DNA of 59,734 bases from a virus: positions 1 to 59,734 of the IMG/VR virus record IMGVR_UViG_3300032676_000325. One strand, given 5' to 3'. Under the pieces are notes generated by a model. The model was given only the letters and a program-made list of their open reading frames with translations, was not told the origin of the DNA and made no database searches. A program made the position numbers and the translations under genes. Position 1 is the stretch's first letter, and every line of letters begins with the position of its first letter. This document shows, piece after piece, positions 1 through 59,734 of the stretch.

Positions 1-280
1 CGGAACCCTGACCCACATACAGGCTTTCAAGCCATCGTTTGAATTGGATGAACTCGATGTCCCTGTCATTGTGCCACACATCAATTGACACCCTGAAATG
101 GAAAATATGACGATGAGGATTAGCAAGGAACGATACATCATATTCATCTCCAGTTTTAAGTAATGGGTCAGTGGCGGCCGCTGGATAACAGTGAATTCCT
201 TCTTTGGTAAAGCTAACCCAGATCTTTCTCTTAGCTGCAATTATAATTCTATCTACTAGATCACGTTCTGCTTGTATCAT
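1..280 (-). CDS. Partial CDS, possible divergent QueD/6-PTPS-like T-fold protein
   Basis: The gene starts with ATG at 280 and runs off the left edge; 93 residues are visible. The ATG overlaps the stop of the upstream 63-aa gene as ATGA, so it is the last visible gene of the DpdA operon. Around residues 51-89 it reads FLANPHRHIFHFRVSIDV, then RDIEFIQFKRWL. The HxH followed by alternating beta residues, an acidic-F motif and a helix resembles the HGH...DF..LK layout of QueD/6-pyruvoyl-tetrahydropterin synthases, which act in 7-deazaguanine synthesis. That match is by eye only; the full zinc site cannot be checked because the C-terminus is missing. It could equally be an unrelated phage family. 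Confidence 0.6.
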   Translation of the reverse strand, partial: MIQAERDLVDRIIIAAKRKIWVSFTKEGIHCYPAAATDPLLKTGDEYDVSFLANPHRHIFHFRVSIDVWHNDRDIEFIQFKRWLESLYVGQGS

Positions 281-468
281 ACTCTACCATGCTCTTCTGA
301 CCACAGCGCATCATTGCGAGCAAGTTGGTCTGGGGTTAATAAACACTCTGTTAGAATAAAACGTTTACTCATATATGGAAGTTTTTCTAATTCAGTAGCT
401 ATAGTTACTCTGGCCTGTAGATTAGCTAGACGCTTGCTTTCTACCCATTCTTTATATAATTTAATCAT
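277..468 (-). CDS. Hypothetical small protein in DpdA operon
   Basis: 63 aa, not recognised. It is rich in charged residues and probably mostly helical, with no membrane segment or cysteine motif. The case for a real gene is its position: its start overlaps the stop of the 185-aa gene by ATGA at 465-468 and its stop overlaps the start of the next gene by ATGA at 277-280. Such back-to-back coupling is typical of phage operons. No function is proposed. Confidence 0.7.
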   Translation of the reverse strand: MIKLYKEWVESKRLANLQARVTIATELEKLPYMSKRFILTECLLTPDQLARNDALWSEEHGRV

Positions 469-1022
469 TTAATAATCTCATCTTTACCATATTGATCCCA
501 ATCGGTAAAGGTTTCTCTAGTGGTTAATGAATTTAATGTATGACACCACACACCTGGATTGGTTGCATTGAAGTCTACATCGTCTAGCTTAATTGTAGCA
601 TTATAACCTAGATGTTGTAAATAGGGCAATTTAACCGAAATCTGCGGAATAAATCTACGTTTCTCAATTAATCCACCTTCTACTAATCCTGCTACATCCT
701 TTACATCTAAATCTAAGGTACACCAGAAACCTGCTTCTAAGCATACATGGATCATATCTTCCCAAGGGCGCCAAACACCAACATTGTTAACGTCACCGTT
801 GGCATCAAAACTTTGATTAGCACCAAAGTAAATGTGTTTAATCTGATTAGGTGTTAATTGACATTTAGCATTGTAATCGTTGATTATTGCTAAGATTTCA
901 TCAGCCTCGTGTACTCCTACAACAAATAACGTAGGCATTCCGTAAGCGGGAGTACGCTCAATTTCTTCACCTACAAAGAATGTTACTGCTTCGGCTACAC
1001 CTTCATTATAAACACGTTTCAT
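465..1022 (-). CDS. Conserved hypothetical protein near DpdA
   Basis: 185 aa. It shows several hydrophobic beta-type stretches with conserved-looking motifs: ERTPAYGMPTLFVVG near residues 22-36, IYFGANQSF near 64-72, WCTLDLD near 99-105 and PQISVKLPYL near 126-135. This could be an alpha/beta or TIM-barrel-like fold, but there is no CxxxCxxC cluster, so it is not a radical SAM QueE enzyme. It overlaps both neighbours by 4 bp. Its place between DpdA and a possible QueD-like gene suggests a link to DNA base modification; that is inference from context only. Confidence 0.75.
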   Translation of the reverse strand: MKRVYNEGVAEAVTFFVGEEIERTPAYGMPTLFVVGVHEADEILAIINDYNAKCQLTPNQIKHIYFGANQSFDANGDVNNVGVWRPWEDMIHVCLEAGFWCTLDLDVKDVAGLVEGGLIEKRRFIPQISVKLPYLQHLGYNATIKLDDVDFNATNPGVWCHTLNSLTTRETFTDWDQYGKDEIIK

Positions 1023-1204
1023 AGTTTAATTAACTTTTCCCTAGTTTCTTCAATTTGACGACGTATATACGCTTTCTCTTGTTTCATTTTACTTAAACCG
1101 ATATCATCTAAGTAATTAGTATAACCTTCTTTGATCTGTTTGTCAAGCCCGGTATGGTATTGTTCTAACTCTGCTAAATGACCTTCTAGTTTTGTTTTAT
1201 CCAT
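1019..1204 (-). CDS. Small coiled-coil hypothetical protein
   Basis: 61 aa, almost entirely charged and helical, with heptad-like spacing (LEGHLAELEQYHTGLDKQI near the start and KQEKAYIRRQIEETREKL near the end). This suggests a short coiled coil or helical hairpin. It starts at the TAATG junction with the DpdA stop and overlaps the next gene by ATGA, so it is translated with the operon. It might be an accessory or oligomerisation partner of a neighbour; no specific function can be shown. Confidence 0.7.
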   Translation of the reverse strand: MDKTKLEGHLAELEQYHTGLDKQIKEGYTNYLDDIGLSKMKQEKAYIRRQIEETREKLIKL

Positions 1205-2769
1205 TATTCCCCCAATCCTGCTTCTAAATCATCTAATTTGCTTTCATCTAAACCACTGTCATCACGGTGATGCTCTACTTCAACTTCAACTTCTTGGTAG
1301 TTTCTATTATAAAAGGTATTGGCATTAATAGTTTTCTTACCTGTTGCGCCACGTGTACCGATAATCTGTTGCCAAAACTTATTATGATATTCAATAATAG
1401 CTTCTGCACTTGCACGATCTGGTGCGGCAAAAATGCTATCAACCACATTTTTAAAGTATACACGATCAAATGTTTCTTGTACTAACATATATGGTACAAC
1501 TCCTTGATCATACTGTCTATTTGCTTCTTGTACACTATTAATATGGCTCCAAACGTTATGACCCATTTGAATAGCGTAACTGAAACTATCCCATGATGTC
1601 TTACCTTCTTTACCTATTTTATTTAGGTCACCTTTAGCATAATAACATACATCATTGATCTGTATACGATTACTTATAGGACTGTCTGTGAAATTAGCAA
1701 AACGACCATCTTGTAGTACAGCATCACTAAACTTACGTGAATCTTTGGCGTATTTTTTATCATCTACACTTGGGACCATACGATATACCCATTTCTTACG
1801 ATCTTCAATTTCAGTTTGGATATAAATTTGCCCGTTAGCAGAAGCCAGGAATGGGCTTGCGCAATCAAAGGATATAGTAAATGCTGGGTTGACATATTTT
1901 CTTACAGCACGTTGAATATCAGTTAGCAAACAAGCCCATTCTAGCTTACTTGTACCCAAGAAGTGCATCCAATCATGAACGCCTTCTTGTAGTAAATTAT
2001 CGTAGCGCAATGCTACTAAACGTCTTAGAATTAAATGAACATCACACATGTTCTGTCCACCCATAGCCCATCCATTAAAATGACGGCCTGGATATTGCTT
2101 AGGATCACAGTACTTTTTCATACGATCATACCAATCGTCTGCATCAGCATGTGTTTCGCCCTGAAGAACGTTTAAGAACTTACAGTTACCATTACGATTG
2201 TTAATAAACCAATCATTGTTTATGTAAGTGCCTTGTACAGCTTCGTCATAGGTATTAATACCTGTGGCTTTACGACCTGCCGGACTACGGGCCACCCAAG
2301 CTGGGATATCTAAACACATACCATAATCCATGTATGCGTCCATCCAAGTTAATACTAATTCACGTTTCTTTTGTGCTTTAGGGCAGTTAGGATCCTTCCA
2401 ATCACCTTCCCAAACACCCTTACCAATTTGGAAACCACCTGAATCACCTAGGATAAAACTCTTACTGCGATCTCTGTTTCTGACCATGTCTTCTTTTGGA
2501 CTGTGCTTGTTAACATCTAACTCTGCGTGACCTGCTGAATACAAACTCCAGTGATAGGGAAAGTAAGCTTCAGTTGGATTGAGCCAATTAAGTCCTTCCA
2601 TGCCATTTTCAAAGTTTGCTGGAATACGTGTGCTGTCAACATACAAGTTACCGTTAGCATCCGGAAAACGTTGTTTTCCTACGTAAGTGGCATAAAAACC
2701 ACTCAATGCTGGTAGGAATACAGCATAATCTTTCTGTTTACTGGTTAAATTATCAATCTCGTGTGTCAT
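1204..2769 (-). CDS. dpdA: DpdA-like DNA-guanine transglycosylase (TGT superfamily)
   Basis: 521 aa. The protein carries the landmarks of the tRNA-guanine transglycosylase fold: GDSGGFQ at 108-113 (the substrate-binding DSGGFQ of TGT), NVLQGE at 200-205 (TGT: VQG), GWAMGGQ at 233-239 (TGT: GYAIGG) and SFDCASPF at 300-307 (TGT: FDC, with the nucleophile aspartate, here D302). The CxCxxC zinc site of bacterial tRNA TGT is not visible, and the protein is longer than TGT. In the related phage and bacterial DpdA family the enzyme swaps guanine in DNA for a 7-deazaguanine, which blocks restriction enzymes. The gene is in one operon with small hypotheticals and lies just downstream of the sliding clamp. 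Which base is inserted cannot be read from the sequence. Confidence 0.85.
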   Translation of the reverse strand: MTHEIDNLTSKQKDYAVFLPALSGFYATYVGKQRFPDANGNLYVDSTRIPANFENGMEGLNWLNPTEAYFPYHWSLYSAGHAELDVNKHSPKEDMVRNRDRSKSFILGDSGGFQIGKGVWEGDWKDPNCPKAQKKRELVLTWMDAYMDYGMCLDIPAWVARSPAGRKATGINTYDEAVQGTYINNDWFINNRNGNCKFLNVLQGETHADADDWYDRMKKYCDPKQYPGRHFNGWAMGGQNMCDVHLILRRLVALRYDNLLQEGVHDWMHFLGTSKLEWACLLTDIQRAVRKYVNPAFTISFDCASPFLASANGQIYIQTEIEDRKKWVYRMVPSVDDKKYAKDSRKFSDAVLQDGRFANFTDSPISNRIQINDVCYYAKGDLNKIGKEGKTSWDSFSYAIQMGHNVWSHINSVQEANRQYDQGVVPYMLVQETFDRVYFKNVVDSIFAAPDRASAEAIIEYHNKFWQQIIGTRGATGKKTINANTFYNRNYQEVEVEVEHHRDDSGLDESKLDDLEAGLGE

Positions 2770-2911
2770 CTTTTAATTTCTCGTATGTTTTATGTTGTTC
2801 CCAGCGATCTTTTAAATCCGGGTTTTGTGCTATAAAGCGTTCGTACCATTCCCATTCTACCAGACGTTCTGCCACTAACTTAAAGGTAGTTCGAATATTA
2901 CTGTGCGTCAT
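2753..2911 (-). CDS. Small hypothetical protein (52 aa)
   Basis: A short gene starting at ATG 2909-2911 and ending with TGA at 2753-2755. The start forms an ATGA overlap with the stop of the 112-aa gene at 2908, and the end overlaps the DpdA start by 17 bp. The peptide (MTHSNIRTTFKLVAERL..., with WEWYERF and NPDLKDRWEQHKTYEKL) is helical and rich in charge and Trp/Tyr. Without it there would be a 138-bp hole in a gapless operon. No known family is recognised. Confidence 0.7.
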   Translation of the reverse strand: MTHSNIRTTFKLVAERLVEWEWYERFIAQNPDLKDRWEQHKTYEKLKDDTRD

Positions 2912-3246
2912 TGAGCATCTTCTTCTTTGGTAAGAATATCCATGACTTGAAACTTCTCATAAGCATCTTTAAGCCCAGGATGCTTTTCCATGCGCTCTTT
3001 AAGAGTAGCTTCTTCTCGCTGTTTTTCTATAGCCCAACGAATAGCACTATCAGCATCCCAGCTTAGACCAACAGTTACACCCTGACTCATCAGTTGCCAA
3101 CTACTACCGTCATAGACTTCTACTGATTGATTAGTGGGGTTGTATCTTAACTGCCCAACATTCAGCATACCATTATTGTAAATGTTTGGAGGATAGTTTC
3201 CTGTTACTGTTACGTAGGCACTACTTGTTGTTAGGTTTTTAATCAT
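2908..3246 (-). CDS. Hypothetical phage protein next to the sliding clamp
   Basis: 112 aa in two parts. Residues 1-58 are beta-rich with a QSVEVYDGSSWQLM segment, the style of a small beta-sandwich or tail/virion domain. Residues 59-112 are helical and charged, beginning LSWDADSAIRWAIEKQ. It starts 1 bp after the sliding-clamp stop, so it is probably translated from the same mRNA. I do not recognise the family. The YDGSSW-type motif is common in phage virion proteins but is not diagnostic. Confidence 0.7.
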   Translation of the reverse strand: MIKNLTTSSAYVTVTGNYPPNIYNNGMLNVGQLRYNPTNQSVEVYDGSSWQLMSQGVTVGLSWDADSAIRWAIEKQREEATLKERMEKHPGLKDAYEKFQVMDILTKEEDAQ

Positions 3247-3247
3247 G

Positions 3248-3982
3248 CTATTTTGATTGTGCTGGTAAGATATAGTTGTAAGTTGCTAGACCTGTATCTA
3301 CACTAATTTGTAATACACCATCATTACTTAATCGGAATGTTTTATCACCGCTTAAATTTAAGATACTGATCACAGCCGCTACAGGAAATGACAATGGTTT
3401 AGTCAATGAACCAGTAATATCAGCTTGGAATACAAAGTTACCTGCATGTGAACTATGATCACCAAAGAACATTTTCAAGTTTTTGCCGTCAGTCTTGGCA
3501 GTAAATATTACTTCATCACTATTTGCACTTGACATAAACTTTAAACGTTGAATATTTGCTACAGTTGGTTCAAACTCTACGTCCCAGCTTAGTTGTTTGC
3601 GTGAAATAACACTTTTAACTTTGTCGCTGATAATTTCTTGACTCATAAAACGATAGTCGTTTTTAAAGTCGCCTGCTTTGTTTTCAAAGTGTAGTCCTGT
3701 TGGCACAGTTACACCATCTTTGTCTTGTGTGTTTAATGAAATCTTAGCATTTTCTTTGTATTCCGGAATACCTAAGATTGTGTTTAGTTTACCTAAATTT
3801 GGCATACCAAATACACCAATAAACTCTGGTACTGGATTGTTTACTTTTGCTTGTACAATAACACTGCGATCTTCAGCAATTGCTTCGATCGAAGTTTCTT
3901 TACTTGTACCTGTTACTTTAACTAGATCGATAATTCCTAATCCATAAGTGTTTTTTACGATGTCTAATAGATGATCTTTCAT
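3248..3982 (-). CDS. 45: Sliding clamp, gp45-like DNA polymerase processivity factor
   Basis: 244 aa, close to the usual length of T4 gp45 (about 228). The segment VPEFIGVFGMPNLGKLNTIL followed by acidic beta strands matches the layout of gp45 (a YDLNGFLGIL-type helix after the first strands). The rest alternates beta strands and two helices as in PCNA-type clamps. The ring would tether gp43 to DNA and, in T4, also activates late promoters with gp33/gp55. The start has a strong AAGGAG Shine-Dalgarno and a late-type octamer CCTAAATA lies at 4017-4024. Sequence identity to T4 is low, so the call rests on pattern plus the polymerase 1 kb upstream. Confidence 0.72.
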   Translation of the reverse strand: MKDHLLDIVKNTYGLGIIDLVKVTGTSKETSIEAIAEDRSVIVQAKVNNPVPEFIGVFGMPNLGKLNTILGIPEYKENAKISLNTQDKDGVTVPTGLHFENKAGDFKNDYRFMSQEIISDKVKSVISRKQLSWDVEFEPTVANIQRLKFMSSANSDEVIFTAKTDGKNLKMFFGDHSSHAGNFVFQADITGSLTKPLSFPVAAVISILNLSGDKTFRLSNDGVLQISVDTGLATYNYILPAQSK

Positions 3983-4016
3983 TTACTTCTCCTTTGATAA
4001 TATATTGTATATGATG

Positions 4017-4024
4017 TATTTAGG
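4017..4024 (-). promoter_or_regulatory. T4-type late promoter octamer before the clamp gene
   Basis: The minus strand reads CCTAAATA, then about 35 bases to the clamp ATG with an AAGGAG ribosome site in the leader. It resembles the T4 late promoter core TATAAATA (positions -13 to -6). A leader of about 29 bases is predicted. Confidence 0.5.
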
Positions 4025-4032
4025 TTTTACAA

Positions 4033-4965
4033 TTATTTCGGTAATATTTTTCCAAGTGCCTGGTGTGCTTTTACTGTAGATAATTCGCCCGGTTTCTTAA
4101 TTTCTGCCCAACTGGTATATGGTGATTTCCAATGCTCAACACCTCCATCTTCGAAAGATAGTACTTCATATCCTGTTTTTTCACATGCGGCCTGCATAGC
4201 ACGCACAGTATTGTAGTTAAATATCTCTGATTCAGTTGATTTAGCAGATGAAACAACATCACAATTATTGTAACTAAACATGAATACCCCACCTGGTCTA
4301 AGTAGGTTGTAGACTGAGTTTAAATAAGGTTCAATTTCAGTAATTGTGCAATATTCAAATAAATTCCAGCATAATATAAATCCAAACTGCTCTTGAGGTA
4401 ATTCCCCAAATTGATCAACTGTGTATAATCGTAGTCTATCTTGATATTGTTTTGGATAATCTTTAATTACATCATTAAGCTGATCTATGTTTTCTCCTAC
4501 TAGATACAGGGGATCACAAGTAATCATACAGTCAATCCACTGCTTTTCTCGTGTATTAAGCTGTAATCCTGGATAGTGCCAATCACCATATTGTCGAATT
4601 CTAACCTTGATGATTTCTAATAGATCTTGATTCATTGGATACAATGATGGCTCTTTATTAGCAAACTTGCTTTGGAACTCGGGTGTATTAAACAGTTGAT
4701 TAGCTAATGCATCTATGTCTACAGTAATCTGATCTATTAATTGTTTTACTCCAAGAACAATCTTTTGATTTTCTGTATCCAAATTCTGATACATTTGAAT
4801 TAATTGATGTATTTGATCATCATAACCAGCATTAAAGTTATTAATCTGTGACATCTTTAAGCTGATAGCTTTTTGATCCATAAATTCGGCCAAACCATCG
4901 TTTAAGGTCTTTAATCGATTAGTTAAATCATTTTTAAAAATTAATAGTTCACTTATTGTCTTCAT
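4033..4965 (-). CDS. Putative SAM-dependent methyltransferase with helical N-terminal region
   Basis: 310 aa. Residues 1-100 are helical and coiled-coil-like. The C-terminal half looks like a class I methyltransferase: a loop YLVGENIDQL near 154-163, an acidic motif in RLYTVDQFG near 178-186, FGFILCWNLFEY near 195-206 (motif IV position), and YNLLRPGGVFMFSY near 220-233, the typical LKPGG strand-turn. The classical GxGxG motif I is degenerate. The substrate is unknown; a sugar or other small molecule is as likely as DNA. It lies between clamp and polymerase, 3 bp after the polymerase start region in the transcript order, so it is co-expressed with the replisome. Confidence 0.6.
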   Translation of the reverse strand: MKTISELLIFKNDLTNRLKTLNDGLAEFMDQKAISLKMSQINNFNAGYDDQIHQLIQMYQNLDTENQKIVLGVKQLIDQITVDIDALANQLFNTPEFQSKFANKEPSLYPMNQDLLEIIKVRIRQYGDWHYPGLQLNTREKQWIDCMITCDPLYLVGENIDQLNDVIKDYPKQYQDRLRLYTVDQFGELPQEQFGFILCWNLFEYCTITEIEPYLNSVYNLLRPGGVFMFSYNNCDVVSSAKSTESEIFNYNTVRAMQAACEKTGYEVLSFEDGGVEHWKSPYTSWAEIKKPGELSTVKAHQALGKILPK

Positions 4966-4968
4966 ATC

Positions 4969-7632
4969 TTATCCAAAACTAAACAAACTGTCAAATGTTG
5001 TGTTAATATTAGTATGTGCAGCAATGTCCCAATCAAGTACCCCTAGCAAATTTTCTACCTTTTGATCTACGATAGTGGTTTCCATTAATCCGTCATCAAA
5101 TGGTAAATCTTTAAACCAAGTTGGGATATGTAATTCATCTGTTGGATAACCTACACTGGTATATCCTAGAGGATTATCTTTAAGTTTACATACAATAGTT
5201 TTCATACCATCAACAATACTGGTACTATAGTTATCTCCATGCATACGTTTTAAGTTATTCCAATTCATCGCGGCTCGAACGTGTCCTGGCATATTGGCTT
5301 TACCCTCACGAGCTTCTGCGGCGGTGTATTTGGTCAAGTTGTTAACACGTTTAGGTGTGCCCTTTTCCCAAGCCGGACGATCTTGGAATGCTATTTTAAA
5401 TTCGCGTACTTTTTCAATAATAGATTCACGATCCTTGCCAGTTAATACATCATGTAAAATATCACTTAAGAAATCTTGCACAACTTTGGGAGTATCACTA
5501 CGTTTTAAGTCTAGACCCATGGCCTTAACTTTGCCCGGTTTACCTTCTTTATCTAAACGCTTGCCCTCTAAGTCATAGATCAACACAGCATAGCGTTTCT
5601 TTTTAATAAACAAACCTTTGCTTGCAACTACTTCACGCCCACCTTTAATAACTTCACCCATATGGCGTGGGCAATGAAAACTACGTTCCATCATTGCTGG
5701 AAAACTTTCGTTAACTTGATCTGATATGCTGTCATACATTTGTACAGCGATATCTTTATTCCACTCGATATTGCCGGCAGCTACTTCATCTTTAATGGCA
5801 GGCCAAGCACTAAAATAACATGAGTCAGTGTCACCGTATATAATAGCATCGCCCACGTGATCATACTTGCCGGTAATACATTCATTAATGAACGCATCCA
5901 TGTGTTTGGCAATAGTACGACCAGTAAGAGTAGTTGACTGTCCAATACGCTTATCAAAGAAACGACAACCTGGATTCAATAGTGCACCATATAAGCTATT
6001 CAAGTTAATTTTCTTAACTAATTGTCGCTTGTCCCAGAACGCAATTTCTTCCGGATCAGTGGCTTCTTTCTTTTTGGCCTGTAGTTCTTTACGTTCAGCA
6101 TACCAACGCTTTAACAAACTAGGTACAATTGCTTCTGTTTCAAAACTAAAAATAGTACCATTGGCTGATAAAATCCAAGGTTGATTGCTATTGAATATCA
6201 TATTCCATACTTCGTTAGCGGTATGTGATGTTGACCCAGCCCCACCTTCCCAATCGATAGTAATTTCAACACCTGCTTTATTTTCCATAACGGCTTCGTA
6301 TTCTAAGGTGCCAAACATATTTTCCCATGCATCAGCAAAACTTGAACCAGAAGCTATTTTTTGTTGAATATAATGATCAGTCATAATAGGACGGAGTTGT
6401 CCTACAATAGTTTCTGGACCCATATTCAGCGCACGAATAGCACTTGGGTATAGTGAGTTAATATCCACTGAACCGATGTACTCATGCATACCTTTTTTAG
6501 GATGTGCTACATACGCACCAGCCGCTTGTGTGTCACCTTGACTATCACGGCCTGCACGATTCATTACTACTAGGCCCTGTTGATGTGCTTGATTGATAAT
6601 TGCCTGCTCTGTGACTGCTACAGCACCCATAGTTGTTTGTAGTAGTACAGTATTGTCGTGCGCAAGTTCATTGGCCAGATCTAAAAAGCGTAGTTTCTTG
6701 TCTAACTTGCCTAGCAACATAGTATCCTGTCTATTATAATCAATAAACTTAGGAAAGTCTTTGTTGTACAGTTGATCTAAGGTACCTTCATAGGCAACCT
6801 TACGCTCATCTAATTCATATTCACCAATGGCATCTAAGCTGTAACTATGACGTTCTTCGTAGGTGTACTTTCGATATAATTGCATATAGTCTAGGTGTAC
6901 ACGACCAATTAAGTCGAATGTGATACTGGTAGCACCAAACCGCTCGAATTCACGTTGTTTAGGATATTGACCCCATAAACATAAACGTCTAGTATCATCT
7001 TTGCTTAATACACGCACAATACGACCTACTGTATAGGGAATATCATAGCCTTCACTGTTCCAACCGCTTAAGATATCAGCATCGTCGATTAAGTTAAGGA
7101 ATGTGTCTAACATGTCCTGTTCACGGTCAAACAAGAAACAGTTTTCATATTGATTACATATTTCCTGTGCTGAATCCCAACTATAACTCTTAGGAGGAAC
7201 TACTAAGGTAACCAGTTTGTCTAACCAATCTAAGTATACTGAAATAGCAGTGATAGCATTAAATGGATCATTAGTAGGAGCATATCCACGCTCGGGGTCG
7301 AAGTCTACCTCAATATCGAAGAACGCTGTTTGTAGTTTAGGTGATGCAACGCCAGAATAATTATCTTCTAAACAACGGAATACAGGATTGATATCACTTT
7401 CCCATAAACGCTTACCATTTTGCATGCGTAGTTCTTTATGGAACTCTTTACCTACTCGAGTGCTGAATCTACTAACAGGGGTGTCGTAGATAGTACGGAA
7501 CTTACCTTTGGGATCATCGTAATAAAATACATAATTTGCTGGGAATTCTTTATATTCTCTACTACCGTTGTTGCGTTCAACGATATAGATACGATCTTTA
7601 GCACGATCGTATAGTGCGTCTACATAACTCAT
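4969..7632 (-). CDS. 43: DNA polymerase, family B (T4 gp43-like)
   Basis: 887 aa, against about 898 for T4 gp43. All exonuclease and polymerase motifs are present: Exo I FDIEVD (D106, E108), Exo II WNSEGYD at 191-197, Exo III YNRQD at 299-303, motif A SVDINSLYPS (388-397), motif B KKINLNSLYGA (540-550) and motif C YGDTDSCYF (599-607, two catalytic Asp). The enzyme should therefore be a replicative polymerase with 3'-5' proofreading. The C-terminus TTFDSLFSFG looks like the clamp-binding tail of T4/RB69 polymerase. The gene has its own sigma70-type promoter and a hairpin next to its ribosome site. Its start at 7632 follows AGGAG with 4 bases spacing. Confidence 0.97.
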   Translation of the reverse strand: MSYVDALYDRAKDRIYIVERNNGSREYKEFPANYVFYYDDPKGKFRTIYDTPVSRFSTRVGKEFHKELRMQNGKRLWESDINPVFRCLEDNYSGVASPKLQTAFFDIEVDFDPERGYAPTNDPFNAITAISVYLDWLDKLVTLVVPPKSYSWDSAQEICNQYENCFLFDREQDMLDTFLNLIDDADILSGWNSEGYDIPYTVGRIVRVLSKDDTRRLCLWGQYPKQREFERFGATSITFDLIGRVHLDYMQLYRKYTYEERHSYSLDAIGEYELDERKVAYEGTLDQLYNKDFPKFIDYNRQDTMLLGKLDKKLRFLDLANELAHDNTVLLQTTMGAVAVTEQAIINQAHQQGLVVMNRAGRDSQGDTQAAGAYVAHPKKGMHEYIGSVDINSLYPSAIRALNMGPETIVGQLRPIMTDHYIQQKIASGSSFADAWENMFGTLEYEAVMENKAGVEITIDWEGGAGSTSHTANEVWNMIFNSNQPWILSANGTIFSFETEAIVPSLLKRWYAERKELQAKKKEATDPEEIAFWDKRQLVKKINLNSLYGALLNPGCRFFDKRIGQSTTLTGRTIAKHMDAFINECITGKYDHVGDAIIYGDTDSCYFSAWPAIKDEVAAGNIEWNKDIAVQMYDSISDQVNESFPAMMERSFHCPRHMGEVIKGGREVVASKGLFIKKKRYAVLIYDLEGKRLDKEGKPGKVKAMGLDLKRSDTPKVVQDFLSDILHDVLTGKDRESIIEKVREFKIAFQDRPAWEKGTPKRVNNLTKYTAAEAREGKANMPGHVRAAMNWNNLKRMHGDNYSTSIVDGMKTIVCKLKDNPLGYTSVGYPTDELHIPTWFKDLPFDDGLMETTIVDQKVENLLGVLDWDIAAHTNINTTFDSLFSFG

Positions 7633-7644
7633 ATTACTCCTAAT

Positions 7645-7660
7645 GCCACTTGTAGCTGGC
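7645..7660 (-). promoter_or_regulatory. Hairpin just upstream of the polymerase ribosome-binding site
   Basis: In the polymerase mRNA leader, GCCA-GCTACAAG-TGGC can form a 4-bp stem with an 8-base loop, three bases before the AGGAG at 7637-7641. T4 and RB69 polymerase repress their own translation by binding a hairpin with an 8-base loop in the same place. The loop sequence here differs from T4, so the role is inferred from position and size. Confidence 0.35.
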
Positions 7661-7701
7661 TAACTTTTCTGCATGTACGTAAGTGTACGACTCAAATAAC
7701 T

Positions 7702-7730
7702 ATTATAACTTAAATCTATGGAATGGGCAA
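7702..7730 (-). promoter_or_regulatory. Sigma70-type promoter of the polymerase gene
   Basis: The minus strand reads TTGCCC, 17 bases, TATAAT. The -10 is a perfect match and the -35 matches at four of six positions. Transcription would start near 7695 and give a leader of about 60 bases before the polymerase ATG. The promoter overlaps the 3' end of the upstream gene. Confidence 0.55.
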
Positions 7731-8263
7731 CGTTTAATGTTACCATCTTTATACTTTTCATATTGTTCTTGTCTACGAGTTACTACTGCGGTATAGTGTT
7801 TCTTAGACCAAGGTTTATAGTACGATGTTTTTAACAGTGCTCGATGGCCATCGAGCACAGGATCTAACCGATTAACTAATACCACAAAATATTTACCACC
7901 ATTAAATAATCCTGGATATATGCTAGAAGTTTTAATAGCTTGACCATACTGTACGTAGTACCCTTGTGGTATTACTTCTTGATTAAGTTTATTAATCAGG
8001 CGCTTGATTCCCCAATGCCATTTAGTTCTAGGCGGCATAGCTAATACACATATTTCTAATTTAGGATCTGCTACAAGTCTGCGTATATTGTCTGCGATAA
8101 ATTTTTTAATACTACCTTCATTCCACGCCTGTACGTCAACTATGCCCTTAAGTCTTGCGGCTTTGGCATATGGACAAACTGCAAATTTATAGTCATAAAA
8201 CTTGTTATCTACTTCAACATAGTTTTTAATCCAATCCCATATAGCGGCCTGCACTTGAATCAT
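7703..8263 (-). CDS. Conserved hypothetical protein
   Basis: 186 aa, not assigned. Visible motifs are FAVCPYAKAARL near residues 27-38, VLAMPPRTKWHWGIKRLIN near 73-91 and a C-terminal CPFHRF. The CPYA...near-terminal cysteine plus an internal PP..KWHWG motif look conserved, perhaps an alpha/beta enzyme-like fold. The start overlaps the upstream methyltransferase stop by ATGA (8260-8263). It is followed by the polymerase promoter. No function is claimed. Confidence 0.7.
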   Translation of the reverse strand: MIQVQAAIWDWIKNYVEVDNKFYDYKFAVCPYAKAARLKGIVDVQAWNEGSIKKFIADNIRRLVADPKLEICVLAMPPRTKWHWGIKRLINKLNQEVIPQGYYVQYGQAIKTSSIYPGLFNGGKYFVVLVNRLDPVLDGHRALLKTSYYKPWSKKHYTAVVTRRQEQYEKYKDGNIKRCPFHRFKL

Positions 8264-8940
8264 GTTAGTCCTTTAAACACATACAAAGTTAGTCCGCCGT
8301 TTCTAGCGTTAAATAAGTTGGCTAAATTAACTAATTTATTGTTGATACTTGGGGTTACTTCTAGTAATTCGTAGTCGTTAAACATATTAAGAACTTCTCG
8401 ATGTGTAAGGGCTATTTCGCATGGATTGGCTGTTTGGTCTAATTCTAATCGTTTATTATTATAACTAATAGATAATAAATTTTTAATACAATTGCCCCAA
8501 TTATTGTATACTCCTATAATGACTATACCATTAGGTTTTAATAACTGTTTAATTTTATCTACAGCATCTATATAATTGGATACGTGAGTGATAAAACTTT
8601 GGGCAATTATAATATCAAATTTGGTCGTAGTAGAGTAATCAAAGAAATTTTGCTTGACAAACTTTGCATTAAGCACACTATGTTGTTTGGCAAAATCACT
8701 GGCATAATCGGCACCTGTACTAAAATCTAACCCTTGAAATTCACCACTGGCATACCTTAATGCAAATAAATTAGTAAGCAACCCAGTACCGCACCCTACA
8801 TCTAATACCTTTTGTTTGTGATCTATATAGTGATTAATGACTTTAACATAGGGATTAATAGTTACATCGTAGTTAGATAACTGATCAAATGTGTATGGAC
8901 CGGGAAATGGATTTTTATTGTAGAATTCTTGTACACTCAT
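8260..8940 (-). CDS. Class I SAM-dependent methyltransferase
   Basis: 226 aa, the size of a single Rossmann methyltransferase domain. Motif I is VLDVGCGTGLLTNLF near residues 45-59, followed by FQGLDFS (acidic end of strand 2, near 74-80), KFDIIIAQSFITHV (motif IV, near 107-120) and IKQLLKPNGIVIIGVY (motif VI, near 129-144). It resembles ubiE/small-molecule methyltransferases more than DNA methylases: there is no DPPY or NPPY motif. The substrate is unknown. It is coupled by ATGA overlaps to the gene after it and to the 30-aa ORF before it. Confidence 0.85.
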   Translation of the reverse strand: MSVQEFYNKNPFPGPYTFDQLSNYDVTINPYVKVINHYIDHKQKVLDVGCGTGLLTNLFALRYASGEFQGLDFSTGADYASDFAKQHSVLNAKFVKQNFFDYSTTTKFDIIIAQSFITHVSNYIDAVDKIKQLLKPNGIVIIGVYNNWGNCIKNLLSISYNNKRLELDQTANPCEIALTHREVLNMFNDYELLEVTPSINNKLVNLANLFNARNGGLTLYVFKGLT

Positions 8941-9029
8941 TTATAGATATAAGGATCTTCTTCCTTGAGTTCTCTACGTTTTTTAAGTGTAGTAAAAAAT
9001 AATTTAATTCGTAAGATTAAGTTTTTCAT
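8937..9029 (-). CDS. Very small basic protein (30 aa)
   Basis: ATG at 9027-9029, TGA at 8937-8939 overlapping the methyltransferase start as ATGA. The peptide begins MKNLILRIKLFF, continues TTLKKRRELKEED and ends PYIYK, so it has a short hydrophobic N-terminal stretch, a basic patch and an acidic-aromatic tail. It fills an otherwise empty 63-bp gap and overlaps the SGNH gene end by 26 bp. It could be a membrane-anchored micropeptide. Evidence is position and coupling only. Confidence 0.5.
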   Translation of the reverse strand: MKNLILRIKLFFTTLKKRRELKEEDPYIYK

Positions 9030-9612
9030 TAATTAATTCTTCAACTTTATTAAACATAAGTTGATTTCCTTTAGGGGTTAAGTGATTTATGTCACCTCTA
9101 TTCTTAACAAATATACGATTAATGTCGTAGTAGTCGGACAATACATTATATAACTGTTTCTTATTAACATTGATCAAATGTATTTGATTTAACTCGTAAT
9201 TATCTAATATTGATAAAATTTCTTTACAAATCAAATTACTGATATCATGATAATAGTCGAGTTCAAAATAGCGTTCAAAGAAATCAACTGCCAACTGACA
9301 ATCAGAATCATCTTTATGTGCTAATAGATCAGTATATATTAAATCGCTGTCTTTATGTAATACATTATTGGCATGTATGGGATGCAATTTACAATGTATT
9401 CTATTGGGACTTGCATGACTAACTAACACTGTATCAAATTTAGATAAATCAATTGATTTAATCTGTTGTAAGATTTTGTATTCACTTACTGCAGCCTGTG
9501 CTATATTAGTAACATCATACTTATCTGCCAGCAAGTTAGGCCATCCCTTTTTGTCAGGATACTTAACTTGCCAGTTAGCAGCAAAACTATCGCCACAGAT
9601 TAATATCTTCAC
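9004..9612 (-). CDS. SGNH/GDSL-type hydrolase-like protein
   Basis: 202 aa with a GTG start at 9610-9612. Block I is ICGDSFA (residues 5-11) with the nucleophile Ser in GDS; block V is DINHLTPKG near 174-182 with the Asp-x-x-His pair. A middle VLVSHASPNR (residues 63-72) fits the Asn block. SGNH enzymes de-esterify lipids or carbohydrates, for instance O-acetyl groups on polysaccharide; which one applies here is unknown. It starts 3 bp after the DsbA-like stop, with no clear Shine-Dalgarno, so coupling is likely. A role in surface sugar modification would fit the acyltransferases elsewhere in the window. Confidence 0.75.
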   Translation of the reverse strand: MKILICGDSFAANWQVKYPDKKGWPNLLADKYDVTNIAQAAVSEYKILQQIKSIDLSKFDTVLVSHASPNRIHCKLHPIHANNVLHKDSDLIYTDLLAHKDDSDCQLAVDFFERYFELDYYHDISNLICKEILSILDNYELNQIHLINVNKKQLYNVLSDYYDINRIFVKNRGDINHLTPKGNQLMFNKVEELINEKLNLTN

Positions 9613-9615
9613 AAT

Positions 9616-9876
9616 TTATAATGTGCGACCAACAGTTTCCAAGATGTCTGTAAGTTCTTCGTGATCAGCATTAGTATCTGTAAATTTACTTTTTTGTGCG
9701 ATCTTAATAGCTTTTTTTAGGATAGCTGGTTTAATTTCTAATTCTTCTGCTACTGCTTTGATTGTATCGCTTAGACCTGCATTTAAATCTTCAACTTCTT
9801 GCATTACTTGAATGCCTTCGTTTACTAACTGTGTCAATTTGGCCTTTTGCTCGCTTGAAAACATACGTGATGCCAT
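9616..9876 (-). CDS. dsbA: DsbA-like double-stranded DNA-binding protein
   Basis: 86 aa (T4 DsbA is 89), all helical and charged. Its layout matches the family: an N-terminal helix pair (EQKAKLTQLVNEGIQ, EVEDLNAGLSDTI), a central VAEELEIKPAILKKAIKIAQK and a C-terminal ELTDILETVGR. In T4, DsbA binds dsDNA near late promoters and helps late transcription. The start at 9876 has an AAGGAATCA Shine-Dalgarno. It is divergent from the 9952 desaturase. Identity to T4 is limited, so this is a family-level call. Confidence 0.65.
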   Translation of the reverse strand: MASRMFSSEQKAKLTQLVNEGIQVMQEVEDLNAGLSDTIKAVAEELEIKPAILKKAIKIAQKSKFTDTNADHEELTDILETVGRTL

Positions 9877-9903
9877 GTGTTGATTCCTTATTAAAAAATA
9901 TAG

Positions 9904-9930
9904 TTTATACTAATTAATTATCCATGTCAA
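9904..9930 (-). promoter_or_regulatory. Possible sigma70-type promoter for the DsbA-like gene
   Basis: The minus strand has a perfect -35 TTGACA at 9925-9930 and TATAAA at 9904-9909. The spacer is only 15 bases, shorter than the usual 16-18, so strength is uncertain. Confidence 0.4.
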
Positions 9931-9938
9931 CAGCTATC

Positions 9939-9946
9939 TATAAATA
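9939..9946 (+). promoter_or_regulatory. Perfect T4 late promoter octamer, 5 bases from ATG
   Basis: The plus strand reads TATAAATA, TTTTT, ATG. With T4 spacing the transcription start would be the A of the desaturase ATG at 9952, predicting a leaderless mRNA. No Shine-Dalgarno is present. Confidence 0.6.
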
Positions 9947-9951
9947 TTTTT

Positions 9952-10689
9952 ATGTTTACATGGCCATATTTTCTCATTACATTTTTAATAGTATATCATC
10001 TAGCTAACAATATATTTTCTATATATGTGCATAGGTCAGTGGGCCATAATCATTTTGTTATAAATTATTATTTAGAACATTTTTTTAGATTTTGGCTATG
10101 GTTTACCTTAGCCTTTGGCAGTTATTATCGTTGGAAGGAACAATATGCAGGACAGCATAGGAAACATCATAGATATCCCGATACACCTTTAGATCCACAT
10201 AGCCCGCATCATTATACAATTAGACAATTGCTTGACTATAGCCATAACGATCCTACTAGGGCTAATTTTGTCACAGACGATGAAATTAAATTATATGCCC
10301 CGGGTGTAATGCCTGTTGATGATTGGATGCAACAACACATATACAGCCAATACCCCAAGGGTGGCATCTTATTAAATTGGATTCTACAAACTATTCTATT
10401 TGGTGCTACGGGATTTATTGCTGGAGCCTGCATATACTTCTTTATTAAAGATTATACAATCTTAGCAGGTAACTATAGTCTACATGTAATTGGATTTAGA
10501 CCAAAAGGAACCAAAGATAAATCTGTAAATTTATCCCCTATAGGAGTTATTATGGGTGGAGAAAGCCTTCATGCCAATCATCATAATGATGTCAGCAAAC
10601 CTTACTTTCATAGAAATTGGTGGGAAATTGATACCGGTTGGATTTATTGCAGATTGTTTATATTGCTTGGATTAATGCAGTTAAAGTAA
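9952..10689 (+). CDS. Membrane fatty acid desaturase-like protein
   Basis: 245 aa integral membrane protein with the three histidine clusters of the membrane desaturase family: HRSVGH at 27-32, HRKHH at 69-73 and HANHH at 207-211. These should bind the di-iron centre that inserts a double bond into an acyl chain. Hydrophobic segments lie at about 5-25, 45-58 and 142-170. The spacing between the second and third boxes fits acyl-CoA/acyl-lipid desaturases, although the protein is shorter than cellular enzymes. It is a lone plus-strand gene preceded by a perfect late octamer and no ribosome site. Electron donor proteins are not seen nearby, so it would depend on the host. Confidence 0.85.
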   Translation: MFTWPYFLITFLIVYHLANNIFSIYVHRSVGHNHFVINYYLEHFFRFWLWFTLAFGSYYRWKEQYAGQHRKHHRYPDTPLDPHSPHHYTIRQLLDYSHNDPTRANFVTDDEIKLYAPGVMPVDDWMQQHIYSQYPKGGILLNWILQTILFGATGFIAGACIYFFIKDYTILAGNYSLHVIGFRPKGTKDKSVNLSPIGVIMGGESLHANHHNDVSKPYFHRNWWEIDTGWIYCRLFILLGLMQLK

Positions 10690-10737
10690 TGCTTGAATAA
10701 TGTCGTCTAGGGGAGTAGTAGTCCATCTAAAATTAAT
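10681..10737 (-). pseudogene. Leftover 3' end of a second 2OG oxygenase copy
   Basis: Directly after the oxygenase stop, in another frame and ending with TAA at 10681-10683, the minus strand encodes INFRWTTTPLDDIIQALL. The last residues of the oxygenase read IQFRWTNTSMLDVARALWLN, so the two are clearly related. There is no start for this fragment. It looks like the tail of an earlier gene copy left behind when the present gene was swapped in or duplicated. Confidence 0.65.
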
Positions 10738-11407
10738 TTAACCATAATGCTCGTGCTACATCTAACATTGAAGTATTAGTCCACCTAAACTGAATAGTTA
10801 CTCTATAATCATCTCTACGTCCGGCTGGGCGTTCAACGCTGTGTATTTCATTGATATTGTAAAGCCAAGTTTCACCTTTAGCTGGGCGTGCTATGGCTAC
10901 ACACTCGACTTTGTCTATGTCTGGAATAGACTTAGCAGGTAATTTGTGTGGTTCTCTTACAGCCCACCAACAGGTAGATTCATCAGCTGTGGTTACTGGA
11001 CAAATAAGTGTAACATCACGGTTGACATCGGAATGTGGTGCAAGATAATCGCCATTGGTCATGACCTGCATTCTAACATAAGGTGGTTTAGGCATGTTAC
11101 GAATTGATTCCGGTAACCGATTAAATATTTCTCTATCTAGATCGTCGGGCAATTGATATACACGTAATTCAATTGGCTTTTGGCCTGCATAATAGTCTAA
11201 TATTTTTTGTCTGTATTGATCAAATATTACTTGTTCTTCGGAACTTTCGATACTTTCTAAATAACGATTGTTTATCTTAGAATCACTTTTTTCGAGATAT
11301 TCACCGTTTAATATAAGTTTATCGTGATCAATTGTTAGCAGTTGATTAATTTGTTGTTCGATACTAGGTGTTAATAGGTCTATATCGGTTTGTAGAAAAT
11401 ATTTCAT
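10733..11407 (-). CDS. Putative 2OG-Fe(II) oxygenase (aspartyl/asparaginyl beta-hydroxylase type)
   Basis: 224 aa. The iron triad is visible: HSD (H125, D127) in YLAPHSDVNRD and H189 in NEIHSVERPAGRRDD, with R203 in YRVTIQFRW as the likely 2-oxoglutarate ligand. The PPYVRMQV strand before the HxD and the ETWLYN strand before the distal His fit the double-stranded beta-helix fold. Such enzymes hydroxylate protein side chains or small molecules. It is transcribed from a CTAAATA-type octamer at 11429-11436 with a GAGAAT ribosome site. A related 3' fragment follows it. The target is unknown. Confidence 0.75.
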   Translation of the reverse strand: MKYFLQTDIDLLTPSIEQQINQLLTIDHDKLILNGEYLEKSDSKINNRYLESIESSEEQVIFDQYRQKILDYYAGQKPIELRVYQLPDDLDREIFNRLPESIRNMPKPPYVRMQVMTNGDYLAPHSDVNRDVTLICPVTTADESTCWWAVREPHKLPAKSIPDIDKVECVAIARPAKGETWLYNINEIHSVERPAGRRDDYRVTIQFRWTNTSMLDVARALWLN

Positions 11408-11428
11408 TGAAATTCTCGTATATAAAAA

Positions 11429-11436
11429 TATTTAGT
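11429..11436 (-). promoter_or_regulatory. T4-type late octamer for the 2OG oxygenase
   Basis: The minus strand reads ACTAAATA, followed about 21 bases later by ATG 11407. It sits in a divergent intergenic region with a matching octamer on the plus strand. Confidence 0.45.
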
Positions 11437-11452
11437 ATGGATACCCTAAGCT

Positions 11453-11460
11453 CATAAATA
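11453..11460 (+). promoter_or_regulatory. T4-type late octamer for the acyltransferase gene
   Basis: The plus strand reads CATAAATA. The predicted start near 11466 leaves a short leader with AGGGG before the TTG start at 11483. Confidence 0.5.
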
Positions 11461-11482
11461 TTCAAAACAGGGGCATTGCATA

Positions 11483-12172
11483 TTGATTATTGGCTACAAC
11501 TATTCATTAATCGAAACTGATATTAAACTTATTGGTTATAAAGATTCCACTTATGTAGCCGATACTAAGTATCAGATACTATCTGACTCGCAAATTCGTT
11601 CAGTTAAAAGTTTTGATATAATTGAACCTGCTGAATTCTACAAAACTGATCTAAGTAATTTTAAAAATACAGCATTTATTGTTTGTGTATTTAAGGACTT
11701 AACTGAAAGAAAACAAATAGTTGAGTATATAAAAACACACAATCTAAAGAAATTTAGTTTTATTCATGATTCATCTAGTTTAAATATCAAAGAAATTACA
11801 ATTAGACCGGGTTCAATTGTTATGCAGTATTGCATCCTGGCACACCGAGCAGAAATAGGCGAAGATTGTTTAATTGCACCATATAGTTTGATCAGTCACA
11901 ATGTAAAATTAGGCAACAATGTAAACATCTGTCCTGCTACTGTAATCAATGGCAGTACTATTATAGGTGATTGGTGTTATGTAGGATCGAGAAGTACATT
12001 CAAAGATGGAGTATCTGTGACAGCTAATACATATTTGGGTATGGTATCTACAGTTAATAAAACCCTAGAAGAACCTGGTACATATATGGGTAATCCTGTT
12101 AGACGATTAAACGATCAAACAGTGTTTGAACATTTTAATTTTAATTCTGCAGCACCTTCTGCCCAGGCTTGA
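11483..12172 (+). CDS. PglD/NeuD-like left-handed beta-helix acyltransferase
   Basis: 229 aa, started at TTG 11483 with AGGGG nine bases upstream. The C-terminal half carries hexapeptide repeats (IAPYSLISHNVKLGNN, NICPATVINGSTIIGDW, YVGSRSTFKDGVSV) and ends in MGNPVRRL, the usual end of LbH acetyltransferases. The N-terminal 90 residues form a small alpha/beta domain as in PglD/NeuD. Family members acetylate amino-sugars or sialic acid-like sugars. The 3' end overlaps the convergent 405-aa gene by 58 bp. It may modify a surface sugar together with the glycosyltransferase-like neighbour. Confidence 0.8.
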   Translation: MIIGYNYSLIETDIKLIGYKDSTYVADTKYQILSDSQIRSVKSFDIIEPAEFYKTDLSNFKNTAFIVCVFKDLTERKQIVEYIKTHNLKKFSFIHDSSSLNIKEITIRPGSIVMQYCILAHRAEIGEDCLIAPYSLISHNVKLGNNVNICPATVINGSTIIGDWCYVGSRSTFKDGVSVTANTYLGMVSTVNKTLEEPGTYMGNPVRRLNDQTVFEHFNFNSAAPSAQA

Positions 12173-13332
12173 TTTATTATGTCTGTGACCAATGTTTTAA
12201 AATCATTTTTAAAAAAATTGTAATTATTTATAAACCTACTTTTATTTTCCTTCCATAATTTCTTAACTACCTCCGTGTCTTTTAGTAGCGATAGATTTAA
12301 TTCTATTGCCTGAGACAATCGAAGTGCTGGATCAACGATATTATCGTAACTGTGATCAACAATATCATCAAACATGTCAAATCCCTGTTGGCGTAAATGA
12401 TTAACCGTGCCTAGTGTAGAAATAAAAATAGGAAAATTGGCACCTAGTATATTATTAACATATTTGTCATTGGTAAAGGCACTTGGTTCAAAATAGGTAG
12501 TATCAGTAATAATCTCTATAAATGTTTTCTGATATGTCTTAGAGAGTGCATTGTAATTTTTATTTAATGTAGGATTAAACGCTATCTCAGTTAATGTATC
12601 TTTAGAGATTTTTGAAAATCCTGAGAGTAATATGTTTTTAATAGGATCATGCACGGTATCGAAACACCAATCTAAAAAACAATCAATTGAGGTATTCTCA
12701 TAAGATCTTAATGTAATATAACCGTACGGGTCTAGTCCTTTGCCTAATAGGTAGCTGACTACAGCAGGTCGATGCGGCCTATTAACATTGTTTAGGCAGA
12801 TAAAAGTTTTATCTGAATTAAAATCTTTATTAGGTTCAATTATACAATCTTTAAAATGTATACTTGATCGTAATAAATTTCCAGATTTAGTACACTTGAT
12901 AATTAGATTGCTGGGTATATTGCACTGTGTAGTTTCTCTGTCAAGATAATCCACAACACTATAAAACAAGATATTTTTATTAGGATTGTTGTTAGCAGCA
13001 TTTATTAAATTTAATATGGTATCACTAATTAGAAACGGAAAAGAATAATTATTATTTTCATATTTTACATATCGGAGAAGATCAGAATGATGCAGATGAT
13101 CTGAATGATAAATTACAATATTCTTTTCGGAAAATTTATGTATATTTTCTGCTATAGTATGATCAGATAATTCTGTGAATACAAGTCGATAATCTGTAAT
13201 TCCATTTACATCTAGTTGATCAGTGATACCATTGCATAAATTGTCAAATAACTCTCGAATTCCAGATTCCCACTGTGGGAGATAGTTAATAGACAATGGA
13301 CCAGTACGGCCCCATATTAAAGCATTATTCAT
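12115..13332 (-). CDS. Putative glycosyltransferase-like protein
   Basis: 405 aa. The middle has FICLNNVNRPHRPAVVSYLL (near residues 177-196) and the C-terminal part has EPSAFTNDKYVNNIL, FPIFISTLGTVNHLRQQGFDMF and DDIVDHSYDNIVDPALR. This order (LNxxxRPHR, then a T-D-K-like helix, PF.I....LR..GF..F and ID.SYD.I.D...R) is the pattern of a group of viral and bacterial glycosyltransferase-like proteins distantly related to GT10/exostosin. Substrates are unknown. It is convergent with the acyltransferase, which suggests a sugar-modification pair. Confidence in the exact family is moderate. Confidence 0.55.
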   Translation of the reverse strand: MNNALIWGRTGPLSINYLPQWESGIRELFDNLCNGITDQLDVNGITDYRLVFTELSDHTIAENIHKFSEKNIVIYHSDHLHHSDLLRYVKYENNNYSFPFLISDTILNLINAANNNPNKNILFYSVVDYLDRETTQCNIPSNLIIKCTKSGNLLRSSIHFKDCIIEPNKDFNSDKTFICLNNVNRPHRPAVVSYLLGKGLDPYGYITLRSYENTSIDCFLDWCFDTVHDPIKNILLSGFSKISKDTLTEIAFNPTLNKNYNALSKTYQKTFIEIITDTTYFEPSAFTNDKYVNNILGANFPIFISTLGTVNHLRQQGFDMFDDIVDHSYDNIVDPALRLSQAIELNLSLLKDTEVVKKLWKENKSRFINNYNFFKNDFKTLVTDIINQAWAEGAAELKLKCSNTV

Positions 13333-13343
13333 GCAATTACTTA

Positions 13344-13763
13344 TTAGGTAATTCTACACTTACGTAGTATTTTGGTAGCTGTTTCAAATTGTATTGCTAG
13401 ATTGTCAAATAAGTCTTCTGACGGACGAGCCATAAATGCACGAGTTAGATAAGCATTTTGACCTAGATCACTATAGTAATTACAACTAGGCCAACGGCGT
13501 TTACCCCATTCCATACTATTAATTAATAAACACTCGTCACCTACTGCTTTTAACACTTCTTTACGTTGGAGTGCAGGTAAGGTAACACTGGCTAATAGTT
13601 TGATACCTAAGGGTTCTGTATTGATCGTTGGTTTGTCTAGATAGTGTGCAAAAAGATGTACTAGATATGCTTCTACGGTATGTTCTAATTCAATAGTTAA
13701 TGCTTGCTCTGCTTCTTTAATAAGCTCGTAAGATTCTTTAACGTAGACTTCCCAATTGGTCAT
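13344..13763 (-). CDS. Conserved hypothetical helical protein
   Basis: 139 aa, mostly helical. Conserved-looking motifs are VEAYLVHLFAHYLDKP, KAVGDECLLIN, CNYYSDLGQNAYLTRA and EDLFDNLAIQFETATKILR. The order (LVHLFA, then GDxxLxI, then YY..LGQ.AY, then LF..LA..F) recalls an uncharacterised family of bacterial proteins of about 200 aa. No active site is evident. Its start abuts the metalloprotease stop (TAAATG), so the pair is co-translated. Function unknown. Confidence 0.65.
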   Translation of the reverse strand: MTNWEVYVKESYELIKEAEQALTIELEHTVEAYLVHLFAHYLDKPTINTEPLGIKLLASVTLPALQRKEVLKAVGDECLLINSMEWGKRRWPSCNYYSDLGQNAYLTRAFMARPSEDLFDNLAIQFETATKILRKCRIT

Positions 13764-14177
13764 TTATGGTAGTACCACCGGAGGTGCTTTAAGGTATTCA
13801 GGATAGGCCTTGTCAAAATCACGCATGATGATACCAGCTACTTCATGTGCTTCATTTTCGATTGGGCTACCTGTGTGCCAACTGGTTGAATCTAATCGAT
13901 GTTCTTCACCTTGTACATAGTGTGTCATTTCGTGCGCTAAGGTACGTAGAATATCCACCGGTTGGCGATTGGCTACGACTACAGATATAGCTCTTTCTTC
14001 GTTGACAAAACGACCAAATGTTGGAATATTTGCATCTGGTATTGATTTAACTAATTTAATTTTTGGAATGTGATCTAAACCCAAATGCTTAACAGCAATA
14101 GGCAAGAAGTCACGTAGTGCATCAATTAAAGTTAATTGTTTAGATTCTTCCTGTTCAAACATTTCGAATAGGTTCAT
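13764..14177 (-). CDS. Zincin-type metalloprotease (HExxH)
   Basis: 137 aa. The motif TLAHEMTHYVQGEE at residues 79-92 contains HEMTH (H82, E83, H86), and ENEAHEVAG at 108-116 supplies a candidate third ligand, as in gluzincins. It begins MNLFEMFEQEE, which resembles the capsid-targeting-type N-termini of nearby genes. It is joined to the giant amidoligase gene by a TAATG overlap. A peptidase paired with a peptide-bond-forming ligase suggests peptide tag processing, or cell-wall or head-protein processing; this is inference. Confidence 0.75.
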   Translation of the reverse strand: MNLFEMFEQEESKQLTLIDALRDFLPIAVKHLGLDHIPKIKLVKSIPDANIPTFGRFVNEERAISVVVANRQPVDILRTLAHEMTHYVQGEEHRLDSTSWHTGSPIENEAHEVAGIIMRDFDKAYPEYLKAPPVVLP

Positions 14178-17100
14178 TATAGTAATCCTGCCAATTTACG
14201 TAAAAGGTTAATGCTTTCGTTTGTTTGATTTATAGCACGAATATCCAACGCACCAGTAGCTAATCCTAGATCTTGTTCATGTTCACGTGCTTTTCTTACA
14301 GCATAAACAACATCGCCTTGTCTTACGCGACTAACCACTTGACCAGTTGCGGGATTATAAATTTCCCATTCGCTGTGCTCTGGATCAACACCTTGCGGAG
14401 CCTCTTCATCACTCTCACTGCCCATAAGGTCATTGATATCCTCGTCATCATGCGATCGCATATCCTGTGAAATCTGCTCACGCTCGCGACGCATACGTTC
14501 ACGCTCATCAGCATCATCTGCAAAAGTATTAGTTGGTGCGTCATCGTCTGGGTTAATACCGTTAGCACGCAATTGACGTTTAAGTAAAATTCTAATATAA
14601 GCTAATTGTTGATCAGTTAGAGTAAGGTTACGGCCAGCATCTTCACGCGATAGATTTCTTAGCATATTGATAAGATGCATATCTGCGCTATAACTTAGAT
14701 CATTAGCAATGTAATCTTTCCAATGCTGTGGCAATGTGTCAAACACTGGATTTCTAGTAGTATCATCGTTATCTACAGCATCATTATTGCTACGACGGCG
14801 TAGTTCAGTCTCAATAGCTGTCTTGACAAATGCTACTTGATTACTATATAAGCCACTACCGATGCCTCTACCTGCTTCAATATGATCAAGAGCCTGGCGT
14901 AATTCTAAATCATGATGTTCACCTACACGCTCTAGCCATGATCTAGTACCTTCTGGTAAACTGTCAAATAGTTCTCTAGGACCAGTTTCACCAGCATCCT
15001 GTCTGCGACGCAGTTCATCATCAATGGCTCTAATCACAGCATCGCGTTGTTGTTGTGATTCTAAACTGGGATTGTGTTCACCTTGTTCAATTTGACGTCT
15101 AAAGTCAGCAATAACTTCTGTGCGTCTATTAGGTAATGTGTCAACCCAATTACGCCATTGTTGTGGAATAGCATGTACCGCACCACTACCCTGTGTAGCA
15201 GCAATGGCTACTAAGTCATTGGCATCAACATTCAATCCGTGTTCTCTTGCGAACAAGTCCACTGCTGCAAGTTTAGCCTGACGTGGAGTAACAGCATCAA
15301 CATATACAGAACTGCCACTTGCGGAACTAACTCTCCAACGTGTCATTTCATCAGCACTGTCACTACCATCATTGTTTGTTGCCTGTCTATTAGCAATAAT
15401 ATCATCAATTAGGTTAAGCAGATAATTGGTATCGTCGTCAGTTAGGCCAGCACCAGCATACGAACCTGATTGTAGTCTACGCTTAGTTTCACGTAGGTCA
15501 CTATCTAATGCTCGCGGAGCAATATCTCTTGCCCATCGTTGCCATGGAGTTGGCAATGTGTCTGGCATAGGACCCGCTGTGTTACGGGCATTCTGTCGGC
15601 GGCGTAGTTCGTTATCAATTTGTTGGATAATCCAAACATTAGCCGCTTGATCTAAACCATCCCTGCCGTCTTTAATTCGTTGTCTAACTTCGTTTGCTAT
15701 TGCTAAGGTAACATTAGGTAATGTATCTTCAACCCAACTCTTCCATCCTTCAGGTACTGAGTCTGGTATTTGTGTACTGGATTCTTTACGGAACTCAATT
15801 AGTTCATTAATGTAGTCTAATAGATACTGTGTACTCTCATCGTCTAGATAACTAAAATTCCCAGCTTTAAGTTCTTGTTCAATTCTGAACAGTTCATTTG
15901 CGTCTGCTGTTGGTGCTTTATCTTTGATCCAATTTATCCAACCACCAGTCAATGATTCTGGTGCTGGTTTAGTTGGTGATGGACCCGGAGGAGTACGTTC
16001 AAACGGCTCAGCCTTAAGTTTGCTGATACTGTCCTCACGCTTCATGCCTAACTGCTTACCACCTTTGATAATAGCATCTGTAACACTTTGCGCAAAGACC
16101 ATTTGCTTGCCGCCAGTACCGTCTTTGTTCATAACCCAGTACTGTTGTTCTTCACCTTTCTTCTCTTTACGAGCTGTCTGTGCCTGACGCACATTGCTGA
16201 CTAATTCGTCTTTGTTGATCTGCCCCATAGCATAGCGACTGAATAGGGATACTGAATTGTTAGGATCAGTCCAATCACCTTCATTTGGGCTTACTAATTT
16301 ATATAACTTCTTAGCGTATTCTTGTTTGTAAGCATTATCATCTGTGGCAATGCGTAAGGCCTGTGCTAGACGTAGAGCAGTACCAGTTAGTTTAGTTAAG
16401 TCTTGATCTAAATAGTCGCCACCTGGGCCACGGAACTCCACATACTTGTCTTTGGTATTGATACTTGTATACTTTTGTGTAACACCACTGTGTACTAATT
16501 TACTTGCAGCTGCACCAAGATGTTCTTTCATCTTGTTTAATAAGGCTGTGGCATTCTCTGGATTCTGTTGAATCTTTTCTTTAACAATCTTCATAGCACT
16601 CTTACAGTAGCTATTGTAAGTACGACCAAATTCTGATAGTACATGCTCGTCACCGAGGAACAGTGCTAATTTAACATAATCCAATGACTCAATAGTCATG
16701 TTAGGTACACTGATATTCATGTGTAGGCCAGTTGACTTATTAGTATAACAACCTTCTGACTTAGCCCATGCTTGAACTTTTTTCAGCATTTCAATACCAT
16801 CTTTAAGTGGCATTGCTGGACTGATAAACTCTAAACCCGCGTCATCGCTATCAGCATCAATACTACCATCTGGTTCAATAATGAAGTAACCTTGTTCTTG
16901 TTGTTGACTACGACTACCACTGTGGTAGTTGCTATAACCTCGTGCTGGGAATCCTGTGCCGTCTGTGAATGCTTCTGCTACTTGATCTACGTCAGCACTA
17001 CCTTCATCACGGTAGTTAGCATCATACATGTGTGGCCAATCTAAGTCCCAATAGCGATGTGCGTCCTGCATGTCATCAACACCAATTGACTCTAACCAAT

Positions 17101-17749
17101 CTGTTTGGCTGGCATAGCTGTCACGCCACTCATCTTGCAGTTCTTCTTCGGCAGCTTCGCGGGCACGTTCGTATTCGCGACTGTCTGCTTCTTCTATCTG
17201 TTCATCAATCCAGCGATCCATCCATAGTAATGTTAATTCACGTACACGTTCTTCTATAGCGGCATCATCGTCGGGTAATAACTCACCTAATTCTTTCTTA
17301 GCATCTGCGACAAAATCATCGTATTGATTGTTGCTGGCATCGCGAGCATCATCCTGTAGATTCTCGCGAGTTTTCTTAATTACTTCGTCGTAGTTTTCGT
17401 CTACGTAGTTCTGTGAGCCTTCATATTGCCATTCTAAATATTCGTTATATAATTGGCTACGGGCACGTTCGGCATCACTACGACCCATACTGCTGAATTC
17501 ACCATTACGGAAGAAGTTAATAATTTCGTCAATGTCGTAGGCGCTTTCGTTGGCGTCCCAGTCGTATTCCCATTCAGGCTCATCATCACCTGATGATGCA
17601 TTTGGCACGCACATTTCAAACTCAATACCCATTAGCATGCCTTCTGCTTCTGGACTATTGGCGAATTTTTCAAGGCTACTAGGACTCATTGATACTTCAT
17701 CAATGATCTCTGCTTCTCTTAAGGCTTGTTTAATTTGACTATAACGCAT
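14177..17749 (-). CDS. Large amidoligase-like protein with interleaved C-terminal repeats
   Basis: 1190 aa. Residues 38-450 match the COOH-NH2 amidoligase pattern (GCS/ATP-grasp-like fold): MGIEFEMC at 40-47, PDGSID at 293-298, LEFISPAMPLKDG at 306-318, TGLHMNISVP at 340-349 and KYVEFRGPGG at 435-444. A long acidic helical insert fills 60-280. The C-terminal half holds six related helical repeats (about 600-655, 661-719, 728-789, 861-917, 927-986, 1002-1063; core LPxxWxxW...LRRRQ) and three copies of a small alpha/beta unit (535-585, 803-851, 1127-1173). Amidoligases join carboxyl and amino groups, for example in peptide tags. The N-terminus MRYSQIKQALREAE resembles a capsid targeting peptide. 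A late octamer lies 6 bases before ATG. Confidence 0.75.
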   Translation of the reverse strand: MRYSQIKQALREAEIIDEVSMSPSSLEKFANSPEAEGMLMGIEFEMCVPNASSGDDEPEWEYDWDANESAYDIDEIINFFRNGEFSSMGRSDAERARSQLYNEYLEWQYEGSQNYVDENYDEVIKKTRENLQDDARDASNNQYDDFVADAKKELGELLPDDDAAIEERVRELTLLWMDRWIDEQIEEADSREYERAREAAEEELQDEWRDSYASQTDWLESIGVDDMQDAHRYWDLDWPHMYDANYRDEGSADVDQVAEAFTDGTGFPARGYSNYHSGSRSQQQEQGYFIIEPDGSIDADSDDAGLEFISPAMPLKDGIEMLKKVQAWAKSEGCYTNKSTGLHMNISVPNMTIESLDYVKLALFLGDEHVLSEFGRTYNSYCKSAMKIVKEKIQQNPENATALLNKMKEHLGAAASKLVHSGVTQKYTSINTKDKYVEFRGPGGDYLDQDLTKLTGTALRLAQALRIATDDNAYKQEYAKKLYKLVSPNEGDWTDPNNSVSLFSRYAMGQINKDELVSNVRQAQTARKEKKGEEQQYWVMNKDGTGGKQMVFAQSVTDAIIKGGKQLGMKREDSISKLKAEPFERTPPGPSPTKPAPESLTGGWINWIKDKAPTADANELFRIEQELKAGNFSYLDDESTQYLLDYINELIEFRKESSTQIPDSVPEGWKSWVEDTLPNVTLAIANEVRQRIKDGRDGLDQAANVWIIQQIDNELRRRQNARNTAGPMPDTLPTPWQRWARDIAPRALDSDLRETKRRLQSGSYAGAGLTDDDTNYLLNLIDDIIANRQATNNDGSDSADEMTRWRVSSASGSSVYVDAVTPRQAKLAAVDLFAREHGLNVDANDLVAIAATQGSGAVHAIPQQWRNWVDTLPNRRTEVIADFRRQIEQGEHNPSLESQQQRDAVIRAIDDELRRRQDAGETGPRELFDSLPEGTRSWLERVGEHHDLELRQALDHIEAGRGIGSGLYSNQVAFVKTAIETELRRRSNNDAVDNDDTTRNPVFDTLPQHWKDYIANDLSYSADMHLINMLRNLSREDAGRNLTLTDQQLAYIRILLKRQLRANGINPDDDAPTNTFADDADERERMRREREQISQDMRSHDDEDINDLMGSESDEEAPQGVDPEHSEWEIYNPATGQVVSRVRQGDVVYAVRKAREHEQDLGLATGALDIRAINQTNESINLLRKLAGLL
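14561..15952 (-). repeat. Six degenerate protein repeats in the amidoligase C-terminal half
   Basis: Units of about 57-62 residues share a core of LP-x-x-W-x-x-W, an acidic turn, a helix and a final ELRRRQ-type helix. They are diverged at DNA level, so the duplication is old. Two small W-x-V type units are inserted before and within the array and a third follows it. Confidence 0.65.
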
Positions 17750-17755
17750 ATTAAG

Positions 17756-17763
17756 TATTTATC
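17756..17763 (-). promoter_or_regulatory. T4-type late octamer 6 bases from the amidoligase ATG
   Basis: The minus strand reads GATAAATA, CTTAAT, ATG (17749). The predicted transcription start falls within one base of the start codon, and there is no Shine-Dalgarno. Confidence 0.5.
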
Positions 17764-17779
17764 GCTTGTTTTATCTTGC

Positions 17780-17890
17780 TCACTTTTGGCATCCCTCCAG
17801 GCCAGCAGCCGGCCACACCGTACCGTTACGAATAACGGGTCCTAAGGTGGTGTTCTTTACGACAGTATTACAGTAAAAACAACGGCCCAT
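17780..17890 (-). CDS. Possible small CxxC protein (36 aa)
   Basis: ATG 17888-17890 to TGA 17780-17782. The peptide starts MGRCFYCNTVV and ends AAGLEGCQK, with C4, C7 and C34. A CxxC pair this close to the start suggests a metal or redox site. The stretch is clearly more GC-rich than its surroundings. It begins inside the 32-aa membrane ORF in another frame and has only a weak ribosome site, so it may be spurious or the remnant of a longer zinc-ribbon gene. Confidence 0.35.
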   Translation of the reverse strand: MGRCFYCNTVVKNTTLGPVIRNGTVWPAAGLEGCQK

Positions 17891-17955
17891 GACCAAGCAA
17901 CAAGTCCAACTACTATGGTTAGGGGTAAGTTTTCAAATGTAAAATATTCTTTCAT
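17857..17955 (-). CDS. Small single-span membrane protein (32 aa)
   Basis: ATG 17953-17955 forms an ATGA overlap with the stop of the 158-aa gene; TAA is at 17857-17859. After MKEYFTFENLP the rest, LTIVVGLVAWSWAVVFTVILS, is one hydrophobic helix, so it should span the inner membrane. Tight coupling to the upstream gene supports translation. No function is known. Confidence 0.55.
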   Translation of the reverse strand: MKEYFTFENLPLTIVVGLVAWSWAVVFTVILS

Positions 17956-18428
17956 AGATATCCTACCCAAGCAGGACCTTTATATCCTTGTGGGTACGCT
18001 TGTAAGTGTTGTATAGTTCTATGCCAGCCTTCTGCTAAATCGTATCCCTGTGCTGTTTTGAATACAATAATAGGTTCTTTGCTTACACCCTGTGTTTGTA
18101 TCATTGCCTGTTGTGTAGCGTGACGTTCAGCATCTTTAGGAACACCGTAAGGGTTAGCACTTCCGCCTGCACGAAGTTTAATACGTTGTTGTGTTTCTGG
18201 TGTAAAAATGTCTAAGGTAATTGATAATGTTTCTAAACGCCATTGACGAACTGGATAATCTTTTTTAATACCCTGCATCCAATCTGCCAACTCTGCTGAA
18301 TCAGTGATGCCTTTGGCATTTTTATATAACCAATCATTTACTACATACGGTGGCCATGTAGGAAATTGTTGCTGTAGATAATCTTGCAGCCTGTTTCTTA
18401 ACTCAGTTATGAATTCTTTTGATCTCAT
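17952..18428 (-). CDS. Phage protein with ParB-like C-terminal motif and capsid-targeting-type N-terminus
   Basis: 158 aa. It begins MRSKEFITE, the peptide shared with several neighbours and similar to the T4 capsid targeting sequence; I-T-E would be a gp21-type cleavage site. The C-terminal part KEPIIVFKTAQGYDLAEGWH followed by a helix resembles ParB/sulfiredoxin-like folds (a strand, then EGxHR). No nuclease signature beyond that is visible. It is joined to the next genes by a TAATG junction upstream and ATGA downstream. It may be packed in the head; that rests on the N-terminal peptide only. Confidence 0.7.
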   Translation of the reverse strand: MRSKEFITELRNRLQDYLQQQFPTWPPYVVNDWLYKNAKGITDSAELADWMQGIKKDYPVRQWRLETLSITLDIFTPETQQRIKLRAGGSANPYGVPKDAERHATQQAMIQTQGVSKEPIIVFKTAQGYDLAEGWHRTIQHLQAYPQGYKGPAWVGYL

Positions 18429-19336
18429 TAGCAGTTCCAGCGACGGCGTGCTTTACAAATTGCCTTATCTGGAGTTTTGGCACAGCTGATATTGTGCATT
18501 TTCATCTGTCCCTTGCTACGTGAGCAGTAGCTCTTACGGCGTTTGCTGGCTTTGCTACCTTTTTTAAGTTTGCTAGGTTTAGTGGTAACGGCTGTTTTTA
18601 ATTTGCTACCAGGATGTTCACGACGATAAGCATTGACAGCTTTCTTACTCATGCCGTCAGTTTTGTCTTTCTTGTTGACCTTTTGCCAATCTTCATTCAC
18701 TGGTTCCTGTGTAACAGCAAATACATATAGTTCATCATCTGACAATGATTCTAAATCTTCCCAAACAACTTCACTATCAACATTATTCTTAGCGGCAATA
18801 TGCTCAACTATTGTTTCGATCATGTCAAACTCTAGATCTAGTTCTTCGTTTATACCTGCTTTTTTCTTTTTAGCAATAGCAATAGCAGCCTGTTGTGCAG
18901 CATTAGCGGCTTCATCTACAGTAGATTCGCTGAGATCAAATTTTGCGTCGTTGACCCAACTTGTTACATTAGCAGCATATTGTGCTAAGATTTGCGGATC
19001 AACATTTTGTGCTAAGTAATCTTCAAATTCTAAGTCGCCTAATCCTAAAGTATCTTCGTAATAATCATTCCACGCATGACCGATTTCACTGTCCCAACGA
19101 TCTAACCATTCATATCCATCATCATCACCTATTCTTGCAATTCGCCATACACCCTTGGCAACTTTTCTTGCATTTTTTGTTGTTTGAGATTGGATATCTT
19201 CTTCTACGCTTTCATTTGGCACACAGTTATTAACACGAACGCCACCTTTGATCTTAGTGCCTTCTTTGTGTTTACCTTTCCAGCATTTTGGATCTAGACG
19301 TTGTTTTACTTCAGCTAAAAATTCAATTGCTCTCAT
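18428..19336 (-). CDS. Internal head protein-like, with basic Cys-rich C-terminal module
   Basis: 302 aa. It begins MRAIEFLAE (L-A-E possible cleavage site). Next comes a short Cys module CWKGKHKEGTKIKGGVRVNN with a paired NNC (residues 18-40), found widely in marine T4-like phages. The middle is acidic and helical. The last 60 residues are very basic with conserved Cys (KRRKSYCSRSKGQMKM, SCAKTP, ARRRWNC), a module I recall from phage proteins annotated as DUF6321. The basic tail could bind DNA. Modular build and targeting peptide suggest a capsid-internal protein; the function is unproved. Confidence 0.7.
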   Translation of the reverse strand: MRAIEFLAEVKQRLDPKCWKGKHKEGTKIKGGVRVNNCVPNESVEEDIQSQTTKNARKVAKGVWRIARIGDDDGYEWLDRWDSEIGHAWNDYYEDTLGLGDLEFEDYLAQNVDPQILAQYAANVTSWVNDAKFDLSESTVDEAANAAQQAAIAIAKKKKAGINEELDLEFDMIETIVEHIAAKNNVDSEVVWEDLESLSDDELYVFAVTQEPVNEDWQKVNKKDKTDGMSKKAVNAYRREHPGSKLKTAVTTKPSKLKKGSKASKRRKSYCSRSKGQMKMHNISCAKTPDKAICKARRRWNC

Positions 19337-19527
19337 TTCTTTTTCCCCGATTTCATATTAGCACACCAATGTGCCATGCGTTGCTTTTCGCCTGTACTAT
19401 GTGCGGCTATACTACGTAATTTACTCACTGACTGTTTACAGTTAACACCACTGCGTTTGGCTAGACCTTTACGTCCTGGTTTCTTGCCATCAGCAAAATT
19501 TTCTATGATAAATTCGTTAGCTCGCAT
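19333..19527 (-). CDS. Small basic protein with capsid-targeting-type N-terminus
   Basis: 64 aa. It begins MRANEFIIE (I-I-E possible protease site). The rest is a basic Cys module with KPGRKGLAKRSGVNCKQSV and GEKQRMAHWCANMKSGKKK, a unit common in T4-like phage genomes. Net charge is strongly positive, which would suit DNA binding inside a capsid. It overlaps the next gene by ATGA. An octamer GGTAAATA lies nine bases before the ATG. Confidence 0.7.
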   Translation of the reverse strand: MRANEFIIENFADGKKPGRKGLAKRSGVNCKQSVSKLRSIAAHSTGEKQRMAHWCANMKSGKKK

Positions 19528-19536
19528 AATTTATTC

Positions 19537-19544
19537 TATTTACC
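19537..19544 (-). promoter_or_regulatory. T4-type late octamer near the ATG of the 64-aa gene
   Basis: The minus strand reads GGTAAATA, nine bases, ATG. The leader would be about 3-4 bases, too short for a Shine-Dalgarno. Confidence 0.4.
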
Positions 19545-19546
19545 AT

Positions 19547-19891
19547 TTAGTTTAATTCTATAACTGGCATATTTAATCTTCTAGCGCCAGGCTCCTCTCG
19601 CATAACAGTGTTGATAGATAATACTTTATTATTGTTTCTGTCGGAAAAATACATACATCCAAGATCGATCCATGTTTGGTTATCACGTAGTCGAAATTTA
19701 CCTTGGTCTAATACAGTTTCTAATTTATCATTCATATTAGGTGATACTACCATGTCTAGCATTCTAATAACATAGTGCCATGGAATTCCACGTTCTTGCG
19801 CACGATCTTGTACATGCTCACTGACTCTCAAAATTAGATTGCCTAATTTGCGTCTTATTAAAGATTCTATTGCAAATTCTTTTACTCTCAT
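19547..19891 (-). CDS. Hypothetical protein with capsid-targeting-type N-terminus
   Basis: 114 aa. It begins MRVKEFAIE, matching the shared N-terminal peptide. The remainder, with SEHVQDRAQERGIPWHYV, then a helix, FRLRDNQTW and strands ending VLSINTVMR, has the helix-then-beta layout and AxxRGI motif of small DUF4258/RelE-like folds. It is therefore a possible mRNA- or tRNA-interfering protein, but catalytic residues cannot be assigned. It overlaps the nucleotidyltransferase-like gene by ATGA. Confidence 0.6.
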   Translation of the reverse strand: MRVKEFAIESLIRRKLGNLILRVSEHVQDRAQERGIPWHYVIRMLDMVVSPNMNDKLETVLDQGKFRLRDNQTWIDLGCMYFSDRNNNKVLSINTVMREEPGARRLNMPVIELN

Positions 19892-20607
19892 ACTATAAAA
19901 TTCCTAAACCAATCAGCACTGCCTTCACTTACCTGTTTCGACTCGGGTAGTTTAACACCTTCTTTACCTAGTGTTTCACGTGCATCTGCTACTAATTCTT
20001 CGTAATCTGAACGAGGTTTAATTTTGTGTATGATTGTATCTACACTGGCTAAATCTTGTGCTGTACCAGTAAATAGTATCTCTGCAATTTCTTTAGGATT
20101 CCTAGTAATAGTTTCGTTGGTTTCTCTATTAACTAATCCATTTTTATACGACCATTTAAGTCCGCGTGCTTTGGCAATACTGGCCAGCAGTACATGTCGA
20201 TGCATACCCTTATACGAGCTACCCTCTGGACTTCCCGTCATGCTAAATTTCTGCCAATCTGGCTCACCAAACATAAAGTCTGTTTGTACATACCCATTCT
20301 TAGGGTTACCTAGGATAGGAGTTTTTACATGTACATTATCTCCCGACTTCTTAATATCAGATTGATTTATACCACGGGATAAGAGCTGTTGAACTAATAC
20401 ATCTTTGGAAATTTTATTAATATCAACTGCTAGGTCTAGGTCACCTGATGTTTCTTTATATCCGGTTGATCCTAGCATGTTGTCTACTAGATTAAGACCG
20501 GTAATTTTTTCTAACCATTGTACAGTAGGGACAACATCATCTCGTCTAATGCGTTGAGTAGCTGATGTATTATCTGCGTTCTTGAAAACGTTACCACCCA
20601 TATGCAT
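19888..20607 (-). CDS. Nucleotidyltransferase-superfamily protein
   Basis: 239 aa from ATG 20607; ATG at 20601 (MGGNVFKNADN) is an equally good start. The pol-beta-type signature is clear: LGSTGYKETSGDLDLAVD at residues 45-62 holds the GS helix turn and the DxD pair (D56, D58). A third acidic residue is probably in VQTDFMFG. Family members transfer nucleotides to proteins, RNA or antibiotics; the phage substrate is unknown. It overlaps the HAD gene upstream by 17 bp and the next gene by ATGA. Its neighbours carry capsid-targeting-type peptides but this one does not. Confidence 0.75.
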   Translation of the reverse strand: MHMGGNVFKNADNTSATQRIRRDDVVPTVQWLEKITGLNLVDNMLGSTGYKETSGDLDLAVDINKISKDVLVQQLLSRGINQSDIKKSGDNVHVKTPILGNPKNGYVQTDFMFGEPDWQKFSMTGSPEGSSYKGMHRHVLLASIAKARGLKWSYKNGLVNRETNETITRNPKEIAEILFTGTAQDLASVDTIIHKIKPRSDYEELVADARETLGKEGVKLPESKQVSEGSADWFRNFIV

Positions 20608-21130
20608 GCTCCAATCCTTGTACTACTGTATTTAAGCTATCTTCGTCAGCTTGGTATTTGATACCAATACCACCTTGAGAGATCCATTTGTTAATATTAG
20701 TGCCTCGATCATCAATTAAGATATTTGGGCTACCGTCTGCATTTACTGCATATTTCTCTTTGGTGCTGGTAATGACGATATCAGCTGGTTGTGGACTTAG
20801 TTGTTTACTAATCCATACACGTTTCCAATGTTCACTGTTTTTAAAATCACCACGTAGGGGACTTGAGCAAATACAGTATTCCGGCACATAGCTTAAGACT
20901 AATTGTACTAGACTATCTGCTGTGTCAAATTTAGGTAAACGTGCAAAGAAATCAGTGCCTACCATTTTGTTCAGAGTAGGGTCTTGCTTTGCTGGAGGAA
21001 TATCTCGGTATTTTCCGCTTGGAATACCTGCTAATTTGGCATATTCTGCAAAAAAATCAGCCAAAACACCGTCTAAATCTAGATAAATTTTAGTCTCTGG
21101 TGTTGCTTTAATTAACTCATTTGCTCTCAT
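20591..21130 (-). CDS. HAD-family phosphatase, 5'(3')-nucleotidase-like
   Basis: 179 aa. HAD motif I is IYLDLDGVLADFF (D18 nucleophile, D20). Motif II is CICSSPLRGD, and a lysine in TSTKEKYA precedes motif IV LIDDRGTNINKW. The size and motif order match 5'(3')-deoxyribonucleotidases, which remove phosphate from nucleotides. It begins MRANELIKATPE, a variant of the shared targeting-type peptide, which is unusual on an enzyme. A GATAAATA octamer ends 6 bases before the ATG and no ribosome site is seen. Confidence 0.8.
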   Translation of the reverse strand: MRANELIKATPETKIYLDLDGVLADFFAEYAKLAGIPSGKYRDIPPAKQDPTLNKMVGTDFFARLPKFDTADSLVQLVLSYVPEYCICSSPLRGDFKNSEHWKRVWISKQLSPQPADIVITSTKEKYAVNADGSPNILIDDRGTNINKWISQGGIGIKYQADEDSLNTVVQGLEHAYGW

Positions 21131-21136
21131 AATTTA

Positions 21137-21144
21137 TATTTATC
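21137..21144 (-). promoter_or_regulatory. T4-type late octamer 6 bases from the HAD gene ATG
   Basis: The minus strand reads GATAAATA, TAAATT, ATG (21130). This predicts a leaderless or near-leaderless mRNA. It is back-to-back with the plus-strand octamer at 21158. Confidence 0.5.
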
Positions 21145-21157
21145 CGTATATATGCTT

Positions 21158-21165
21158 ACTAAATA
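21158..21165 (+). promoter_or_regulatory. T4-type late octamer 5 bases from the desaturase ATG
   Basis: The plus strand reads ACTAAATA, CCGTT, ATG (21171). T4 spacing puts the transcription start on the A of ATG. Confidence 0.5.
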
Positions 21166-21170
21166 CCGTT

Positions 21171-22343
21171 ATGTTACACTCTTCTGAACTAAAAGTCAAT
21201 CTATCCGATTACGAGAATTTCTTAATATGGTTTAATCAATCTAACTACGTAACTGCTAAGTCATTAGATGAATGTACTCGATGGGAAATACGAGAAGCAT
21301 TATCTTATTATTTCTTTAATTTAAGTATTAGCAGTGAATTAATGTCAATAATAGATTCTATTAGATTTGATAATAGTTTAGGATGGGCTACATTGTCATT
21401 GGTTGACGAAGCAAAAATACAATATAAACTACGTCAGTTAGGGTATGAATTAACCTGTGTTGACCAATGGCCTACTACTGTAAATGAATTTAAACTTATA
21501 ATTGAAGATTACAGTCCCTCAAAACTTATAAAAAATAAAATACAAATAGTTCCTATAGTTGCACAAAAGATTGTAAGTAAACTGTCACAGACATTTGTGG
21601 TTAAATTTGGTTATTTAATCTTTTGTCTAGTAATGTTAGGATATTATCATGATTGGATAATGTTAGCACAAGGAGCACTGTTTGGATATCTGATGTGGGC
21701 TTGGGTTGAATTTGCTGATCATGATTATATGGAACATAGATATGTAGTACCAAAAAACAAAGTAATAAAACATTTTGTTGAGTATCTTTGTTATATTTTT
21801 ATGCCAGCGACCTATGCTAATAAAATAGAATCTATTAGATTACACACATATCATCACATCTATTGGAAGGGTGAAAAAGACAAATATACGCAAAGTATTA
21901 ATGATATTCCTGTGCCGGGGTTTTTTAATCCCCCATTGTTTACTAAACCAAATGCAAAAAATATGCAACGATTACTTAATGAATATCCCGAGTTTCCATA
22001 TATTGTTAAATATTTTAGAGAAATTGAAATATTAATATCGTTAATTGTTATAGCAACCTTGGGATTTAAATTTTATTTCTTTTTCTTTTTAATACCTATA
22101 TTAATTCGGCCACCTCTGCAAGCACAACATGATTTTTGGCTTACTAATCTAGGTGAACGTGATCATTATCTATTATTTCCGCTGGCATTAAATCAAGCAT
22201 GGCATGTTACGCATCACAATAATTTTAGAATAGTACCTAAAACTTGGAGCGAAGTGTTTAACGGACCATGGTGGGTTAAGTATGTTAATCCTCAATACTA
22301 CTTTGGTCGCCTTTTCTTCAAACTCAGATACAGAGACAAATAA
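21171..22343 (+). CDS. Fatty acid desaturase-like protein with an extra N-terminal module
   Basis: 390 aa. Residues 140-390 form a membrane desaturase-like domain with hydrophobic helices near 145-180 and 285-312 and histidine clusters HDYMEH (184-189), HTYHH (225-229) and HVTHH (345-349). Residues 1-115 are a soluble module with RWEIREALSYYF (37-48), DEAKIQYKLRQLGYELTC (79-96) and WPTT (100-103). That pattern recurs at the C-termini of the three sulfotransferase-like genes at 40043, 42429 and 44832. The fusion is unusual. The gene stands alone on the plus strand and ends in a strong terminator. Substrate could be an acyl chain or a related lipid. Confidence 0.85.
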   Translation: MLHSSELKVNLSDYENFLIWFNQSNYVTAKSLDECTRWEIREALSYYFFNLSISSELMSIIDSIRFDNSLGWATLSLVDEAKIQYKLRQLGYELTCVDQWPTTVNEFKLIIEDYSPSKLIKNKIQIVPIVAQKIVSKLSQTFVVKFGYLIFCLVMLGYYHDWIMLAQGALFGYLMWAWVEFADHDYMEHRYVVPKNKVIKHFVEYLCYIFMPATYANKIESIRLHTYHHIYWKGEKDKYTQSINDIPVPGFFNPPLFTKPNAKNMQRLLNEYPEFPYIVKYFREIEILISLIVIATLGFKFYFFFFLIPILIRPPLQAQHDFWLTNLGERDHYLLFPLALNQAWHVTHHNNFRIVPKTWSEVFNGPWWVKYVNPQYYFGRLFFKLRYRDK

Positions 22344-22365
22344 AAACCGCCCTTTCGAGCGGTTT
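22344..22365. terminator. Bidirectional hairpin terminator
   Basis: AAACCGC, 8-base loop, GCGGTTT, directly after the desaturase stop and 7 bases from the convergent adhesin stop. A-rich and T-rich flanks allow use on both strands. Confidence 0.8.
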
Positions 22366-22371
22366 ATTAAA

Positions 22372-25359
22372 CTAATAAAAACCTGGACCCCAATTTATGA
22401 CTATTGGAACAATCTGTTGCAGATGTACAGTGTAGTCATAATATCCTTCACTATTACCTGGATCATATGGTGACCAAATACCAATGTATCCATTTTCTTG
22501 TGTTGGACGTTGTGCTCCACCTGCTGAAAAAATATCATATTGATATCGACCTTGATTATAAACTCCATACGCTGTTGTTTCTGTAACCAACGCTGCTGAC
22601 GGTATAGCTGTAGCAGTAACAGTTGATGTCAGATCACCATGGTAATATTCTGGACCTTCTACTAATTCAATACCAACAGCCGCCGCACCATTTTGATGTG
22701 TGCTTTCACCGCCAGTACCAGTGTATGATAGTACTGTTTCGCTTGCAATTGAATTGCCCATCTTCATAGTAAAATAATCGTGGTCATCTATGTTACCTTG
22801 GAAGTGGAACACAACTGCGTCAAATACAGGAGCAATAAATGTTCCAAATGATGATGCATTACCAAAAGTAGAAATAGTTACAGCAACATTAGCACCAGGA
22901 GTCGTTGCATAAAGTGCTGTTTGTATTCCGGTAGCCGTTATATATTCTATAGTTAATCCATATACGCCACCGGGCACAGTCCAATAGTAAGTGCCTGGTA
23001 AATTCCAAGTCATTGTTCCGGATGGAGTTAATGAAGTATCATTTACTATAACTCCCGCTGAACTGCCTTGACCTTCTAAAGTTAACACCATATTAGTGTA
23101 GCCATCAGTGTGATAATTGTTAACAATAGCAACGTCAACATACTCTGAACTACCTATAACAAAATTGCCACTTGTTTGACCGCCGACTATTCGATTTGAC
23201 GCAATACCAGAAATATCATAAGTTATAGTTGTTCCAGGAACACCCTGTATATTTGCTACGGTAAATCTAACTGCATTACCTTCATTAACTGATGAAACGT
23301 TGGCTGATACGCTATATGATGTGCTCAATGATGTATTGTTAATAATAACTGATGTATTAGCTGTAGTATTGTCAATTATCATACCTAATGTTTTTGGGCC
23401 AGTAGTAGTATGTGCAGGAATAGTACTTATTACCGCGGTATTGCCGGTACCAACAGTAAAATGTCCACTTAATGATCCAGTACTTAAGAATGTAGGATTA
23501 TAACCTGTAAGTGTGTAATTAACATTGGTGCCTGTAGATAGTCCAGTGGTTGTTAGGGTAAATGCAATAGCATTTCCTTCGTTGGCAGATGCTACATTGG
23601 CTGATATTGAATATGTAATTGCAGGTGATATTAAATTCTCTGCGCCGGTAATTGTACTGCTGGCAATCAATGGTTGCCAAGATCCATTGACTTTAACCCA
23701 AGCATTTAATAATGCTTTCCATGAATTACTTACTTTAACCCAAGCATTATCGACAGGTAACCATGATCCTGATTCTTTGATGCTGATGTTAAATGTTCTA
23801 GTAAACACAAGTACGGCAGCGCCATCTTGTCCTGCATAACCAGCATTATTTCCTGGATAGATTGGATTTAGTGCTCCACCCGGTGCTGTTCCGCTACCAG
23901 ACTGGATAATAGTACCAAAATTAACTCCACCAAGTCCGCCTCCACCAGCACCTGATCCACTGCTACCGGCTGAACCGCCATACCAACCCCCGCCTCCACC
24001 TCCACCTGTAACAGGTCCAGATGATGAATTTTGTCCAATTCCGTATACTCCTGAAGCAACACCAGAAACACTTGTCGGTCCTGCACTGCCCCCAATAGCT
24101 CCACTTGGTCCGCCTCCGCCACCACCGCCACCTCCGGCAGCAACACCAACTACATTGCCGTTGATTAGAATAACAGATGCACCACCACCACCGCCACCTT
24201 GTCCGCTACTAGAATTTGCGATGGCCGCAGTGCCTCCTGAATAATTAGTAGGTGTAAGTAAACTTGCACCACCTAAATAACTTTGTGCTGCTTCGCCGAC
24301 AACAACTTTAATAATATCTCCTGCATGCACTTGAACAATTCTTGATGAAAATCCACCGCCAGAACCAAGACCGCCAGCACCACCACTAACAGTTGAATAT
24401 TCTGGAATATCAGTGTATAACGGTTCAACAACTGCGGCTGCACCTGGAGTTCCAGCAATATTCACTGATGAATAGCTAATTAATACATATCCACTTTGAC
24501 CAGCATTTGATGCCGTGGCTGTTGTACTTCCACTTGGAATAACCCCAGTACCTGTAGCACCCGATGTTGCAGCAAATGATTTGTCTGATCCCATTGATCC
24601 GTCGGCGCCGGTAACAACTCCGCCTCCGCCACCGCCGCCACCGCCGCCATCTCCGGAATTATTTTTTGGATAGCCATTTGATCCAGTTGCTGTTGAGCCT
24701 GGCACATAATCACTGCCACCACCACCGCCACCGCCGCCGGCAGCAACAACTACAATTGTACCATTAATAGCAACTGAAGAAGCTCCGCCGCCACCACCAC
24801 CAGCACCCGATGTTCCACTATATCCACTTGGGTAGCCGCCGCTGTCTCCTGGGTATGCACCAGTTCCGCCACTGCCACCACCACTACGGGCAGTTTGATT
24901 AGCACCAGCGCCACCGGCACTGCCGACATTAACTGAAATAGTTGATCCCGGAGTTACTGCTAAAGTAGTAGTAATCAATTGACCACCATATCCAGCAGCA
25001 CCTAGGCCTTGTGGTGCGCCACCATCATCAAATCCGCCCCGACCACCACCCCCGCCTACTGCGGTAATTGTTACATGTGTAACACCTTGCGGAACTGTTA
25101 TAGACTGTGTACTGGCTGATATAGTTATTGTTTGACTAGGAATATAAATACTTGGTGTTCCAGGAGTTGCAGCTGTAACCACTGTGCTTCCGGATAAAAC
25201 TTTTTCTGATCCACTTATAACTGCGGTTGCTGGACCAGCAGTACCTGCGGCACCACCTGCTCCCCATAGGTAAAATTGTAAAGCTGATATACCTAACGGC
25301 ACTGTATATGTATATGTGCCTGCTGAACTATATGTGGTGGTTTGTGTACTAAGACTCAT
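22372..25359 (-). CDS. Glycine-rich tail fibre adhesin
   Basis: 995 aa. Residues 1-530 are full of poly-glycine runs (GGGGGGG) alternating with hydrophobic VVVAAGG-type strands, the style of glycine-rich receptor-binding domains such as T4-type gp38 adhesins. Near 535-570 a tandem motif AWVKVSNSW / AWVKVNGSWQPL recurs. It is followed by two Calx-beta-like repeats (SANVASANEGNAIAFTL and SANVSSVNEGNAVRFTV). The C-terminal 190 residues form another beta-rich domain. Such proteins sit at the tip of tail fibres and bind the host surface. The start has an AAGGAAT ribosome site. Confidence 0.8.
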   Translation of the reverse strand: MSLSTQTTTYSSAGTYTYTVPLGISALQFYLWGAGGAAGTAGPATAVISGSEKVLSGSTVVTAATPGTPSIYIPSQTITISASTQSITVPQGVTHVTITAVGGGGGRGGFDDGGAPQGLGAAGYGGQLITTTLAVTPGSTISVNVGSAGGAGANQTARSGGGSGGTGAYPGDSGGYPSGYSGTSGAGGGGGGASSVAINGTIVVVAAGGGGGGGGSDYVPGSTATGSNGYPKNNSGDGGGGGGGGGGVVTGADGSMGSDKSFAATSGATGTGVIPSGSTTATASNAGQSGYVLISYSSVNIAGTPGAAAVVEPLYTDIPEYSTVSGGAGGLGSGGGFSSRIVQVHAGDIIKVVVGEAAQSYLGGASLLTPTNYSGGTAAIANSSSGQGGGGGGASVILINGNVVGVAAGGGGGGGGGPSGAIGGSAGPTSVSGVASGVYGIGQNSSSGPVTGGGGGGGWYGGSAGSSGSGAGGGGLGGVNFGTIIQSGSGTAPGGALNPIYPGNNAGYAGQDGAAVLVFTRTFNISIKESGSWLPVDNAWVKVSNSWKALLNAWVKVNGSWQPLIASSTITGAENLISPAITYSISANVASANEGNAIAFTLTTTGLSTGTNVNYTLTGYNPTFLSTGSLSGHFTVGTGNTAVISTIPAHTTTGPKTLGMIIDNTTANTSVIINNTSLSTSYSVSANVSSVNEGNAVRFTVANIQGVPGTTITYDISGIASNRIVGGQTSGNFVIGSSEYVDVAIVNNYHTDGYTNMVLTLEGQGSSAGVIVNDTSLTPSGTMTWNLPGTYYWTVPGGVYGLTIEYITATGIQTALYATTPGANVAVTISTFGNASSFGTFIAPVFDAVVFHFQGNIDDHDYFTMKMGNSIASETVLSYTGTGGESTHQNGAAAVGIELVEGPEYYHGDLTSTVTATAIPSAALVTETTAYGVYNQGRYQYDIFSAGGAQRPTQENGYIGIWSPYDPGNSEGYYDYTVHLQQIVPIVINWGPGFY

Positions 25360-25362
25360 TTA

Positions 25363-26010
25363 TTATTCCTTGCTTCCGCAAATAGCATTATAGTCAGCCA
25401 TATTTAATGTATGACCGTCTGCGCTTAGTGCTGTAATTCTTTCTGTAACATGGTGTAAATCTAAATCTGATTCTGCATCTTCACGTGCATATTCTAATAG
25501 TCGAATAAACAAAGGAACATCAACTGTAATAGTGTCTACTGGAGAATCTTCTGCACTTTCACTCCATTGGCCACTACCGCTATGCCACTCATCATGATCT
25601 GAACTACCCCATGCACTATTAGGTCCTGACCATTGGTCTTCTGATAGTTTACTTGCCTGTTGGTGCACTTGTGTGCTGTATTCTTTACCATGTTTATTAC
25701 GTAATTGATTAATAAATCTATGATATTCGTGTGCTTTATTTGGATTTGTTTTAGCTGCACCTATTAATTGTCTTGCTGTAATTACATCTGGCATATGACT
25801 GTCTTCTGTGGCAATTAGGTTACTTACAGCCATGTCTTCATTTGCATGTTTAAAATATTGTACTTGACGTTCACGCTTTTCTGCACCAGCACGAGTAGGA
25901 TACTTGCCTAAGTTCTTACCAGTCTTTTTGCTTTTTAATTCGTAACCACCCTTGACTTTGACAATGTGCTCGGATAAGTCTGGTTGGCTAAAGAATTCAG
26001 TTAATAACAT
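25363..26010 (-). CDS. Modular phage protein with capsid-targeting-type N-terminus
   Basis: 215 aa. It begins MLLTEFFSQPDLSE, similar to T4 Alt (xELFxE) and ending in L-S-E. Residues 15-52 hold the module KVKGGYELKSKKTGKNLGKY plus RAGAEKRERQVQYFKH, common in T4-like marine phages and basic. A Trp/Ser/Asp-rich linker (about 125-150) follows. The C-terminal helical module VDVPLFIRLLEYAREDAESD then GHTLNMADYNAI is also a recurrent phage unit. It probably sits in the virion; function unknown. A CATAAATA octamer lies at 26041-26048. Confidence 0.7.
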   Translation of the reverse strand: MLLTEFFSQPDLSEHIVKVKGGYELKSKKTGKNLGKYPTRAGAEKRERQVQYFKHANEDMAVSNLIATEDSHMPDVITARQLIGAAKTNPNKAHEYHRFINQLRNKHGKEYSTQVHQQASKLSEDQWSGPNSAWGSSDHDEWHSGSGQWSESAEDSPVDTITVDVPLFIRLLEYAREDAESDLDLHHVTERITALSADGHTLNMADYNAICGSKE

Positions 26011-26040
26011 AATAATAATCCATAATAATACTGTATATGA

Positions 26041-26048
26041 TATTTATG
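26041..26048 (-). promoter_or_regulatory. T4-type late octamer
   Basis: The minus strand reads CATAAATA about 30 bases before the ATG at 26010. It faces away from the sigma70 promoter at 26074. Confidence 0.45.
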
Positions 26049-26073
26049 CTATTTTAAATCAAATAGAAAAAGG

Positions 26074-26103
26074 TTGACAGCTTTAGATCAAAGAATGTAT
26101 AAT
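26074..26103 (+). promoter_or_regulatory. Consensus sigma70 promoter
   Basis: TTGACA at 26074-26079 and TATAAT at 26098-26103, both perfect, with an 18-base spacer and TG just before the -10. This should be a strong host-polymerase promoter. The palindrome TGAGTAAACTCA at 26125-26136, just upstream of the ATG, could be an operator. Confidence 0.85.
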
Positions 26104-26137
26104 AGCTATGTCTTTAATCAACCTATGAGTAAACTCA

Positions 26138-26584
26138 ATGACACAAGTAGCAGAACTATTAAATGAAATTATCGGTGATCCAATTAACGGTCCATATGAA
26201 GGTGAGGACTATTGGATTGATGAAGATGGCACAATTCAAATTGCTGAAAACAATGCTATTCTTGCAGGCACTATTCTACGCAAGACTAATAACAGTGGCC
26301 AATTTGACACAAAGTTAGTTAAGATTGGTCAACGTGGCGATAGTATTATTTTAGGGTTTGATACATTACTTGATGCTGATCCGGTATATAAAGTACAAAT
26401 TGGATATATGCGTGATACACTTGCTGAAGTTAAGAAAGACAATGCTGGCAAGTTTTGTTTATATTTAAATAAGAAACGGGCAACACGTATGTTTAGTAAA
26501 CTTACTGCTGCTAAAGCGTTTCTAAGGAAATTAGACAAAGATCTACAATCAGATGGTGTAGAACCAGAAGCAATAGATGAATAA
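26138..26584 (+). CDS. Hypothetical early protein
   Basis: 148 aa, acidic, no recognised family. The N-terminal half looks beta-rich (YEGEDYWIDEDGTIQIAENN, ILAGTILRK, DSIILGFDTLL) and the C-terminal half helical and basic (LYLNKKRATRMFSKLTAAKA). It is an isolated plus-strand gene inside a long minus-strand run, with a consensus sigma70 promoter and its own terminator. That arrangement is typical of an early, highly expressed phage gene acting on the host. Its function cannot be read from the sequence. Confidence 0.8.
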   Translation: MTQVAELLNEIIGDPINGPYEGEDYWIDEDGTIQIAENNAILAGTILRKTNNSGQFDTKLVKIGQRGDSIILGFDTLLDADPVYKVQIGYMRDTLAEVKKDNAGKFCLYLNKKRATRMFSKLTAAKAFLRKLDKDLQSDGVEPEAIDE

Positions 26585-26586
26585 AC

Positions 26587-26611
26587 AAAAAGGGCCCTAA
26601 GGCCCTTTTTT
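26587..26611. terminator. Bidirectional rho-independent terminator
   Basis: A run of A, then AGGGCC-CTAA-GGCCCT, then a run of T, just past the 26138 gene stop and at the end of the convergent 26610 gene. It is symmetrical, so it works both ways. Confidence 0.9.
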
Positions 26612-29153
26612 ATTGTTGCGGAGTTGTTCCAGTAGGGGTTTGCTGTGAATTTTTAGCCTGTTGCGCTAATGTTTTAAATTGATTAGCAATTTTAGGATCT
26701 TGTGATGCCGCTTTAACTACATTCATAGTTGGAGCAAGAGCTTTCATATCCATAGCATTAGTAGCAGTGCCTTGGCTTGCATCATCAATAGCTTTGGCCA
26801 ACTGTGGAGCCGCAGTAGGAGTATTAGTAGCAGATTTTAATGCGTTAGTTGCTTGTAATGCTGCCTGTTGTGCTTGCGGATTAGTCGGATTAGCACCTTG
26901 TCCAGGAGCCGCAGTACCTTGAGGTTGATTAGCACCAAATTCTTTAATCTGCATTCTGCCTTTGATTTTATTCGAATATGCAGATGCCTTTTTATGAAAT
27001 TCTGCACTTAAACGATCAAATGCTGCTTGTTTTTCTTCGTTAGATGCATTACTTGCCGCAATCTTTTCCATGCCTCTTCTAAATGCTGAGATAACAGGAA
27101 CAGTTTTGCTTTCACCTAGTCGACTGCGATTAGCCGCACGTGCTGCCATGCTACTTACGCCTGCTTGTGCTCGCTCTTTACTTTGAGCCTGTGCTTTAGC
27201 TGGGTTTTCGTTTTTAACAGTTAAGATATCTGAACTGAATTTAACCTTACTAGGGTTAATGCTGTCAATGTAATGTTGAATAGCTGGTGATTTTTTATTA
27301 GCATCAACTAGATCTTTCAACATAAACGGTTTGCCAGTTGCGGCTACTACCATATTAGTAATAACTTCTGGTGCTACGTCTGTATGTCCTTGATGAATAA
27401 GTTCTTGGGCAGCTTTTAGTACAGCACCTTCAACTGGATCAGCACTTTCAATACCTTCTGGAATATGTACTTTCTTGTGTACACCTTTAGCTTTACGATC
27501 CTTAATAGCTTTTTTAGTTTGCCAATTAGCAACATCTAAATCATGCTTAGTTGATCTTGGATCCGTTCTAGTTCTGCTTGGACCTGTACCGCCAGTTAAT
27601 GGATCCATCTGTCCACTTTTGTCCCAATTAGTATCAGTCGGATATGAACTCATACCTTCATCCATATCACGATCAGTGTAATCTAAATCATATTGTGGTA
27701 TTTTACGTGAGCTACCAGCAGTGTCGCTTATTCCACTACCAGTCTTAATACCAGGTCCTGGAACCTTATCATTGGGATTAGAAAAATATTTTCCACCTTT
27801 AACCTTAGTAGTTGATCCATGTGATGAATCCCAACCTTTACGGCGAACAGTTGTAACGTTACCTTTCTTTTCTACATCCATTTCACCGTGTGGTCCAGTG
27901 TATGTATGACGGTTTTCGTAGATAGCACGATAAGCTAGATTCTTACCATAGTTCTGCCCTATGTAAGCCATTGCTTCACCTTTAGTAGCAAATACCGTAT
28001 CAAGTACTGGCTGTTTAGTGTCTAAACTAACTACTTGGTAACCTTTAGCTTCTGGTTCTTTTTTAGCATACGGAGCATCAAGTTTTTCTTGACGAGCTTG
28101 ATCATATTCCCAATCTGGATCAGGTTCATGACTGCTACGTTCTTCAGGACCACTTTCCCAACCTTCATTTAATGATTTATAACCGTCAGCATAACCTTTG
28201 CGTTCTTGTGCAGAAATACATTCTTTAGAATTGTTCGGTTTACCTGCTCGAGCATCGGCACAACCTTTTTTATGTCCTGTATTATAATCAGCATCTTTTG
28301 CAGCATCATCTATGCCTTCACTGAATTTGCCTGGGAAACGAGTCCAATCGTAGTATTGTTCGATTTCTTTACTTGATGTAAATTTGTGTACTTTTTTGCC
28401 TGTTTTAGGATCTACTAAGTAGATTAAGTTTGATACACGCTCACCTTCTCTATTTGCTGGGTGTGCCGCATATACTTTGAATTCTAAACCAGATTGTTTG
28501 TTTTTAACAGTACCCATGTAGGTATTGTCATTGTCTTCATCTAGATCATGTGCCCATTTTCTAGCATCCGGATCACGATCATACATTTCTGCTTCTTCCG
28601 CATCACTACCAGCATAATCATTAAATTCAACATCACTGGCATTAAAACTATGTTTGCCACCATTGTAAAGTTGAACTACAACAAAACGCCCATCGCGACC
28701 TAATTCGGTAACTACACCAGTTTCACCTTGTCCTTCTACAGGTCCAGTGATGATAACATCGTCGCCTACGTTTAATTCTTGTGAGCTATCTTCTTTAACT
28801 GTGTTGTAACGTTTACTCGGTTTGTCTGGAGATGTGTATTCGCGTGATGGTCTAGCACCTTTGCGACTTGGACGTTTTTCTTCTACACCTAGGTCGTCTT
28901 CATTAAAGTTAGCAAATGCTTCTGCCAATTCCCATTCTAGGCTTTTGTTTTCAGAAACTTTTTGCAGGCCTTTAAGCATGTTTGGCTCAGCTGATTCTTC
29001 ACAACCGCCACCTACTCCTTGACCTGGTTTAGGGGGATTAGGATTTTTACCTGCCCAATAACCTTTAAATTTTGGACCTTCAGGATTATTTGCGGCTTTT
29101 TCCATGCTATCACCTTTGTTTTCAAAGATGCTTAGTAGTTTTTTCATGTCCAT
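26610..29153 (-). CDS. Large modular, partly disordered phage protein
   Basis: 847 aa from ATG 29153. An in-frame start at 29276 exists but would overlap the 124-aa gene by over 120 bp, whereas 29153 sits 1 bp after that stop behind AAAGAG. It begins MDMKKLLSIFENKG (I-F-E, targeting-like). Then come a KFKGYWAGKNPNPPKPGQG plus GGGCEES module, a KOW/SH3-like strand set (LNVGDDVIITGPV, GETGVVTELG), a GHKKGCADARAG unit, and Pro/Gln/Ala-rich tails. The composition is low-complexity and charged. It is probably a virion or scaffold-associated protein with shuffled modules. No enzyme motif is seen. Confidence 0.7.
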   Translation of the reverse strand: MDMKKLLSIFENKGDSMEKAANNPEGPKFKGYWAGKNPNPPKPGQGVGGGCEESAEPNMLKGLQKVSENKSLEWELAEAFANFNEDDLGVEEKRPSRKGARPSREYTSPDKPSKRYNTVKEDSSQELNVGDDVIITGPVEGQGETGVVTELGRDGRFVVVQLYNGGKHSFNASDVEFNDYAGSDAEEAEMYDRDPDARKWAHDLDEDNDNTYMGTVKNKQSGLEFKVYAAHPANREGERVSNLIYLVDPKTGKKVHKFTSSKEIEQYYDWTRFPGKFSEGIDDAAKDADYNTGHKKGCADARAGKPNNSKECISAQERKGYADGYKSLNEGWESGPEERSSHEPDPDWEYDQARQEKLDAPYAKKEPEAKGYQVVSLDTKQPVLDTVFATKGEAMAYIGQNYGKNLAYRAIYENRHTYTGPHGEMDVEKKGNVTTVRRKGWDSSHGSTTKVKGGKYFSNPNDKVPGPGIKTGSGISDTAGSSRKIPQYDLDYTDRDMDEGMSSYPTDTNWDKSGQMDPLTGGTGPSRTRTDPRSTKHDLDVANWQTKKAIKDRKAKGVHKKVHIPEGIESADPVEGAVLKAAQELIHQGHTDVAPEVITNMVVAATGKPFMLKDLVDANKKSPAIQHYIDSINPSKVKFSSDILTVKNENPAKAQAQSKERAQAGVSSMAARAANRSRLGESKTVPVISAFRRGMEKIAASNASNEEKQAAFDRLSAEFHKKASAYSNKIKGRMQIKEFGANQPQGTAAPGQGANPTNPQAQQAALQATNALKSATNTPTAAPQLAKAIDDASQGTATNAMDMKALAPTMNVVKAASQDPKIANQFKTLAQQAKNSQQTPTGTTPQQ

Positions 29154-29154
29154 A

Positions 29155-29529
29155 TTATTTTCTCTTTTTCTTTGCTGATTTAGTTGCTTGTTTGTAAAAT
29201 ATGCTTTGTCCAAACCCATCGCCACCACCCATGCTGGTAGCAATACTGCCACTTGATGTTCCACCGCAACTTGCATCTTCTGACACTGTAGGTTGTATAC
29301 CCTGTTCGTGTTGTGAAGTAATATGTTGCATTACAGCGGTTAACATACCTTTAGCCTGTGCTACTTTTTCCTGACACCATTCAGGCAAATTTTCGTTAGT
29401 TTTGATCTCTCTACACAATTCGGTCATAGTACGAATAATAGTATGTAGATTGTCTTTAACTGAACCTGCTTCATCGTCATATTCTTCATGGCTGTATTCT
29501 GATTCGTTAATAAATTCTGATGGCTTCAT
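29155..29529 (-). CDS. Conserved phage protein with capsid-targeting-type N-terminus
   Basis: 124 aa. It begins MKPSEFINE (I-N-E), then EYDDEAGSVKDNLHTIIRTM and LPEWCQEKVAQAKGMLTAV, a helical unit shared by many marine T4-like phages, and ends with a Gly/Ser linker and a basic KSAKKKRK tail. The acidic start, helical core and basic tail suit a small internal head or core protein. It has an AAGGAAAT ribosome site and an AATAAATA octamer at 29551. Confidence 0.75.
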   Translation of the reverse strand: MKPSEFINESEYSHEEYDDEAGSVKDNLHTIIRTMTELCREIKTNENLPEWCQEKVAQAKGMLTAVMQHITSQHEQGIQPTVSEDASCGGTSSGSIATSMGGGDGFGQSIFYKQATKSAKKKRK

Positions 29530-29550
29530 TGGGATTTCCTTAATATAATG

Positions 29551-29558
29551 TATTTATT
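29551..29558 (-). promoter_or_regulatory. T4-type late octamer
   Basis: The minus strand reads AATAAATA, giving a leader of about 16 bases with AAGGAAAT before ATG 29529. It overlaps the stop region of the upstream gene. Confidence 0.45.
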
Positions 29559-29895
29559 AAATTGAGAAAGTTATTTCATTGTCCTGAACAGTAAACACAT
29601 TGCAAGTAGAAACAACCCCTTGTGCGGCGTTAGCTATTACAAAGTTCTCGAATCTAATAAAGGCCTGTTCGGGCAATTTTAAAATAGGATCTAATCTTAA
29701 AGAATGTTTATCACGTTCGATATTGACCCATAAGTCTTCTCTAATATAGATACTATCTTCCCAACGCCAAGTGCGTTCAGTAAGTAGATCTTTATCTAGA
29801 TAAATGCGATAACTTGGATTATTAAATTTTGGATTATGAATAGCCCAAGGTGGTCTTACACAATGCACATCGACTTGAATATTAATCAAACTCAT
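29557..29895 (-). CDS. Small beta-sandwich-like hypothetical protein
   Basis: 112 aa, predicted mostly beta strands (INIQVDVHCVRPP, YRIYLDKDLLTERTWRW, IYIREDLWVNIER) without membrane or signal segments. The pattern recalls small Ig- or carbohydrate-binding-like domains coded by T4-like phages, and the 146-aa gene at 30876 has the same style. It abuts the nucleotidyltransferase gene upstream. A virion decoration or accessory role is possible but not shown. Confidence 0.65.
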   Translation of the reverse strand: MSLINIQVDVHCVRPPWAIHNPKFNNPSYRIYLDKDLLTERTWRWEDSIYIREDLWVNIERDKHSLRLDPILKLPEQAFIRFENFVIANAAQGVVSTCNVFTVQDNEITFSI

Positions 29896-30846
29896 TTAAA
29901 TTAAACGTAATGCTCGAGCGTTTTTTGTTGGTGTATCTGGATGAACATCTACTGTAAGTGCATTTGACCAACGTGGATCTTTGGCTTCTTTTTTATTTTT
30001 GGGGATATAACCACTGGCTTCATTTACGTTAGGAGCCCAAAACTTATGCGGACCAAATAACTTATCAGCATGACCAATCTTCATTTTATCCATAGTAGAA
30101 GCCATCGGACTACGGTTCCACTTAGTAGCATCCTTAACTTCGTAATGCCATTTGCCACTCATTGTTTGTTTTAGACCCGCTTTAATTGCAGCTGATCTTT
30201 GTGTATTAGTATCGATGTTATAAAAATAATACCCTGGCTTAGGATCTTGCACGGTATCTTCATTTAGATCTTCTAATAACATACCTTTGCGTACTGCTTG
30301 ATATAATGCAGGTGCTAATTTACCCGCTCCTGTTGCTTGTACAAATGCCTGTTCGTCACCCCTAGCGGCTGCTTCTCGAGCATCACTTGCGCTTACTCCA
30401 GCAACACCATCTGCATCGGGATCACGATCACCACTTGATACAAAATTGATACTGTCAAATTGATAATCTTTACCATTGTAATCAGTTAGTAGTTTCTTAA
30501 AACTATCTAAGCGATCACTGCCTGCTACAAAAGTAATTGAACGATATCCTTTGCTATGTAACCATTGAGCAACTTGTATAATAGTTTTTAGTTGTGTATT
30601 ATAGACAATATGGCTTGCTTGTTGTGGAAATAATGCTTTAAGGAATTTAACTTTTGTAGCGTAATCTAACGGATTTTTCTTACTATCTTGAGTTTGACTA
30701 ACAAAAATAAAATAATCGCCACCTTGTGAGGTCTTAGCTACTGTGTCGATTAACTGCGCATGACCAACTGTAGGAGGATTCATACGGCCAAAACAAAAGC
30801 TCGCATGCTTGGGTGTAGTTGTTTCAAATAATTCAGTTAAAAACAT
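29896..30846 (-). CDS. Cytidylyltransferase/NadR-like nucleotidyltransferase with targeting-type N-terminus
   Basis: 316 aa. Residues 13-180 match the adenylyl/cytidylyltransferase fold: HASFCFGRMNPPTVGHAQLI (14-33, with the (H/T)xGH motif as TVGH), then FVSQTQDSKKNPLD, and FVAGSDRLDSFK, with a final SASDAREAA corresponding to the ISSTxIR-type motif. Members make NAD, CoA or CDP-sugars. It begins MFLTELFETT, very like the start of T4 Alt (xxxTELFDE). The C-terminal third is a separate phage-type extension. Substrate is not determined. Confidence 0.8.
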   Translation of the reverse strand: MFLTELFETTTPKHASFCFGRMNPPTVGHAQLIDTVAKTSQGGDYFIFVSQTQDSKKNPLDYATKVKFLKALFPQQASHIVYNTQLKTIIQVAQWLHSKGYRSITFVAGSDRLDSFKKLLTDYNGKDYQFDSINFVSSGDRDPDADGVAGVSASDAREAAARGDEQAFVQATGAGKLAPALYQAVRKGMLLEDLNEDTVQDPKPGYYFYNIDTNTQRSAAIKAGLKQTMSGKWHYEVKDATKWNRSPMASTMDKMKIGHADKLFGPHKFWAPNVNEASGYIPKNKKEAKDPRWSNALTVDVHPDTPTKNARALRLI

Positions 30847-30867
30847 AGTAATCCATTGCGTATTACT

Positions 30868-30875
30868 TATTTAGT
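30868..30875 (-). promoter_or_regulatory. T4-type late octamer
   Basis: The minus strand reads ACTAAATA, with ATG 30846 about 22 bases downstream. Confidence 0.4.
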
Positions 30876-31316
30876 TTATATTGATTCTAGTAACCAGAGA
30901 TAATAAGGACTATTAAATGATAAAATATAAGTACCATTCCATCCTAAATTAATGCAATTATCTAAATATTCTACCATTTTCCCTTCAAATTCTTGTGGTT
31001 CATCTAATTTATATACTGCACTATGTAATAATTGATCTAGACTAATATCATCAATAGTAATATTGACAATATTAAGCATCATGTCATGTTCGATGATATT
31101 ATTGTTGACTATTGTATCTTTAGGAGTTTTGTTTTCTAAACGAATTTTGAGTTGATGTACACCATCATTGACTTGATGTGTAAACTTATGAGTTTGTGGT
31201 AGTTCACTAGATATTTCAGAGTTAACAATTAGTGTGTCATTTAACCAGATTGTATATTGTGGACGTTTGTCCCAATATGTTCCACTGACTGTTACTGAAA
31301 TATCTAATGATTCCAC
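30876..31316 (-). CDS. Beta-sandwich phage protein, carbohydrate-binding-like
   Basis: 146 aa with a GTG start at 31314-31316. It is beta-rich: ISVTVSGTYWD, YTIWLNDTLIVNSEI, HQLKIRLENKTPKDT, then LNIVNITIDDISLDQLL and WNGTYILSFNSPYYLWLL. The layout (a WLND-type strand, a KTPxDT turn and a final F.SPYY.WLL) is a recurrent phage family that looks like a carbohydrate-binding module. It may be virion-associated. There is no clear Shine-Dalgarno; the gene begins 7 bp after the glycosyltransferase stop. Confidence 0.65.
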   Translation of the reverse strand: MESLDISVTVSGTYWDKRPQYTIWLNDTLIVNSEISSELPQTHKFTHQVNDGVHQLKIRLENKTPKDTIVNNNIIEHDMMLNIVNITIDDISLDQLLHSAVYKLDEPQEFEGKMVEYLDNCINLGWNGTYILSFNSPYYLWLLESI

Positions 31317-31323
31317 GTGTTAA

Positions 31324-32109
31324 TTAAGGTTTACTTGGATCTACCGGAGCGCCACCTGTTAATACACTTAAATCACCTGCAAATTCATAGTGACCTGAAT
31401 GGTTTAGCAATACTTTAGCATGAGCATAAATCTCACCACCTAAAGCCGCCCAACGACGACAGAACAACCAATCTTCTGACAAATAGTGACCTTTTTCATC
31501 AATTGCTACGTCAAAGATTGAAAACATAGTTGGTTCATATTGTTTACCTAAACCTACATCATCTACATACTTGCATTCTGGGTGAGCAGCACATAGTTTT
31601 TCGTATACATGGCGTTTAAACATCATAAAACCTGTGCCCATTGTGTCCACTGGGAAAATATCGTTAATAATCTGTGTACCTGGTTTAACATTAATAACAT
31701 AGCTAATTGGCAAGGCTTTCTTAGGATATAGTCCGCCGATAACATCTTTATCAGTGGCTAACATCATAAAAATACTTTCTGGTTGGAAACGAATATCTGC
31801 ATCAATAAACATAAAGTGTGTAGCATCTTTATTGGTCATCATTTTAGCCATTAAGTTGTTACGAGCACGTGTAACTAATGATTCATTAACCATTGTATCT
31901 AATGACCATTGTAGACCCATTTTACTTGCCATTAAGATAAAACGTAAGAAACTTGTAAAACAAGGTTCTGTAATTTGTCCACCATAACATGGAATACCAA
32001 AGTGAATATGCACTTTGCTAAAATCATATTGTTGTGGTTGTGCTATCGGTGATGAGCCGATCATGCTCGGTGCATTAGGTTTAATACGCTTTGATTGTTT
32101 TGTGGCCAT
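31324..32109 (-). CDS. Family 2-like glycosyltransferase (GT-A fold)
   Basis: 261 aa. After a basic N-terminus, VHIHFGIPCYGG begins the Rossmann-like GT-A core. The metal-binding DxD is FMFIDADIRF (DAD at 103-105). Further elements are DVIGGLYPKKALP, a TMGTGFMMFKRHVYE acceptor-side motif and LSEDWLFCRRW, where ED is the likely catalytic base. This order is usual for phage glycosyltransferases that decorate DNA bases, virion proteins or host polysaccharides. Donor and acceptor are unknown. The ribosome site is AGAGAGAT. Confidence 0.85.
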   Translation of the reverse strand: MATKQSKRIKPNAPSMIGSSPIAQPQQYDFSKVHIHFGIPCYGGQITEPCFTSFLRFILMASKMGLQWSLDTMVNESLVTRARNNLMAKMMTNKDATHFMFIDADIRFQPESIFMMLATDKDVIGGLYPKKALPISYVINVKPGTQIINDIFPVDTMGTGFMMFKRHVYEKLCAAHPECKYVDDVGLGKQYEPTMFSIFDVAIDEKGHYLSEDWLFCRRWAALGGEIYAHAKVLLNHSGHYEFAGDLSVLTGGAPVDPSKP

Positions 32110-32131
32110 TGAAATCTCTCTTTTAATTGAA

Positions 32132-32296
32132 TTATGCTACTGTAATTTCTACAAGTGATCCTGCACCTGCAAGTTCTTGTACTACTGCTTCTAAACTTGT
32201 TACTGTATCTGCTGTTAGAATAACATCTGCTTCTTCATCGTTCCTTAGCAGTTTACTTACTGTGATTACTACGGTTTCTTCGTGTAACTTTGCCAT
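32132..32296 (-). CDS. Small acidic hypothetical protein (54 aa)
   Basis: ATG 32294-32296 with an AAGGAAG ribosome site, TAA 32132-32134. The peptide MAKLHEETVVITVSKLLRND, then VILTADTVTSLEAVV and a final VEITVA, has a strand-helix-strand look. It fills the only gap between the ClpA-like and glycosyltransferase genes and has its own octamer at 32326. No family is recognised. Confidence 0.7.
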   Translation of the reverse strand: MAKLHEETVVITVSKLLRNDEEADVILTADTVTSLEAVVQELAGAGSLVEITVA

Positions 32297-32325
32297 GATA
32301 CTTCCTTATAATAACTGTATATAAT

Positions 32326-32333
32326 TATTTACC
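32326..32333 (-). promoter_or_regulatory. T4-type late octamer
   Basis: The minus strand reads GGTAAATA, about 30 bases before ATG 32296, with AAGGAAG in the leader. Confidence 0.45.
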
Positions 32334-32358
32334 ATGGCATTACGGGGCATTAAAATTA

Positions 32359-34671
32359 TTATGCTACAATATATCCGTTTTCGTCAACGGTTTTGTTTTC
32401 CAATAAATCAACTGGTTGCGGAACAATAATAGTAAATGTTACTTTATCCCCATCCCAATCAGCAGTTACAATACTACCTGCTTCAACATTTTCAAACAAA
32501 ATCTTCTTACTTAACGGAACTTTGATTAGTTCACTGATCTTACGTGATAGTGGACGTGCGCCCATTGCTGGATCATATCCTACTTTTGCCAAGTGATCAA
32601 TGAGTGCTTCTGTGGCACGAATCTTAATATGGCGTTCACCTAACAAATCATTAAGTTCGTTGACAAATTTAGCAACAATCTTCTTAATACTAATGTCGTT
32701 TAGTTTGTTAAATTTAATCACCGCATCTAAACGATTGCGGAACTCTGGGCGGAAGAATTTTTTAACAGCACTATCATCTTCACCAGTTTTTTGTAAACTG
32801 CGACCAAAACCAATTGCATTTTGTTCGTTATCTGCAGCACCTAAGTTACTTGTTAGAATAAGGATACTGTGACGGCAATCTGCTTTCTTACCGTTTGAAC
32901 CAGTAATAATACCTTCATCCATGATACTTAATAACAGGTTACTAATATCAGGATGTGCTTTTTCAATCTCATCTAACAAGATGATTGAGTGCGGGTTACG
33001 TTCTACTTCGCTGATCAGTAAACCTCCACCTAGGTTACCATCTTCGTAGCCTACATAACCTGGAGGAGCACCGATTAGTTTAGCCATCGAATGTTTCTCT
33101 TGATATTCACTCATATCAAAACGTATTAGCTTCATGCTAAGGTTTTCACTTAATAGCTTACATAGTTCTGTTTTACCAGTACCGGTTGGACCTAAGAACA
33201 AGAAGTTACCTACTGGCTTGTTATGTGCTTTCATACCAGCTTTAGCTACATAGATCTTTTCTAACACTTGATCTACTGCATCATCCTGACCATACAAGCG
33301 ATCTTTAATAGTTACATCTAGTGTGCTTAGATTTTTAACTGTTTCTTCACTGCCTAAGTTTTCCATTGGAATCTTAGTTGCTTTGGCTAATGTTTCAACA
33401 ATTTCATCTTTAGTTACAATAAACTCTGGATTCTTAATCTTTAATCTAGCACAGCTCATATCAATAAGGTCAATGGCTTTATCTGGTAAACGTTTGTCTG
33501 TTTGATAACGCACACTTAGATCAACTGCAGCTTCAATTGCGTCGTCTGTAATTACACCTGCATGGAATGTTTCAAAATGCGTGCGCAATCCATGTAAGAT
33601 TTCTTTAGCTACAGTTGGGCTAGGTTCGTCAACACTTAATTTGTAGAATCTGCGCATCAATGCACGATCTTTTTCAAAGCTCTGTGTGTATTCTTCATAG
33701 GTAGTTGACGCAATAACTTTAATGTTACCTTTGGCTAATGCTGGTTTTAGCATGTTAGCAAAGTCCACTGAACTTGAACTACCTGCACCAGCACCTTGCA
33801 TTTGATGTGCTTCGTCAATGAATAAGATAGTTTTACCTTTTGAATTTAAAGCGGCTAATACATCTTTAAGTTTCTCTTCAAACTCACCACGGTATTTAGA
33901 TCCAGCAAGCAAGCTACCAATTTCTAAGTTATATACTATGTACTCTTTTAAATATTCAGGAACTTCACCTTTGACAATCTTATAAGCAATACCTTCAGCA
34001 ATAGCAGTTTTGCCTACACCTGGATCACCAATCATTAACACATTTGATTTGCTACGTCGAGCAAGTACCTGTGCAATTTCTTCCAATTCAACTTCACGTC
34101 CAATAACTGGATCAATCTTTCCTTCAGTAACCTGTAGATTTAAGTTAGTGCAATATTCTTCCAATACACGATCTGCAGGATCTTTTTTAGATCTAATATC
34201 TTTCTTAGCAGGTGAATGGGCTAAACGATCTTTGTTTTCTTCTGCATAGAATTCTATTAGTTGTTTGCGATTAATACCCCACTTTAGTAAGAAGTATGCA
34301 GCATGGCTGTTTTGTTCTTGACTAATACTTAGGAACAAATCGATTGGCTCCATTTGTTCACGTCCACTGAATAATACCTGTGTAAATGCACGATTAAATA
34401 CACGCTCTAAGCTATGTGTACGTTGTGGAGCAATATCTTCTTTTTCGATATTGACTAAATGGTCTTGTTTGCCAATATAGTCATAAATGTCACGAATTAA
34501 CTCTTCAACTTCTATACCATAGTTGTCTAAAAGTTTGTTAAAACTCCTAAATTCAGCTAATGCTAATAACAGGTGTTCTAACGTCACATATTCGTGATGG
34601 TAATCCTTAGCAATAGCGCAGGCTGTTTCAATAATTTCTTGTATTTCTGGATTTGAGTTTAGTGATGACAC
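32359..34671 (-). CDS. clpA: ClpA-like AAA+ unfoldase (HSP100)
   Basis: 770 aa with a GTG start at 34669-34671 behind AAGGA. It has the full ClpA layout: an N-domain (residues 1-145), AAA1 with Walker A GDPGVGKT (215-222) and Walker B ILFIDEAH, and AAA2 with GPTGTGKT (494-501) and [11 protein letters not shown]. There is no long ClpB middle domain, so it is not a disaggregase. The IGF tripeptide at 620-622 matches the ClpP-binding loop of ClpA/ClpX, so it may dock on host ClpP; no clpP is in the window. It could redirect host proteolysis or remodel phage complexes. Confidence 0.93.
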
Positions 34672-34692
34672 TGTGCAGTCCTTACTTTAAAA

Positions 34693-34700
34693 TATTTATT
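34693..34700 (-). promoter_or_regulatory. T4-type late octamer before the ClpA-like gene
   Basis: The minus strand reads AATAAATA, giving a leader of about 16 bases that contains AAGGA before the GTG start. It overlaps the dnaJ stop codon. Confidence 0.45.
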
Positions 34701-35547
34701 ATACGGTTTTTACTGTTTTAAGTATGTTTAATTGTGCGTCAGTTAGTGTAGGTGTTTTTACAATAACATTGACAATCAAATCCCCACGATGTTGCGTATT
34801 CATTTGATATAGTCCTTGCCCTCCTAAACCGAATTTGCTACCAAACTGACATCCTTGCGGAATCTTAATTAGGAAATCTTTGCCATCGATGCCACGTATT
34901 TCTTTCTCTAACCCTAACATTGCATCAATGCTGTCAATTTCTAAATTTAATACTAGATTAATTCCGTGTACTTCAAACCTTTCTATAGGTAATACAGTAA
35001 TAATAACATAAAGATCTCCTCTTGTCAAGGTATCAAACATATTATCACCCATTTGTGCGTATTTGATAGTAGTACCATTACTTACACCGCGAGGAATATT
35101 AACATCTACATTAAATCTATCGCCTTTAGTAGTCTGTACACTGACCGTTTTCTTTTGGTCTGCCATGGTTTCATCTAATTGTATTGATATATTAATGCGT
35201 AGGTCTTTATTTTTACGAGGTTGGTGATGTGCTTGTTGGAACGGGTTACGACCACCAAATCCTTGACTAAAGAACTGTTGAAATATATCCTCTGGGCCGC
35301 CGCTACCAAAATGAAATTCAAAATGGCTACCGTGTGGATTTTGTTGTCCAAATGGATTTGGATTATCGTGCTGTTGTCGTTTAACCGGATCAGTTAATGT
35401 TTCATAAGCGTTTTGAATCTCTTGAAACTTAGCAGTATCACCGCCCTTATCCGGATGATGCGCACTGGCCAGCTTACGATAAGCCTTTTTAATGTCTGAT
35501 TCAGTAGCATCACGTGCTACACCTAAAGTTGAATATGCGTCTGTCAT
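34699..35547 (-). CDS. dnaJ: DnaJ/CbpA-type J-domain co-chaperone
   Basis: 282 aa from ATG 35547; the in-frame start at 35583 would read through the promoter and terminator region, so it is rejected. The J domain (1-65) has the HPD motif (31-33). A Gly/Phe-rich linker follows (about 68-110, with FGSGG, FFSQGFGG). There is no Cys-rich zinc finger, so it is a type II J-protein like CbpA. The C-terminal domain has NVDVNIPRGVSNGT and GDLYVIITV, and GDLIVNVIV near the end. It would recruit host DnaK. The gene has a sigma70-type promoter and almost no leader. Confidence 0.93.
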   Translation of the reverse strand: MTDAYSTLGVARDATESDIKKAYRKLASAHHPDKGGDTAKFQEIQNAYETLTDPVKRQQHDNPNPFGQQNPHGSHFEFHFGSGGPEDIFQQFFSQGFGGRNPFQQAHHQPRKNKDLRINISIQLDETMADQKKTVSVQTTKGDRFNVDVNIPRGVSNGTTIKYAQMGDNMFDTLTRGDLYVIITVLPIERFEVHGINLVLNLEIDSIDAMLGLEKEIRGIDGKDFLIKIPQGCQFGSKFGLGGQGLYQMNTQHRGDLIVNVIVKTPTLTDAQLNILKTVKTV

Positions 35548-35554
35548 AATATAT

Positions 35555-35583
35555 AGTATATAATAAAAAAGGAGAACTGTCAA
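35555..35583 (-). promoter_or_regulatory. Sigma70 promoter of dnaJ built into the upstream terminator
   Basis: The minus strand reads TTGACA, 17 bases, TATACT, then ATATATT and ATG. The -35 lies in the loop of the holin terminator and its T-tract is in the spacer. The start site falls at or next to the ATG, and no ribosome site is present. Confidence 0.7.
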
Positions 35584-35594
35584 GCTCTCCTTTT
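35567..35594 (-). terminator. Rho-independent terminator after the J-protein promoter region
   Basis: The minus strand reads AAAAGGAGA, a 10-base loop, TCTCCTTTTTT, after the holin stop at 35619. It also contains the dnaJ -35 element. Confidence 0.75.
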
Positions 35595-35618
35595 ATTTAC
35601 TTCGGCATACTACTAACC

Positions 35619-36155
35619 TTAGATTTTTCTTCTGCGTACAATTCCGTTTGGATCTACAGTCGGATCTGGATGTGGAACAGTATCTGGATCTACTGAAACA
35701 TTAATTGTAACAGGCTGTGGTTGTTGAGCAGGTTGTGCGTATGTATTAGCCACAGGTTGTGCCGCATATGATTGTGGAACAGGAGGTGGAGTATACGGTT
35801 GAGCTACTGGTTGTGCTGTTGTACCTGCTGGGGGTTGGTATGTAGTACCCATTCCTGGACCAAATCCTACTGTAGTAGGAGTTGATGTAGCACCACCTAG
35901 TTTCTCTTGTGTACGTCCATAAGCACTAATACCAATAATAGCACCCATAGCCATATGGAATAATCCACCGCCTTGTAAGGTCAATGGTTGCCATTGGCTG
36001 GTTACTGTGCCATGATCATGTGCTTGTAGTAGGCTCCATAATACTGGAAATCCTATAAAATCCATAAAACAGACCAGCATATATAGCCAGCCCATCATTG
36101 GACGCCACTTAGTGGTCATCCAATGTTCTTGTTGTTTTTCATCTCTGGTTGACAT
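35619..36155 (-). CDS. Phage holin (3TM/GTA-type) with Pro/Gln-rich tail
   Basis: 178 aa. WRPMMGWLYMLVCFMDFIGF begins a first hydrophobic segment (18-45), and LFHMAMGAIIGISAYGRTQEKL (66-87) is a second with the GRTxEK ending typical of 3TM/GTA-type phage holins. The holin opens the inner membrane for the endolysin. The last 85 residues are an unusual Pro/Gln/Ala-rich, likely disordered tail ending in basic RRRKI. It has an AAGGAG ribosome site, and the endolysin and spanin-like genes lie upstream in the same operon. Confidence 0.75.
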   Translation of the reverse strand: MSTRDEKQQEHWMTTKWRPMMGWLYMLVCFMDFIGFPVLWSLLQAHDHGTVTSQWQPLTLQGGGLFHMAMGAIIGISAYGRTQEKLGGATSTPTTVGFGPGMGTTYQPPAGTTAQPVAQPYTPPPVPQSYAAQPVANTYAQPAQQPQPVTINVSVDPDTVPHPDPTVDPNGIVRRRKI

Positions 36156-36178
36156 CGTCTCGCTCCTTATTGATTTTA

Positions 36179-36427
36179 TTATGCTACGCTAGATAACGCA
36201 ATTAAGCCTTCGATGACTGCATACATTAGTTCTTGCGTTTGTAGATCGTCAGCAGCCGCGCTGATTGCTGAACTATCTTTTAAATCATCTACTAATTCAT
36301 TATATTCTTCAGCTGATAATTCGCCAGCTTGGAATTTTGTTAGGTAATCATTAGCATCTGCGGCCCAGTTTGCTACGTCATCACTTGGGTGGCCGTTTAA
36401 TTGTTGTAATTGGTCTTGTAAACTCAT
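36179..36427 (-). CDS. Small acidic protein of the lysis region
   Basis: 82 aa, acidic and helical, with LNGHPSDDVANWAADAND and LSAEEYNELVDDLKDSSAI. No signal peptide or membrane helix is evident. Proteins with this layout are common in marine T4-like phages, without known function. It overlaps the upstream lipoprotein gene by ATGA, so it belongs to the lysis operon between spanin-like genes and holin. It could be a lysis regulator or unrelated. Confidence 0.7.
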   Translation of the reverse strand: MSLQDQLQQLNGHPSDDVANWAADANDYLTKFQAGELSAEEYNELVDDLKDSSAISAAADDLQTQELMYAVIEGLIALSSVA

Positions 36428-36825
36428 CTTGGTTTAGCTCCTATAGCTGTTTGAATGGTTGTTGCGTCTTTTTCAATTGCAGTTAATTTAAGCTCGCAAT
36501 AGGCTTTACTTACTTCTGCTCCTGAGGCATAACGATCGTTAAGTTCTACAACAATCTTAGCCAACTCAGTGGTCATTTTAATTGCTGGATCGTTATGTGG
36601 AATAGCTGAACTGTAGTTCTTTAGTTCTTCAGCGTCAAACGCTAGACTATTTGCCAGAGTTGGCATACTGTCTGTGCCACATTTAGACTTTCCTAAATAA
36701 GCCAAAGTTCTAATAGCATTAATCTGTGCGTATTCATTGTTATCAAAGTGTGCTTGAAGATATGAGTCAACTAACACACAGCCTGGCAATGTTGCCAATG
36801 TCAATATTAATAATAGTTTTTTCAT
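36424..36825 (-). CDS. Lipoprotein of the lysis cassette
   Basis: 133 aa. It begins MKKLLLILTLATLPGCVLVD, a signal peptide with a lipobox ending in C16, so it should be lipidated and attached to a membrane. The rest is helical, with further Cys residues at KSKCGTDS and YCELKL. Its place between the o-spanin-like gene and the holin suggests a role in lysis or in superinfection exclusion. It overlaps both neighbours by ATGA. Confidence 0.75.
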   Translation of the reverse strand: MKKLLLILTLATLPGCVLVDSYLQAHFDNNEYAQINAIRTLAYLGKSKCGTDSMPTLANSLAFDAEELKNYSSAIPHNDPAIKMTTELAKIVVELNDRYASGAEVSKAYCELKLTAIEKDATTIQTAIGAKPR

Positions 36826-37091
36826 TTTATACTCTCATTGATTTTCTTTTGTGTATTATACCATTCAATCCAAGCATCAACCTTAACCTGGCATTCGTGG
36901 TATTGACTGTAATTGTCTGCTACTACTTCTAATACTTCACTTAGTTTAGTAGTGCCTTCTTTGACTTCTTGTAGGCCAGGACAGGCTAATTTTAAATCAG
37001 CTGGTACATCTGGCCATTTGGCCGTTACCGGTACATCTTCTAAACAGCCAGTTAGCAATACAAAAGGAATTAAGATTAATAAACGTTTCAT
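36822..37091 (-). CDS. Lipoprotein, o-spanin-like
   Basis: 89 aa. It begins MKRLLILIPFVLLTGCLEDV with a lipobox ending in C16. The mature part has PADLKLACPGLQEV and TTKLSEVLEVVADNYSQYHE. It follows an i-spanin-like gene by a 4-bp overlap, the usual o-spanin place. O-spanins sit in the outer membrane and bridge to the i-spanin to fuse both membranes at lysis, which implies a Gram-negative host. The sequence is related to proteins in other marine phages. Confidence 0.7.
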   Translation of the reverse strand: MKRLLILIPFVLLTGCLEDVPVTAKWPDVPADLKLACPGLQEVKEGTTKLSEVLEVVADNYSQYHECQVKVDAWIEWYNTQKKINESIK

Positions 37092-37609
37092 TTGTTATCT
37101 CCTTCTGGAACAACATCTAACGGAGGCAATGTTAAATTTAATTTAGGTTTCTCACCACGTGCTGCCGCATTAAGAATAGTAATTGCGTCAGCATCTACTT
37201 TACATTCTTTGTCAATTTCTGTAGTAACTTCTTTAATAACCTGTTGAGTAACTAATTTTGTATCATGTATTTTTTTAATCTTAGTTACGATTTTAGTTTG
37301 TATCTGAACATTGGCCTGTTGACTTTGAACAGCAGCGGCATCTACTTTAGCCTGTAGTGCCGCTGCCTTAGCACGCCATTCTTCTTCTACGCCATAACCA
37401 CCTTTAAAATATGCGCCAGATACCATTAGGCAGATACCAACAATTTTAATAATAGCTGCATATGGAATTAAGCCTGGTTTCCAAGGTGAAATTTTTCGTG
37501 AAATAACACCAGCAAAGAATCCTAAGATTGTAGCAACTAAACCAACAGCAAAAACAATGTTAATAGCCCACTCTAAAACACTATCTGGAATAAAATGTAA
37601 TAAGAACAT
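37088..37609 (-). CDS. i-spanin-like membrane protein
   Basis: 173 aa. It has two hydrophobic segments (about 10-32 and 48-67) and then a long helical, coiled-coil-like periplasmic region (EEEWRAKAAALQAKVDAAAV, QIQTKIVTKIKKIHD) ending in a Pro-rich tail. An N-terminal membrane anchor followed by a coiled coil fits an i-spanin, although two segments are more than the usual one. It lies between the endolysin and the o-spanin-like lipoprotein, with a 1-bp gap and an ATGA overlap. Confidence 0.7.
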   Translation of the reverse strand: MFLLHFIPDSVLEWAINIVFAVGLVATILGFFAGVISRKISPWKPGLIPYAAIIKIVGICLMVSGAYFKGGYGVEEEWRAKAAALQAKVDAAAVQSQQANVQIQTKIVTKIKKIHDTKLVTQQVIKEVTTEIDKECKVDADAITILNAAARGEKPKLNLTLPPLDVVPEGDNK

Positions 37610-37610
37610 A

Positions 37611-38225
37611 TTAGCCTCCTAGTAATTGTTTAGCAGTTTCATATTTGGCTTTGCGTTCTTCTAGGCCAATGGTACCACCGTTGACACGTTTGGTCATTGC
37701 AACAATATCATCACGATCGCAAATATCATTTAGGCCATGTGTTTTCCAAAACCACATAGCTGACTCTAATGCGCCATCTAACGTTTCCATATCTGCTACA
37801 CAACTATCCAAATCCATCCCCAAACTTTGAGCAAAGTGTGTGTAATTATCACGGCCAGTTAATTGGATAGCACCACGACCACGGAATTTGTATCCGTCGC
37901 CACTTGACTCCGGGCCATTGCCCATGCGGTTAGCATAAATTTTGTTGGCAATTGCTTCTGGATTGTGTGCGTATGGTTGCGCTGATTCTACTGTTGGAAA
38001 ATACTTGTGGAAGATCTTGTTTAGGCCTTCTGCCTTATAGTTTAAGTTCTCTTTGAGTATTGTAAAACCGTTTGACTCATGTCCGCACTGTGCTAAGAAG
38101 CCCGCTGCACGATTAACAGTGTTAATTTCGTATTTGTCGAATGCCGAGTTTAGAACCTCTGCGAGGTCATCCAGGAATTTGTTAGTTGGGAATAGATGTC
38201 TTAATTGATCTGCTGTCACTTGCAT
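37611..38225 (-). CDS. Endolysin, GH19 chitinase-like lysozyme
   Basis: 204 aa. The catalytic Glu motif is FLAQCGHESNGF (E50), and the GH19 signature continues in GDGYKFRGRGAIQLTGRDNY. These fit family 19 lysozyme/chitinases used by phages to cut peptidoglycan. No signal peptide is seen, so release should need the holin. The protein is close to a single-domain length with no extra wall-binding domain. It starts with ATG behind AAGGATTTT and is the first gene of the lysis cassette in transcription order. Confidence 0.9.
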   Translation of the reverse strand: MQVTADQLRHLFPTNKFLDDLAEVLNSAFDKYEINTVNRAAGFLAQCGHESNGFTILKENLNYKAEGLNKIFHKYFPTVESAQPYAHNPEAIANKIYANRMGNGPESSGDGYKFRGRGAIQLTGRDNYTHFAQSLGMDLDSCVADMETLDGALESAMWFWKTHGLNDICDRDDIVAMTKRVNGGTIGLEERKAKYETAKQLLGG

Positions 38226-38245
38226 AGTTGAAAATCCTTATTTGA

Positions 38246-38854
38246 TTATTTTAATCCGGCTGCTATTCTTAAGCTCTCCGTATATTCATTTTTTGGTGCT
38301 TTGGTATTTACCTTAACACCAGCTGTTGCTCTCATACGATCTAGATCTGCACGTTCCTTGTCAGACAATTCGTCACCTTCTTCTTCGCTACCGTATCTTT
38401 TTGTATATTCTGATGCTGTTAACGGTATCAATGAATTCAATGACTCGATGCTTAGTTCGTGGTCTTTTTGTGATTTTTGATATCTAACACGCCATTCAGT
38501 TATGCTTTGTTCTGTTAGATTCATAATGTCATCCATCATTTCATAAATTTGTTTAGGTAATTCTGGGGTACGATCTAATTCTACAAATACTAGATAATCG
38601 CCACCTTCTTTTTCACCTGAACTAACATCAGCATCTAATACGTAGTTATAGCCTTTTTCGATAAAACTGACTAGATCGGCACTAGGTTCTTTACCCGATA
38701 CTTTAAAACTAACTACACAAACATCGCAGTCATCGCCCATCTTGGATTTATATTCGTCAATATGCAACTCTGGATGAACTAAGCGTTTTAAATCTCCCAA
38801 TTCTAGATTTTCATTGATTAACTTAGAATTGCGGTTGTACATTTTGCTCTGCAT
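38246..38854 (-). CDS. Conserved hypothetical phage protein
   Basis: 202 aa from 38854; a second ATG at 38842 (MYNRNSKLINE) is as likely. The fifth residue on reads like the targeting-type peptide family (I-N-E). The conserved core is LKRLVHPELHIDEYKSKMGD followed by VCVVSFKV and YNYVLDADVSSGE, in an alpha/beta arrangement. The C-terminal third is helical and acidic, ending TESLRIAAGLK. I know similar proteins in T4-like marine phages without a function. It overlaps the 183-aa gene by about 30 bp. Confidence 0.7.
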   Translation of the reverse strand: MQSKMYNRNSKLINENLELGDLKRLVHPELHIDEYKSKMGDDCDVCVVSFKVSGKEPSADLVSFIEKGYNYVLDADVSSGEKEGGDYLVFVELDRTPELPKQIYEMMDDIMNLTEQSITEWRVRYQKSQKDHELSIESLNSLIPLTASEYTKRYGSEEEGDELSDKERADLDRMRATAGVKVNTKAPKNEYTESLRIAAGLK

Positions 38855-39374
38855 CCTGTTGATCTTGCTGTGATTGGTCGAAATTCATTTCTGAATCATT
38901 ACCTTCTTCGTAAGCTGATTCAATATCTTCTAAGTCTAGGTTTTCGCTTTCTAATTCTAAGCTACCTTGTTGTATTTCTTGCATTAACTTTTTAGGCATA
39001 ACAATTTTAACTAACCAAACTGGGACTTTTTTCATTTTAGGCATTTTAGTGCCTGGCTCAAAGTCTTCTGGCTTTTTAACTTTAATTGGATATTCTAATT
39101 TATCTTTGCTATAATAAATTTCACAGTCGTAATCTAATAAGCGTTCACCGCCACGTGGATCTGGCATTAGTTTGTATGGCCACATAAATGTACAGGTTAC
39201 AAAATATTTTTCGTAAACTGGCCCTTCAACTAATTCGCCTTCTTTCCAATGTTTAAATACATAAAGATCAAGTTCATCTAATACACGTTCAAAATCCATA
39301 AGAGTATTCAGACTACTGTCGGTCATGAATATCTCTTTGGTATTATCGATAACGTCTTTAATTGCTTTGCTCAT
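38823..39374 (-). CDS. Conserved hypothetical phage protein
   Basis: 183 aa. Residues 20-130 look like a compact alpha/beta domain: ERVLDELDLYVFKHWKEGEL, VTCTFMWPYKLMPDPRGGER, CEIYYSKDKLEYPI and VWLVKIVMPKKLMQEI. The last 45 residues are acidic and Gln-rich, probably disordered. It is paired with the 202-aa gene by overlap. An octamer GATAAATA lies at 39394 and the leader is about 14 bases. Function unknown. Confidence 0.7.
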   Translation of the reverse strand: MSKAIKDVIDNTKEIFMTDSSLNTLMDFERVLDELDLYVFKHWKEGELVEGPVYEKYFVTCTFMWPYKLMPDPRGGERLLDYDCEIYYSKDKLEYPIKVKKPEDFEPGTKMPKMKKVPVWLVKIVMPKKLMQEIQQGSLELESENLDLEDIESAYEEGNDSEMNFDQSQQDQQDAEQNVQPQF

Positions 39375-39392
39375 AGTTTAATGCTCTTTTTA

Positions 39393-40046
39393 TTATTTAT
39401 CAATTCCACGAAGTTGCTTTGCTTGTACACCATGCCATACTTCTTGATCTAGCCAATACTCGTCTACGTGTTTAACGTACTTGGCATTAGGATCTTCTGA
39501 GATAAATTTAAAGATATCTGGATTGTTATAATCAACAGGAAAACTTAGGATTCTGCTGATATATTGTAGGTAGTGCTCACGATGTAAAAATAATGCCTCG
39601 TTTGATAAGAAATGTACAGGAAAAGTGCCAGTTAGTAGGTGATTATAGTAATAATCTTGCGCAATTGGCGTGGTAATTTCCTTGCGTACTCGTAACTGTT
39701 GTTCTGCATTGATATTCTTATCTCGAGTAATTATTGCAATTTTAACATCAATATCTAATGCCGATGCACGCTCTGCTACTTCTTTAATTTTAGGCACATA
39801 ACGTTGTCCGTCATAAAAGAACGGACAACTTACATTGGCTAACCAATGGTTATAACCGTCAAAATCTTTAGAAGTTAACTTATCTGGATTGACCCAAAAG
39901 TCTGCAAATGGTTCTTCATCGCTAGGTACCCAATACTTGTCTAGTAAACTTTTCCATCCACCTACATTTGGGTGCGTGCTTAATATGCGGCTGAATAAGT
40001 GATTGCCACTGCCTTGTGGACCTGTAATGATTAATAATTTTTTCAT
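39393..40046 (-). CDS. P-loop/sulfotransferase-like protein
   Basis: 217 aa. It opens with a P-loop-like LLIITGPQGSGNHLFSRIL (4-22), then GGWKSLLDKYW and SCPFF. It is a clear paralog of the 41038 gene (TGPQGxGNHLxS, GWKSLLDxYW, SxSCP, then a R-x-Q-x-R-x-R segment). The loop and GWKSLLD region recall phage sulfotransferase-like proteins that bind PAPS, but canonical PAPS residues are not certain. It forms an ATGA-coupled chain with the next three genes. The substrate is unknown; surface sugars are plausible. Confidence 0.65.
   Translation of the reverse strand: MKKLLIITGPQGSGNHLFSRILSTHPNVGGWKSLLDKYWVPSDEEPFADFWVNPDKLTSKDFDGYNHWLANVSCPFFYDGQRYVPKIKEVAERASALDIDVKIAIITRDKNINAEQQLRVRKEITTPIAQDYYYNHLLTGTFPVHFLSNEALFLHREHYLQYISRILSFPVDYNNPDIFKFISEDPNAKYVKHVDEYWLDQEVWHGVQAKQLRGIDK
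39394..39401 (-). promoter_or_regulatory. T4-type late octamer
   Basis: The minus strand reads GATAAATA, 19 bases before ATG 39374, overlapping the stop of the upstream gene. Confidence 0.45.
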
Positions 40047-41041
40047 AGTTTGTGTATATTTGGTTCTAATAGATCGTGTATTAATTTTGTGTTCTTTGGT
40101 AATGCTTCGATGCCATATCCTTTAATATTTAAATTGTAGTTGTATAAAAGAATATGTTGTATAAAAACATCTTTGGAAAAATCCATTCGATAATCAGATA
40201 AATCAATATCGTCACCTTCTACTATATTGTTTATTATTTCTGGCCAATTACGATAAAATCTAACATCGTGTAGTTGTTGCCATTTAATGTATATAGATTT
40301 CCAATAATCGAAATCATTGGCAGGAGTAATATTAAAAAAATCTAATATATTGTATATTTCTTTATCTAGATTATCTAGCATGTCCTTGGTTGTGATTTCG
40401 TAATGATTAGTTTTACTTATAGTAATATCAAAGTGCTCGTAGTCAAATGGTCTAATAGATAGTGCTAATTTTTCTCTATAATCCCATATCTTAAGATTAT
40501 CACCCCATTCTGCAGATTCTTCACCGAAAAATTTAGTATACAATTTCATTAACTCGTCATCAGATGTAGAATCAAATGCTCTTCCTCGATTAAACATATT
40601 ATATAGGATATCTTCTTTATTATTTCTAAGTATCAGCAACTTATAATTTTGCTCTATTAGAAAATTATTCATGTTGGTAATTATTTCATTAGGTAACCGA
40701 CGAATCTCATCATTCCACTTATTATTATTGTCATATACGTCATCACTGAGAAATTTTAAAATATCAACACCATTATCAGATATTTTCGGGGATACATATA
40801 TACTATGAAAACTTGTAGTAGTATTATTAATATCATCAATACAGTGTTTTAATAAATCAAGAGATGGTGGGTGTATTTTATTATGTTTATGAGCATTAAC
40901 TATACTAACGGGGTCTTTGGTTAGGGATTCCCAAGATTTAGATAACGGATTATAAAAATGCTGTACGCCTGAAAAATAGTACAAACTCCAATCTAAGAAC
41001 GTTAGTCCACATGATAATTCACCTGCCAAATAAGCTATCAT
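40043..41041 (-). CDS. Sulfotransferase-like paralogous protein with shared C-terminal module
   Basis: 332 aa. The start MIAYLAGELSCGLTFLDWSL then YYFSG matches the 342-aa gene at 42429 (YTAGAYGNLINW...YFSG). Internal KIWDYREKLALS and C-terminal DYRMDFSKDVFIQHILLYNY followed by ALPKNTKLIHDLLE match the same regions of the 42429 and 44832 proteins and the 21171 desaturase N-terminus. A function is suggested only by the P-loop neighbours it is interleaved with. It overlaps both neighbours by ATGA. Confidence 0.6.
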   Translation of the reverse strand: MIAYLAGELSCGLTFLDWSLYYFSGVQHFYNPLSKSWESLTKDPVSIVNAHKHNKIHPPSLDLLKHCIDDINNTTTSFHSIYVSPKISDNGVDILKFLSDDVYDNNNKWNDEIRRLPNEIITNMNNFLIEQNYKLLILRNNKEDILYNMFNRGRAFDSTSDDELMKLYTKFFGEESAEWGDNLKIWDYREKLALSIRPFDYEHFDITISKTNHYEITTKDMLDNLDKEIYNILDFFNITPANDFDYWKSIYIKWQQLHDVRFYRNWPEIINNIVEGDDIDLSDYRMDFSKDVFIQHILLYNYNLNIKGYGIEALPKNTKLIHDLLEPNIHKL

Positions 41042-41676
41042 GGTTTGTCCTTGAATGTTGTGCCAAACTTATTACCGAGATCTAATTCATTGTAGTCAAT
41101 ATTGTGTATATATTTTGTGTTAGCATCATCGGCTAAGATCTTATCTAGTCTTGTGTCATTCCATGCCACTGGTATGTTTAATTGTAGACTCTTTAGATAA
41201 TTGTGCTTATACAAATATAGTAGTTCGTAACTTAAGAATATAGGAGTAGTTATCTTAGGTAATTGTTCTAATAGCATGTCTATAGTAGATTGTGTTCTGA
41301 TACGTGTCTGTTGATTGGCTAGGATAGTTTGATCTCGCCCAACTACAGCAAAATTCACATCAACTCCACAAGCTCGTACAGCATTGGCAAACCCAGCAAC
41401 ATCCGGGTTCCATATAGGATTTACGTCACTGCCCGGAATGCCTAAAGGACAACTAATACTGGTAAAGTAGTATTCACTTTGTTTCCAATCAAAATCCTTG
41501 AGTAAGGTATGATCTCGCCAACACGGCGCAAACGGTTCTGCAAAGCGATGAGCTTCCCAGTAATTGTCTAGGAGTGATTTCCACCCGTAGACTTCTGAGT
41601 GCAGACTTAAAACCTTACTCCATAAATGATTACCAGCACCTTGCGGGCCAGTGAGTATTAACATCTTTTTAGCCAA
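41038..41676 (-). CDS. P-loop/sulfotransferase-like protein
   Basis: 212 aa, paralog of the 39393 gene: MLILTGPQGAGNHLWSKVL at residues 5-23, then GWKSLLDNYW, FTSISCP and VGRDQTILANQQTRIRTQS. The glycine-rich loop GPQGAGNH could bind a nucleotide or PAPS phosphate. The two paralogs differ enough to have separated long ago. It overlaps the amidotransferase upstream by 8 bp and the 332-aa gene by ATGA. The likely theme is small-molecule or sugar modification. Confidence 0.65.
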   Translation of the reverse strand: MAKKMLILTGPQGAGNHLWSKVLSLHSEVYGWKSLLDNYWEAHRFAEPFAPCWRDHTLLKDFDWKQSEYYFTSISCPLGIPGSDVNPIWNPDVAGFANAVRACGVDVNFAVVGRDQTILANQQTRIRTQSTIDMLLEQLPKITTPIFLSYELLYLYKHNYLKSLQLNIPVAWNDTRLDKILADDANTKYIHNIDYNELDLGNKFGTTFKDKP

Positions 41677-42205
41677 GTAAATCTCCTAACTCGTAAGGTA
41701 TAAATCCTTCTGCACGTTCTGGGTGCCACACTACTCCCCATATTGGTAGTTGACTATGTTTAAACGCTTCAACTGTATTGTCGTGTGAGCAAGTAGCCCA
41801 GGGCATCAAATCTCTACCCAATACTGCAATACTGTTGGTATGGAAACTGTTTACATAATCAGTCATGTCATCAAATTCAACCCTGTGTGCAGTATTTTGA
41901 TGTCCTTCTATAGGCGCATTAACTCCGCCATGTAGTTCGTTAATAAAAAATGCTCCATGACAAACGCCTAAAATTGGCACACCTTTTAGTAAAGCAATAT
42001 TGTAGTATATGGTTTCTGTATGAGTTCGATTAGGAGTACTATCTCCACCCGATAAGATTAACATATCAAAATCCGTTTCAGTATTTGATACATTAGCTAT
42101 TGGGACTAACTTATGACTATTAAGTAGCCCATGCCAACCTTGCTCTAGGCAATCGTAGGTAATGTTGTTGTGAACTATTTCACGCTGTGATATAGCTATT
42201 TTCAT
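41669..42205 (-). CDS. Class I glutamine amidotransferase-like protein
   Basis: 178 aa, one GATase1 domain. The triad is intact: C82 in ILGVCHGAFF, H161 and E163 in WGVVWHPERAEG. The oxyanion region ISGGDSTPNRT (50-60) is also present. It would release ammonia from glutamine or cleave a gamma-glutamyl bond. A synthase partner is not adjacent; the sulfotransferase-like and hexapeptide acyltransferase genes are candidates for a shared sugar pathway, by inference. It overlaps both neighbours. Confidence 0.85.
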   Translation of the reverse strand: MKIAISQREIVHNNITYDCLEQGWHGLLNSHKLVPIANVSNTETDFDMLILSGGDSTPNRTHTETIYYNIALLKGVPILGVCHGAFFINELHGGVNAPIEGHQNTAHRVEFDDMTDYVNSFHTNSIAVLGRDLMPWATCSHDNTVEAFKHSQLPIWGVVWHPERAEGFIPYELGDLLG

Positions 42206-42432
42206 TTGAAGTATGCGAAGTAGATTAATCCAGCAATAATCATAAAGATCTGCGGAAGGAAATTAGTAATTAAACTCTTCTCGTTCCATTTAAATCCTAC
42301 ATAGACCCAGCCACAAGCACCTATAATTTGAAGTATACTATTCCAAGGAGTGATACCTAGAATGTGTAAAGGCATAGCACATAGAATCATTGTTGCTGAA
42401 AACCACTTAACTACTATTGTATAATCTTTCAT
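42202..42432 (-). CDS. Small multi-span membrane protein
   Basis: 76 aa with three hydrophobic stretches: WFSATMILCAMPLHILGI, SILQIIGACGWVYVGF and LPQIFMIIAGLIYFAYF. The layout, with GITPWNS and FKWNEKSL turns, recalls small membrane proteins annotated DUF6552, which I cite from memory only. It is joined to neighbours by ATGA overlaps within the sulfotransferase-like island. It may be an inner-membrane anchor or transporter piece; no function is assigned. Confidence 0.65.
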   Translation of the reverse strand: MKDYTIVVKWFSATMILCAMPLHILGITPWNSILQIIGACGWVYVGFKWNEKSLITNFLPQIFMIIAGLIYFAYFK

Positions 42433-43457
42433 GTTCTCTCCAATAGAGGAATAAAATCAGTTGTATTAGTTGGAAATATATTTAAATTGTGACATTTAAT
42501 TTCTATATTATTATCGAATAATTTACGTTGTATAAAGATTTCGTCAAAGAACGAAATGTTATAAGAAGTCCAATCTAATTCAAGATTGTTGATCAATGCA
42601 GTTACGATAGTATTAATCTGTTGGTCCTTATATAAATGTATTTGTGTAGGAAGCCATTGCTGATATATTTTAGATACATCATTATAATTAATATCTTTAA
42701 TCTCAAATGTATCTAAAATACTTAGTAAGGTTTTTTCAAAATTATCACGTAATTGATCTAATTCAATAAATTTAACTTTGGGATATTTAGATTTAAGTTC
42801 TATAATTTCATCGTCGGTAATAATATTTGACATAGTTCGATCATAAAAATATTTTGATGATAGTTCTCGTAATTCCCAAAGTTCAAATTCATCAATTGAA
42901 GTATGATCCCATTTTAATAAATTTTGATTATCTATTTCGTATGATAGTTCGAGTCTGAGTTTATCGATTCCGTAGACTTTTCTTAGAGAAATCATACGAT
43001 CTGATTTCATGTTGTCTCTTAACCAAACATCTGCAGCAATACCTTCCCTTGATAGGTCATCATAGGTTCGAATTTTAAAGTAACTATTGTTAATTAAACA
43101 ATTGATTGAATTAATCGTGGGGTATATAAAAATAATATTTTTAAAATTGTCAACTAATTTTTTTAAATTATCGTTTAATATGCTAAATGTTCTTTTAGAT
43201 TCAATTGGAATATCATCTTTTAATAATACATGTTCATGCATTTGTGCAATAGGAAAATTATTTTCAGATTTTAAATACTGATCAAGATGTGATGGAAACA
43301 ATATACAAAATCTTCCTGGAAAAGAATTATGCACACTACCGGTAGGGGCAAACGGGATTTCTGAATTAGGTATTATACCACTAAAATAACTACAACACCA
43401 ATTGATTAGATTACCATATGCTCCGGCAGTATATAAAATTGCATTTGTATTTTTCAC
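42429..43457 (-). CDS. Sulfotransferase-like paralogous protein with shared C-terminal module
   Basis: 342 aa from a GTG at 43455-43457 behind GAGGA. An in-frame ATG at 43577 would overlap the di-iron gene and run through its terminator, so it is rejected. The start KNTNAILYTAGAYGNLINW then YFSG matches the 40043 gene. ELWELRELSSKYF and the C-terminus DWTSYNISFFDEIFIQRKLF followed by NIFPTNTTDFIPLLE match the 44832 protein. No catalytic motif can be assigned. The gene starts the chain that ends at 39393. Confidence 0.6.
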   Translation of the reverse strand: MKNTNAILYTAGAYGNLINWCCSYFSGIIPNSEIPFAPTGSVHNSFPGRFCILFPSHLDQYLKSENNFPIAQMHEHVLLKDDIPIESKRTFSILNDNLKKLVDNFKNIIFIYPTINSINCLINNSYFKIRTYDDLSREGIAADVWLRDNMKSDRMISLRKVYGIDKLRLELSYEIDNQNLLKWDHTSIDEFELWELRELSSKYFYDRTMSNIITDDEIIELKSKYPKVKFIELDQLRDNFEKTLLSILDTFEIKDINYNDVSKIYQQWLPTQIHLYKDQQINTIVTALINNLELDWTSYNISFFDEIFIQRKLFDNNIEIKCHNLNIFPTNTTDFIPLLERT

Positions 43458-43473
43458 TAAGTCCTCGTCAATA

Positions 43474-43497
43474 AAAAAGGAGCCTAAGCTCCTTTTT
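43474..43497 (-). terminator. Rho-independent terminator of the di-iron protein gene
   Basis: The minus strand reads AAAAAGGAGC-TTAG-GCTCCTTTTT, about 20 bases after the stop at 43520 and just before the GTG of the next gene. Symmetric flanks make it work both ways. Confidence 0.85.
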
Positions 43498-43519
43498 CTG
43501 CTTATAAAATTAATTATGC

Positions 43520-44209
43520 TTAGTAAGCACTGTCCATTAATTTTACAGCTTCTGGTGTTGCAGTTGTGTTCATACATGACACTGCAAATAAATCCATACG
43601 CATTGTACGAGCAATTTGTTCAATACGAGCTTGAGTAGCTTCATCGGTTGCTAACAATTCTAAAGCACGACGACCAATGTTGCTGTGGAATCCTTCGTCG
43701 CGAGCAATTTTAGCGTATGTTGTGCTAATGAATTCGTCTTGAATACATTCAGCCATTTTGTCCCATACACGTTCTGCACGACCTTCAGCAATAAATTGAT
43801 AAGCCGCAAGTGCCAATGGATCGTTTTGTGCTTCATACTTAGCTAATAGAGCAGCACCTTTAGCTGTTGGTTTAGCAGCTTCGGCAGCAATAGCCGCTTC
43901 GACATCAACTTTTTCGCCTGTGATGTGTTCGATAACTTCTTTAACCATACGGAAGTGATTAGCTTCGTCAAGTGCTTGTTTGCTTAGTAATGCTAGGTCT
44001 TCGACTGAAGTATCAGCAGGGGCAGTAGCTACTTTACCAGCTATTTCAACCATGTTCATACGCTCGTTAACCATACGACCAGTAAAGTGTTCTACTAATT
44101 GTTCTTGGCTTGGGTTAGATGCAAAGTATGCTTCAACATTCAATTCACTTGCTTTGAATAGTGCTTCATTATCTTGTGCTAATTTAGCAACAAATTGTTT
44201 TGAGTTCAT
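43520..44209 (-). CDS. Ferritin-like di-iron protein
   Basis: 229 aa, nearly all helical, with two ExxH motifs: EANH (82-85) and EGFH (172-175), plus acidic residues E142/E146 on a third helix and E49/E55 on a first. That is the four-helix di-iron arrangement of ferritin-like and carboxylate-bridged oxygenases. The long gap between the motif helices is Ala-rich. It could store iron, detoxify peroxide or hydroxylate a substrate. The gene has AGGAAAAT before ATG and its own terminator. It lies between two surface-modification islands. Confidence 0.8.
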   Translation of the reverse strand: MNSKQFVAKLAQDNEALFKASELNVEAYFASNPSQEQLVEHFTGRMVNERMNMVEIAGKVATAPADTSVEDLALLSKQALDEANHFRMVKEVIEHITGEKVDVEAAIAAEAAKPTAKGAALLAKYEAQNDPLALAAYQFIAEGRAERVWDKMAECIQDEFISTTYAKIARDEGFHSNIGRRALELLATDEATQARIEQIARTMRMDLFAVSCMNTTATPEAVKLMDSAY

Positions 44210-44226
44210 TTTATTTTCCTATAACG

Positions 44227-44790
44227 TTATTTTATCAATGTAACTAGAATATCTGGCCAGACGTTGGTTACACTGACCTCGGCGCAGAAGTTTTCTTTAA
44301 TCCACCCGGATGTGAAATACTCCCACTTACAATTATTTATCATCGCAAATTCCAAAATAGCTTTATTCTGTGCAGTTATTTCTGCCAACATACCTACACT
44401 GTCTTTGTATGCATCATAACAGGGATATTTGATTTGAAAGCCACCTGCTTCATGCCACCAGGCATAACTCGACATATCTGGGCGATAGACTAACATTTTC
44501 CAACCAGGGCATTCACTTAACTTATACGCCCAGTCATGACTTTTAACAAGTTTGCAACCGCCAGGTTCTGTCCATGCTTGGTCTACATAATCTAAATTTG
44601 GGATAGCATCGAACTCCATGCCACGGCCAAAGTAAGCACCAACATGTCCTGTATATGTGTGATGTGTGTAACTGCGGTTAGGTGTGCGATCGCTGGTATT
44701 CATACCCGGTATCGTTTCTAATACCTGTGCTATACCACTCCAACGTGAACCTGGTACTCCTGTAAAAAATATGTGATTGGGGAGATTCAT
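44227..44790 (-). CDS. Sulfotransferase-like protein
   Basis: 187 aa. The N-terminal HIFFTGVPGSRWSGIAQVL (6-24) is the glycine-rich phosphosulfate-binding type loop found in phage sulfotransferase-like proteins, and CKLVKSHDWAYKL (78-90) matches the conserved K-x-H region after it. YRPDMSSYAWW is likely the 3'-phosphate motif region. It would transfer sulfate from PAPS to a hydroxyl; the target is unknown. The leader is about 14 bases with no Shine-Dalgarno, and an octamer AGTAAATA lies at 44810. Confidence 0.7.
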   Translation of the reverse strand: MNLPNHIFFTGVPGSRWSGIAQVLETIPGMNTSDRTPNRSYTHHTYTGHVGAYFGRGMEFDAIPNLDYVDQAWTEPGGCKLVKSHDWAYKLSECPGWKMLVYRPDMSSYAWWHEAGGFQIKYPCYDAYKDSVGMLAEITAQNKAILEFAMINNCKWEYFTSGWIKENFCAEVSVTNVWPDILVTLIK

Positions 44791-44809
44791 AATAAGTACG
44801 TATATAATA

Positions 44810-44817
44810 TATTTACT
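44810..44817 (-). promoter_or_regulatory. T4-type late octamer
   Basis: The minus strand reads AGTAAATA, 19 bases before ATG 44790, in the divergent region shared with the plus-strand 44832 gene. Confidence 0.4.
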
Positions 44818-44831
44818 TATAGAGGTTTAAG

Positions 44832-45740
44832 ATGTTGCATATTTTATTTGTCCCTGGTACATTTGGTAGTACTATTCAGTATATCTTACGTGCATTTAGT
44901 ACTACGTATAGTGCTGATAGATTGCCAAATATAACATACGCAGATATGATAACTCCTGATGGGTCGATGCATTCATATTATAAAACTGGACACTATGTGT
45001 GGAAATACGAACTCGATGATTTGGTTGGCGGGTTAATAGATAAACCATTGATAACATCACCTATATACCCGATGCCTGACTTTCATGCAGATGAATTGAT
45101 AAATTTCTTTAAGATCAATTTTCCCGACGACAAATATGTTTTTGTTTATGTAGATAGTTTAGAATATGCAGAAATTAATATGTTAGCACAATATTATAAA
45201 ATAGCTAAAGGTGTTTCTAATAAAACGTTAGAAATTTTCTGTGGGAAAAATGAGCACAATATTATCAATTGGAATATTAATTATAAGCATTGGAGTGAAA
45301 TGCAACTATGGGAACTTAGGGAATGGTTGAGCACATTCTATCCAACATGGGTTCAAGGATGGATTGATTCTTACAACTATGCTGACCAAAATTGGTTAAG
45401 TGTTAGTTCTAAAGAAATTTTAGATAATCCACATGACACATTTTTAAAGGTTTTAAACTATTCAGGTGAGATTGACTCTAATTTGATTTCAACATTTTCT
45501 GATTTTACTACGCACTGGCGTAGTCAACAACAATATCTATTAGACGAATATAATCTAATAAAGAAAATAGTTCAAACGTCGATAGCAAATGAACCATATG
45601 AGTGGTCCGAGTTAAATATTATCTCAGAGGCAATTATACAACAACATCTAAGATCAAACGGCTACGAGATTGCATGTTACGAATTAAATAAATTTCCAAC
45701 ATCTTCGACTGTATTACATTCTCTATTAGAAAAATCATGA
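44832..45740 (+). CDS. Sulfotransferase-like paralogous protein with shared C-terminal module
   Basis: 302 aa. It begins MLHILFVPGTFGSTIQYILR, a loop-helix start seen in phage sulfotransferase-like proteins, then TPDGSMHSYY. QLWELREWLSTFY (158-170) and the C-terminus EWSELNIISEAIIQQHLRSN followed by LNKFPTSSTVLHSLLE are shared with the 40043 and 42429 proteins and the N-terminus of the 21171 desaturase. It has an AGAGG ribosome site. It is joined to the methyltransferase gene by ATGA at 45737-45740. Confidence 0.65.
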   Translation: MLHILFVPGTFGSTIQYILRAFSTTYSADRLPNITYADMITPDGSMHSYYKTGHYVWKYELDDLVGGLIDKPLITSPIYPMPDFHADELINFFKINFPDDKYVFVYVDSLEYAEINMLAQYYKIAKGVSNKTLEIFCGKNEHNIINWNINYKHWSEMQLWELREWLSTFYPTWVQGWIDSYNYADQNWLSVSSKEILDNPHDTFLKVLNYSGEIDSNLISTFSDFTTHWRSQQQYLLDEYNLIKKIVQTSIANEPYEWSELNIISEAIIQQHLRSNGYEIACYELNKFPTSSTVLHSLLEKS

Positions 45741-46252
45741 ATCAAACACAACTAAATAAATATTTTTCATCTGTGTGGAAATCTAATCTAAATCAATACA
45801 AGTATTCCGGATGGGCATTAGTAGACAAAATTAAACCCAAAGAACAGGTCGTTGATGTAGGTTGTGGATTTAATGAATTCAAAACACATATACCTAACTT
45901 GATAGGCATAGATCCCGCCAACGACTCAGCTGACTACAAAGTTAGGATAGAAGATTTTGATATGCCCGATCATTTCGATGTAGCACTTTGTCTAGGCAGT
46001 ATTAACTTTGGTGGCGAAGCTAATATAATAAGTCAAATTAACTGTGTGGTTCGCTGTCTGAAACCTAAAGCTAAAATCTATTGGCGCTGTAATCCTGGTC
46101 TGCATGATCATGGAAACGAGGCTTGTAAAGATATAGATTTTTATCCGTGGACTATAGAAAAACATGCTGAGCTTGCTGACTTATTTGGATTTAGATTAGC
46201 AGTCGCCAGATGGGATACTGCAAATAGAATCTACGCTGAATGGTCCAGGTAG
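45737..46252 (+). CDS. SAM-dependent methyltransferase-like protein
   Basis: 171 aa. Motif I is VVDVGCGFNEFK (about 36-47), followed by LIGIDPANDSA, a FDVALCLGSINFGG motif IV-type strand and RCLKPKAKIYWRCN, the typical post-motif strand. It is shorter than average but keeps the fold core. No DNA-methylase catalytic motif is present; a small molecule or protein target is likelier. It is coupled to the sulfotransferase-like gene upstream by ATGA. Similar proteins occur in cyanophage-type genomes. Confidence 0.75.
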   Translation: MNQTQLNKYFSSVWKSNLNQYKYSGWALVDKIKPKEQVVDVGCGFNEFKTHIPNLIGIDPANDSADYKVRIEDFDMPDHFDVALCLGSINFGGEANIISQINCVVRCLKPKAKIYWRCNPGLHDHGNEACKDIDFYPWTIEKHAELADLFGFRLAVARWDTANRIYAEWSR

Positions 46253-46311
46253 CTTAATACTTATTCCAGATCTTTCAAACTTAACTACACACTTTCAAAT
46301 CTTTTTTAGCT

Positions 46312-46319
46312 CTTAAATA
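46312..46319 (+). promoter_or_regulatory. T4-type late octamer before phoH
   Basis: The plus strand reads CTTAAATA. The predicted start near 46325 gives a leader of about 44 bases that contains AAAGGAG before the TTG start. Confidence 0.45.
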
Positions 46320-46368
46320 TTTGTGTACTGATGCTTTAATTAGTACAACACTTCAAAGGAGCATTAAC

Positions 46369-47115
46369 TTGTCAAGACATCGTAGATCAGCATCACGCAA
46401 CTTAAATTCATTCGCAACACAACAAGATAATACCGTAGTAAGTTTTAACAACTATGTCCAACAAAGGAAAACAGTCCACCTAATACCTAAAAGTTTAAAT
46501 CAAGAAGAATATATCAGCCTATTAACAGACCAATCTAAGTGTATTGTGTTTGCAACAGGCCCTGCCGGTACTGGCAAAACAATGTTAGCTATGATGGCTG
46601 GCATTAAAGCATTTAAAGAAGGAGAAGTAAGCAAGTTAATTTTAACTCGTCCAGCGGTAGGAGTGGATGATGAAAAGCACGGCTTCCTACCAGGTGATAT
46701 TAACGCTAAGATGGAACCATGGACTAGACCCTTGTTCGATGTCATTCAAGAGTACTATAGTCCAAAAGAAGTAGCACGTATGCTAGAAGAACAGATAATT
46801 GAGATAGCTCCCCTAGCATTTATGAGAGGTCGTACATTTAAGGGATGTTGGATAGTAGCAGATGAGATGCAAAACGCCACCCCTGGACAGATTAAGATGC
46901 TCCTTACACGACTCGGCGAAGGTTCTAAAATAGTAGTAACAGGCGACACACGTCAAGCAGATAGACGAGACCCGGATAATGGCCTATTAGACTTTAAACA
47001 TTTGTTTGAAGGATTTAAAAATAGTCGATATATTGCAGGTGTAGAGTTTAATCATAAAGACATTGCTCGTCATCCAGCTGTCGCGGAGGTGTTACGCCTA
47101 TACGGAGAAGACTAA
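46369..47115 (+). CDS. phoH: PhoH-like ATPase
   Basis: 248 aa from a TTG at 46369 with AAAGGAG at 46355-46361. An upstream in-frame TTG at 46321 lies inside the likely promoter/leader and has no ribosome site. Walker A is TGPAGTGKT (64-71) and Walker B is WIVADEMQNA with DEMQN at 165-169; GDTRQAD provides the sensor. PhoH-like ATPases are very common in marine T4-like phages. Some are RNA-binding helicase-like; the phage role is not settled. It is convergent with the cupin gene, with no gap. Confidence 0.92.
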   Translation: MSRHRRSASRNLNSFATQQDNTVVSFNNYVQQRKTVHLIPKSLNQEEYISLLTDQSKCIVFATGPAGTGKTMLAMMAGIKAFKEGEVSKLILTRPAVGVDDEKHGFLPGDINAKMEPWTRPLFDVIQEYYSPKEVARMLEEQIIEIAPLAFMRGRTFKGCWIVADEMQNATPGQIKMLLTRLGEGSKIVVTGDTRQADRRDPDNGLLDFKHLFEGFKNSRYIAGVEFNHKDIARHPAVAEVLRLYGED

Positions 47116-47436
47116 CTATAACATAAACTTATCTGAGGGGATACTCGGAGTCTTAATAGTAACGACTTCTGTATCCTCCAGATATTCAATTTGACTTATA
47201 TCACCAGGTTCTAATACACAAATATCCCCAGCAGCAAATATTTCACCATTACAAATTTGACGTCCACTGATAACTAAAGTAATTTCAGTTATTTGTTTGT
47301 GGATATGGCTATCTGGTTTACCGCGTGGATTATGTTGGTAACAGATTTCGAAATCTTTAGTACGATGCACTGCTTGGTCAAAGTCTCCTATGAACCAACC
47401 ACGGGCTCCGCTATCACTTAGTTTGAAACACTTCAT
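47116..47436 (-). CDS. Small cupin protein
   Basis: 106 aa. The cupin core is visible: HIHKQITEITLVISG (44-58) gives the H-x-H...E metal motif, and GDICVLEPGDISQIEYLED (71-89) the second strand with its G-D-x-x-x-x-P-G motif. Single-domain cupins bind sugars or metals and include sugar epimerases and regulators. It overlaps the 104-aa gene upstream by 23 bp. The function is not known; a nucleotide-sugar link would fit the window. Confidence 0.8.
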   Translation of the reverse strand: MKCFKLSDSGARGWFIGDFDQAVHRTKDFEICYQHNPRGKPDSHIHKQITEITLVISGRQICNGEIFAAGDICVLEPGDISQIEYLEDTEVVTIKTPSIPSDKFML

Positions 47437-47728
47437 TTAATTGATTAATACTGTCGTTAATATAATCTGCATACCCCTCTACATAATGTTCGAGTATAGC
47501 TTCAAAAGTTGCACCCGATTTAAAGGTATTTTTGACTATTTTTTCTTCAGTTAGATTCAAAATAACACTATTTTGAACATCTTTATCCTTTAATCCGCGT
47601 GTTAGGTATACTTGTTCTTCATATTCAATATTATTAGGATTAGCCATATATCCTGCTTTGTAAGTTTGTGCAGGATCTTTAGGGCGTGCTGTATATTTTG
47701 CTATTAAATAGATACTATTATTTGCCAA
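47414..47728 (-). CDS. Hypothetical protein downstream of the clamp loader
   Basis: 104 aa, not recognised. IYLIAKYTARPKD near the start is followed by a mixed strand-helix pattern and a helical C-terminus (FEAILEHYVEGYADYI, DSINQLNEVF). In T4 the small clamp-loader subunit gp62 follows gp44 in this place, but this protein is far shorter than gp62 (187 aa) and I see no similarity. It overlaps the gp44 gene by 11 bp. It could be a divergent partner or unrelated. Confidence 0.65.
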   Translation of the reverse strand: MANNSIYLIAKYTARPKDPAQTYKAGYMANPNNIEYEEQVYLTRGLKDKDVQNSVILNLTEEKIVKNTFKSGATFEAILEHYVEGYADYINDSINQLNEVFQTK

Positions 47729-48644
47729 TTTGTGTGAGCTCCACTAATGTTGCTGAAAGGTTAATTTCGGCATCACCTACCATACTGTGATTAACAAGTC
47801 CTTTACGAATTGCTAGGATAGCTTCGTCTTGTCCTTCTTCTGAGGTAGACCATAAGTCTAAGTTATCGTACATCCAACGATACATACCATCCATGTCTTC
47901 TACAGCGGCTTGGTTACAGATAAGTGTACGTGCTTCGCGAATTTTACCTGACTTAAACATAGCCACAGCATCTAACCGCCAATCTTTTGCACTGCTATCA
48001 TTTTCACCTGGTTTAGATAGTGTACCTGTAGTTGTATTAGATTGTAATAAATTTAAACATTTACGCAGGTCTGGATAAGTTGCTTTAATATAACTATCTA
48101 ATGTATCTAAGTCAAATTCGATACCTTCTGTAACTAACACAGTTGCAGCACGTGCTGTAAATTCAGTGTGATCAGTTTTCTCAATATGGAATCCTTGACA
48201 ACGACTATGGATAGCTGACATGATCTTATTTGGATAGTTACAGGTTAAGATGAATCGTACTGTTTGTGCATAGTCTTCCATAAGATTACGTAATGCTGGT
48301 TGAACTGATGCAATATTCATATAGTCAGCTTCGTCGATCATCACAATTTTAAACTTACCAAACGGCATAGTTTGACAAAAACCAATTAGCTTGTCAATCC
48401 ATTCTACTTTGCGTGCTTCTTTACTACCATTAGCATACATGACGTCATATTCATCTACGCCAAGTGATTTGATTAAGATTTTAGCCAGAGTTGTTTTACC
48501 TGTTCCTGGACTACCACTTAGCAGTAAATGTGGAATACTGCCTTGTTTGATCCACGTCTCAACTGTTTGTCTTTGTGCTGGATCTGTGAATACATACCCA
48601 TCAATTGTATCCGGACGATACTGTTCTACCCATAATTGTTTCAT
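47718..48644 (-). CDS. 44: Clamp loader large subunit, gp44-like AAA+ ATPase
   Basis: 308 aa (T4 gp44 is 319). Walker A is SGSPGTGKTT (43-52), Walker B is IVMIDEADYM (100-109) and the clamp-loader SRC motif is IHSRCQGF (145-152), where Arg acts as the inter-subunit finger. The N-terminal LWVEQYRPDTIDGYVF is the usual clamp-loader opening. The protein would load the gp45-like ring for gp43. It is 40 kb from polymerase and clamp, unlike the T4 order. A consensus sigma70 promoter lies upstream, so it is an early gene. Confidence 0.93.
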   Translation of the reverse strand: MKQLWVEQYRPDTIDGYVFTDPAQRQTVETWIKQGSIPHLLLSGSPGTGKTTLAKILIKSLGVDEYDVMYANGSKEARKVEWIDKLIGFCQTMPFGKFKIVMIDEADYMNIASVQPALRNLMEDYAQTVRFILTCNYPNKIMSAIHSRCQGFHIEKTDHTEFTARAATVLVTEGIEFDLDTLDSYIKATYPDLRKCLNLLQSNTTTGTLSKPGENDSSAKDWRLDAVAMFKSGKIREARTLICNQAAVEDMDGMYRWMYDNLDLWSTSEEGQDEAILAIRKGLVNHSMVGDAEINLSATLVELTQIGK

Positions 48645-48674
48645 TGAAAGTCTTCTTTGCTAGATTGATAATAT

Positions 48675-48703
48675 ATTATATAACTGAAATAATAGTATGT
48701 CAA
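48675..48703 (-). promoter_or_regulatory. Consensus sigma70 promoter for the clamp loader
   Basis: The minus strand reads TTGACA, 17 bases, TATAAT; both hexamers are perfect. The leader is about 24 bases to ATG 48644. A weak inverted repeat AATAGT/ACTATT brackets the -35. Confidence 0.85.
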
Positions 48704-49057
48704 CTATAAACTATTGCCGATAGTTTCATCAGACATAGGATCATCACTGACCATTAAGATATCGTTCTGATCAACTCGTCGAATAATTTTTTCACCTTCT
48801 GTGTCTTCGATCTCAACACCACGTGTCCATCTTCCATGCTTAACTAGAACATATTGTCCGACTTTAATATCTTGCTGACGATTACCAATTGCATATACAC
48901 GACCCCATCGCGGATGAATACCTTCTAATTTACCATCGCTATTTGGAATAATAATACCGCCATGACTAATTTTTTGATCAAAATTCATGTCTGTTACAAC
49001 TACATAATTTTGTAATGTTTTAAATGATTTGATTTTTCTTGGTTCGTATGGATTCAT
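48704..49057 (-). CDS. groES: GroES-like co-chaperonin
   Basis: 117 aa (GroES is 97). The start IKSFKTLQNYVVVT matches the first beta strand of GroES, SHGGIIIPNSD gives the mobile loop with GGIII (GroES GGIVL), and RWGRVYAIG and VKVGQYVLVKHG-like strands follow the barrel pattern. The roof element and a longer C-terminal tail differ. T4 also supplies its own co-chaperonin (gp31) to fold the capsid protein in host GroEL, so an analogous role is likely. The ribosome site is AAGGAAATT. Confidence 0.85.
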   Translation of the reverse strand: MNPYEPRKIKSFKTLQNYVVVTDMNFDQKISHGGIIIPNSDGKLEGIHPRWGRVYAIGNRQQDIKVGQYVLVKHGRWTRGVEIEDTEGEKIIRRVDQNDILMVSDDPMSDETIGNSL

Positions 49058-49065
49058 AAATTTCC

Positions 49066-49476
49066 TTAAATTCGTTTAACACCTTGTGATTTATTAGGTG
49101 CTGGATCTAATAATTCTTGTTTAATTTCTGTTTCTCCGGCAATTGCTTCTGCAAAACTACCACGAGGTTTAACATAGTTTGTTGATTCAACGACAGGGGT
49201 ATCTACTGCTACTGGTTGTGTTGTTGGCATTACTGGAGTATTTTGTGCTACAGCAATTGATTCTACAACATCGGAATTATCTGCCATTGGGGTATGCAAT
49301 GCATAATATTCTTGTTGTATTTGTGCTCGGGTTTTTACAATCTGCCCGCCAGCACCTAATAAATCACCACGGGCATTGGTTCTGGTATTACCGATTGCAA
49401 TAGTAGTTTCGTTAGCTAAACGTAGTCTATCCATATCAATGGTTTGACCGTTAGCAGTTCTGCGTATATTTGACAT
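49066..49476 (-). CDS. Hypothetical protein, partly disordered
   Basis: 136 aa with low-complexity stretches and no signal. Short motifs TIDMDRLRLANETTIAIGNT and YALHTPMADNSD are visible, then a Pro/Val/Thr-rich linker and a C-terminal PRGSFAEAIAGETEI. Related proteins occur in T4-like marine phages. It has AGGAG before ATG and an octamer AATAAATA at 49499. It may be a virion or scaffold-type protein, but nothing shows this directly. Confidence 0.65.
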   Translation of the reverse strand: MSNIRRTANGQTIDMDRLRLANETTIAIGNTRTNARGDLLGAGGQIVKTRAQIQQEYYALHTPMADNSDVVESIAVAQNTPVMPTTQPVAVDTPVVESTNYVKPRGSFAEAIAGETEIKQELLDPAPNKSQGVKRI

Positions 49477-49498
49477 TTTATTTCTCCTATTATATGCG

Positions 49499-49506
49499 TA
49501 TTTATT
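49499..49506 (-). promoter_or_regulatory. T4-type late octamer
   Basis: The minus strand reads AATAAATA, followed by a leader of about 17 bases with AGGAG before ATG 49476. It overlaps the stop of the upstream gene. Confidence 0.45.
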
Positions 49507-50014
49507 TGAGGAATTCTTCGATATCTAAATTATAATAGATGCTGTTGATCTTATGTACACCTAGCAAGAATAACACATAACTTGCTACGCTTGATCCACG
49601 ACCTACACCCCAAACAATGTTATTCTTTCTTAATGTATCCACTAGATATTTCATGTAACGTAATAGATTAAAAGCATCACGTTCTTGAAATAGCAGTAAT
49701 TCTTCACCTACTCGTTGTAGTTCATAATCTGCTGTACATAATCCTAAGACATAAGCAGCAATGTCTAGTTCCTTGTATTCATCTGGCATGCGCCACTTGG
49801 CTTGAAAGCGGTTATCAAAGAAACTGACGGTTTCTCCTAGTTCAATATACCCATGTAAGTGTGGAAGTTCTGCGTGTAATACATCACGACTTTTATTATA
49901 TTCTTGCGGATCTTCAACCTGAAACAGGCGCAAGTCTAAGTCAGGGTTTTTATACAGTAAGTTACACAATTCGTTACTATCTGTATACCTTCTGCCGTAT
50001 TCGTCGTATTTCAT
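49502..50014 (-). CDS. DnaE-like fragment (Pol III alpha), catalytically incomplete
   Basis: 170 aa. The C-terminus NIVWGVGRGSSVASYVLFLL (132-151) then INSIYYNLDIEEFLK matches the polymerase III alpha motif GxGRGSxxGSLVAYxLxI...LLFERFL. The protein ends there, just before the DxD catalytic aspartates, so it cannot polymerise. The N-terminal part, with YIELGETVSFFDNRFQAKW and an AYVLGLC helix, is not clearly DnaE-like. It stands in a phage that has its own family B polymerase. It might interact with the host polymerase, or be a stand-alone conserved phage family. Confidence 0.75.
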   Translation of the reverse strand: MKYDEYGRRYTDSNELCNLLYKNPDLDLRLFQVEDPQEYNKSRDVLHAELPHLHGYIELGETVSFFDNRFQAKWRMPDEYKELDIAAYVLGLCTADYELQRVGEELLLFQERDAFNLLRYMKYLVDTLRKNNIVWGVGRGSSVASYVLFLLGVHKINSIYYNLDIEEFLK

Positions 50015-50262
50015 TAGTCGCGTGTAATATCTTTTGAACTGTCTTCAGGAGAGATTCTGCCAGACTTTTGTGCATCTGCTAACATTTTTTGATTACGACG
50101 TTCCATTTCCATCATATAGTCTTGTGCTAACAATTGCAGTTGCCCTACCATATCCGGATTGCCAATACGATAGGCATAATTCATACGAGTTTGAATTTCT
50201 GCACGTTTAGTGTGAAATTCTTCATCTGACATTTTAGACAAGTCTGGTGCAAGTGGATGCAT
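50014..50262 (-). CDS. Small helical conserved phage protein
   Basis: 82 aa. LSKMSDEEFHTKRAEIQTRM and GNPDMVGQLQLLAQDYMMEM form two helices with a coiled-coil character, then ERRNQKML and a polar tail. Proteins of this style occur widely in cyanophage-like genomes. It overlaps the DnaE-like and MazG genes by single-base TAATG-type junctions. No function is known. Confidence 0.7.
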   Translation of the reverse strand: MHPLAPDLSKMSDEEFHTKRAEIQTRMNYAYRIGNPDMVGQLQLLAQDYMMEMERRNQKMLADAQKSGRISPEDSSKDITRD

Positions 50263-50669
50263 TATAAGTCTCCGGTTTTCCTGTTTTCGCTGTAGTATGG
50301 ATCAAAGCTACCACCTGGATAACGTGCTTCTAACTTACGCACATTTTCGGCGATAACATCATTTGGATCTAAGTTTAATGCACGGCAAGCATTTACCCAA
50401 TACCACATAACATCACCTAGTTCACGTTTCATGTGAAAAATAGCTTCTTCATTTAATGGCTTACCTTGGAACACACATTTCTTAGGGATTTCAACAAATT
50501 CGCCACATTCAGCAGCTAACCCAATGGCTGCAGTTAATAACAATGCGATATTTACTGTGCTGGTTTCTCCCAATACGGTAAGTTGACTAATAAGGTCTGC
50601 TTCAAAATTTGAAGCGTCGCTGGTTACAGCTCTAACAAAGTCTTGATATTTGTTTAAATCGATTTGCAT
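50262..50669 (-). CDS. mazG: MazG-like nucleotide pyrophosphohydrolase
   Basis: 135 aa. The all-alpha NTP pyrophosphohydrolase signature is present: AAECGEFVEIPKK (53-64; E54, E57, E60) and FHMKRELGDVMWYWV (79-92; E83, D86), with DVIAENVRKLEARYPG after. It should hydrolyse nucleoside triphosphates or, as suggested for phage MazG, lower host (p)ppGpp or clean dNTPs. It is the first gene of an operon with a sigma70 promoter and AAGGAGT ribosome site. Confidence 0.88.
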   Translation of the reverse strand: MQIDLNKYQDFVRAVTSDASNFEADLISQLTVLGETSTVNIALLLTAAIGLAAECGEFVEIPKKCVFQGKPLNEEAIFHMKRELGDVMWYWVNACRALNLDPNDVIAENVRKLEARYPGGSFDPYYSENRKTGDL

Positions 50670-50673
50670 AAAT

Positions 50674-50719
50674 GAAAAACTCCTTATACTACATTATATG
50701 CTAATGTAACATAAGGAGT
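50674..50719 (-). terminator. Long hairpin terminator with mazG promoter inside
   Basis: The minus strand forms an 18-bp stem, ACTCCTTAT-GT-TACATTA paired with TAATGTA-GT-ATAAGGAGT (two G-T wobbles), then TTTTT. The -10 of the mazG promoter sits at the loop and the AAGGAG of mazG is in the 3' arm. Confidence 0.7.
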
Positions 50720-50722
50720 CAA
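50693..50722 (-). promoter_or_regulatory. Sigma70 promoter for the mazG operon
   Basis: The minus strand reads TTGACT, 18 bases, TATAAT. The -35 overlaps the 5' arm and the -10 the loop of the terminator hairpin of the upstream adhesin gene. Confidence 0.7.
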
Positions 50723-50738
50723 GTAGTTTGGTTAAGAA

Positions 50739-51692
50739 TTAACTGATTTTATACCATTTGCTTTCTGTAGCATGGAAGAAAAATGTACTTGAGCTACCTG
50801 CCGATAATGCTATATTAGCACTCGGTGATAACGCCGTACCTGAATTTGGGTTAACTTGTAATCCAGCAATTGCTACGTTTGAACTAATAGAAACTGTAGT
50901 AGCATCTACGTTAGCATTTGGTAATGTTACTATCATACCAAAAGGTGTACTGGTAGTTGTTGGGGTAATAATTAAGCGTTCTACATTATTACCGATAGTA
51001 ACAGCTGCATTAGCTGCAGGAGCAGTTAATTGGTAACCACCAACAACACGTGCGCCTTTAGTAGTTAGTGTACCTGAAATACTAATATTGCTTACTGTCT
51101 GATAGTTATTAACTAGATCACTAATACTAATAGTAGTACCGCCATCGTTACTACTGAATTCATAAAGATAAAGACCTGTACTAGGGAAATTAATAGTTTG
51201 TCCAACAGCCCCTTGAATGTCACTTAAATTATCAACTACACTACTCGGCAATGTTAATGTATATGCAGTATTTGGCACAATAACCTGTAATCTAAATCTA
51301 GCATAAACACCAAGACTGGCAGCTGGCCAATTTGTAAATGCAGTAATTGTAGTTGCTTGACTAAGAGTAATACTTTGATAATTAGCAGCGGCCCATGAAA
51401 TTGAAGGTGTACTTGTACTCGGAACTCCGATATTACTAAAAGTATCCACAGTTGCTAACATTGCTGCATGAATAATCTGTGCATAATTCAAATCATTGTT
51501 AGTTGCTGACTGTCCAACTGAACCCAATGGTGCTTTAAGTAAAGCATTTTGTTGTAGGTCAGTCAACTCAGTAGCCGCAAAATTTAAATTGTTTTTGATA
51601 TTTGTAAAATTATCACGGAATCCTTGGCTGTCGTTATCTTGACCAGCAATCGGATACGTTCCGTCGATGTTATTAGGGTTAATGCTACTCAT
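50739..51692 (-). CDS. Virion appendage protein
   Basis: 317 aa. The start GTYPIAGQDNDSQGFRDNFT with NIKNNLNF (about 10-37) is a recurrent phage tail motif. After it come Ser/Thr/Ala-rich beta segments (TTITAFTNWPAA, YTLTLPSSVVDNLS) and a C-terminal TFFFHATESKWYKI end typical of tail-fibre-like proteins. No cysteines or catalytic motif are apparent. It is coupled directly to the 1336-aa adhesin gene upstream by one shared base and ends in the strong terminator at 50674. Confidence 0.65.
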   Translation of the reverse strand: MSSINPNNIDGTYPIAGQDNDSQGFRDNFTNIKNNLNFAATELTDLQQNALLKAPLGSVGQSATNNDLNYAQIIHAAMLATVDTFSNIGVPSTSTPSISWAAANYQSITLSQATTITAFTNWPAASLGVYARFRLQVIVPNTAYTLTLPSSVVDNLSDIQGAVGQTINFPSTGLYLYEFSSNDGGTTISISDLVNNYQTVSNISISGTLTTKGARVVGGYQLTAPAANAAVTIGNNVERLIITPTTTSTPFGMIVTLPNANVDATTVSISSNVAIAGLQVNPNSGTALSPSANIALSAGSSSTFFFHATESKWYKIS

Positions 51693-54600
51693 TATGTAAA
51701 TACTCCAGTTTTAGCGAATTTAATATATTTATCTCCGGCTTCGGGTACAGTGTAACTATCTCGATTGTTAAGGAAGCGAGTACCGTTCTGATCAAATGAT
51801 AGGACAGTTGTATTAATCTGTTGTGGTATATCGCTATAGCTTGGATATAAATTACCAGGTTTAGGTTTTGTATCGTAGAAAATATTTATTCCGCCGTGCG
51901 TAACACCATTTCTTACGAATAATTTTAAGTTAGGAACTGCACTACTAATAGTAGTTGATGTTTGTACATATCTACCAACTATAGGATCATATACTGTCGA
52001 TGTAACAGGAAAATCCATTACATAAGTTAATGTAACAATGTTGTCATCATCAATATTAATCTGCCAAACACCTGCACGTTGATTAATCACTGAAAATTGT
52101 TGATTCTCTAAGAATCCAGGAACATAACTGGCTGCATCCCAACCTTCTGTACTATCATAATCCCATTCATCTTGAGTTGAAGATCCTCCCCATGTTGCTG
52201 AAATATTAGCCCAACCTTGATTATAAATGTTACTGATCTCTATACCAGTTTGATATTCTTGTTTAAAGAATACTAATAATTGACCAGAGGTATATGTAGT
52301 AACTCCATCTAATCCTAATATTCCATTGGCATCTGCAACTTCATTGATTGAAGTCACTGATCTACCATTAATAGATTCAAATGGTATGCTTACAGCATAG
52401 TCAATTGTTCCTGAATAAGGATATTGATCACTTCTTCCTGGATATCTATCAAATGTTGTTTCTTGACTAGGTATAAATCCACCAACATTACTGGTTGATA
52501 TCACCTGTGTATTGCCGCTAGGTATTGCATTGGCTGTTAAATAGCCAATGTTTATACCTATATTATTTGGAACAAATGTAGTATAATCCCATGTTCCGAC
52601 TACAGTATTAATAGGATATGTTATATATTGTCCGCCAATTAATATTTTTTGGGCCGTAGTTAATGATACTTCTTTAAGTATTTGATAGTTAGCACTGTAA
52701 ATATTGTCGAGATCATAACGATCAACAGTAAAGTCGAATGTATTTAGATCAAATCCCTGTTGTTGGAATCGCCAAGCAAGAGCTTCACTTGCTCCGGGTT
52801 TTGTATATGCTAACACTACTGCACGTTTAAATCCCAGCACGCTACTATCTCTTTGTAAGGTAGTCATCCAATCAGGTAATGCACCTTTATTTGCATAACC
52901 CACTACACTAACTATAGCATTATCCATATTACCAAATGCATTTGGGTATCCTGTTACATAGGCTACGTTATTAGCGTCATAATATGGATTTGCAGTCGAC
53001 AATGTAAAACTGTTTGCTGGAGATTGTCCTAGAGCATTGGTATTTTGATCTATAATTTCTGCATAAACAACTTCATATTTTATGTGTTCGTTACTTAGTT
53101 GTGTACCTGTTGGTATTGTAGAACTAGGTACATAGCCTAGGCTAAAATCAGTAGGGATAAATCCAATTGTGTCCTGGAACGTACCTATAACTTGACCATC
53201 TGAAAGTTGTATAACATCGTAACTACTATCTCGAGCAATAGCAGTTTGAATTGGCCCAAATGTTAAGCGTTTAGTATAATGATTAACTTCAACTGCTGCA
53301 GCATATTCTGCAAGTGCGCTTGGTTGTAAACCTGCTAAGAACAATGCTCGTATGTCTCTAGCAACTCCGTAATATGGATCTTCGACTCTATACAACATAT
53401 CTAGTGGAAACATAGATTGATCTTGCATAAGTGATTGGAATGTATCTCGTTGGCTCTGACTTAATAATGCTTTCAGATATAGGTTCTCATATGGAGAAGT
53501 GTTGCGTTCAACTACCTGTATAGTAAATGTCTGTGTAGCACTAATTGTATTATCAAAGTCGCTGGCTGTTACTGAGAATGTGTAGGTATCATCAAATGTG
53601 GTTGCTCTACCGTCAATAGTTGTTGTACCTTGATCTAAACTAAACACTTCAAAACTAACTCTACCAGAAATTAAACCTGATGAAGTTAAGGTTAATCCTT
53701 GCGGCAGTCTAATTTGTGATCCTGGTGAATAAGCTCCACTAAAACTACCATCAAAGTTTGCGCTGTTGCTATTTGACCCAGGTGTGTATGTATAATACAA
53801 TGTTTTATTTTTAGATGATATTGCTTTAACAAATAAATCGCTAACTTTACCGTTTTCGATAGTACCTAAATTGCTAGGAGTTAACCATGTAACTGTATTA
53901 TCTAAATCACCTAACACTGTTATAGTAAACAATCTAGTACTTTTATATTGTGCATTATCGGCAGTACAGTTTAATGGATAATCTTTTTTGTACACTGCAA
54001 GTTCAAAATTATAACTTGATTGTGCAGAAGTTTGTGAAGGCAAGTAACCTGTAATCCAACCCGAATTTATATCTATAATACTAGAAAATCCATTAGGTAA
54101 GATTAATGGCAATGTTAATGCACCTTGATCATATTTGGTATCATCATACCCAAATTCGCCGTGATCAATTAGTGAACCAATGGCTACTCCTGCACTTAAA
54201 ATAGAAGTTAAAACAGCACCTGTACTTGATCCTGCAATATTAGCTGTAGTACTATTTAAAACAAAAGTATAACTATTTTGGTATACAGCACCAATATCAG
54301 TTTGCGCTATAATAGTATACGGATAAGAGTTAACCATTGTACCATTTATAGATACATTCCCACCAGTGGTTGAGAATGAACCTGCTAGATATTGTAGTGA
54401 AATTAAAGATAGATTGGCTGCTGATGTAGTTACTATAGCATTTGCACTACCTTGTGTAATATAAGATCCCGCAGTGGCAGTTATTAGATTACCAGCAAAT
54501 AATATTGTACCAGTGGTATTACTGATAGTTGAAATTTGTGCATTAGCAAAACCTTGTGTTAGATATGTACCCACAGTACCTGTAACTATGCCATTACCAG

Positions 54601-55702
54601 TTAATCTAACTTTTGTGTATTGATTTACAGTAGCAGTATGCCAAAAAGTCTCATCAGTTGATGGATCCGTATATAAAACTTGTACCTGAGCACCGTTGGC
54701 CAAGAAAGGCACATTTGGATTGGCTATAGAAGTAGTACCTACATATAAATTACCATCAGTTACAATTTCATTGATAAACGGTATACCAAGCGGACTGGTT
54801 TCCTCGTCGTACGCACCAGATGATACAGATGGAATTTCATATTGAAGCGTATCGCCATCTAAGTCAATTGCTTGAATTTGGAATGAGAAATATCCACCTT
54901 GTCGTTCTGGAACAATGTCACTTTGTTGTGTTAATATGATTGGATTATGTAAAGGTTCAGTATTAATATTTACAAGATTAGAATCTACAGTATATGTATT
55001 ACTGTCAGCAGTTAAAGCAGCAGTTGGCAATACCAACATAGTATAAGTTGATAAATCAGAATTTACGCCATCGCTTGCTTCTATTGTAAATGTAAATTCT
55101 TTACTGGTTGTTCCTAAAGGAAATTGCCATCCTAATTCATCCCAAGCAGATTCATCCCAACCAGTTTCACTACTTGGGCCAACTTGGGCAATAGGTTTTA
55201 AATATCCGTATATTACCCCTGTGGAACTTAATGACAGCCCGTCTGGTAGACTACCAGATTTTACTGACCATGTTATAGTAGCACCAGGTATAAATTCAAA
55301 TGCATCTAGCTGTAGCGCAGGATAATTAATAGTTAGTATGTTAATTACAGTACCATCAAGAAATGATCCAAGATCAATATTTTTAGGAACAATAATCGGC
55401 GGAGCAACGTTGGTAATAGTTAGATTAAAAGTTCGATCGCTGACCTTTCCAGTAGAAGTATTAGTTACACGTACAGTAAATGTGTAGGTAACATTATTAT
55501 CTAGTGTAACATTATTGATAGGGACGCCTTGTAAGTATCCTGTGGCCATTACAACTTGTAATCCTGGAGGCAATTGACCAGAGATTTGATTGTATACTAA
55601 TGTTCCACCAGCGTCATCAGTGGCAGATAATTGGAATGAATAATATTCCAACTCCGGTACTATACCTAAATTACCTGCAGGTGTGCTCCAAGTTAAAGAC
55701 AT
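51692..55702 (-). CDS. Large adhesin with Ig-like repeats
   Basis: 1336 aa. At least four He_PIG/Ig-like units are visible by their LPxGLxLxxxGxIxG signature: LPPGLQVVMATGYLQG, LPDGLSLSSTGVIYG, LPQGLTLTSSGLISG and a variant LPNGFSSIIDINSGWITG. Between them YTFTVRVTNTSTGKVSDRTF-type strands repeat. A local duplication reads GTYLTQGFANAQIST / GSYITQGSANAIVTT near 385-430. The C-terminal 500 residues are another, Tyr/Asn-rich domain. Such proteins are long tail fibres or baseplate adhesins. Translation starts at ATG 55702. Confidence 0.8.
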   Translation of the reverse strand: MSLTWSTPAGNLGIVPELEYYSFQLSATDDAGGTLVYNQISGQLPPGLQVVMATGYLQGVPINNVTLDNNVTYTFTVRVTNTSTGKVSDRTFNLTITNVAPPIIVPKNIDLGSFLDGTVINILTINYPALQLDAFEFIPGATITWSVKSGSLPDGLSLSSTGVIYGYLKPIAQVGPSSETGWDESAWDELGWQFPLGTTSKEFTFTIEASDGVNSDLSTYTMLVLPTAALTADSNTYTVDSNLVNINTEPLHNPIILTQQSDIVPERQGGYFSFQIQAIDLDGDTLQYEIPSVSSGAYDEETSPLGIPFINEIVTDGNLYVGTTSIANPNVPFLANGAQVQVLYTDPSTDETFWHTATVNQYTKVRLTGNGIVTGTVGTYLTQGFANAQISTISNTTGTILFAGNLITATAGSYITQGSANAIVTTSAANLSLISLQYLAGSFSTTGGNVSINGTMVNSYPYTIIAQTDIGAVYQNSYTFVLNSTTANIAGSSTGAVLTSILSAGVAIGSLIDHGEFGYDDTKYDQGALTLPLILPNGFSSIIDINSGWITGYLPSQTSAQSSYNFELAVYKKDYPLNCTADNAQYKSTRLFTITVLGDLDNTVTWLTPSNLGTIENGKVSDLFVKAISSKNKTLYYTYTPGSNSNSANFDGSFSGAYSPGSQIRLPQGLTLTSSGLISGRVSFEVFSLDQGTTTIDGRATTFDDTYTFSVTASDFDNTISATQTFTIQVVERNTSPYENLYLKALLSQSQRDTFQSLMQDQSMFPLDMLYRVEDPYYGVARDIRALFLAGLQPSALAEYAAAVEVNHYTKRLTFGPIQTAIARDSSYDVIQLSDGQVIGTFQDTIGFIPTDFSLGYVPSSTIPTGTQLSNEHIKYEVVYAEIIDQNTNALGQSPANSFTLSTANPYYDANNVAYVTGYPNAFGNMDNAIVSVVGYANKGALPDWMTTLQRDSSVLGFKRAVVLAYTKPGASEALAWRFQQQGFDLNTFDFTVDRYDLDNIYSANYQILKEVSLTTAQKILIGGQYITYPINTVVGTWDYTTFVPNNIGINIGYLTANAIPSGNTQVISTSNVGGFIPSQETTFDRYPGRSDQYPYSGTIDYAVSIPFESINGRSVTSINEVADANGILGLDGVTTYTSGQLLVFFKQEYQTGIEISNIYNQGWANISATWGGSSTQDEWDYDSTEGWDAASYVPGFLENQQFSVINQRAGVWQINIDDDNIVTLTYVMDFPVTSTVYDPIVGRYVQTSTTISSAVPNLKLFVRNGVTHGGINIFYDTKPKPGNLYPSYSDIPQQINTTVLSFDQNGTRFLNNRDSYTVPEAGDKYIKFAKTGVFT

Positions 55703-55713
55703 TTATTATCCTA

Positions 55714-56049
55714 TTACCAAATAGCAACGTTTGCACGACGCCATGTATTTGTTGCAACACATATATAAATATGTCCGCTATCCCACGCTATTTGTCCTGT
55801 TGAACCAACAGAAGTGTTTGAGCTAGGAACATATGAGCTGTTAGCAATTAAGTTACCACTTATAGTAGCAGTGATTGCATCAATTTCATTTGCTACTTTA
55901 ATATTTGCAACTGCTATACCTATTGTAGTAATATTAGCAAAGTTACTATTTACTTGAATAAATGCATCACGTAAATCAGATCCTGTGCCATCGTTTGGGC
56001 TTGAACCTACGTTAATTGTATTGAATGGGCTGGGTGTGCTTATAGTCAT
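55714..56049 (-). CDS. Small virion-associated protein
   Basis: 111 aa. FNTINVGSSPNDGTGSDLRD followed by AFIQVNSNFANI is a well-known unit at the start of phage tail-fibre and baseplate appendage proteins. The end AWDSGHIYICVATNTWRR is the YVCVATNTW-type module also common there. It is probably a partner or capping subunit of the adjacent adhesins. An octamer CATAAATA lies at 56075, and the leader is about 19 bases with GAG. Confidence 0.7.
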   Translation of the reverse strand: MTISTPSPFNTINVGSSPNDGTGSDLRDAFIQVNSNFANITTIGIAVANIKVANEIDAITATISGNLIANSSYVPSSNTSVGSTGQIAWDSGHIYICVATNTWRRANVAIW

Positions 56050-56074
56050 AGTTTATCTCATAATACTGTTTAAG

Positions 56075-56082
56075 TATTTATG
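56075..56082 (-). promoter_or_regulatory. T4-type late octamer before the adhesin operon
   Basis: The minus strand reads CATAAATA, about 25 bases before ATG 56049. It follows the desaturase stop at 56100. Confidence 0.5.
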
Positions 56083-56099
56083 TTAAAACTTTTATATGA

Positions 56100-56867
56100 C
56101 TATTTGTTTGTGCTGATTAAATGTTCGATAAGCCAAGCTGCTGGATCTAATTCCCACCAACTATGACCATGACGATAGTCGCCTGCACGTGCATGATGAT
56201 AATTATGCCAACCTTCACCAAGACTTAGCAAACTGGCTATCCAAGAGTTTTTTGCACTATCTTTAGTGGGTATAACAACATATCCGTGCATATGAGCAAT
56301 AACTGTGGCTGAACTAATCATCATATAACCACCACAAGCAGGTACACAATATAACCATATAACTAACCACGGGTTGATTAAAGCCAGTATTGCTACATAA
56401 GCAAATATAATTTTATAGTAATGCTTATTAAAAAACATTAATAGTGGATCTCGAAGTTCATTACGAATAAACTTACGACTAAATTTACTTCTATCCCAAA
56501 AATATGTCCATGCTTTAAGTACGCCAATACGATGTGGGTCATGTGGATCTTCTGGTGTATCTGAGTGTATGTGATGGTACCTATGAAGTCCTACCCAACC
56601 AATGATTGGACCTACAGTACAGATAGTGCCACAGAATACCATAATGTATTCCCAAAATCTTGTAGTTTTAAAGCCACGATGGCAGAAGTATCTATGAAAT
56701 CCGATGTTAACACCAAGGATAACAATCCAAAAGTATGCAACTAATCCTAGCCATAGATAGTTAATACTTATTGTACCTGTAAACACAGCATACAACCCAT
56801 ATACAACCAATAAATGATTTATTAGATGTAATATCTTAATGTGATTGTCATAGTTTAATTTAATCAT
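56100..56867 (-). CDS. Acyl-lipid/acyl-CoA desaturase (delta-9 type)
   Basis: 255 aa. All three His boxes are canonical: HRYFCHR (58-64), HRYHH (95-99) and HNYHH (221-225), with EDPHDPHR after the second as in classic delta-9 desaturases. Four hydrophobic segments (about 20-35, 40-57, 72-92 and 155-190) place it in the membrane. It should make unsaturated fatty acids using O2 and a host electron donor. It overlaps the acyltransferase-like gene by ATGA (56864-56867). Its closeness to cellular enzymes suggests fairly recent acquisition; that is inferred, not measured. Confidence 0.92.
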   Translation of the reverse strand: MIKLNYDNHIKILHLINHLLVVYGLYAVFTGTISINYLWLGLVAYFWIVILGVNIGFHRYFCHRGFKTTRFWEYIMVFCGTICTVGPIIGWVGLHRYHHIHSDTPEDPHDPHRIGVLKAWTYFWDRSKFSRKFIRNELRDPLLMFFNKHYYKIIFAYVAILALINPWLVIWLYCVPACGGYMMISSATVIAHMHGYVVIPTKDSAKNSWIASLLSLGEGWHNYHHARAGDYRHGHSWWELDPAAWLIEHLISTNK

Positions 56868-57625
56868 CGTTTTTCGAATCTTTTTAATATGCGACCATCG
56901 GTTGTGTGTATACTGTCTGCTGGCACGCTGTCATACACTTTACTGTTAATCCATAATACAGAATTATCACCTACTGTGATCTTAGGACTTGTTAATAGTT
57001 TTCTGGCAGGTTTAGTTGGTACGCACCAAACCCCTGGACCTACACGTACATTATTGCCAATTTCTGTATGTGCTAGACCTGCCCAACCACTGATGCTAGA
57101 GTTACGACCAATCTTAACTTCATTATGTAAGAATACACCAAATTCAATAAATGAGTAATCGCCTATTTCAATATCTACACCAAACGCACATTCACCTGAT
57201 ATAATAATACCTTTACCTAAACGAGCATTAGCTAATCTTCCGTACCATGTTGAATTAGGGTGAATTAAGTTTGGGCAATTTACTCCTGCACGATCTAATA
57301 GGTTAGCACGCTCTAATCTAACTATTTCGTTATCTAACCCGTGACCGCCTAGATATTGACGACCATCCCACCATGATGTAAGTGCAAATGCACAGGTTTT
57401 CTTCCACTTAATAGCCTGCTTATCACTTGGATCTAACAATTGTTCTTCACTGCCAATAATAGGAATGCCTGCAATATCAGTGGTATTGCCATAGTAGTAT
57501 TTGTCTAAAATACCTATGACTTCATAGCCACAGTCTTCCGCGATATATTGAATTAGCTTGATACAGTTCCTAGCACCTACAAAAATAATAGGTTTAGGTC
57601 TGCAAAAAAATTTGAATAAGTTCAT
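56864..57625 (-). CDS. PglD/NeuD-like hexapeptide acyltransferase
   Basis: 253 aa. The N-terminal [17 protein letters not shown] and [11 protein letters not shown] match the small Rossmann-like domain of PglD/NeuD enzymes. The second half has hexapeptide strands ([54 protein letters not shown]), which is a left-handed beta-helix. Such enzymes acetylate amino-sugars from acetyl-CoA. It overlaps IF-1 upstream and the desaturase downstream by ATGA, so the three proteins come from one message. Confidence 0.8.
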
Positions 57626-57837
57626 CGACGATATACAATTCTTGCTTTGTTTAGGTCATACGGTGACATTTCAACATCTACCTTATCACCCATAATGATC
57701 TTAATTGTGTGCATACGTAGCTTGCCGCCGATATATGCAACGACTATGTGATCATTTTCTAATTTAACTCTGAACATACTGTTGCCTAATACTTCCTCAA
57801 CAACACCGCTCATTTTAATTACTTCTTCTTTTGCCAT
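57622..57837 (-). CDS. infA: Translation initiation factor IF-1
   Basis: 71 aa, the length of bacterial IF-1 (72). [20 protein letters not shown] then [20 protein letters not shown] and [19 protein letters not shown] follow E. coli IF-1 almost strand by strand (MFRVELENGHVV, GDKVTVELTPYDLSKGRIV). It is an OB fold that fills the ribosomal A site and works with IF-2 and IF-3 at start-codon choice. A phage copy is rare. It lies between two desaturase genes: the stop of the upstream one abuts its ATG and its own end overlaps the acyltransferase by ATGA. Confidence 0.95.
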
Positions 57838-58590
57838 CTACCTTGTTAACACTTTAATAAAAACAGGAGTCGGATCTATCAGCACATTATGTGAATAGAT
57901 CTTTTCAGTTGGATTGTTATGGTGAAATTCCTGCAAACTTTCACCTCCTGTTAAGAATCCTAAGCTAGGAATATCTCTAACATGGTTGATCCCTGGATGA
58001 CAAGGTAACCCATTTACGATTACATTGGCCATTAATTTTAATAGTATAGCTGGCCAACTGAATATAACTACTGCTAGGTGTACATTAATAATAGCAGTTA
58101 ATACAAATCCAAGCAACCAGATTCTGTAATAATTTACGTGTACTGATAATAGAAATTTATCACGCAATAGATCTTTGGGCACAGGAGTTTTTAACTTTTT
58201 AAAATAGGATTGGGGGTATAATTCTAATAGACCAGTCATTGCTACCCACGCACCATGTGCTGTTGGGCTATGCGGGTCCGTGATTAGATCAGTCTGTGAA
58301 TGATGGCGTCTATGTATAGCTGCATAGGTGATCGGACTGCCCATACTACATAAAATAGCAAAAGGTAATAACAATATTTCTACTATTCTATTTAATTTAA
58401 ATTGTTTGTGTGAATAATAACGATGTAATAATAGACTGTTACCGATGGTAGTAGTAAACCAAGCAAATAAGACTGCTATAATTGATTGATGTAATGTTAT
58501 AAATGTTAAGCTGTAGAGGAATAGTGCATATATAAACAAATTAAAATATGCAGTTTTCCAATTCTCTAATAGTTCCCCTACCCTTAGCAT
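57838..58590 (-). CDS. Membrane fatty acid desaturase
   Basis: 250 aa. The His boxes are HRYYSH (56-61), HRRHH (93-97) and EFHHN (221-225), with TDPHSP after the second box. Four hydrophobic stretches (about 16-45, 70-92 and 150-190) make it an integral membrane enzyme. It is the first gene of the operon desaturase, IF-1, acyltransferase-like, desaturase. Translation begins at ATG 58590, five bases after a perfect late octamer; the AGGGTAGGGG that follows is inside the gene, so no ribosome site is present. Confidence 0.9.
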   Translation of the reverse strand: MLRVGELLENWKTAYFNLFIYALFLYSLTFITLHQSIIAVLFAWFTTTIGNSLLLHRYYSHKQFKLNRIVEILLLPFAILCSMGSPITYAAIHRRHHSQTDLITDPHSPTAHGAWVAMTGLLELYPQSYFKKLKTPVPKDLLRDKFLLSVHVNYYRIWLLGFVLTAIINVHLAVVIFSWPAILLKLMANVIVNGLPCHPGINHVRDIPSLGFLTGGESLQEFHHNNPTEKIYSHNVLIDPTPVFIKVLTR

Positions 58591-58595
58591 AGTGT

Positions 58596-58603
58596 TATTT
58601 ATA
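58596..58603 (-). promoter_or_regulatory. Perfect T4 late octamer, 5 bases from ATG
   Basis: The minus strand reads TATAAATA, ACACT, ATG (58590). T4 spacing makes the ATG the +1 position. It should drive the four-gene desaturase/IF-1 operon. Confidence 0.6.
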
Positions 58604-58608
58604 GAATA

Positions 58609-58884
58609 TTACTCAGGTTTGCTAATAATAGCCCAAGTCATGAACTCTTTAAATGCTTTGTATACTGCTTCTGCTTCACCTGGGCCTTGTTCTACCTTTA
58701 CGCCACGAACGTAGAAGCCATCTGGGGTAATTTTAAGCATTTCGTCATCTGTGCCAGCATTAAAGATAACAGTGTTATTTTTGGATTCATTTTCCCAAAG
58801 TTCATACTCAACGTTGAGGTCTTTTTTAACTGCGTATTGATAATCTTCCCACTCATTCCAGTACCATTGTTTTTCATCACCCAT
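58609..58884 (-). CDS. Conserved phage hypothetical protein
   Basis: 91 aa from ATG 58884, chosen over 58905 because GGGGAG lies six bases before it. MGDEKQWYWNEWEDYQYAVK is followed by an acidic helix, and MLKITPDGFYVRGVKVEQGP then AVYKAFKEFMTW is a motif I recognise as frequent in marine phage proteins. The gene overlaps the 61-aa gene upstream by 8 bp. No function is known. Confidence 0.7.
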   Translation of the reverse strand: MGDEKQWYWNEWEDYQYAVKKDLNVEYELWENESKNNTVIFNAGTDDEMLKITPDGFYVRGVKVEQGPGEAEAVYKAFKEFMTWAIISKPE

Positions 58885-59062
58885 TGACTTCTCCCCACGG
58901 ACCATTACAACCTGACCAATCTTGTACGTCAGTGCTCCAGATCATTAAACGATTGTACACAGGATATAACCAATATCCATAAGTCCAGTGCATAGGTTTA
59001 CTGACTAAGTCTCCTAGCCAGTACAATGTCCAACTTAGAATATATCCGATTAACTTTTTCAC
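58877..59062 (-). CDS. Small conserved phage membrane protein
   Basis: 61 aa with a GTG start that overlaps the HslV-like stop (GTGA at 59059-59062). The first 25 residues, KKLIGYILSWTLYWLGDLVS, are hydrophobic; GYWLYPVYNRLMIWSTDVQD then GPWGEVNG is a conserved-looking C-terminal part frequent in T4-like phage small proteins. It is probably anchored in the membrane by one helix. Function unknown. Confidence 0.7.
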   Translation of the reverse strand: MKKLIGYILSWTLYWLGDLVSKPMHWTYGYWLYPVYNRLMIWSTDVQDWSGCNGPWGEVNG

Positions 59063-59601
59063 TCAGCAACTACCTTAGGTTTTGATTTCTTTCTAATAGC
59101 TTTTTTAGCTTCTTCTGCTGTTAAGGTAACCGTTACAGTATCTTCTACCTCTACTTCTAGCTCAATACTATCTATCCCCATACCGCAGTACGCATCGAAC
59201 TCACTGGCGATCTCTATTGCCTTAACTGAATCAGCACCAGCTCGCATAGCACCCAAGGCATATTCGGCACCAGACCCAATAGCAAAAACATCATTCTCTG
59301 TATAATCAAGGTACTCGTCGGTGCCTGTATACATATAAACTCCCTTCCACGGGGTCACCACCATCAAATGTGGATGACTATCACCTTGCCAAGTTGGAAA
59401 TTTAACGAATTCACCTACTTCTTTCTTACAAACACTATCATACCATTCCATGTATCGCTTACAATCAGTCGAATTACCAGTAGCACCTATTAGATGCCCA
59501 TTATCCAAACGAGTGATTTTTCTAAGTTTTCTTTTCATTGATCCAGCTGTGGTTTGTTTATCTGCTGACAATGTTTTACCATCCCACGCAATAACGGTCA
59601 T
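59059..59601 (-). CDS. HslV/proteasome-like Ntn-hydrolase
   Basis: 180 aa. It begins MTVIAWDGKTLSADKQTT; after removal of Met, Thr2 is the nucleophile of the proteasome/HslV fold, and D and K further on (DGKTLSADK) fit the catalytic set. A later GSGAEYALGAMRAGADSVKA block matches the helix of HslV (GSGGNYALAAARAL). The C-terminal 40 residues are a charged extension. It may assemble a peptidase or process itself; no HslU is in the window. It is followed by two small co-transcribed genes. Confidence 0.85.
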   Translation of the reverse strand: MTVIAWDGKTLSADKQTTAGSMKRKLRKITRLDNGHLIGATGNSTDCKRYMEWYDSVCKKEVGEFVKFPTWQGDSHPHLMVVTPWKGVYMYTGTDEYLDYTENDVFAIGSGAEYALGAMRAGADSVKAIEIASEFDAYCGMGIDSIELEVEVEDTVTVTLTAEEAKKAIRKKSKPKVVAE

Positions 59602-59602
59602 A

Positions 59603-59734
59603 TTATCCGCGCCTCATTTTACTAACATCAATGGCATCTTCTTGACGGAATACAGGAATACCATTTGACTTATGTAGTTGGCCAATACCAATTATAGAAT
59701 CACCTGTGTAGACTTTGTCTGCTGGACGAGCAGC
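59603..59734 (-). CDS. Partial CDS, conserved phage hypothetical protein
   Basis: Only the last 43 residues lie in the window; the stop is TAA at 59603-59605. KVYTGDSIIGIGQLHKSN followed by VFRQEDAIDVSKMRRG at the end is a conserved-looking C-terminus I have seen in T4-like phage small proteins. It ends 1 bp before the HslV-like ATG, so both are co-transcribed. The start and the function are not visible. Confidence 0.6.
   Translation of the reverse strand, partial: AARPADKVYTGDSIIGIGQLHKSNGIPVFRQEDAIDVSKMRRG

Follow-up and report, generated by a model that had tools for sequence, protein, structure and literature searches.

Genes of the locus and their N-termini

The stretch of viral DNA analysed here (59,734 nucleotides; hereafter, the window) comes from a giant freshwater phage that has not been cultivated, and encodes about ten unrelated proteins that share a short N-terminal peptide (the tag or leader). 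The region had no megablast match among named phages. The tagged and candidate genes, and a lysozyme gene that serves as an internal control, are as follows.

14154..14177, minus strand: tag MNLFEMFE of gene 13764-14177 (137 aa), HExxH metalloprotease-like
14177..17749, minus strand: amidoligase-like domain protein (1190 aa) with the leader MRYSQIKQALRE, an addition to the genes listed earlier
18402..18428, minus strand: tag MRSKEFITE of gene 17952-18428 (158 aa)
19310..19336, minus strand: tag MRAIEFLAE of gene 18428-19336 (302 aa), basic Cys modules and a C-terminal DUF6321
19501..19527, minus strand: tag MRANEFIIE of gene 19333-19527 (64 aa), basic NFADGKKPGRKGLAKRSGVNC module
19865..19891, minus strand: tag MRVKEFAIE of gene 19547-19891 (114 aa)
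19888..20607, minus strand: nucleotidyltransferase (NTase)-fold protein starting MHMGGNVF, an exception in that the leader is missing from the window copy
21107..21130, minus strand: tag-like MRANELIK of gene 20591-21130, HAD / 5′-deoxynucleotidase
25969..26010, minus strand: tag-like MLLTEFFSQPDLSE of gene 25363-26010 (215 aa), basic module
29121..29153, minus strand: tag-like MDMKKLLSIFE of gene 26610-29153 (847 aa), low-complexity, a looser member
29503..29529, minus strand: tag MKPSEFINE of gene 29155-29529 (124 aa)
30823..30846, minus strand: tag MFLTELFE, in an Alt-like form, of gene 29896-30846, cytidylyltransferase / NMNAT-like
37611..38225, minus strand: standalone, untagged GH19-type lysozyme (named by eye), the internal control

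All of the N-termini quoted in an earlier note on this DNA are present, on the minus strand and at the first ATG of well-packed open reading frames; the start of the 847-aa gene (29153) differs from that of the longest frame. The bodies behind the peptides are indeed unrelated, with no similarity among them within the window (blastp, E<0.01), and, as had been stated, the codons of the tag copies differ (e.g., AGA, CGA or AAG; GAA or GAG). Profile searches assign the cytidylyltransferase to phrog_3041 (E=2e-55), the HAD protein to phrog_2643 (E=5e-20), the 302-aa protein to PF19846 (E=5e-9) and the 1190-aa protein to the amidoligases of phrog_2443 (E=1e-7), and the ortholog of the latter in the related genome G001 matches PF12224 (E=9e-15). 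Gene 17952-18428, previously labelled ParB-like, matches no PHROG or Pfam profile, which leaves that label without profile support. In the model of the metalloprotease-like protein the body blocks mostly have pLDDT values of 86-98 and residues 1-10 values of about 50; the nearest folds are IrrE/PprI, CapP, Wss1 and selecase, with weak Foldseek E-values. The fold of the NTase matches the DNA polymerase X family (E=1e-5).

The peptide is far above chance

The common peptide is present far above chance. The strict form of the tag, defined as ^M[RK]x{1,3}E[FL][ILAVF]xE, is found in 5 of the 74 genes of the window, against a mean of 0.01 in shuffled N-termini, and at none of 314 internal methionines. 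A looser form is found in 9 of the 74 genes (0.17 expected); two of these matches, at 26138 and 57838, look like chance and were dropped. In the window and its relatives together, 164 of 4231 distinct N-termini match the tag, compared with 0.69 after shuffling, as do 2 of 21126 internal methionines. The strict form is more than 200-fold above shuffled N-termini. Clustering of the tagged genes is seen in four large relatives, with permutation p values between 0.0145 and <0.0005.

The peptide is not equally common at the N-termini of non-virion genes, an outcome that the earlier note had named as a refutation: among 542 distinct homologs of 31 ordinary non-virion families of the window, called by the same gene finder as the tagged set, none has the strict and two have the loose form, whereas among 316 distinct homologs of the candidate cargo families 65 have the strict and 146 the loose form. 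One chance loose match, MISLTELAAEK in G001, starts what looks like an iron-sulfur carrier. The GH19-type lysozyme behaves likewise: none of its 38 standalone relatives has a strict tag, whereas of 21 copies of the domain embedded in larger proteins 13 have strict and 2 loose tags.

A few residues are held and the tags are swapped

In the cytidylyltransferase (67 distinct orthologs) L6, F7 and E8 of the tag carry 3.3-3.7 bits, as against 1.0-2.0 bits in the linker at residues 9-14; [LIFMV]xE is present in 65 of the 67 N-termini and ends at residue 8 in 61 of those 65. In MKPSEFINE (14 distinct N-termini) E5, F6, I7 and E9 carry 3.2-3.6 bits and the next residues 1.5-1.8 bits. For the amidoligase-like protein, all 12 scorable N-termini of orthologs have [LIFMV]xE at residues 11-12; on this ground the gene should be added to the listed members.

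Different tags occur on the same body. Orthologs of the metalloprotease-like protein start MRAKEFIIE, MNIIDLFEE, MLALELFEE or MKIQELLIE, and homologs of the 302-aa protein MKITEILTE, MKAKEFIIE or MRADEFITE. The basic NFADGKKPGRKGLAKRSGVNC module is found at 93 loci, behind many different tags and bodies. Gene 19547-19891 has a single further distinct ortholog, 69% identical, with the tag MRIEELLTE. Relatives of the NTase do carry a leader, of the form M...LxE|GGNVF (e.g., MKLYE|GGN), and relatives of the 847-aa gene start MDMKKLLESI or MDFKKILAKIDLFE.

Two or three of the members listed by the earlier note are weak. MRANELIK has a tag-like start but no [LI]xE after the peptide; close orthologs of its gene start MRAxELIRAT, and one distant ortholog is truly tagged (MRAREFIIE). 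The tag-like MLLTEFF has LSE at residues 12-14 but FFS where FFE is expected, and the relatives of its gene start MLLTEFFET, MLVKDLFEY or MLLAEFFEN. A leader ending in the predicted cleavage site, L/I-x-E, is present in the core set, but not in the HAD protein or the window copy of the NTase; MRVKEFAIE carries AIE at that position.

Putative prohead protease sites in the clade

No prohead protease of the gp21 type (PF03420) was detected in the 59.7-kb window, which is a fragment, but one is encoded by 11 of 15 relatives, among them every genome of 188 kb or more; the S77 protease is also found in Atu_ph07, Phosso, S-CREM2 and S-SZBM1. By its portal, protease and capsid protein the clade is T4-like. 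In eight capsid proteins of the relatives, [LI]xE occurs 32 times in the first 70 residues and 5 times in the other 2734, and the scaffolds have 14-32 sites, compared with 6-10 after shuffling. This distribution strongly fits a clade protease that would cut at L/I-x-E. The tags end at the same [LI]xE site as these capsid and scaffold proteins, and the small gene that relatives have at the prohead-core position, after or before which lie portal and prohead core, starts MNLLEMFND or MNLFEILE.

Tagged homologs in virions of cultured phages

Homologs of the window cytidylyltransferase, S-SZBM1 gp140 (MRFRQFIIEA) and S-CREM2 gp154 (MKNFSSFLTEA), were detected by published mass spectrometry in CsCl-purified virions of these two cultured T4-like cyanophages. 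The available text of the virion papers does not mention a targeting peptide, and the authors could not exclude contamination. Tagged proteins among those detected in virions are S-SZBM1 gp140 and S-CREM2 gp6, gp13, gp14 and gp154. The pre-set expression ^M[RK].{1,5}[ED][FLIM][ILAVF].E had no match in S-CREM2; the cyanophage form, MKxFxxFLTE, has no acidic residue before F. A cyanophage core expression defined post hoc, after inspection of the S-CREM2 proteome, gave p=0.012 for its virion proteins, but in the S-SZBM1 hold-out one virion protein was found among four matching ORFs (p=0.45); a proteome-wide enrichment is therefore not established.

The peptide as a probable targeting sequence for head cargo

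We consider that the shared peptide is very probably a T4-type capsid targeting sequence at the N-terminus, which would be cut off in the prohead and whose cargo would be ejected with the DNA (a probability of about 0.85). This interpretation, first proposed from the N-termini, gains good, if indirect, support from the motif contrast, the S77 protease and [LI]xE sites of the relatives, and the tagged virion homologs elsewhere; the tag is, moreover, a conserved island preceding a variable linker, and tags are swapped between phages on one body. In T4, targeting depends mainly on residues 4 and 7 and processing on residues 8 and 10, and the cut is made after L/I-x-E (PMC9026906). A T4-type late promoter, [TG]ATAAATA, is not enriched upstream of the tagged genes, which counts against our interpretation. 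For the window phage, we infer packaging and cleavage; injection into the host goes one inferential step further.

In the mechanism that we propose, the short leader, in which [LI]xE comes after two hydrophobic residues, would dock a newly made protein on the core or scaffold of the prohead. Once the shell had closed around this protein, the gp21-type S77 protease would cut after [LI]xE, freeing the body inside the head, to be ejected together with the DNA. Any body could be attached to such a leader, and the clade would therefore carry a mixed cargo: a metalloprotease, a cytidylyltransferase/NMNAT-like enzyme and an amidoligase-like protein and, in relatives, NTase-fold proteins and lysozymes. 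The small basic Cys proteins may bind the packaged DNA.

It is unlikely, although the best of the alternatives, that the peptide docks these proteins at another site of the virion (tail, baseplate or portal vertex) or is a handle for core assembly only, with no ejection. The location inside the virion is a prediction, and S-CREM2 gp137, homologous to the C-terminal basic module of the 302-aa protein and encoded beside the terminase genes, was found in virions by mass spectrometry but does not have the tag. Against this, the last residues of the leader form the putative prohead-protease site that the clade's capsid and scaffold proteins also have, the small gene in the prohead-core position starts with the same peptide, and the T4 parallel is with internal head proteins. 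Far less probable is that these are paralogs or mosaic fusions that acquired a single N-terminal segment through recombination, with no targeting function for the peptide. Gene adjacency and the exchange of modules from protein to protein speak for this reading, but codons differ between the copies, as the earlier note had argued, the hydrophobic and E residues are held in the 67 orthologs while their neighbours drift, and the same enzyme has different tag forms in different phages, including the cyanophage MKKFSAFLTEA; neutral hitch-hiking thus fails as an explanation. That favoured early codons or start-site choice produce look-alike N-termini is refuted for the strict set by its excess over shuffled sequences and its absence from the 542 non-virion homologs, although loose patterns do yield chance matches such as those at 26138 and 57838 and in G001.

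Comparison with known systems

The tagged set would be a cargo-rich, newly seen form of the known internal-protein system of T4. As in IPI-IPIII, the leader spans about ten N-terminal residues, in which two hydrophobic residues precede [LI]xE, and alone is common to non-homologous bodies; an S77 protease is present in the clade, and small basic proteins are among the cargo. Unlike in IPI-IPIII, the leader is usually one residue shorter (consensus MR[A/I]x[E/D]FIxE), and the bodies are many more and larger, with several enzymes and multidomain fusions, the latter in relatives (HAD and lysozyme, 531 aa; zincin and lysozyme, 477 aa). Domain shuffling also characterizes the polyvalent proteins, multidomain enzymes for which injection by phages has been predicted (Iyer et al., 2017; PMC5512222), but here the leader is of the T4 type and the bodies are mostly short, single proteins; several enzymatic domains per polypeptide are not found in the window genes, except possibly in the 1190-aa protein. 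Ejection proteins of giant phages of the SPN3US type also have N-terminal propeptides cut by the prohead protease, mostly longer than 100 residues (PMC5694885); in contrast to this SPN3US/phiKZ type, the window leaders are short, with [LI]xE at residues 7-14, and the clade is T4-like. The cyanophages S-SZBM1 and S-CREM2 share a homologous enzyme with a tagged N-terminus but differ in host and phage clade.

We lean, somewhat beyond even odds, towards the view that an open-ended delivery system with a removable head-address peptide operates in phages of the T4 superfamily other than the coliphages, at least in the freshwater jumbo phages described here and in marine cyanophages. If so, the peptide has been grafted onto any useful domain, namely those of proteases, NTases, NMNAT-like enzymes, amidoligases, lysozymes and ART-like proteins, each virion would carry a large and fast-changing payload for counter-defence and takeover, and the tag alone would predict that payload. 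Head-carried, injected phage proteins are mostly uncharted and are prime candidates for counter-defence; in T4, Ip1-Ip3 protect against restriction by GmrSD (PMC12373910). With such a tag, in-particle proteins would become predictable by genome search, with more than 100 candidates in uncultivated phages, and the tag would explain the recurrent cytidylyltransferases in cyanophage virion proteomes.

T4 Alt, a packaged ADP-ribosyltransferase with a propeptide of seven residues (PMC9026906), is likewise an enzyme cargo, although the enzymes here are others; MFLTELFE, MNLFEMFE and MLLTEFF are similar to the Alt form given in the earlier note. Virions of Atu_ph07 are reported to contain 29 proteins of CDS 31-76. 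Its tandem proteins gp53-gp62 start MRWEQLTE..., with a YRGM motif read by eye, and may represent an Alt-like case.

A shared N-terminal peptide on unrelated proteins

The earlier note had proposed that unrelated proteins encoded at 13764-30846 begin with a T4-like capsid targeting peptide (hereafter, the tag). The shared peptide is real: its strict form starts 5 of the 74 window genes (shuffled N-termini: 0.01) and was found at none of 314 internal methionines. As the note had also held, no two tagged bodies in the window are similar to one another and the codons for the peptide vary between copies. The motif search with shuffled controls was extended to the relatives: 164 of 4231 distinct N-termini (window plus relatives) match ^M[RK]xx[ED][FLI][ILAVF]xE (shuffles: mean 0.69, maximum 3), as do 2 of 21,126 internal methionines. 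The consensus is M-R/K-A/I-x-E-F-I/L-x-E, mostly followed by A, S, N, K or G. Single linkage gave 32 clusters of tagged bodies, even though it over-joins them via shared small modules. In each of the four large relatives examined in full (G001, 329 kb; G005, 355 kb; G006, 364 kb; G008, 189 kb), tagged genes are clustered more than expected by chance; in a syntenic block of G001 (206-218 kb), about nine are almost consecutive.

The strict tag is not equally common in non-virion genes. For 31 window families of ordinary, non-virion function, assigned by eye or by profile (including polymerase, clamp, clamp loader, ClpA/B, DnaJ, PhoH, MazG, methyltransferases and desaturases), 542 distinct homologs were compared, none with the strict tag and two with a loose form; in ten candidate cargo families, 65 of 316 proteins carry the strict and 146 the loose tag. 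The GH19-type lysozyme, which occurs standalone and embedded in larger proteins, is a natural control. None of 38 standalone copies, including that of the window (37611-38225), has the strict tag, and four have a loose form judged to be chance (MSFTFDFTKE and similar); of 21 embedded copies, 13 have the strict tag, two the loose form and the others a related start. One contig can hold both an untagged standalone lysozyme and a lysozyme domain in a tagged larger protein (L106, L119, L124, L135), which suggests packaged lysozymes.

The phage clade and its head proteins

The window, a 59,734-base fragment of a virus genome, has numerous close relatives in IMG/VR. Among named phages, its DNA polymerase is closest to those of Sinorhizobium phage Phosso (51.5%) and Agrobacterium phage Atu_ph07 (46.7%), followed by RaK2-like jumbo phages. 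In G001, the portal, the protease and the major capsid protein all belong to T4-type head families, which places the window in a clade of T4-superfamily jumbo phages. Other features were observed in these genomes:

39393-45740: at least five similarly designed P-loop/sulfotransferase-like genes in a row, with the final one on the other strand
9952-10689, 21171-22343, 56100-56867, 57838-58590: four separate fatty-acid-desaturase-like membrane genes
G001 head and tail region (L250-L266): many GIY-YIG/HNH-like homing-endonuclease-like genes scattered among others

The search for a gp21-like prohead protease, run on the relatives, found a T4 gp21-type S77 protease in all those of at least 188 kb, and also in Atu_ph07, Phosso and the cyanophages S-CREM2 and S-SZBM1. 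T4 gp21 cleaves after L/I-x-E (PMC9026906). In eight capsid proteins (four from the window clade, Atu_ph07, Phosso and these two cyanophages), 32 [LI]xE sites lie within the first 70 residues versus five in the other 2734, and 11 scaffold proteins hold 14-32 sites versus 6-10 expected from composition; thus, head proteins carry this mark at the places where T4 gp21 would cleave. The tags end in the same mark. A small gene between those for the portal and the prohead-core protein starts MNLLEMFND, MNLFEILE or MNIFELFD, near-identical to the window's MNLFEMFE.

Tagged proteins detected in virions of other phages

In S-SZBM1, the cytidylyltransferase gp140 was detected in CsCl-purified virions (PMC9146016); its N-terminus, MRFRQFIIEA, nearly matches the window consensus. 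For S-CREM2, gp6 (SAM hydrolase; MKDFDSFLEE), gp13 (MKDLHSFLTE), gp14 (kinase; MKRFDAFLTE) and gp154 (cytidylyltransferase; MKNFSSFLTE) are listed as virion-detected (PMC10665884) and have a leader in common. This leader, also on the Syn9, P-SSM2 and S-RIM2 cytidylyltransferases, aligns gap-free with MKTYQEFIAE, the T4 form quoted in the earlier note; it was missed by our regex, set beforehand. Proteome-wide enrichment gave p=0.012 in S-CREM2, with a form chosen after viewing the data, and was not significant in S-SZBM1. The proteome authors are undecided between packaging and contamination for such enzymes; the tag argues for packaging. S-CREM2 gp12 (L316:7704-10313), a Cas9-like protein in the virion list, has a tag-like RFASFMAEA some 18 residues away from the annotated start, which may be wrong.

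In Atu_ph07, mass spectrometry assigned 29 proteins of CDS 31-76 to the virion (PMC6102473). The CDS 31-76 cluster also encodes gp53-gp62, ten tandem candidate proteins with M[RK]WxxLxE leaders; much of the window is syntenic with a second MS cluster, CDS 284-329. Most of gp53-gp62 (L315, 39484-49507) are about 250-270 aa and annotated as hypothetical, and several have a YRGM(R/K)-like motif that recalls ADP-ribosyltransferases.

An exchangeable leader and its putative cargo

The metalloprotease body carries MNLFEMFE, MRAKEFIIE, MNIIDLFEE, MLALELFEE or MKIQELLIE, depending on the phage; in its AlphaFold model, residues 1-10 form a loose helix (pLDDT about 50) and the body is well ordered. In 67 cytidylyltransferase N-termini, conservation is 3.3-3.7 bits at L6, F7 and E8 and drops to 1.0-2.0 bits in the linker (9-14); the RaK2 and Paride enzymes lack such a tag. 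By its sequence features, the window peptide belongs to the T4 capsid targeting kind and would work like it, the tagged proteins being predicted to lie in the head, to be cut and perhaps to be ejected; it differs from that system in a slightly different leader consensus and in a large, swappable, enzyme-rich predicted cargo. What is new is the reach, to a clade of uncultivated freshwater jumbo phages and, judged in a similar way, to cyanophages.

Candidate cargo encoded in the window

HExxH protease: model nearest, weakly, to IrrE/PprI, CapP, Wss1 and selecase
Amidoligase-like protein
Cytidylyltransferase/NMNAT-like enzyme
5'-deoxynucleotidase of HAD class: leader doubtful
Pol X-like nucleotidyltransferase fold: leader lost in the window copy, kept in relatives
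Small basic Cys modules: one is DUF6321

Relatives add lysozymes and, within a tagged block, one GNAT-domain protein. By analogy with T4 Alt and Ip1-Ip3, it is plausible that the cargo attacks host nucleotide pools, NAD and defence. Small basic modules (19333-19527, NFADGKKPGRKGLAKRSGVNC; 18428-19336, KQRLDPKCWKGKHKEGTKIKGGVRVNNC; 25363-26010, KVKGGYELKSKKTGKNLGKYPTRAGAEKRERQVQYFKH) recur after many tags and bodies, and possibly bind DNA in the head.
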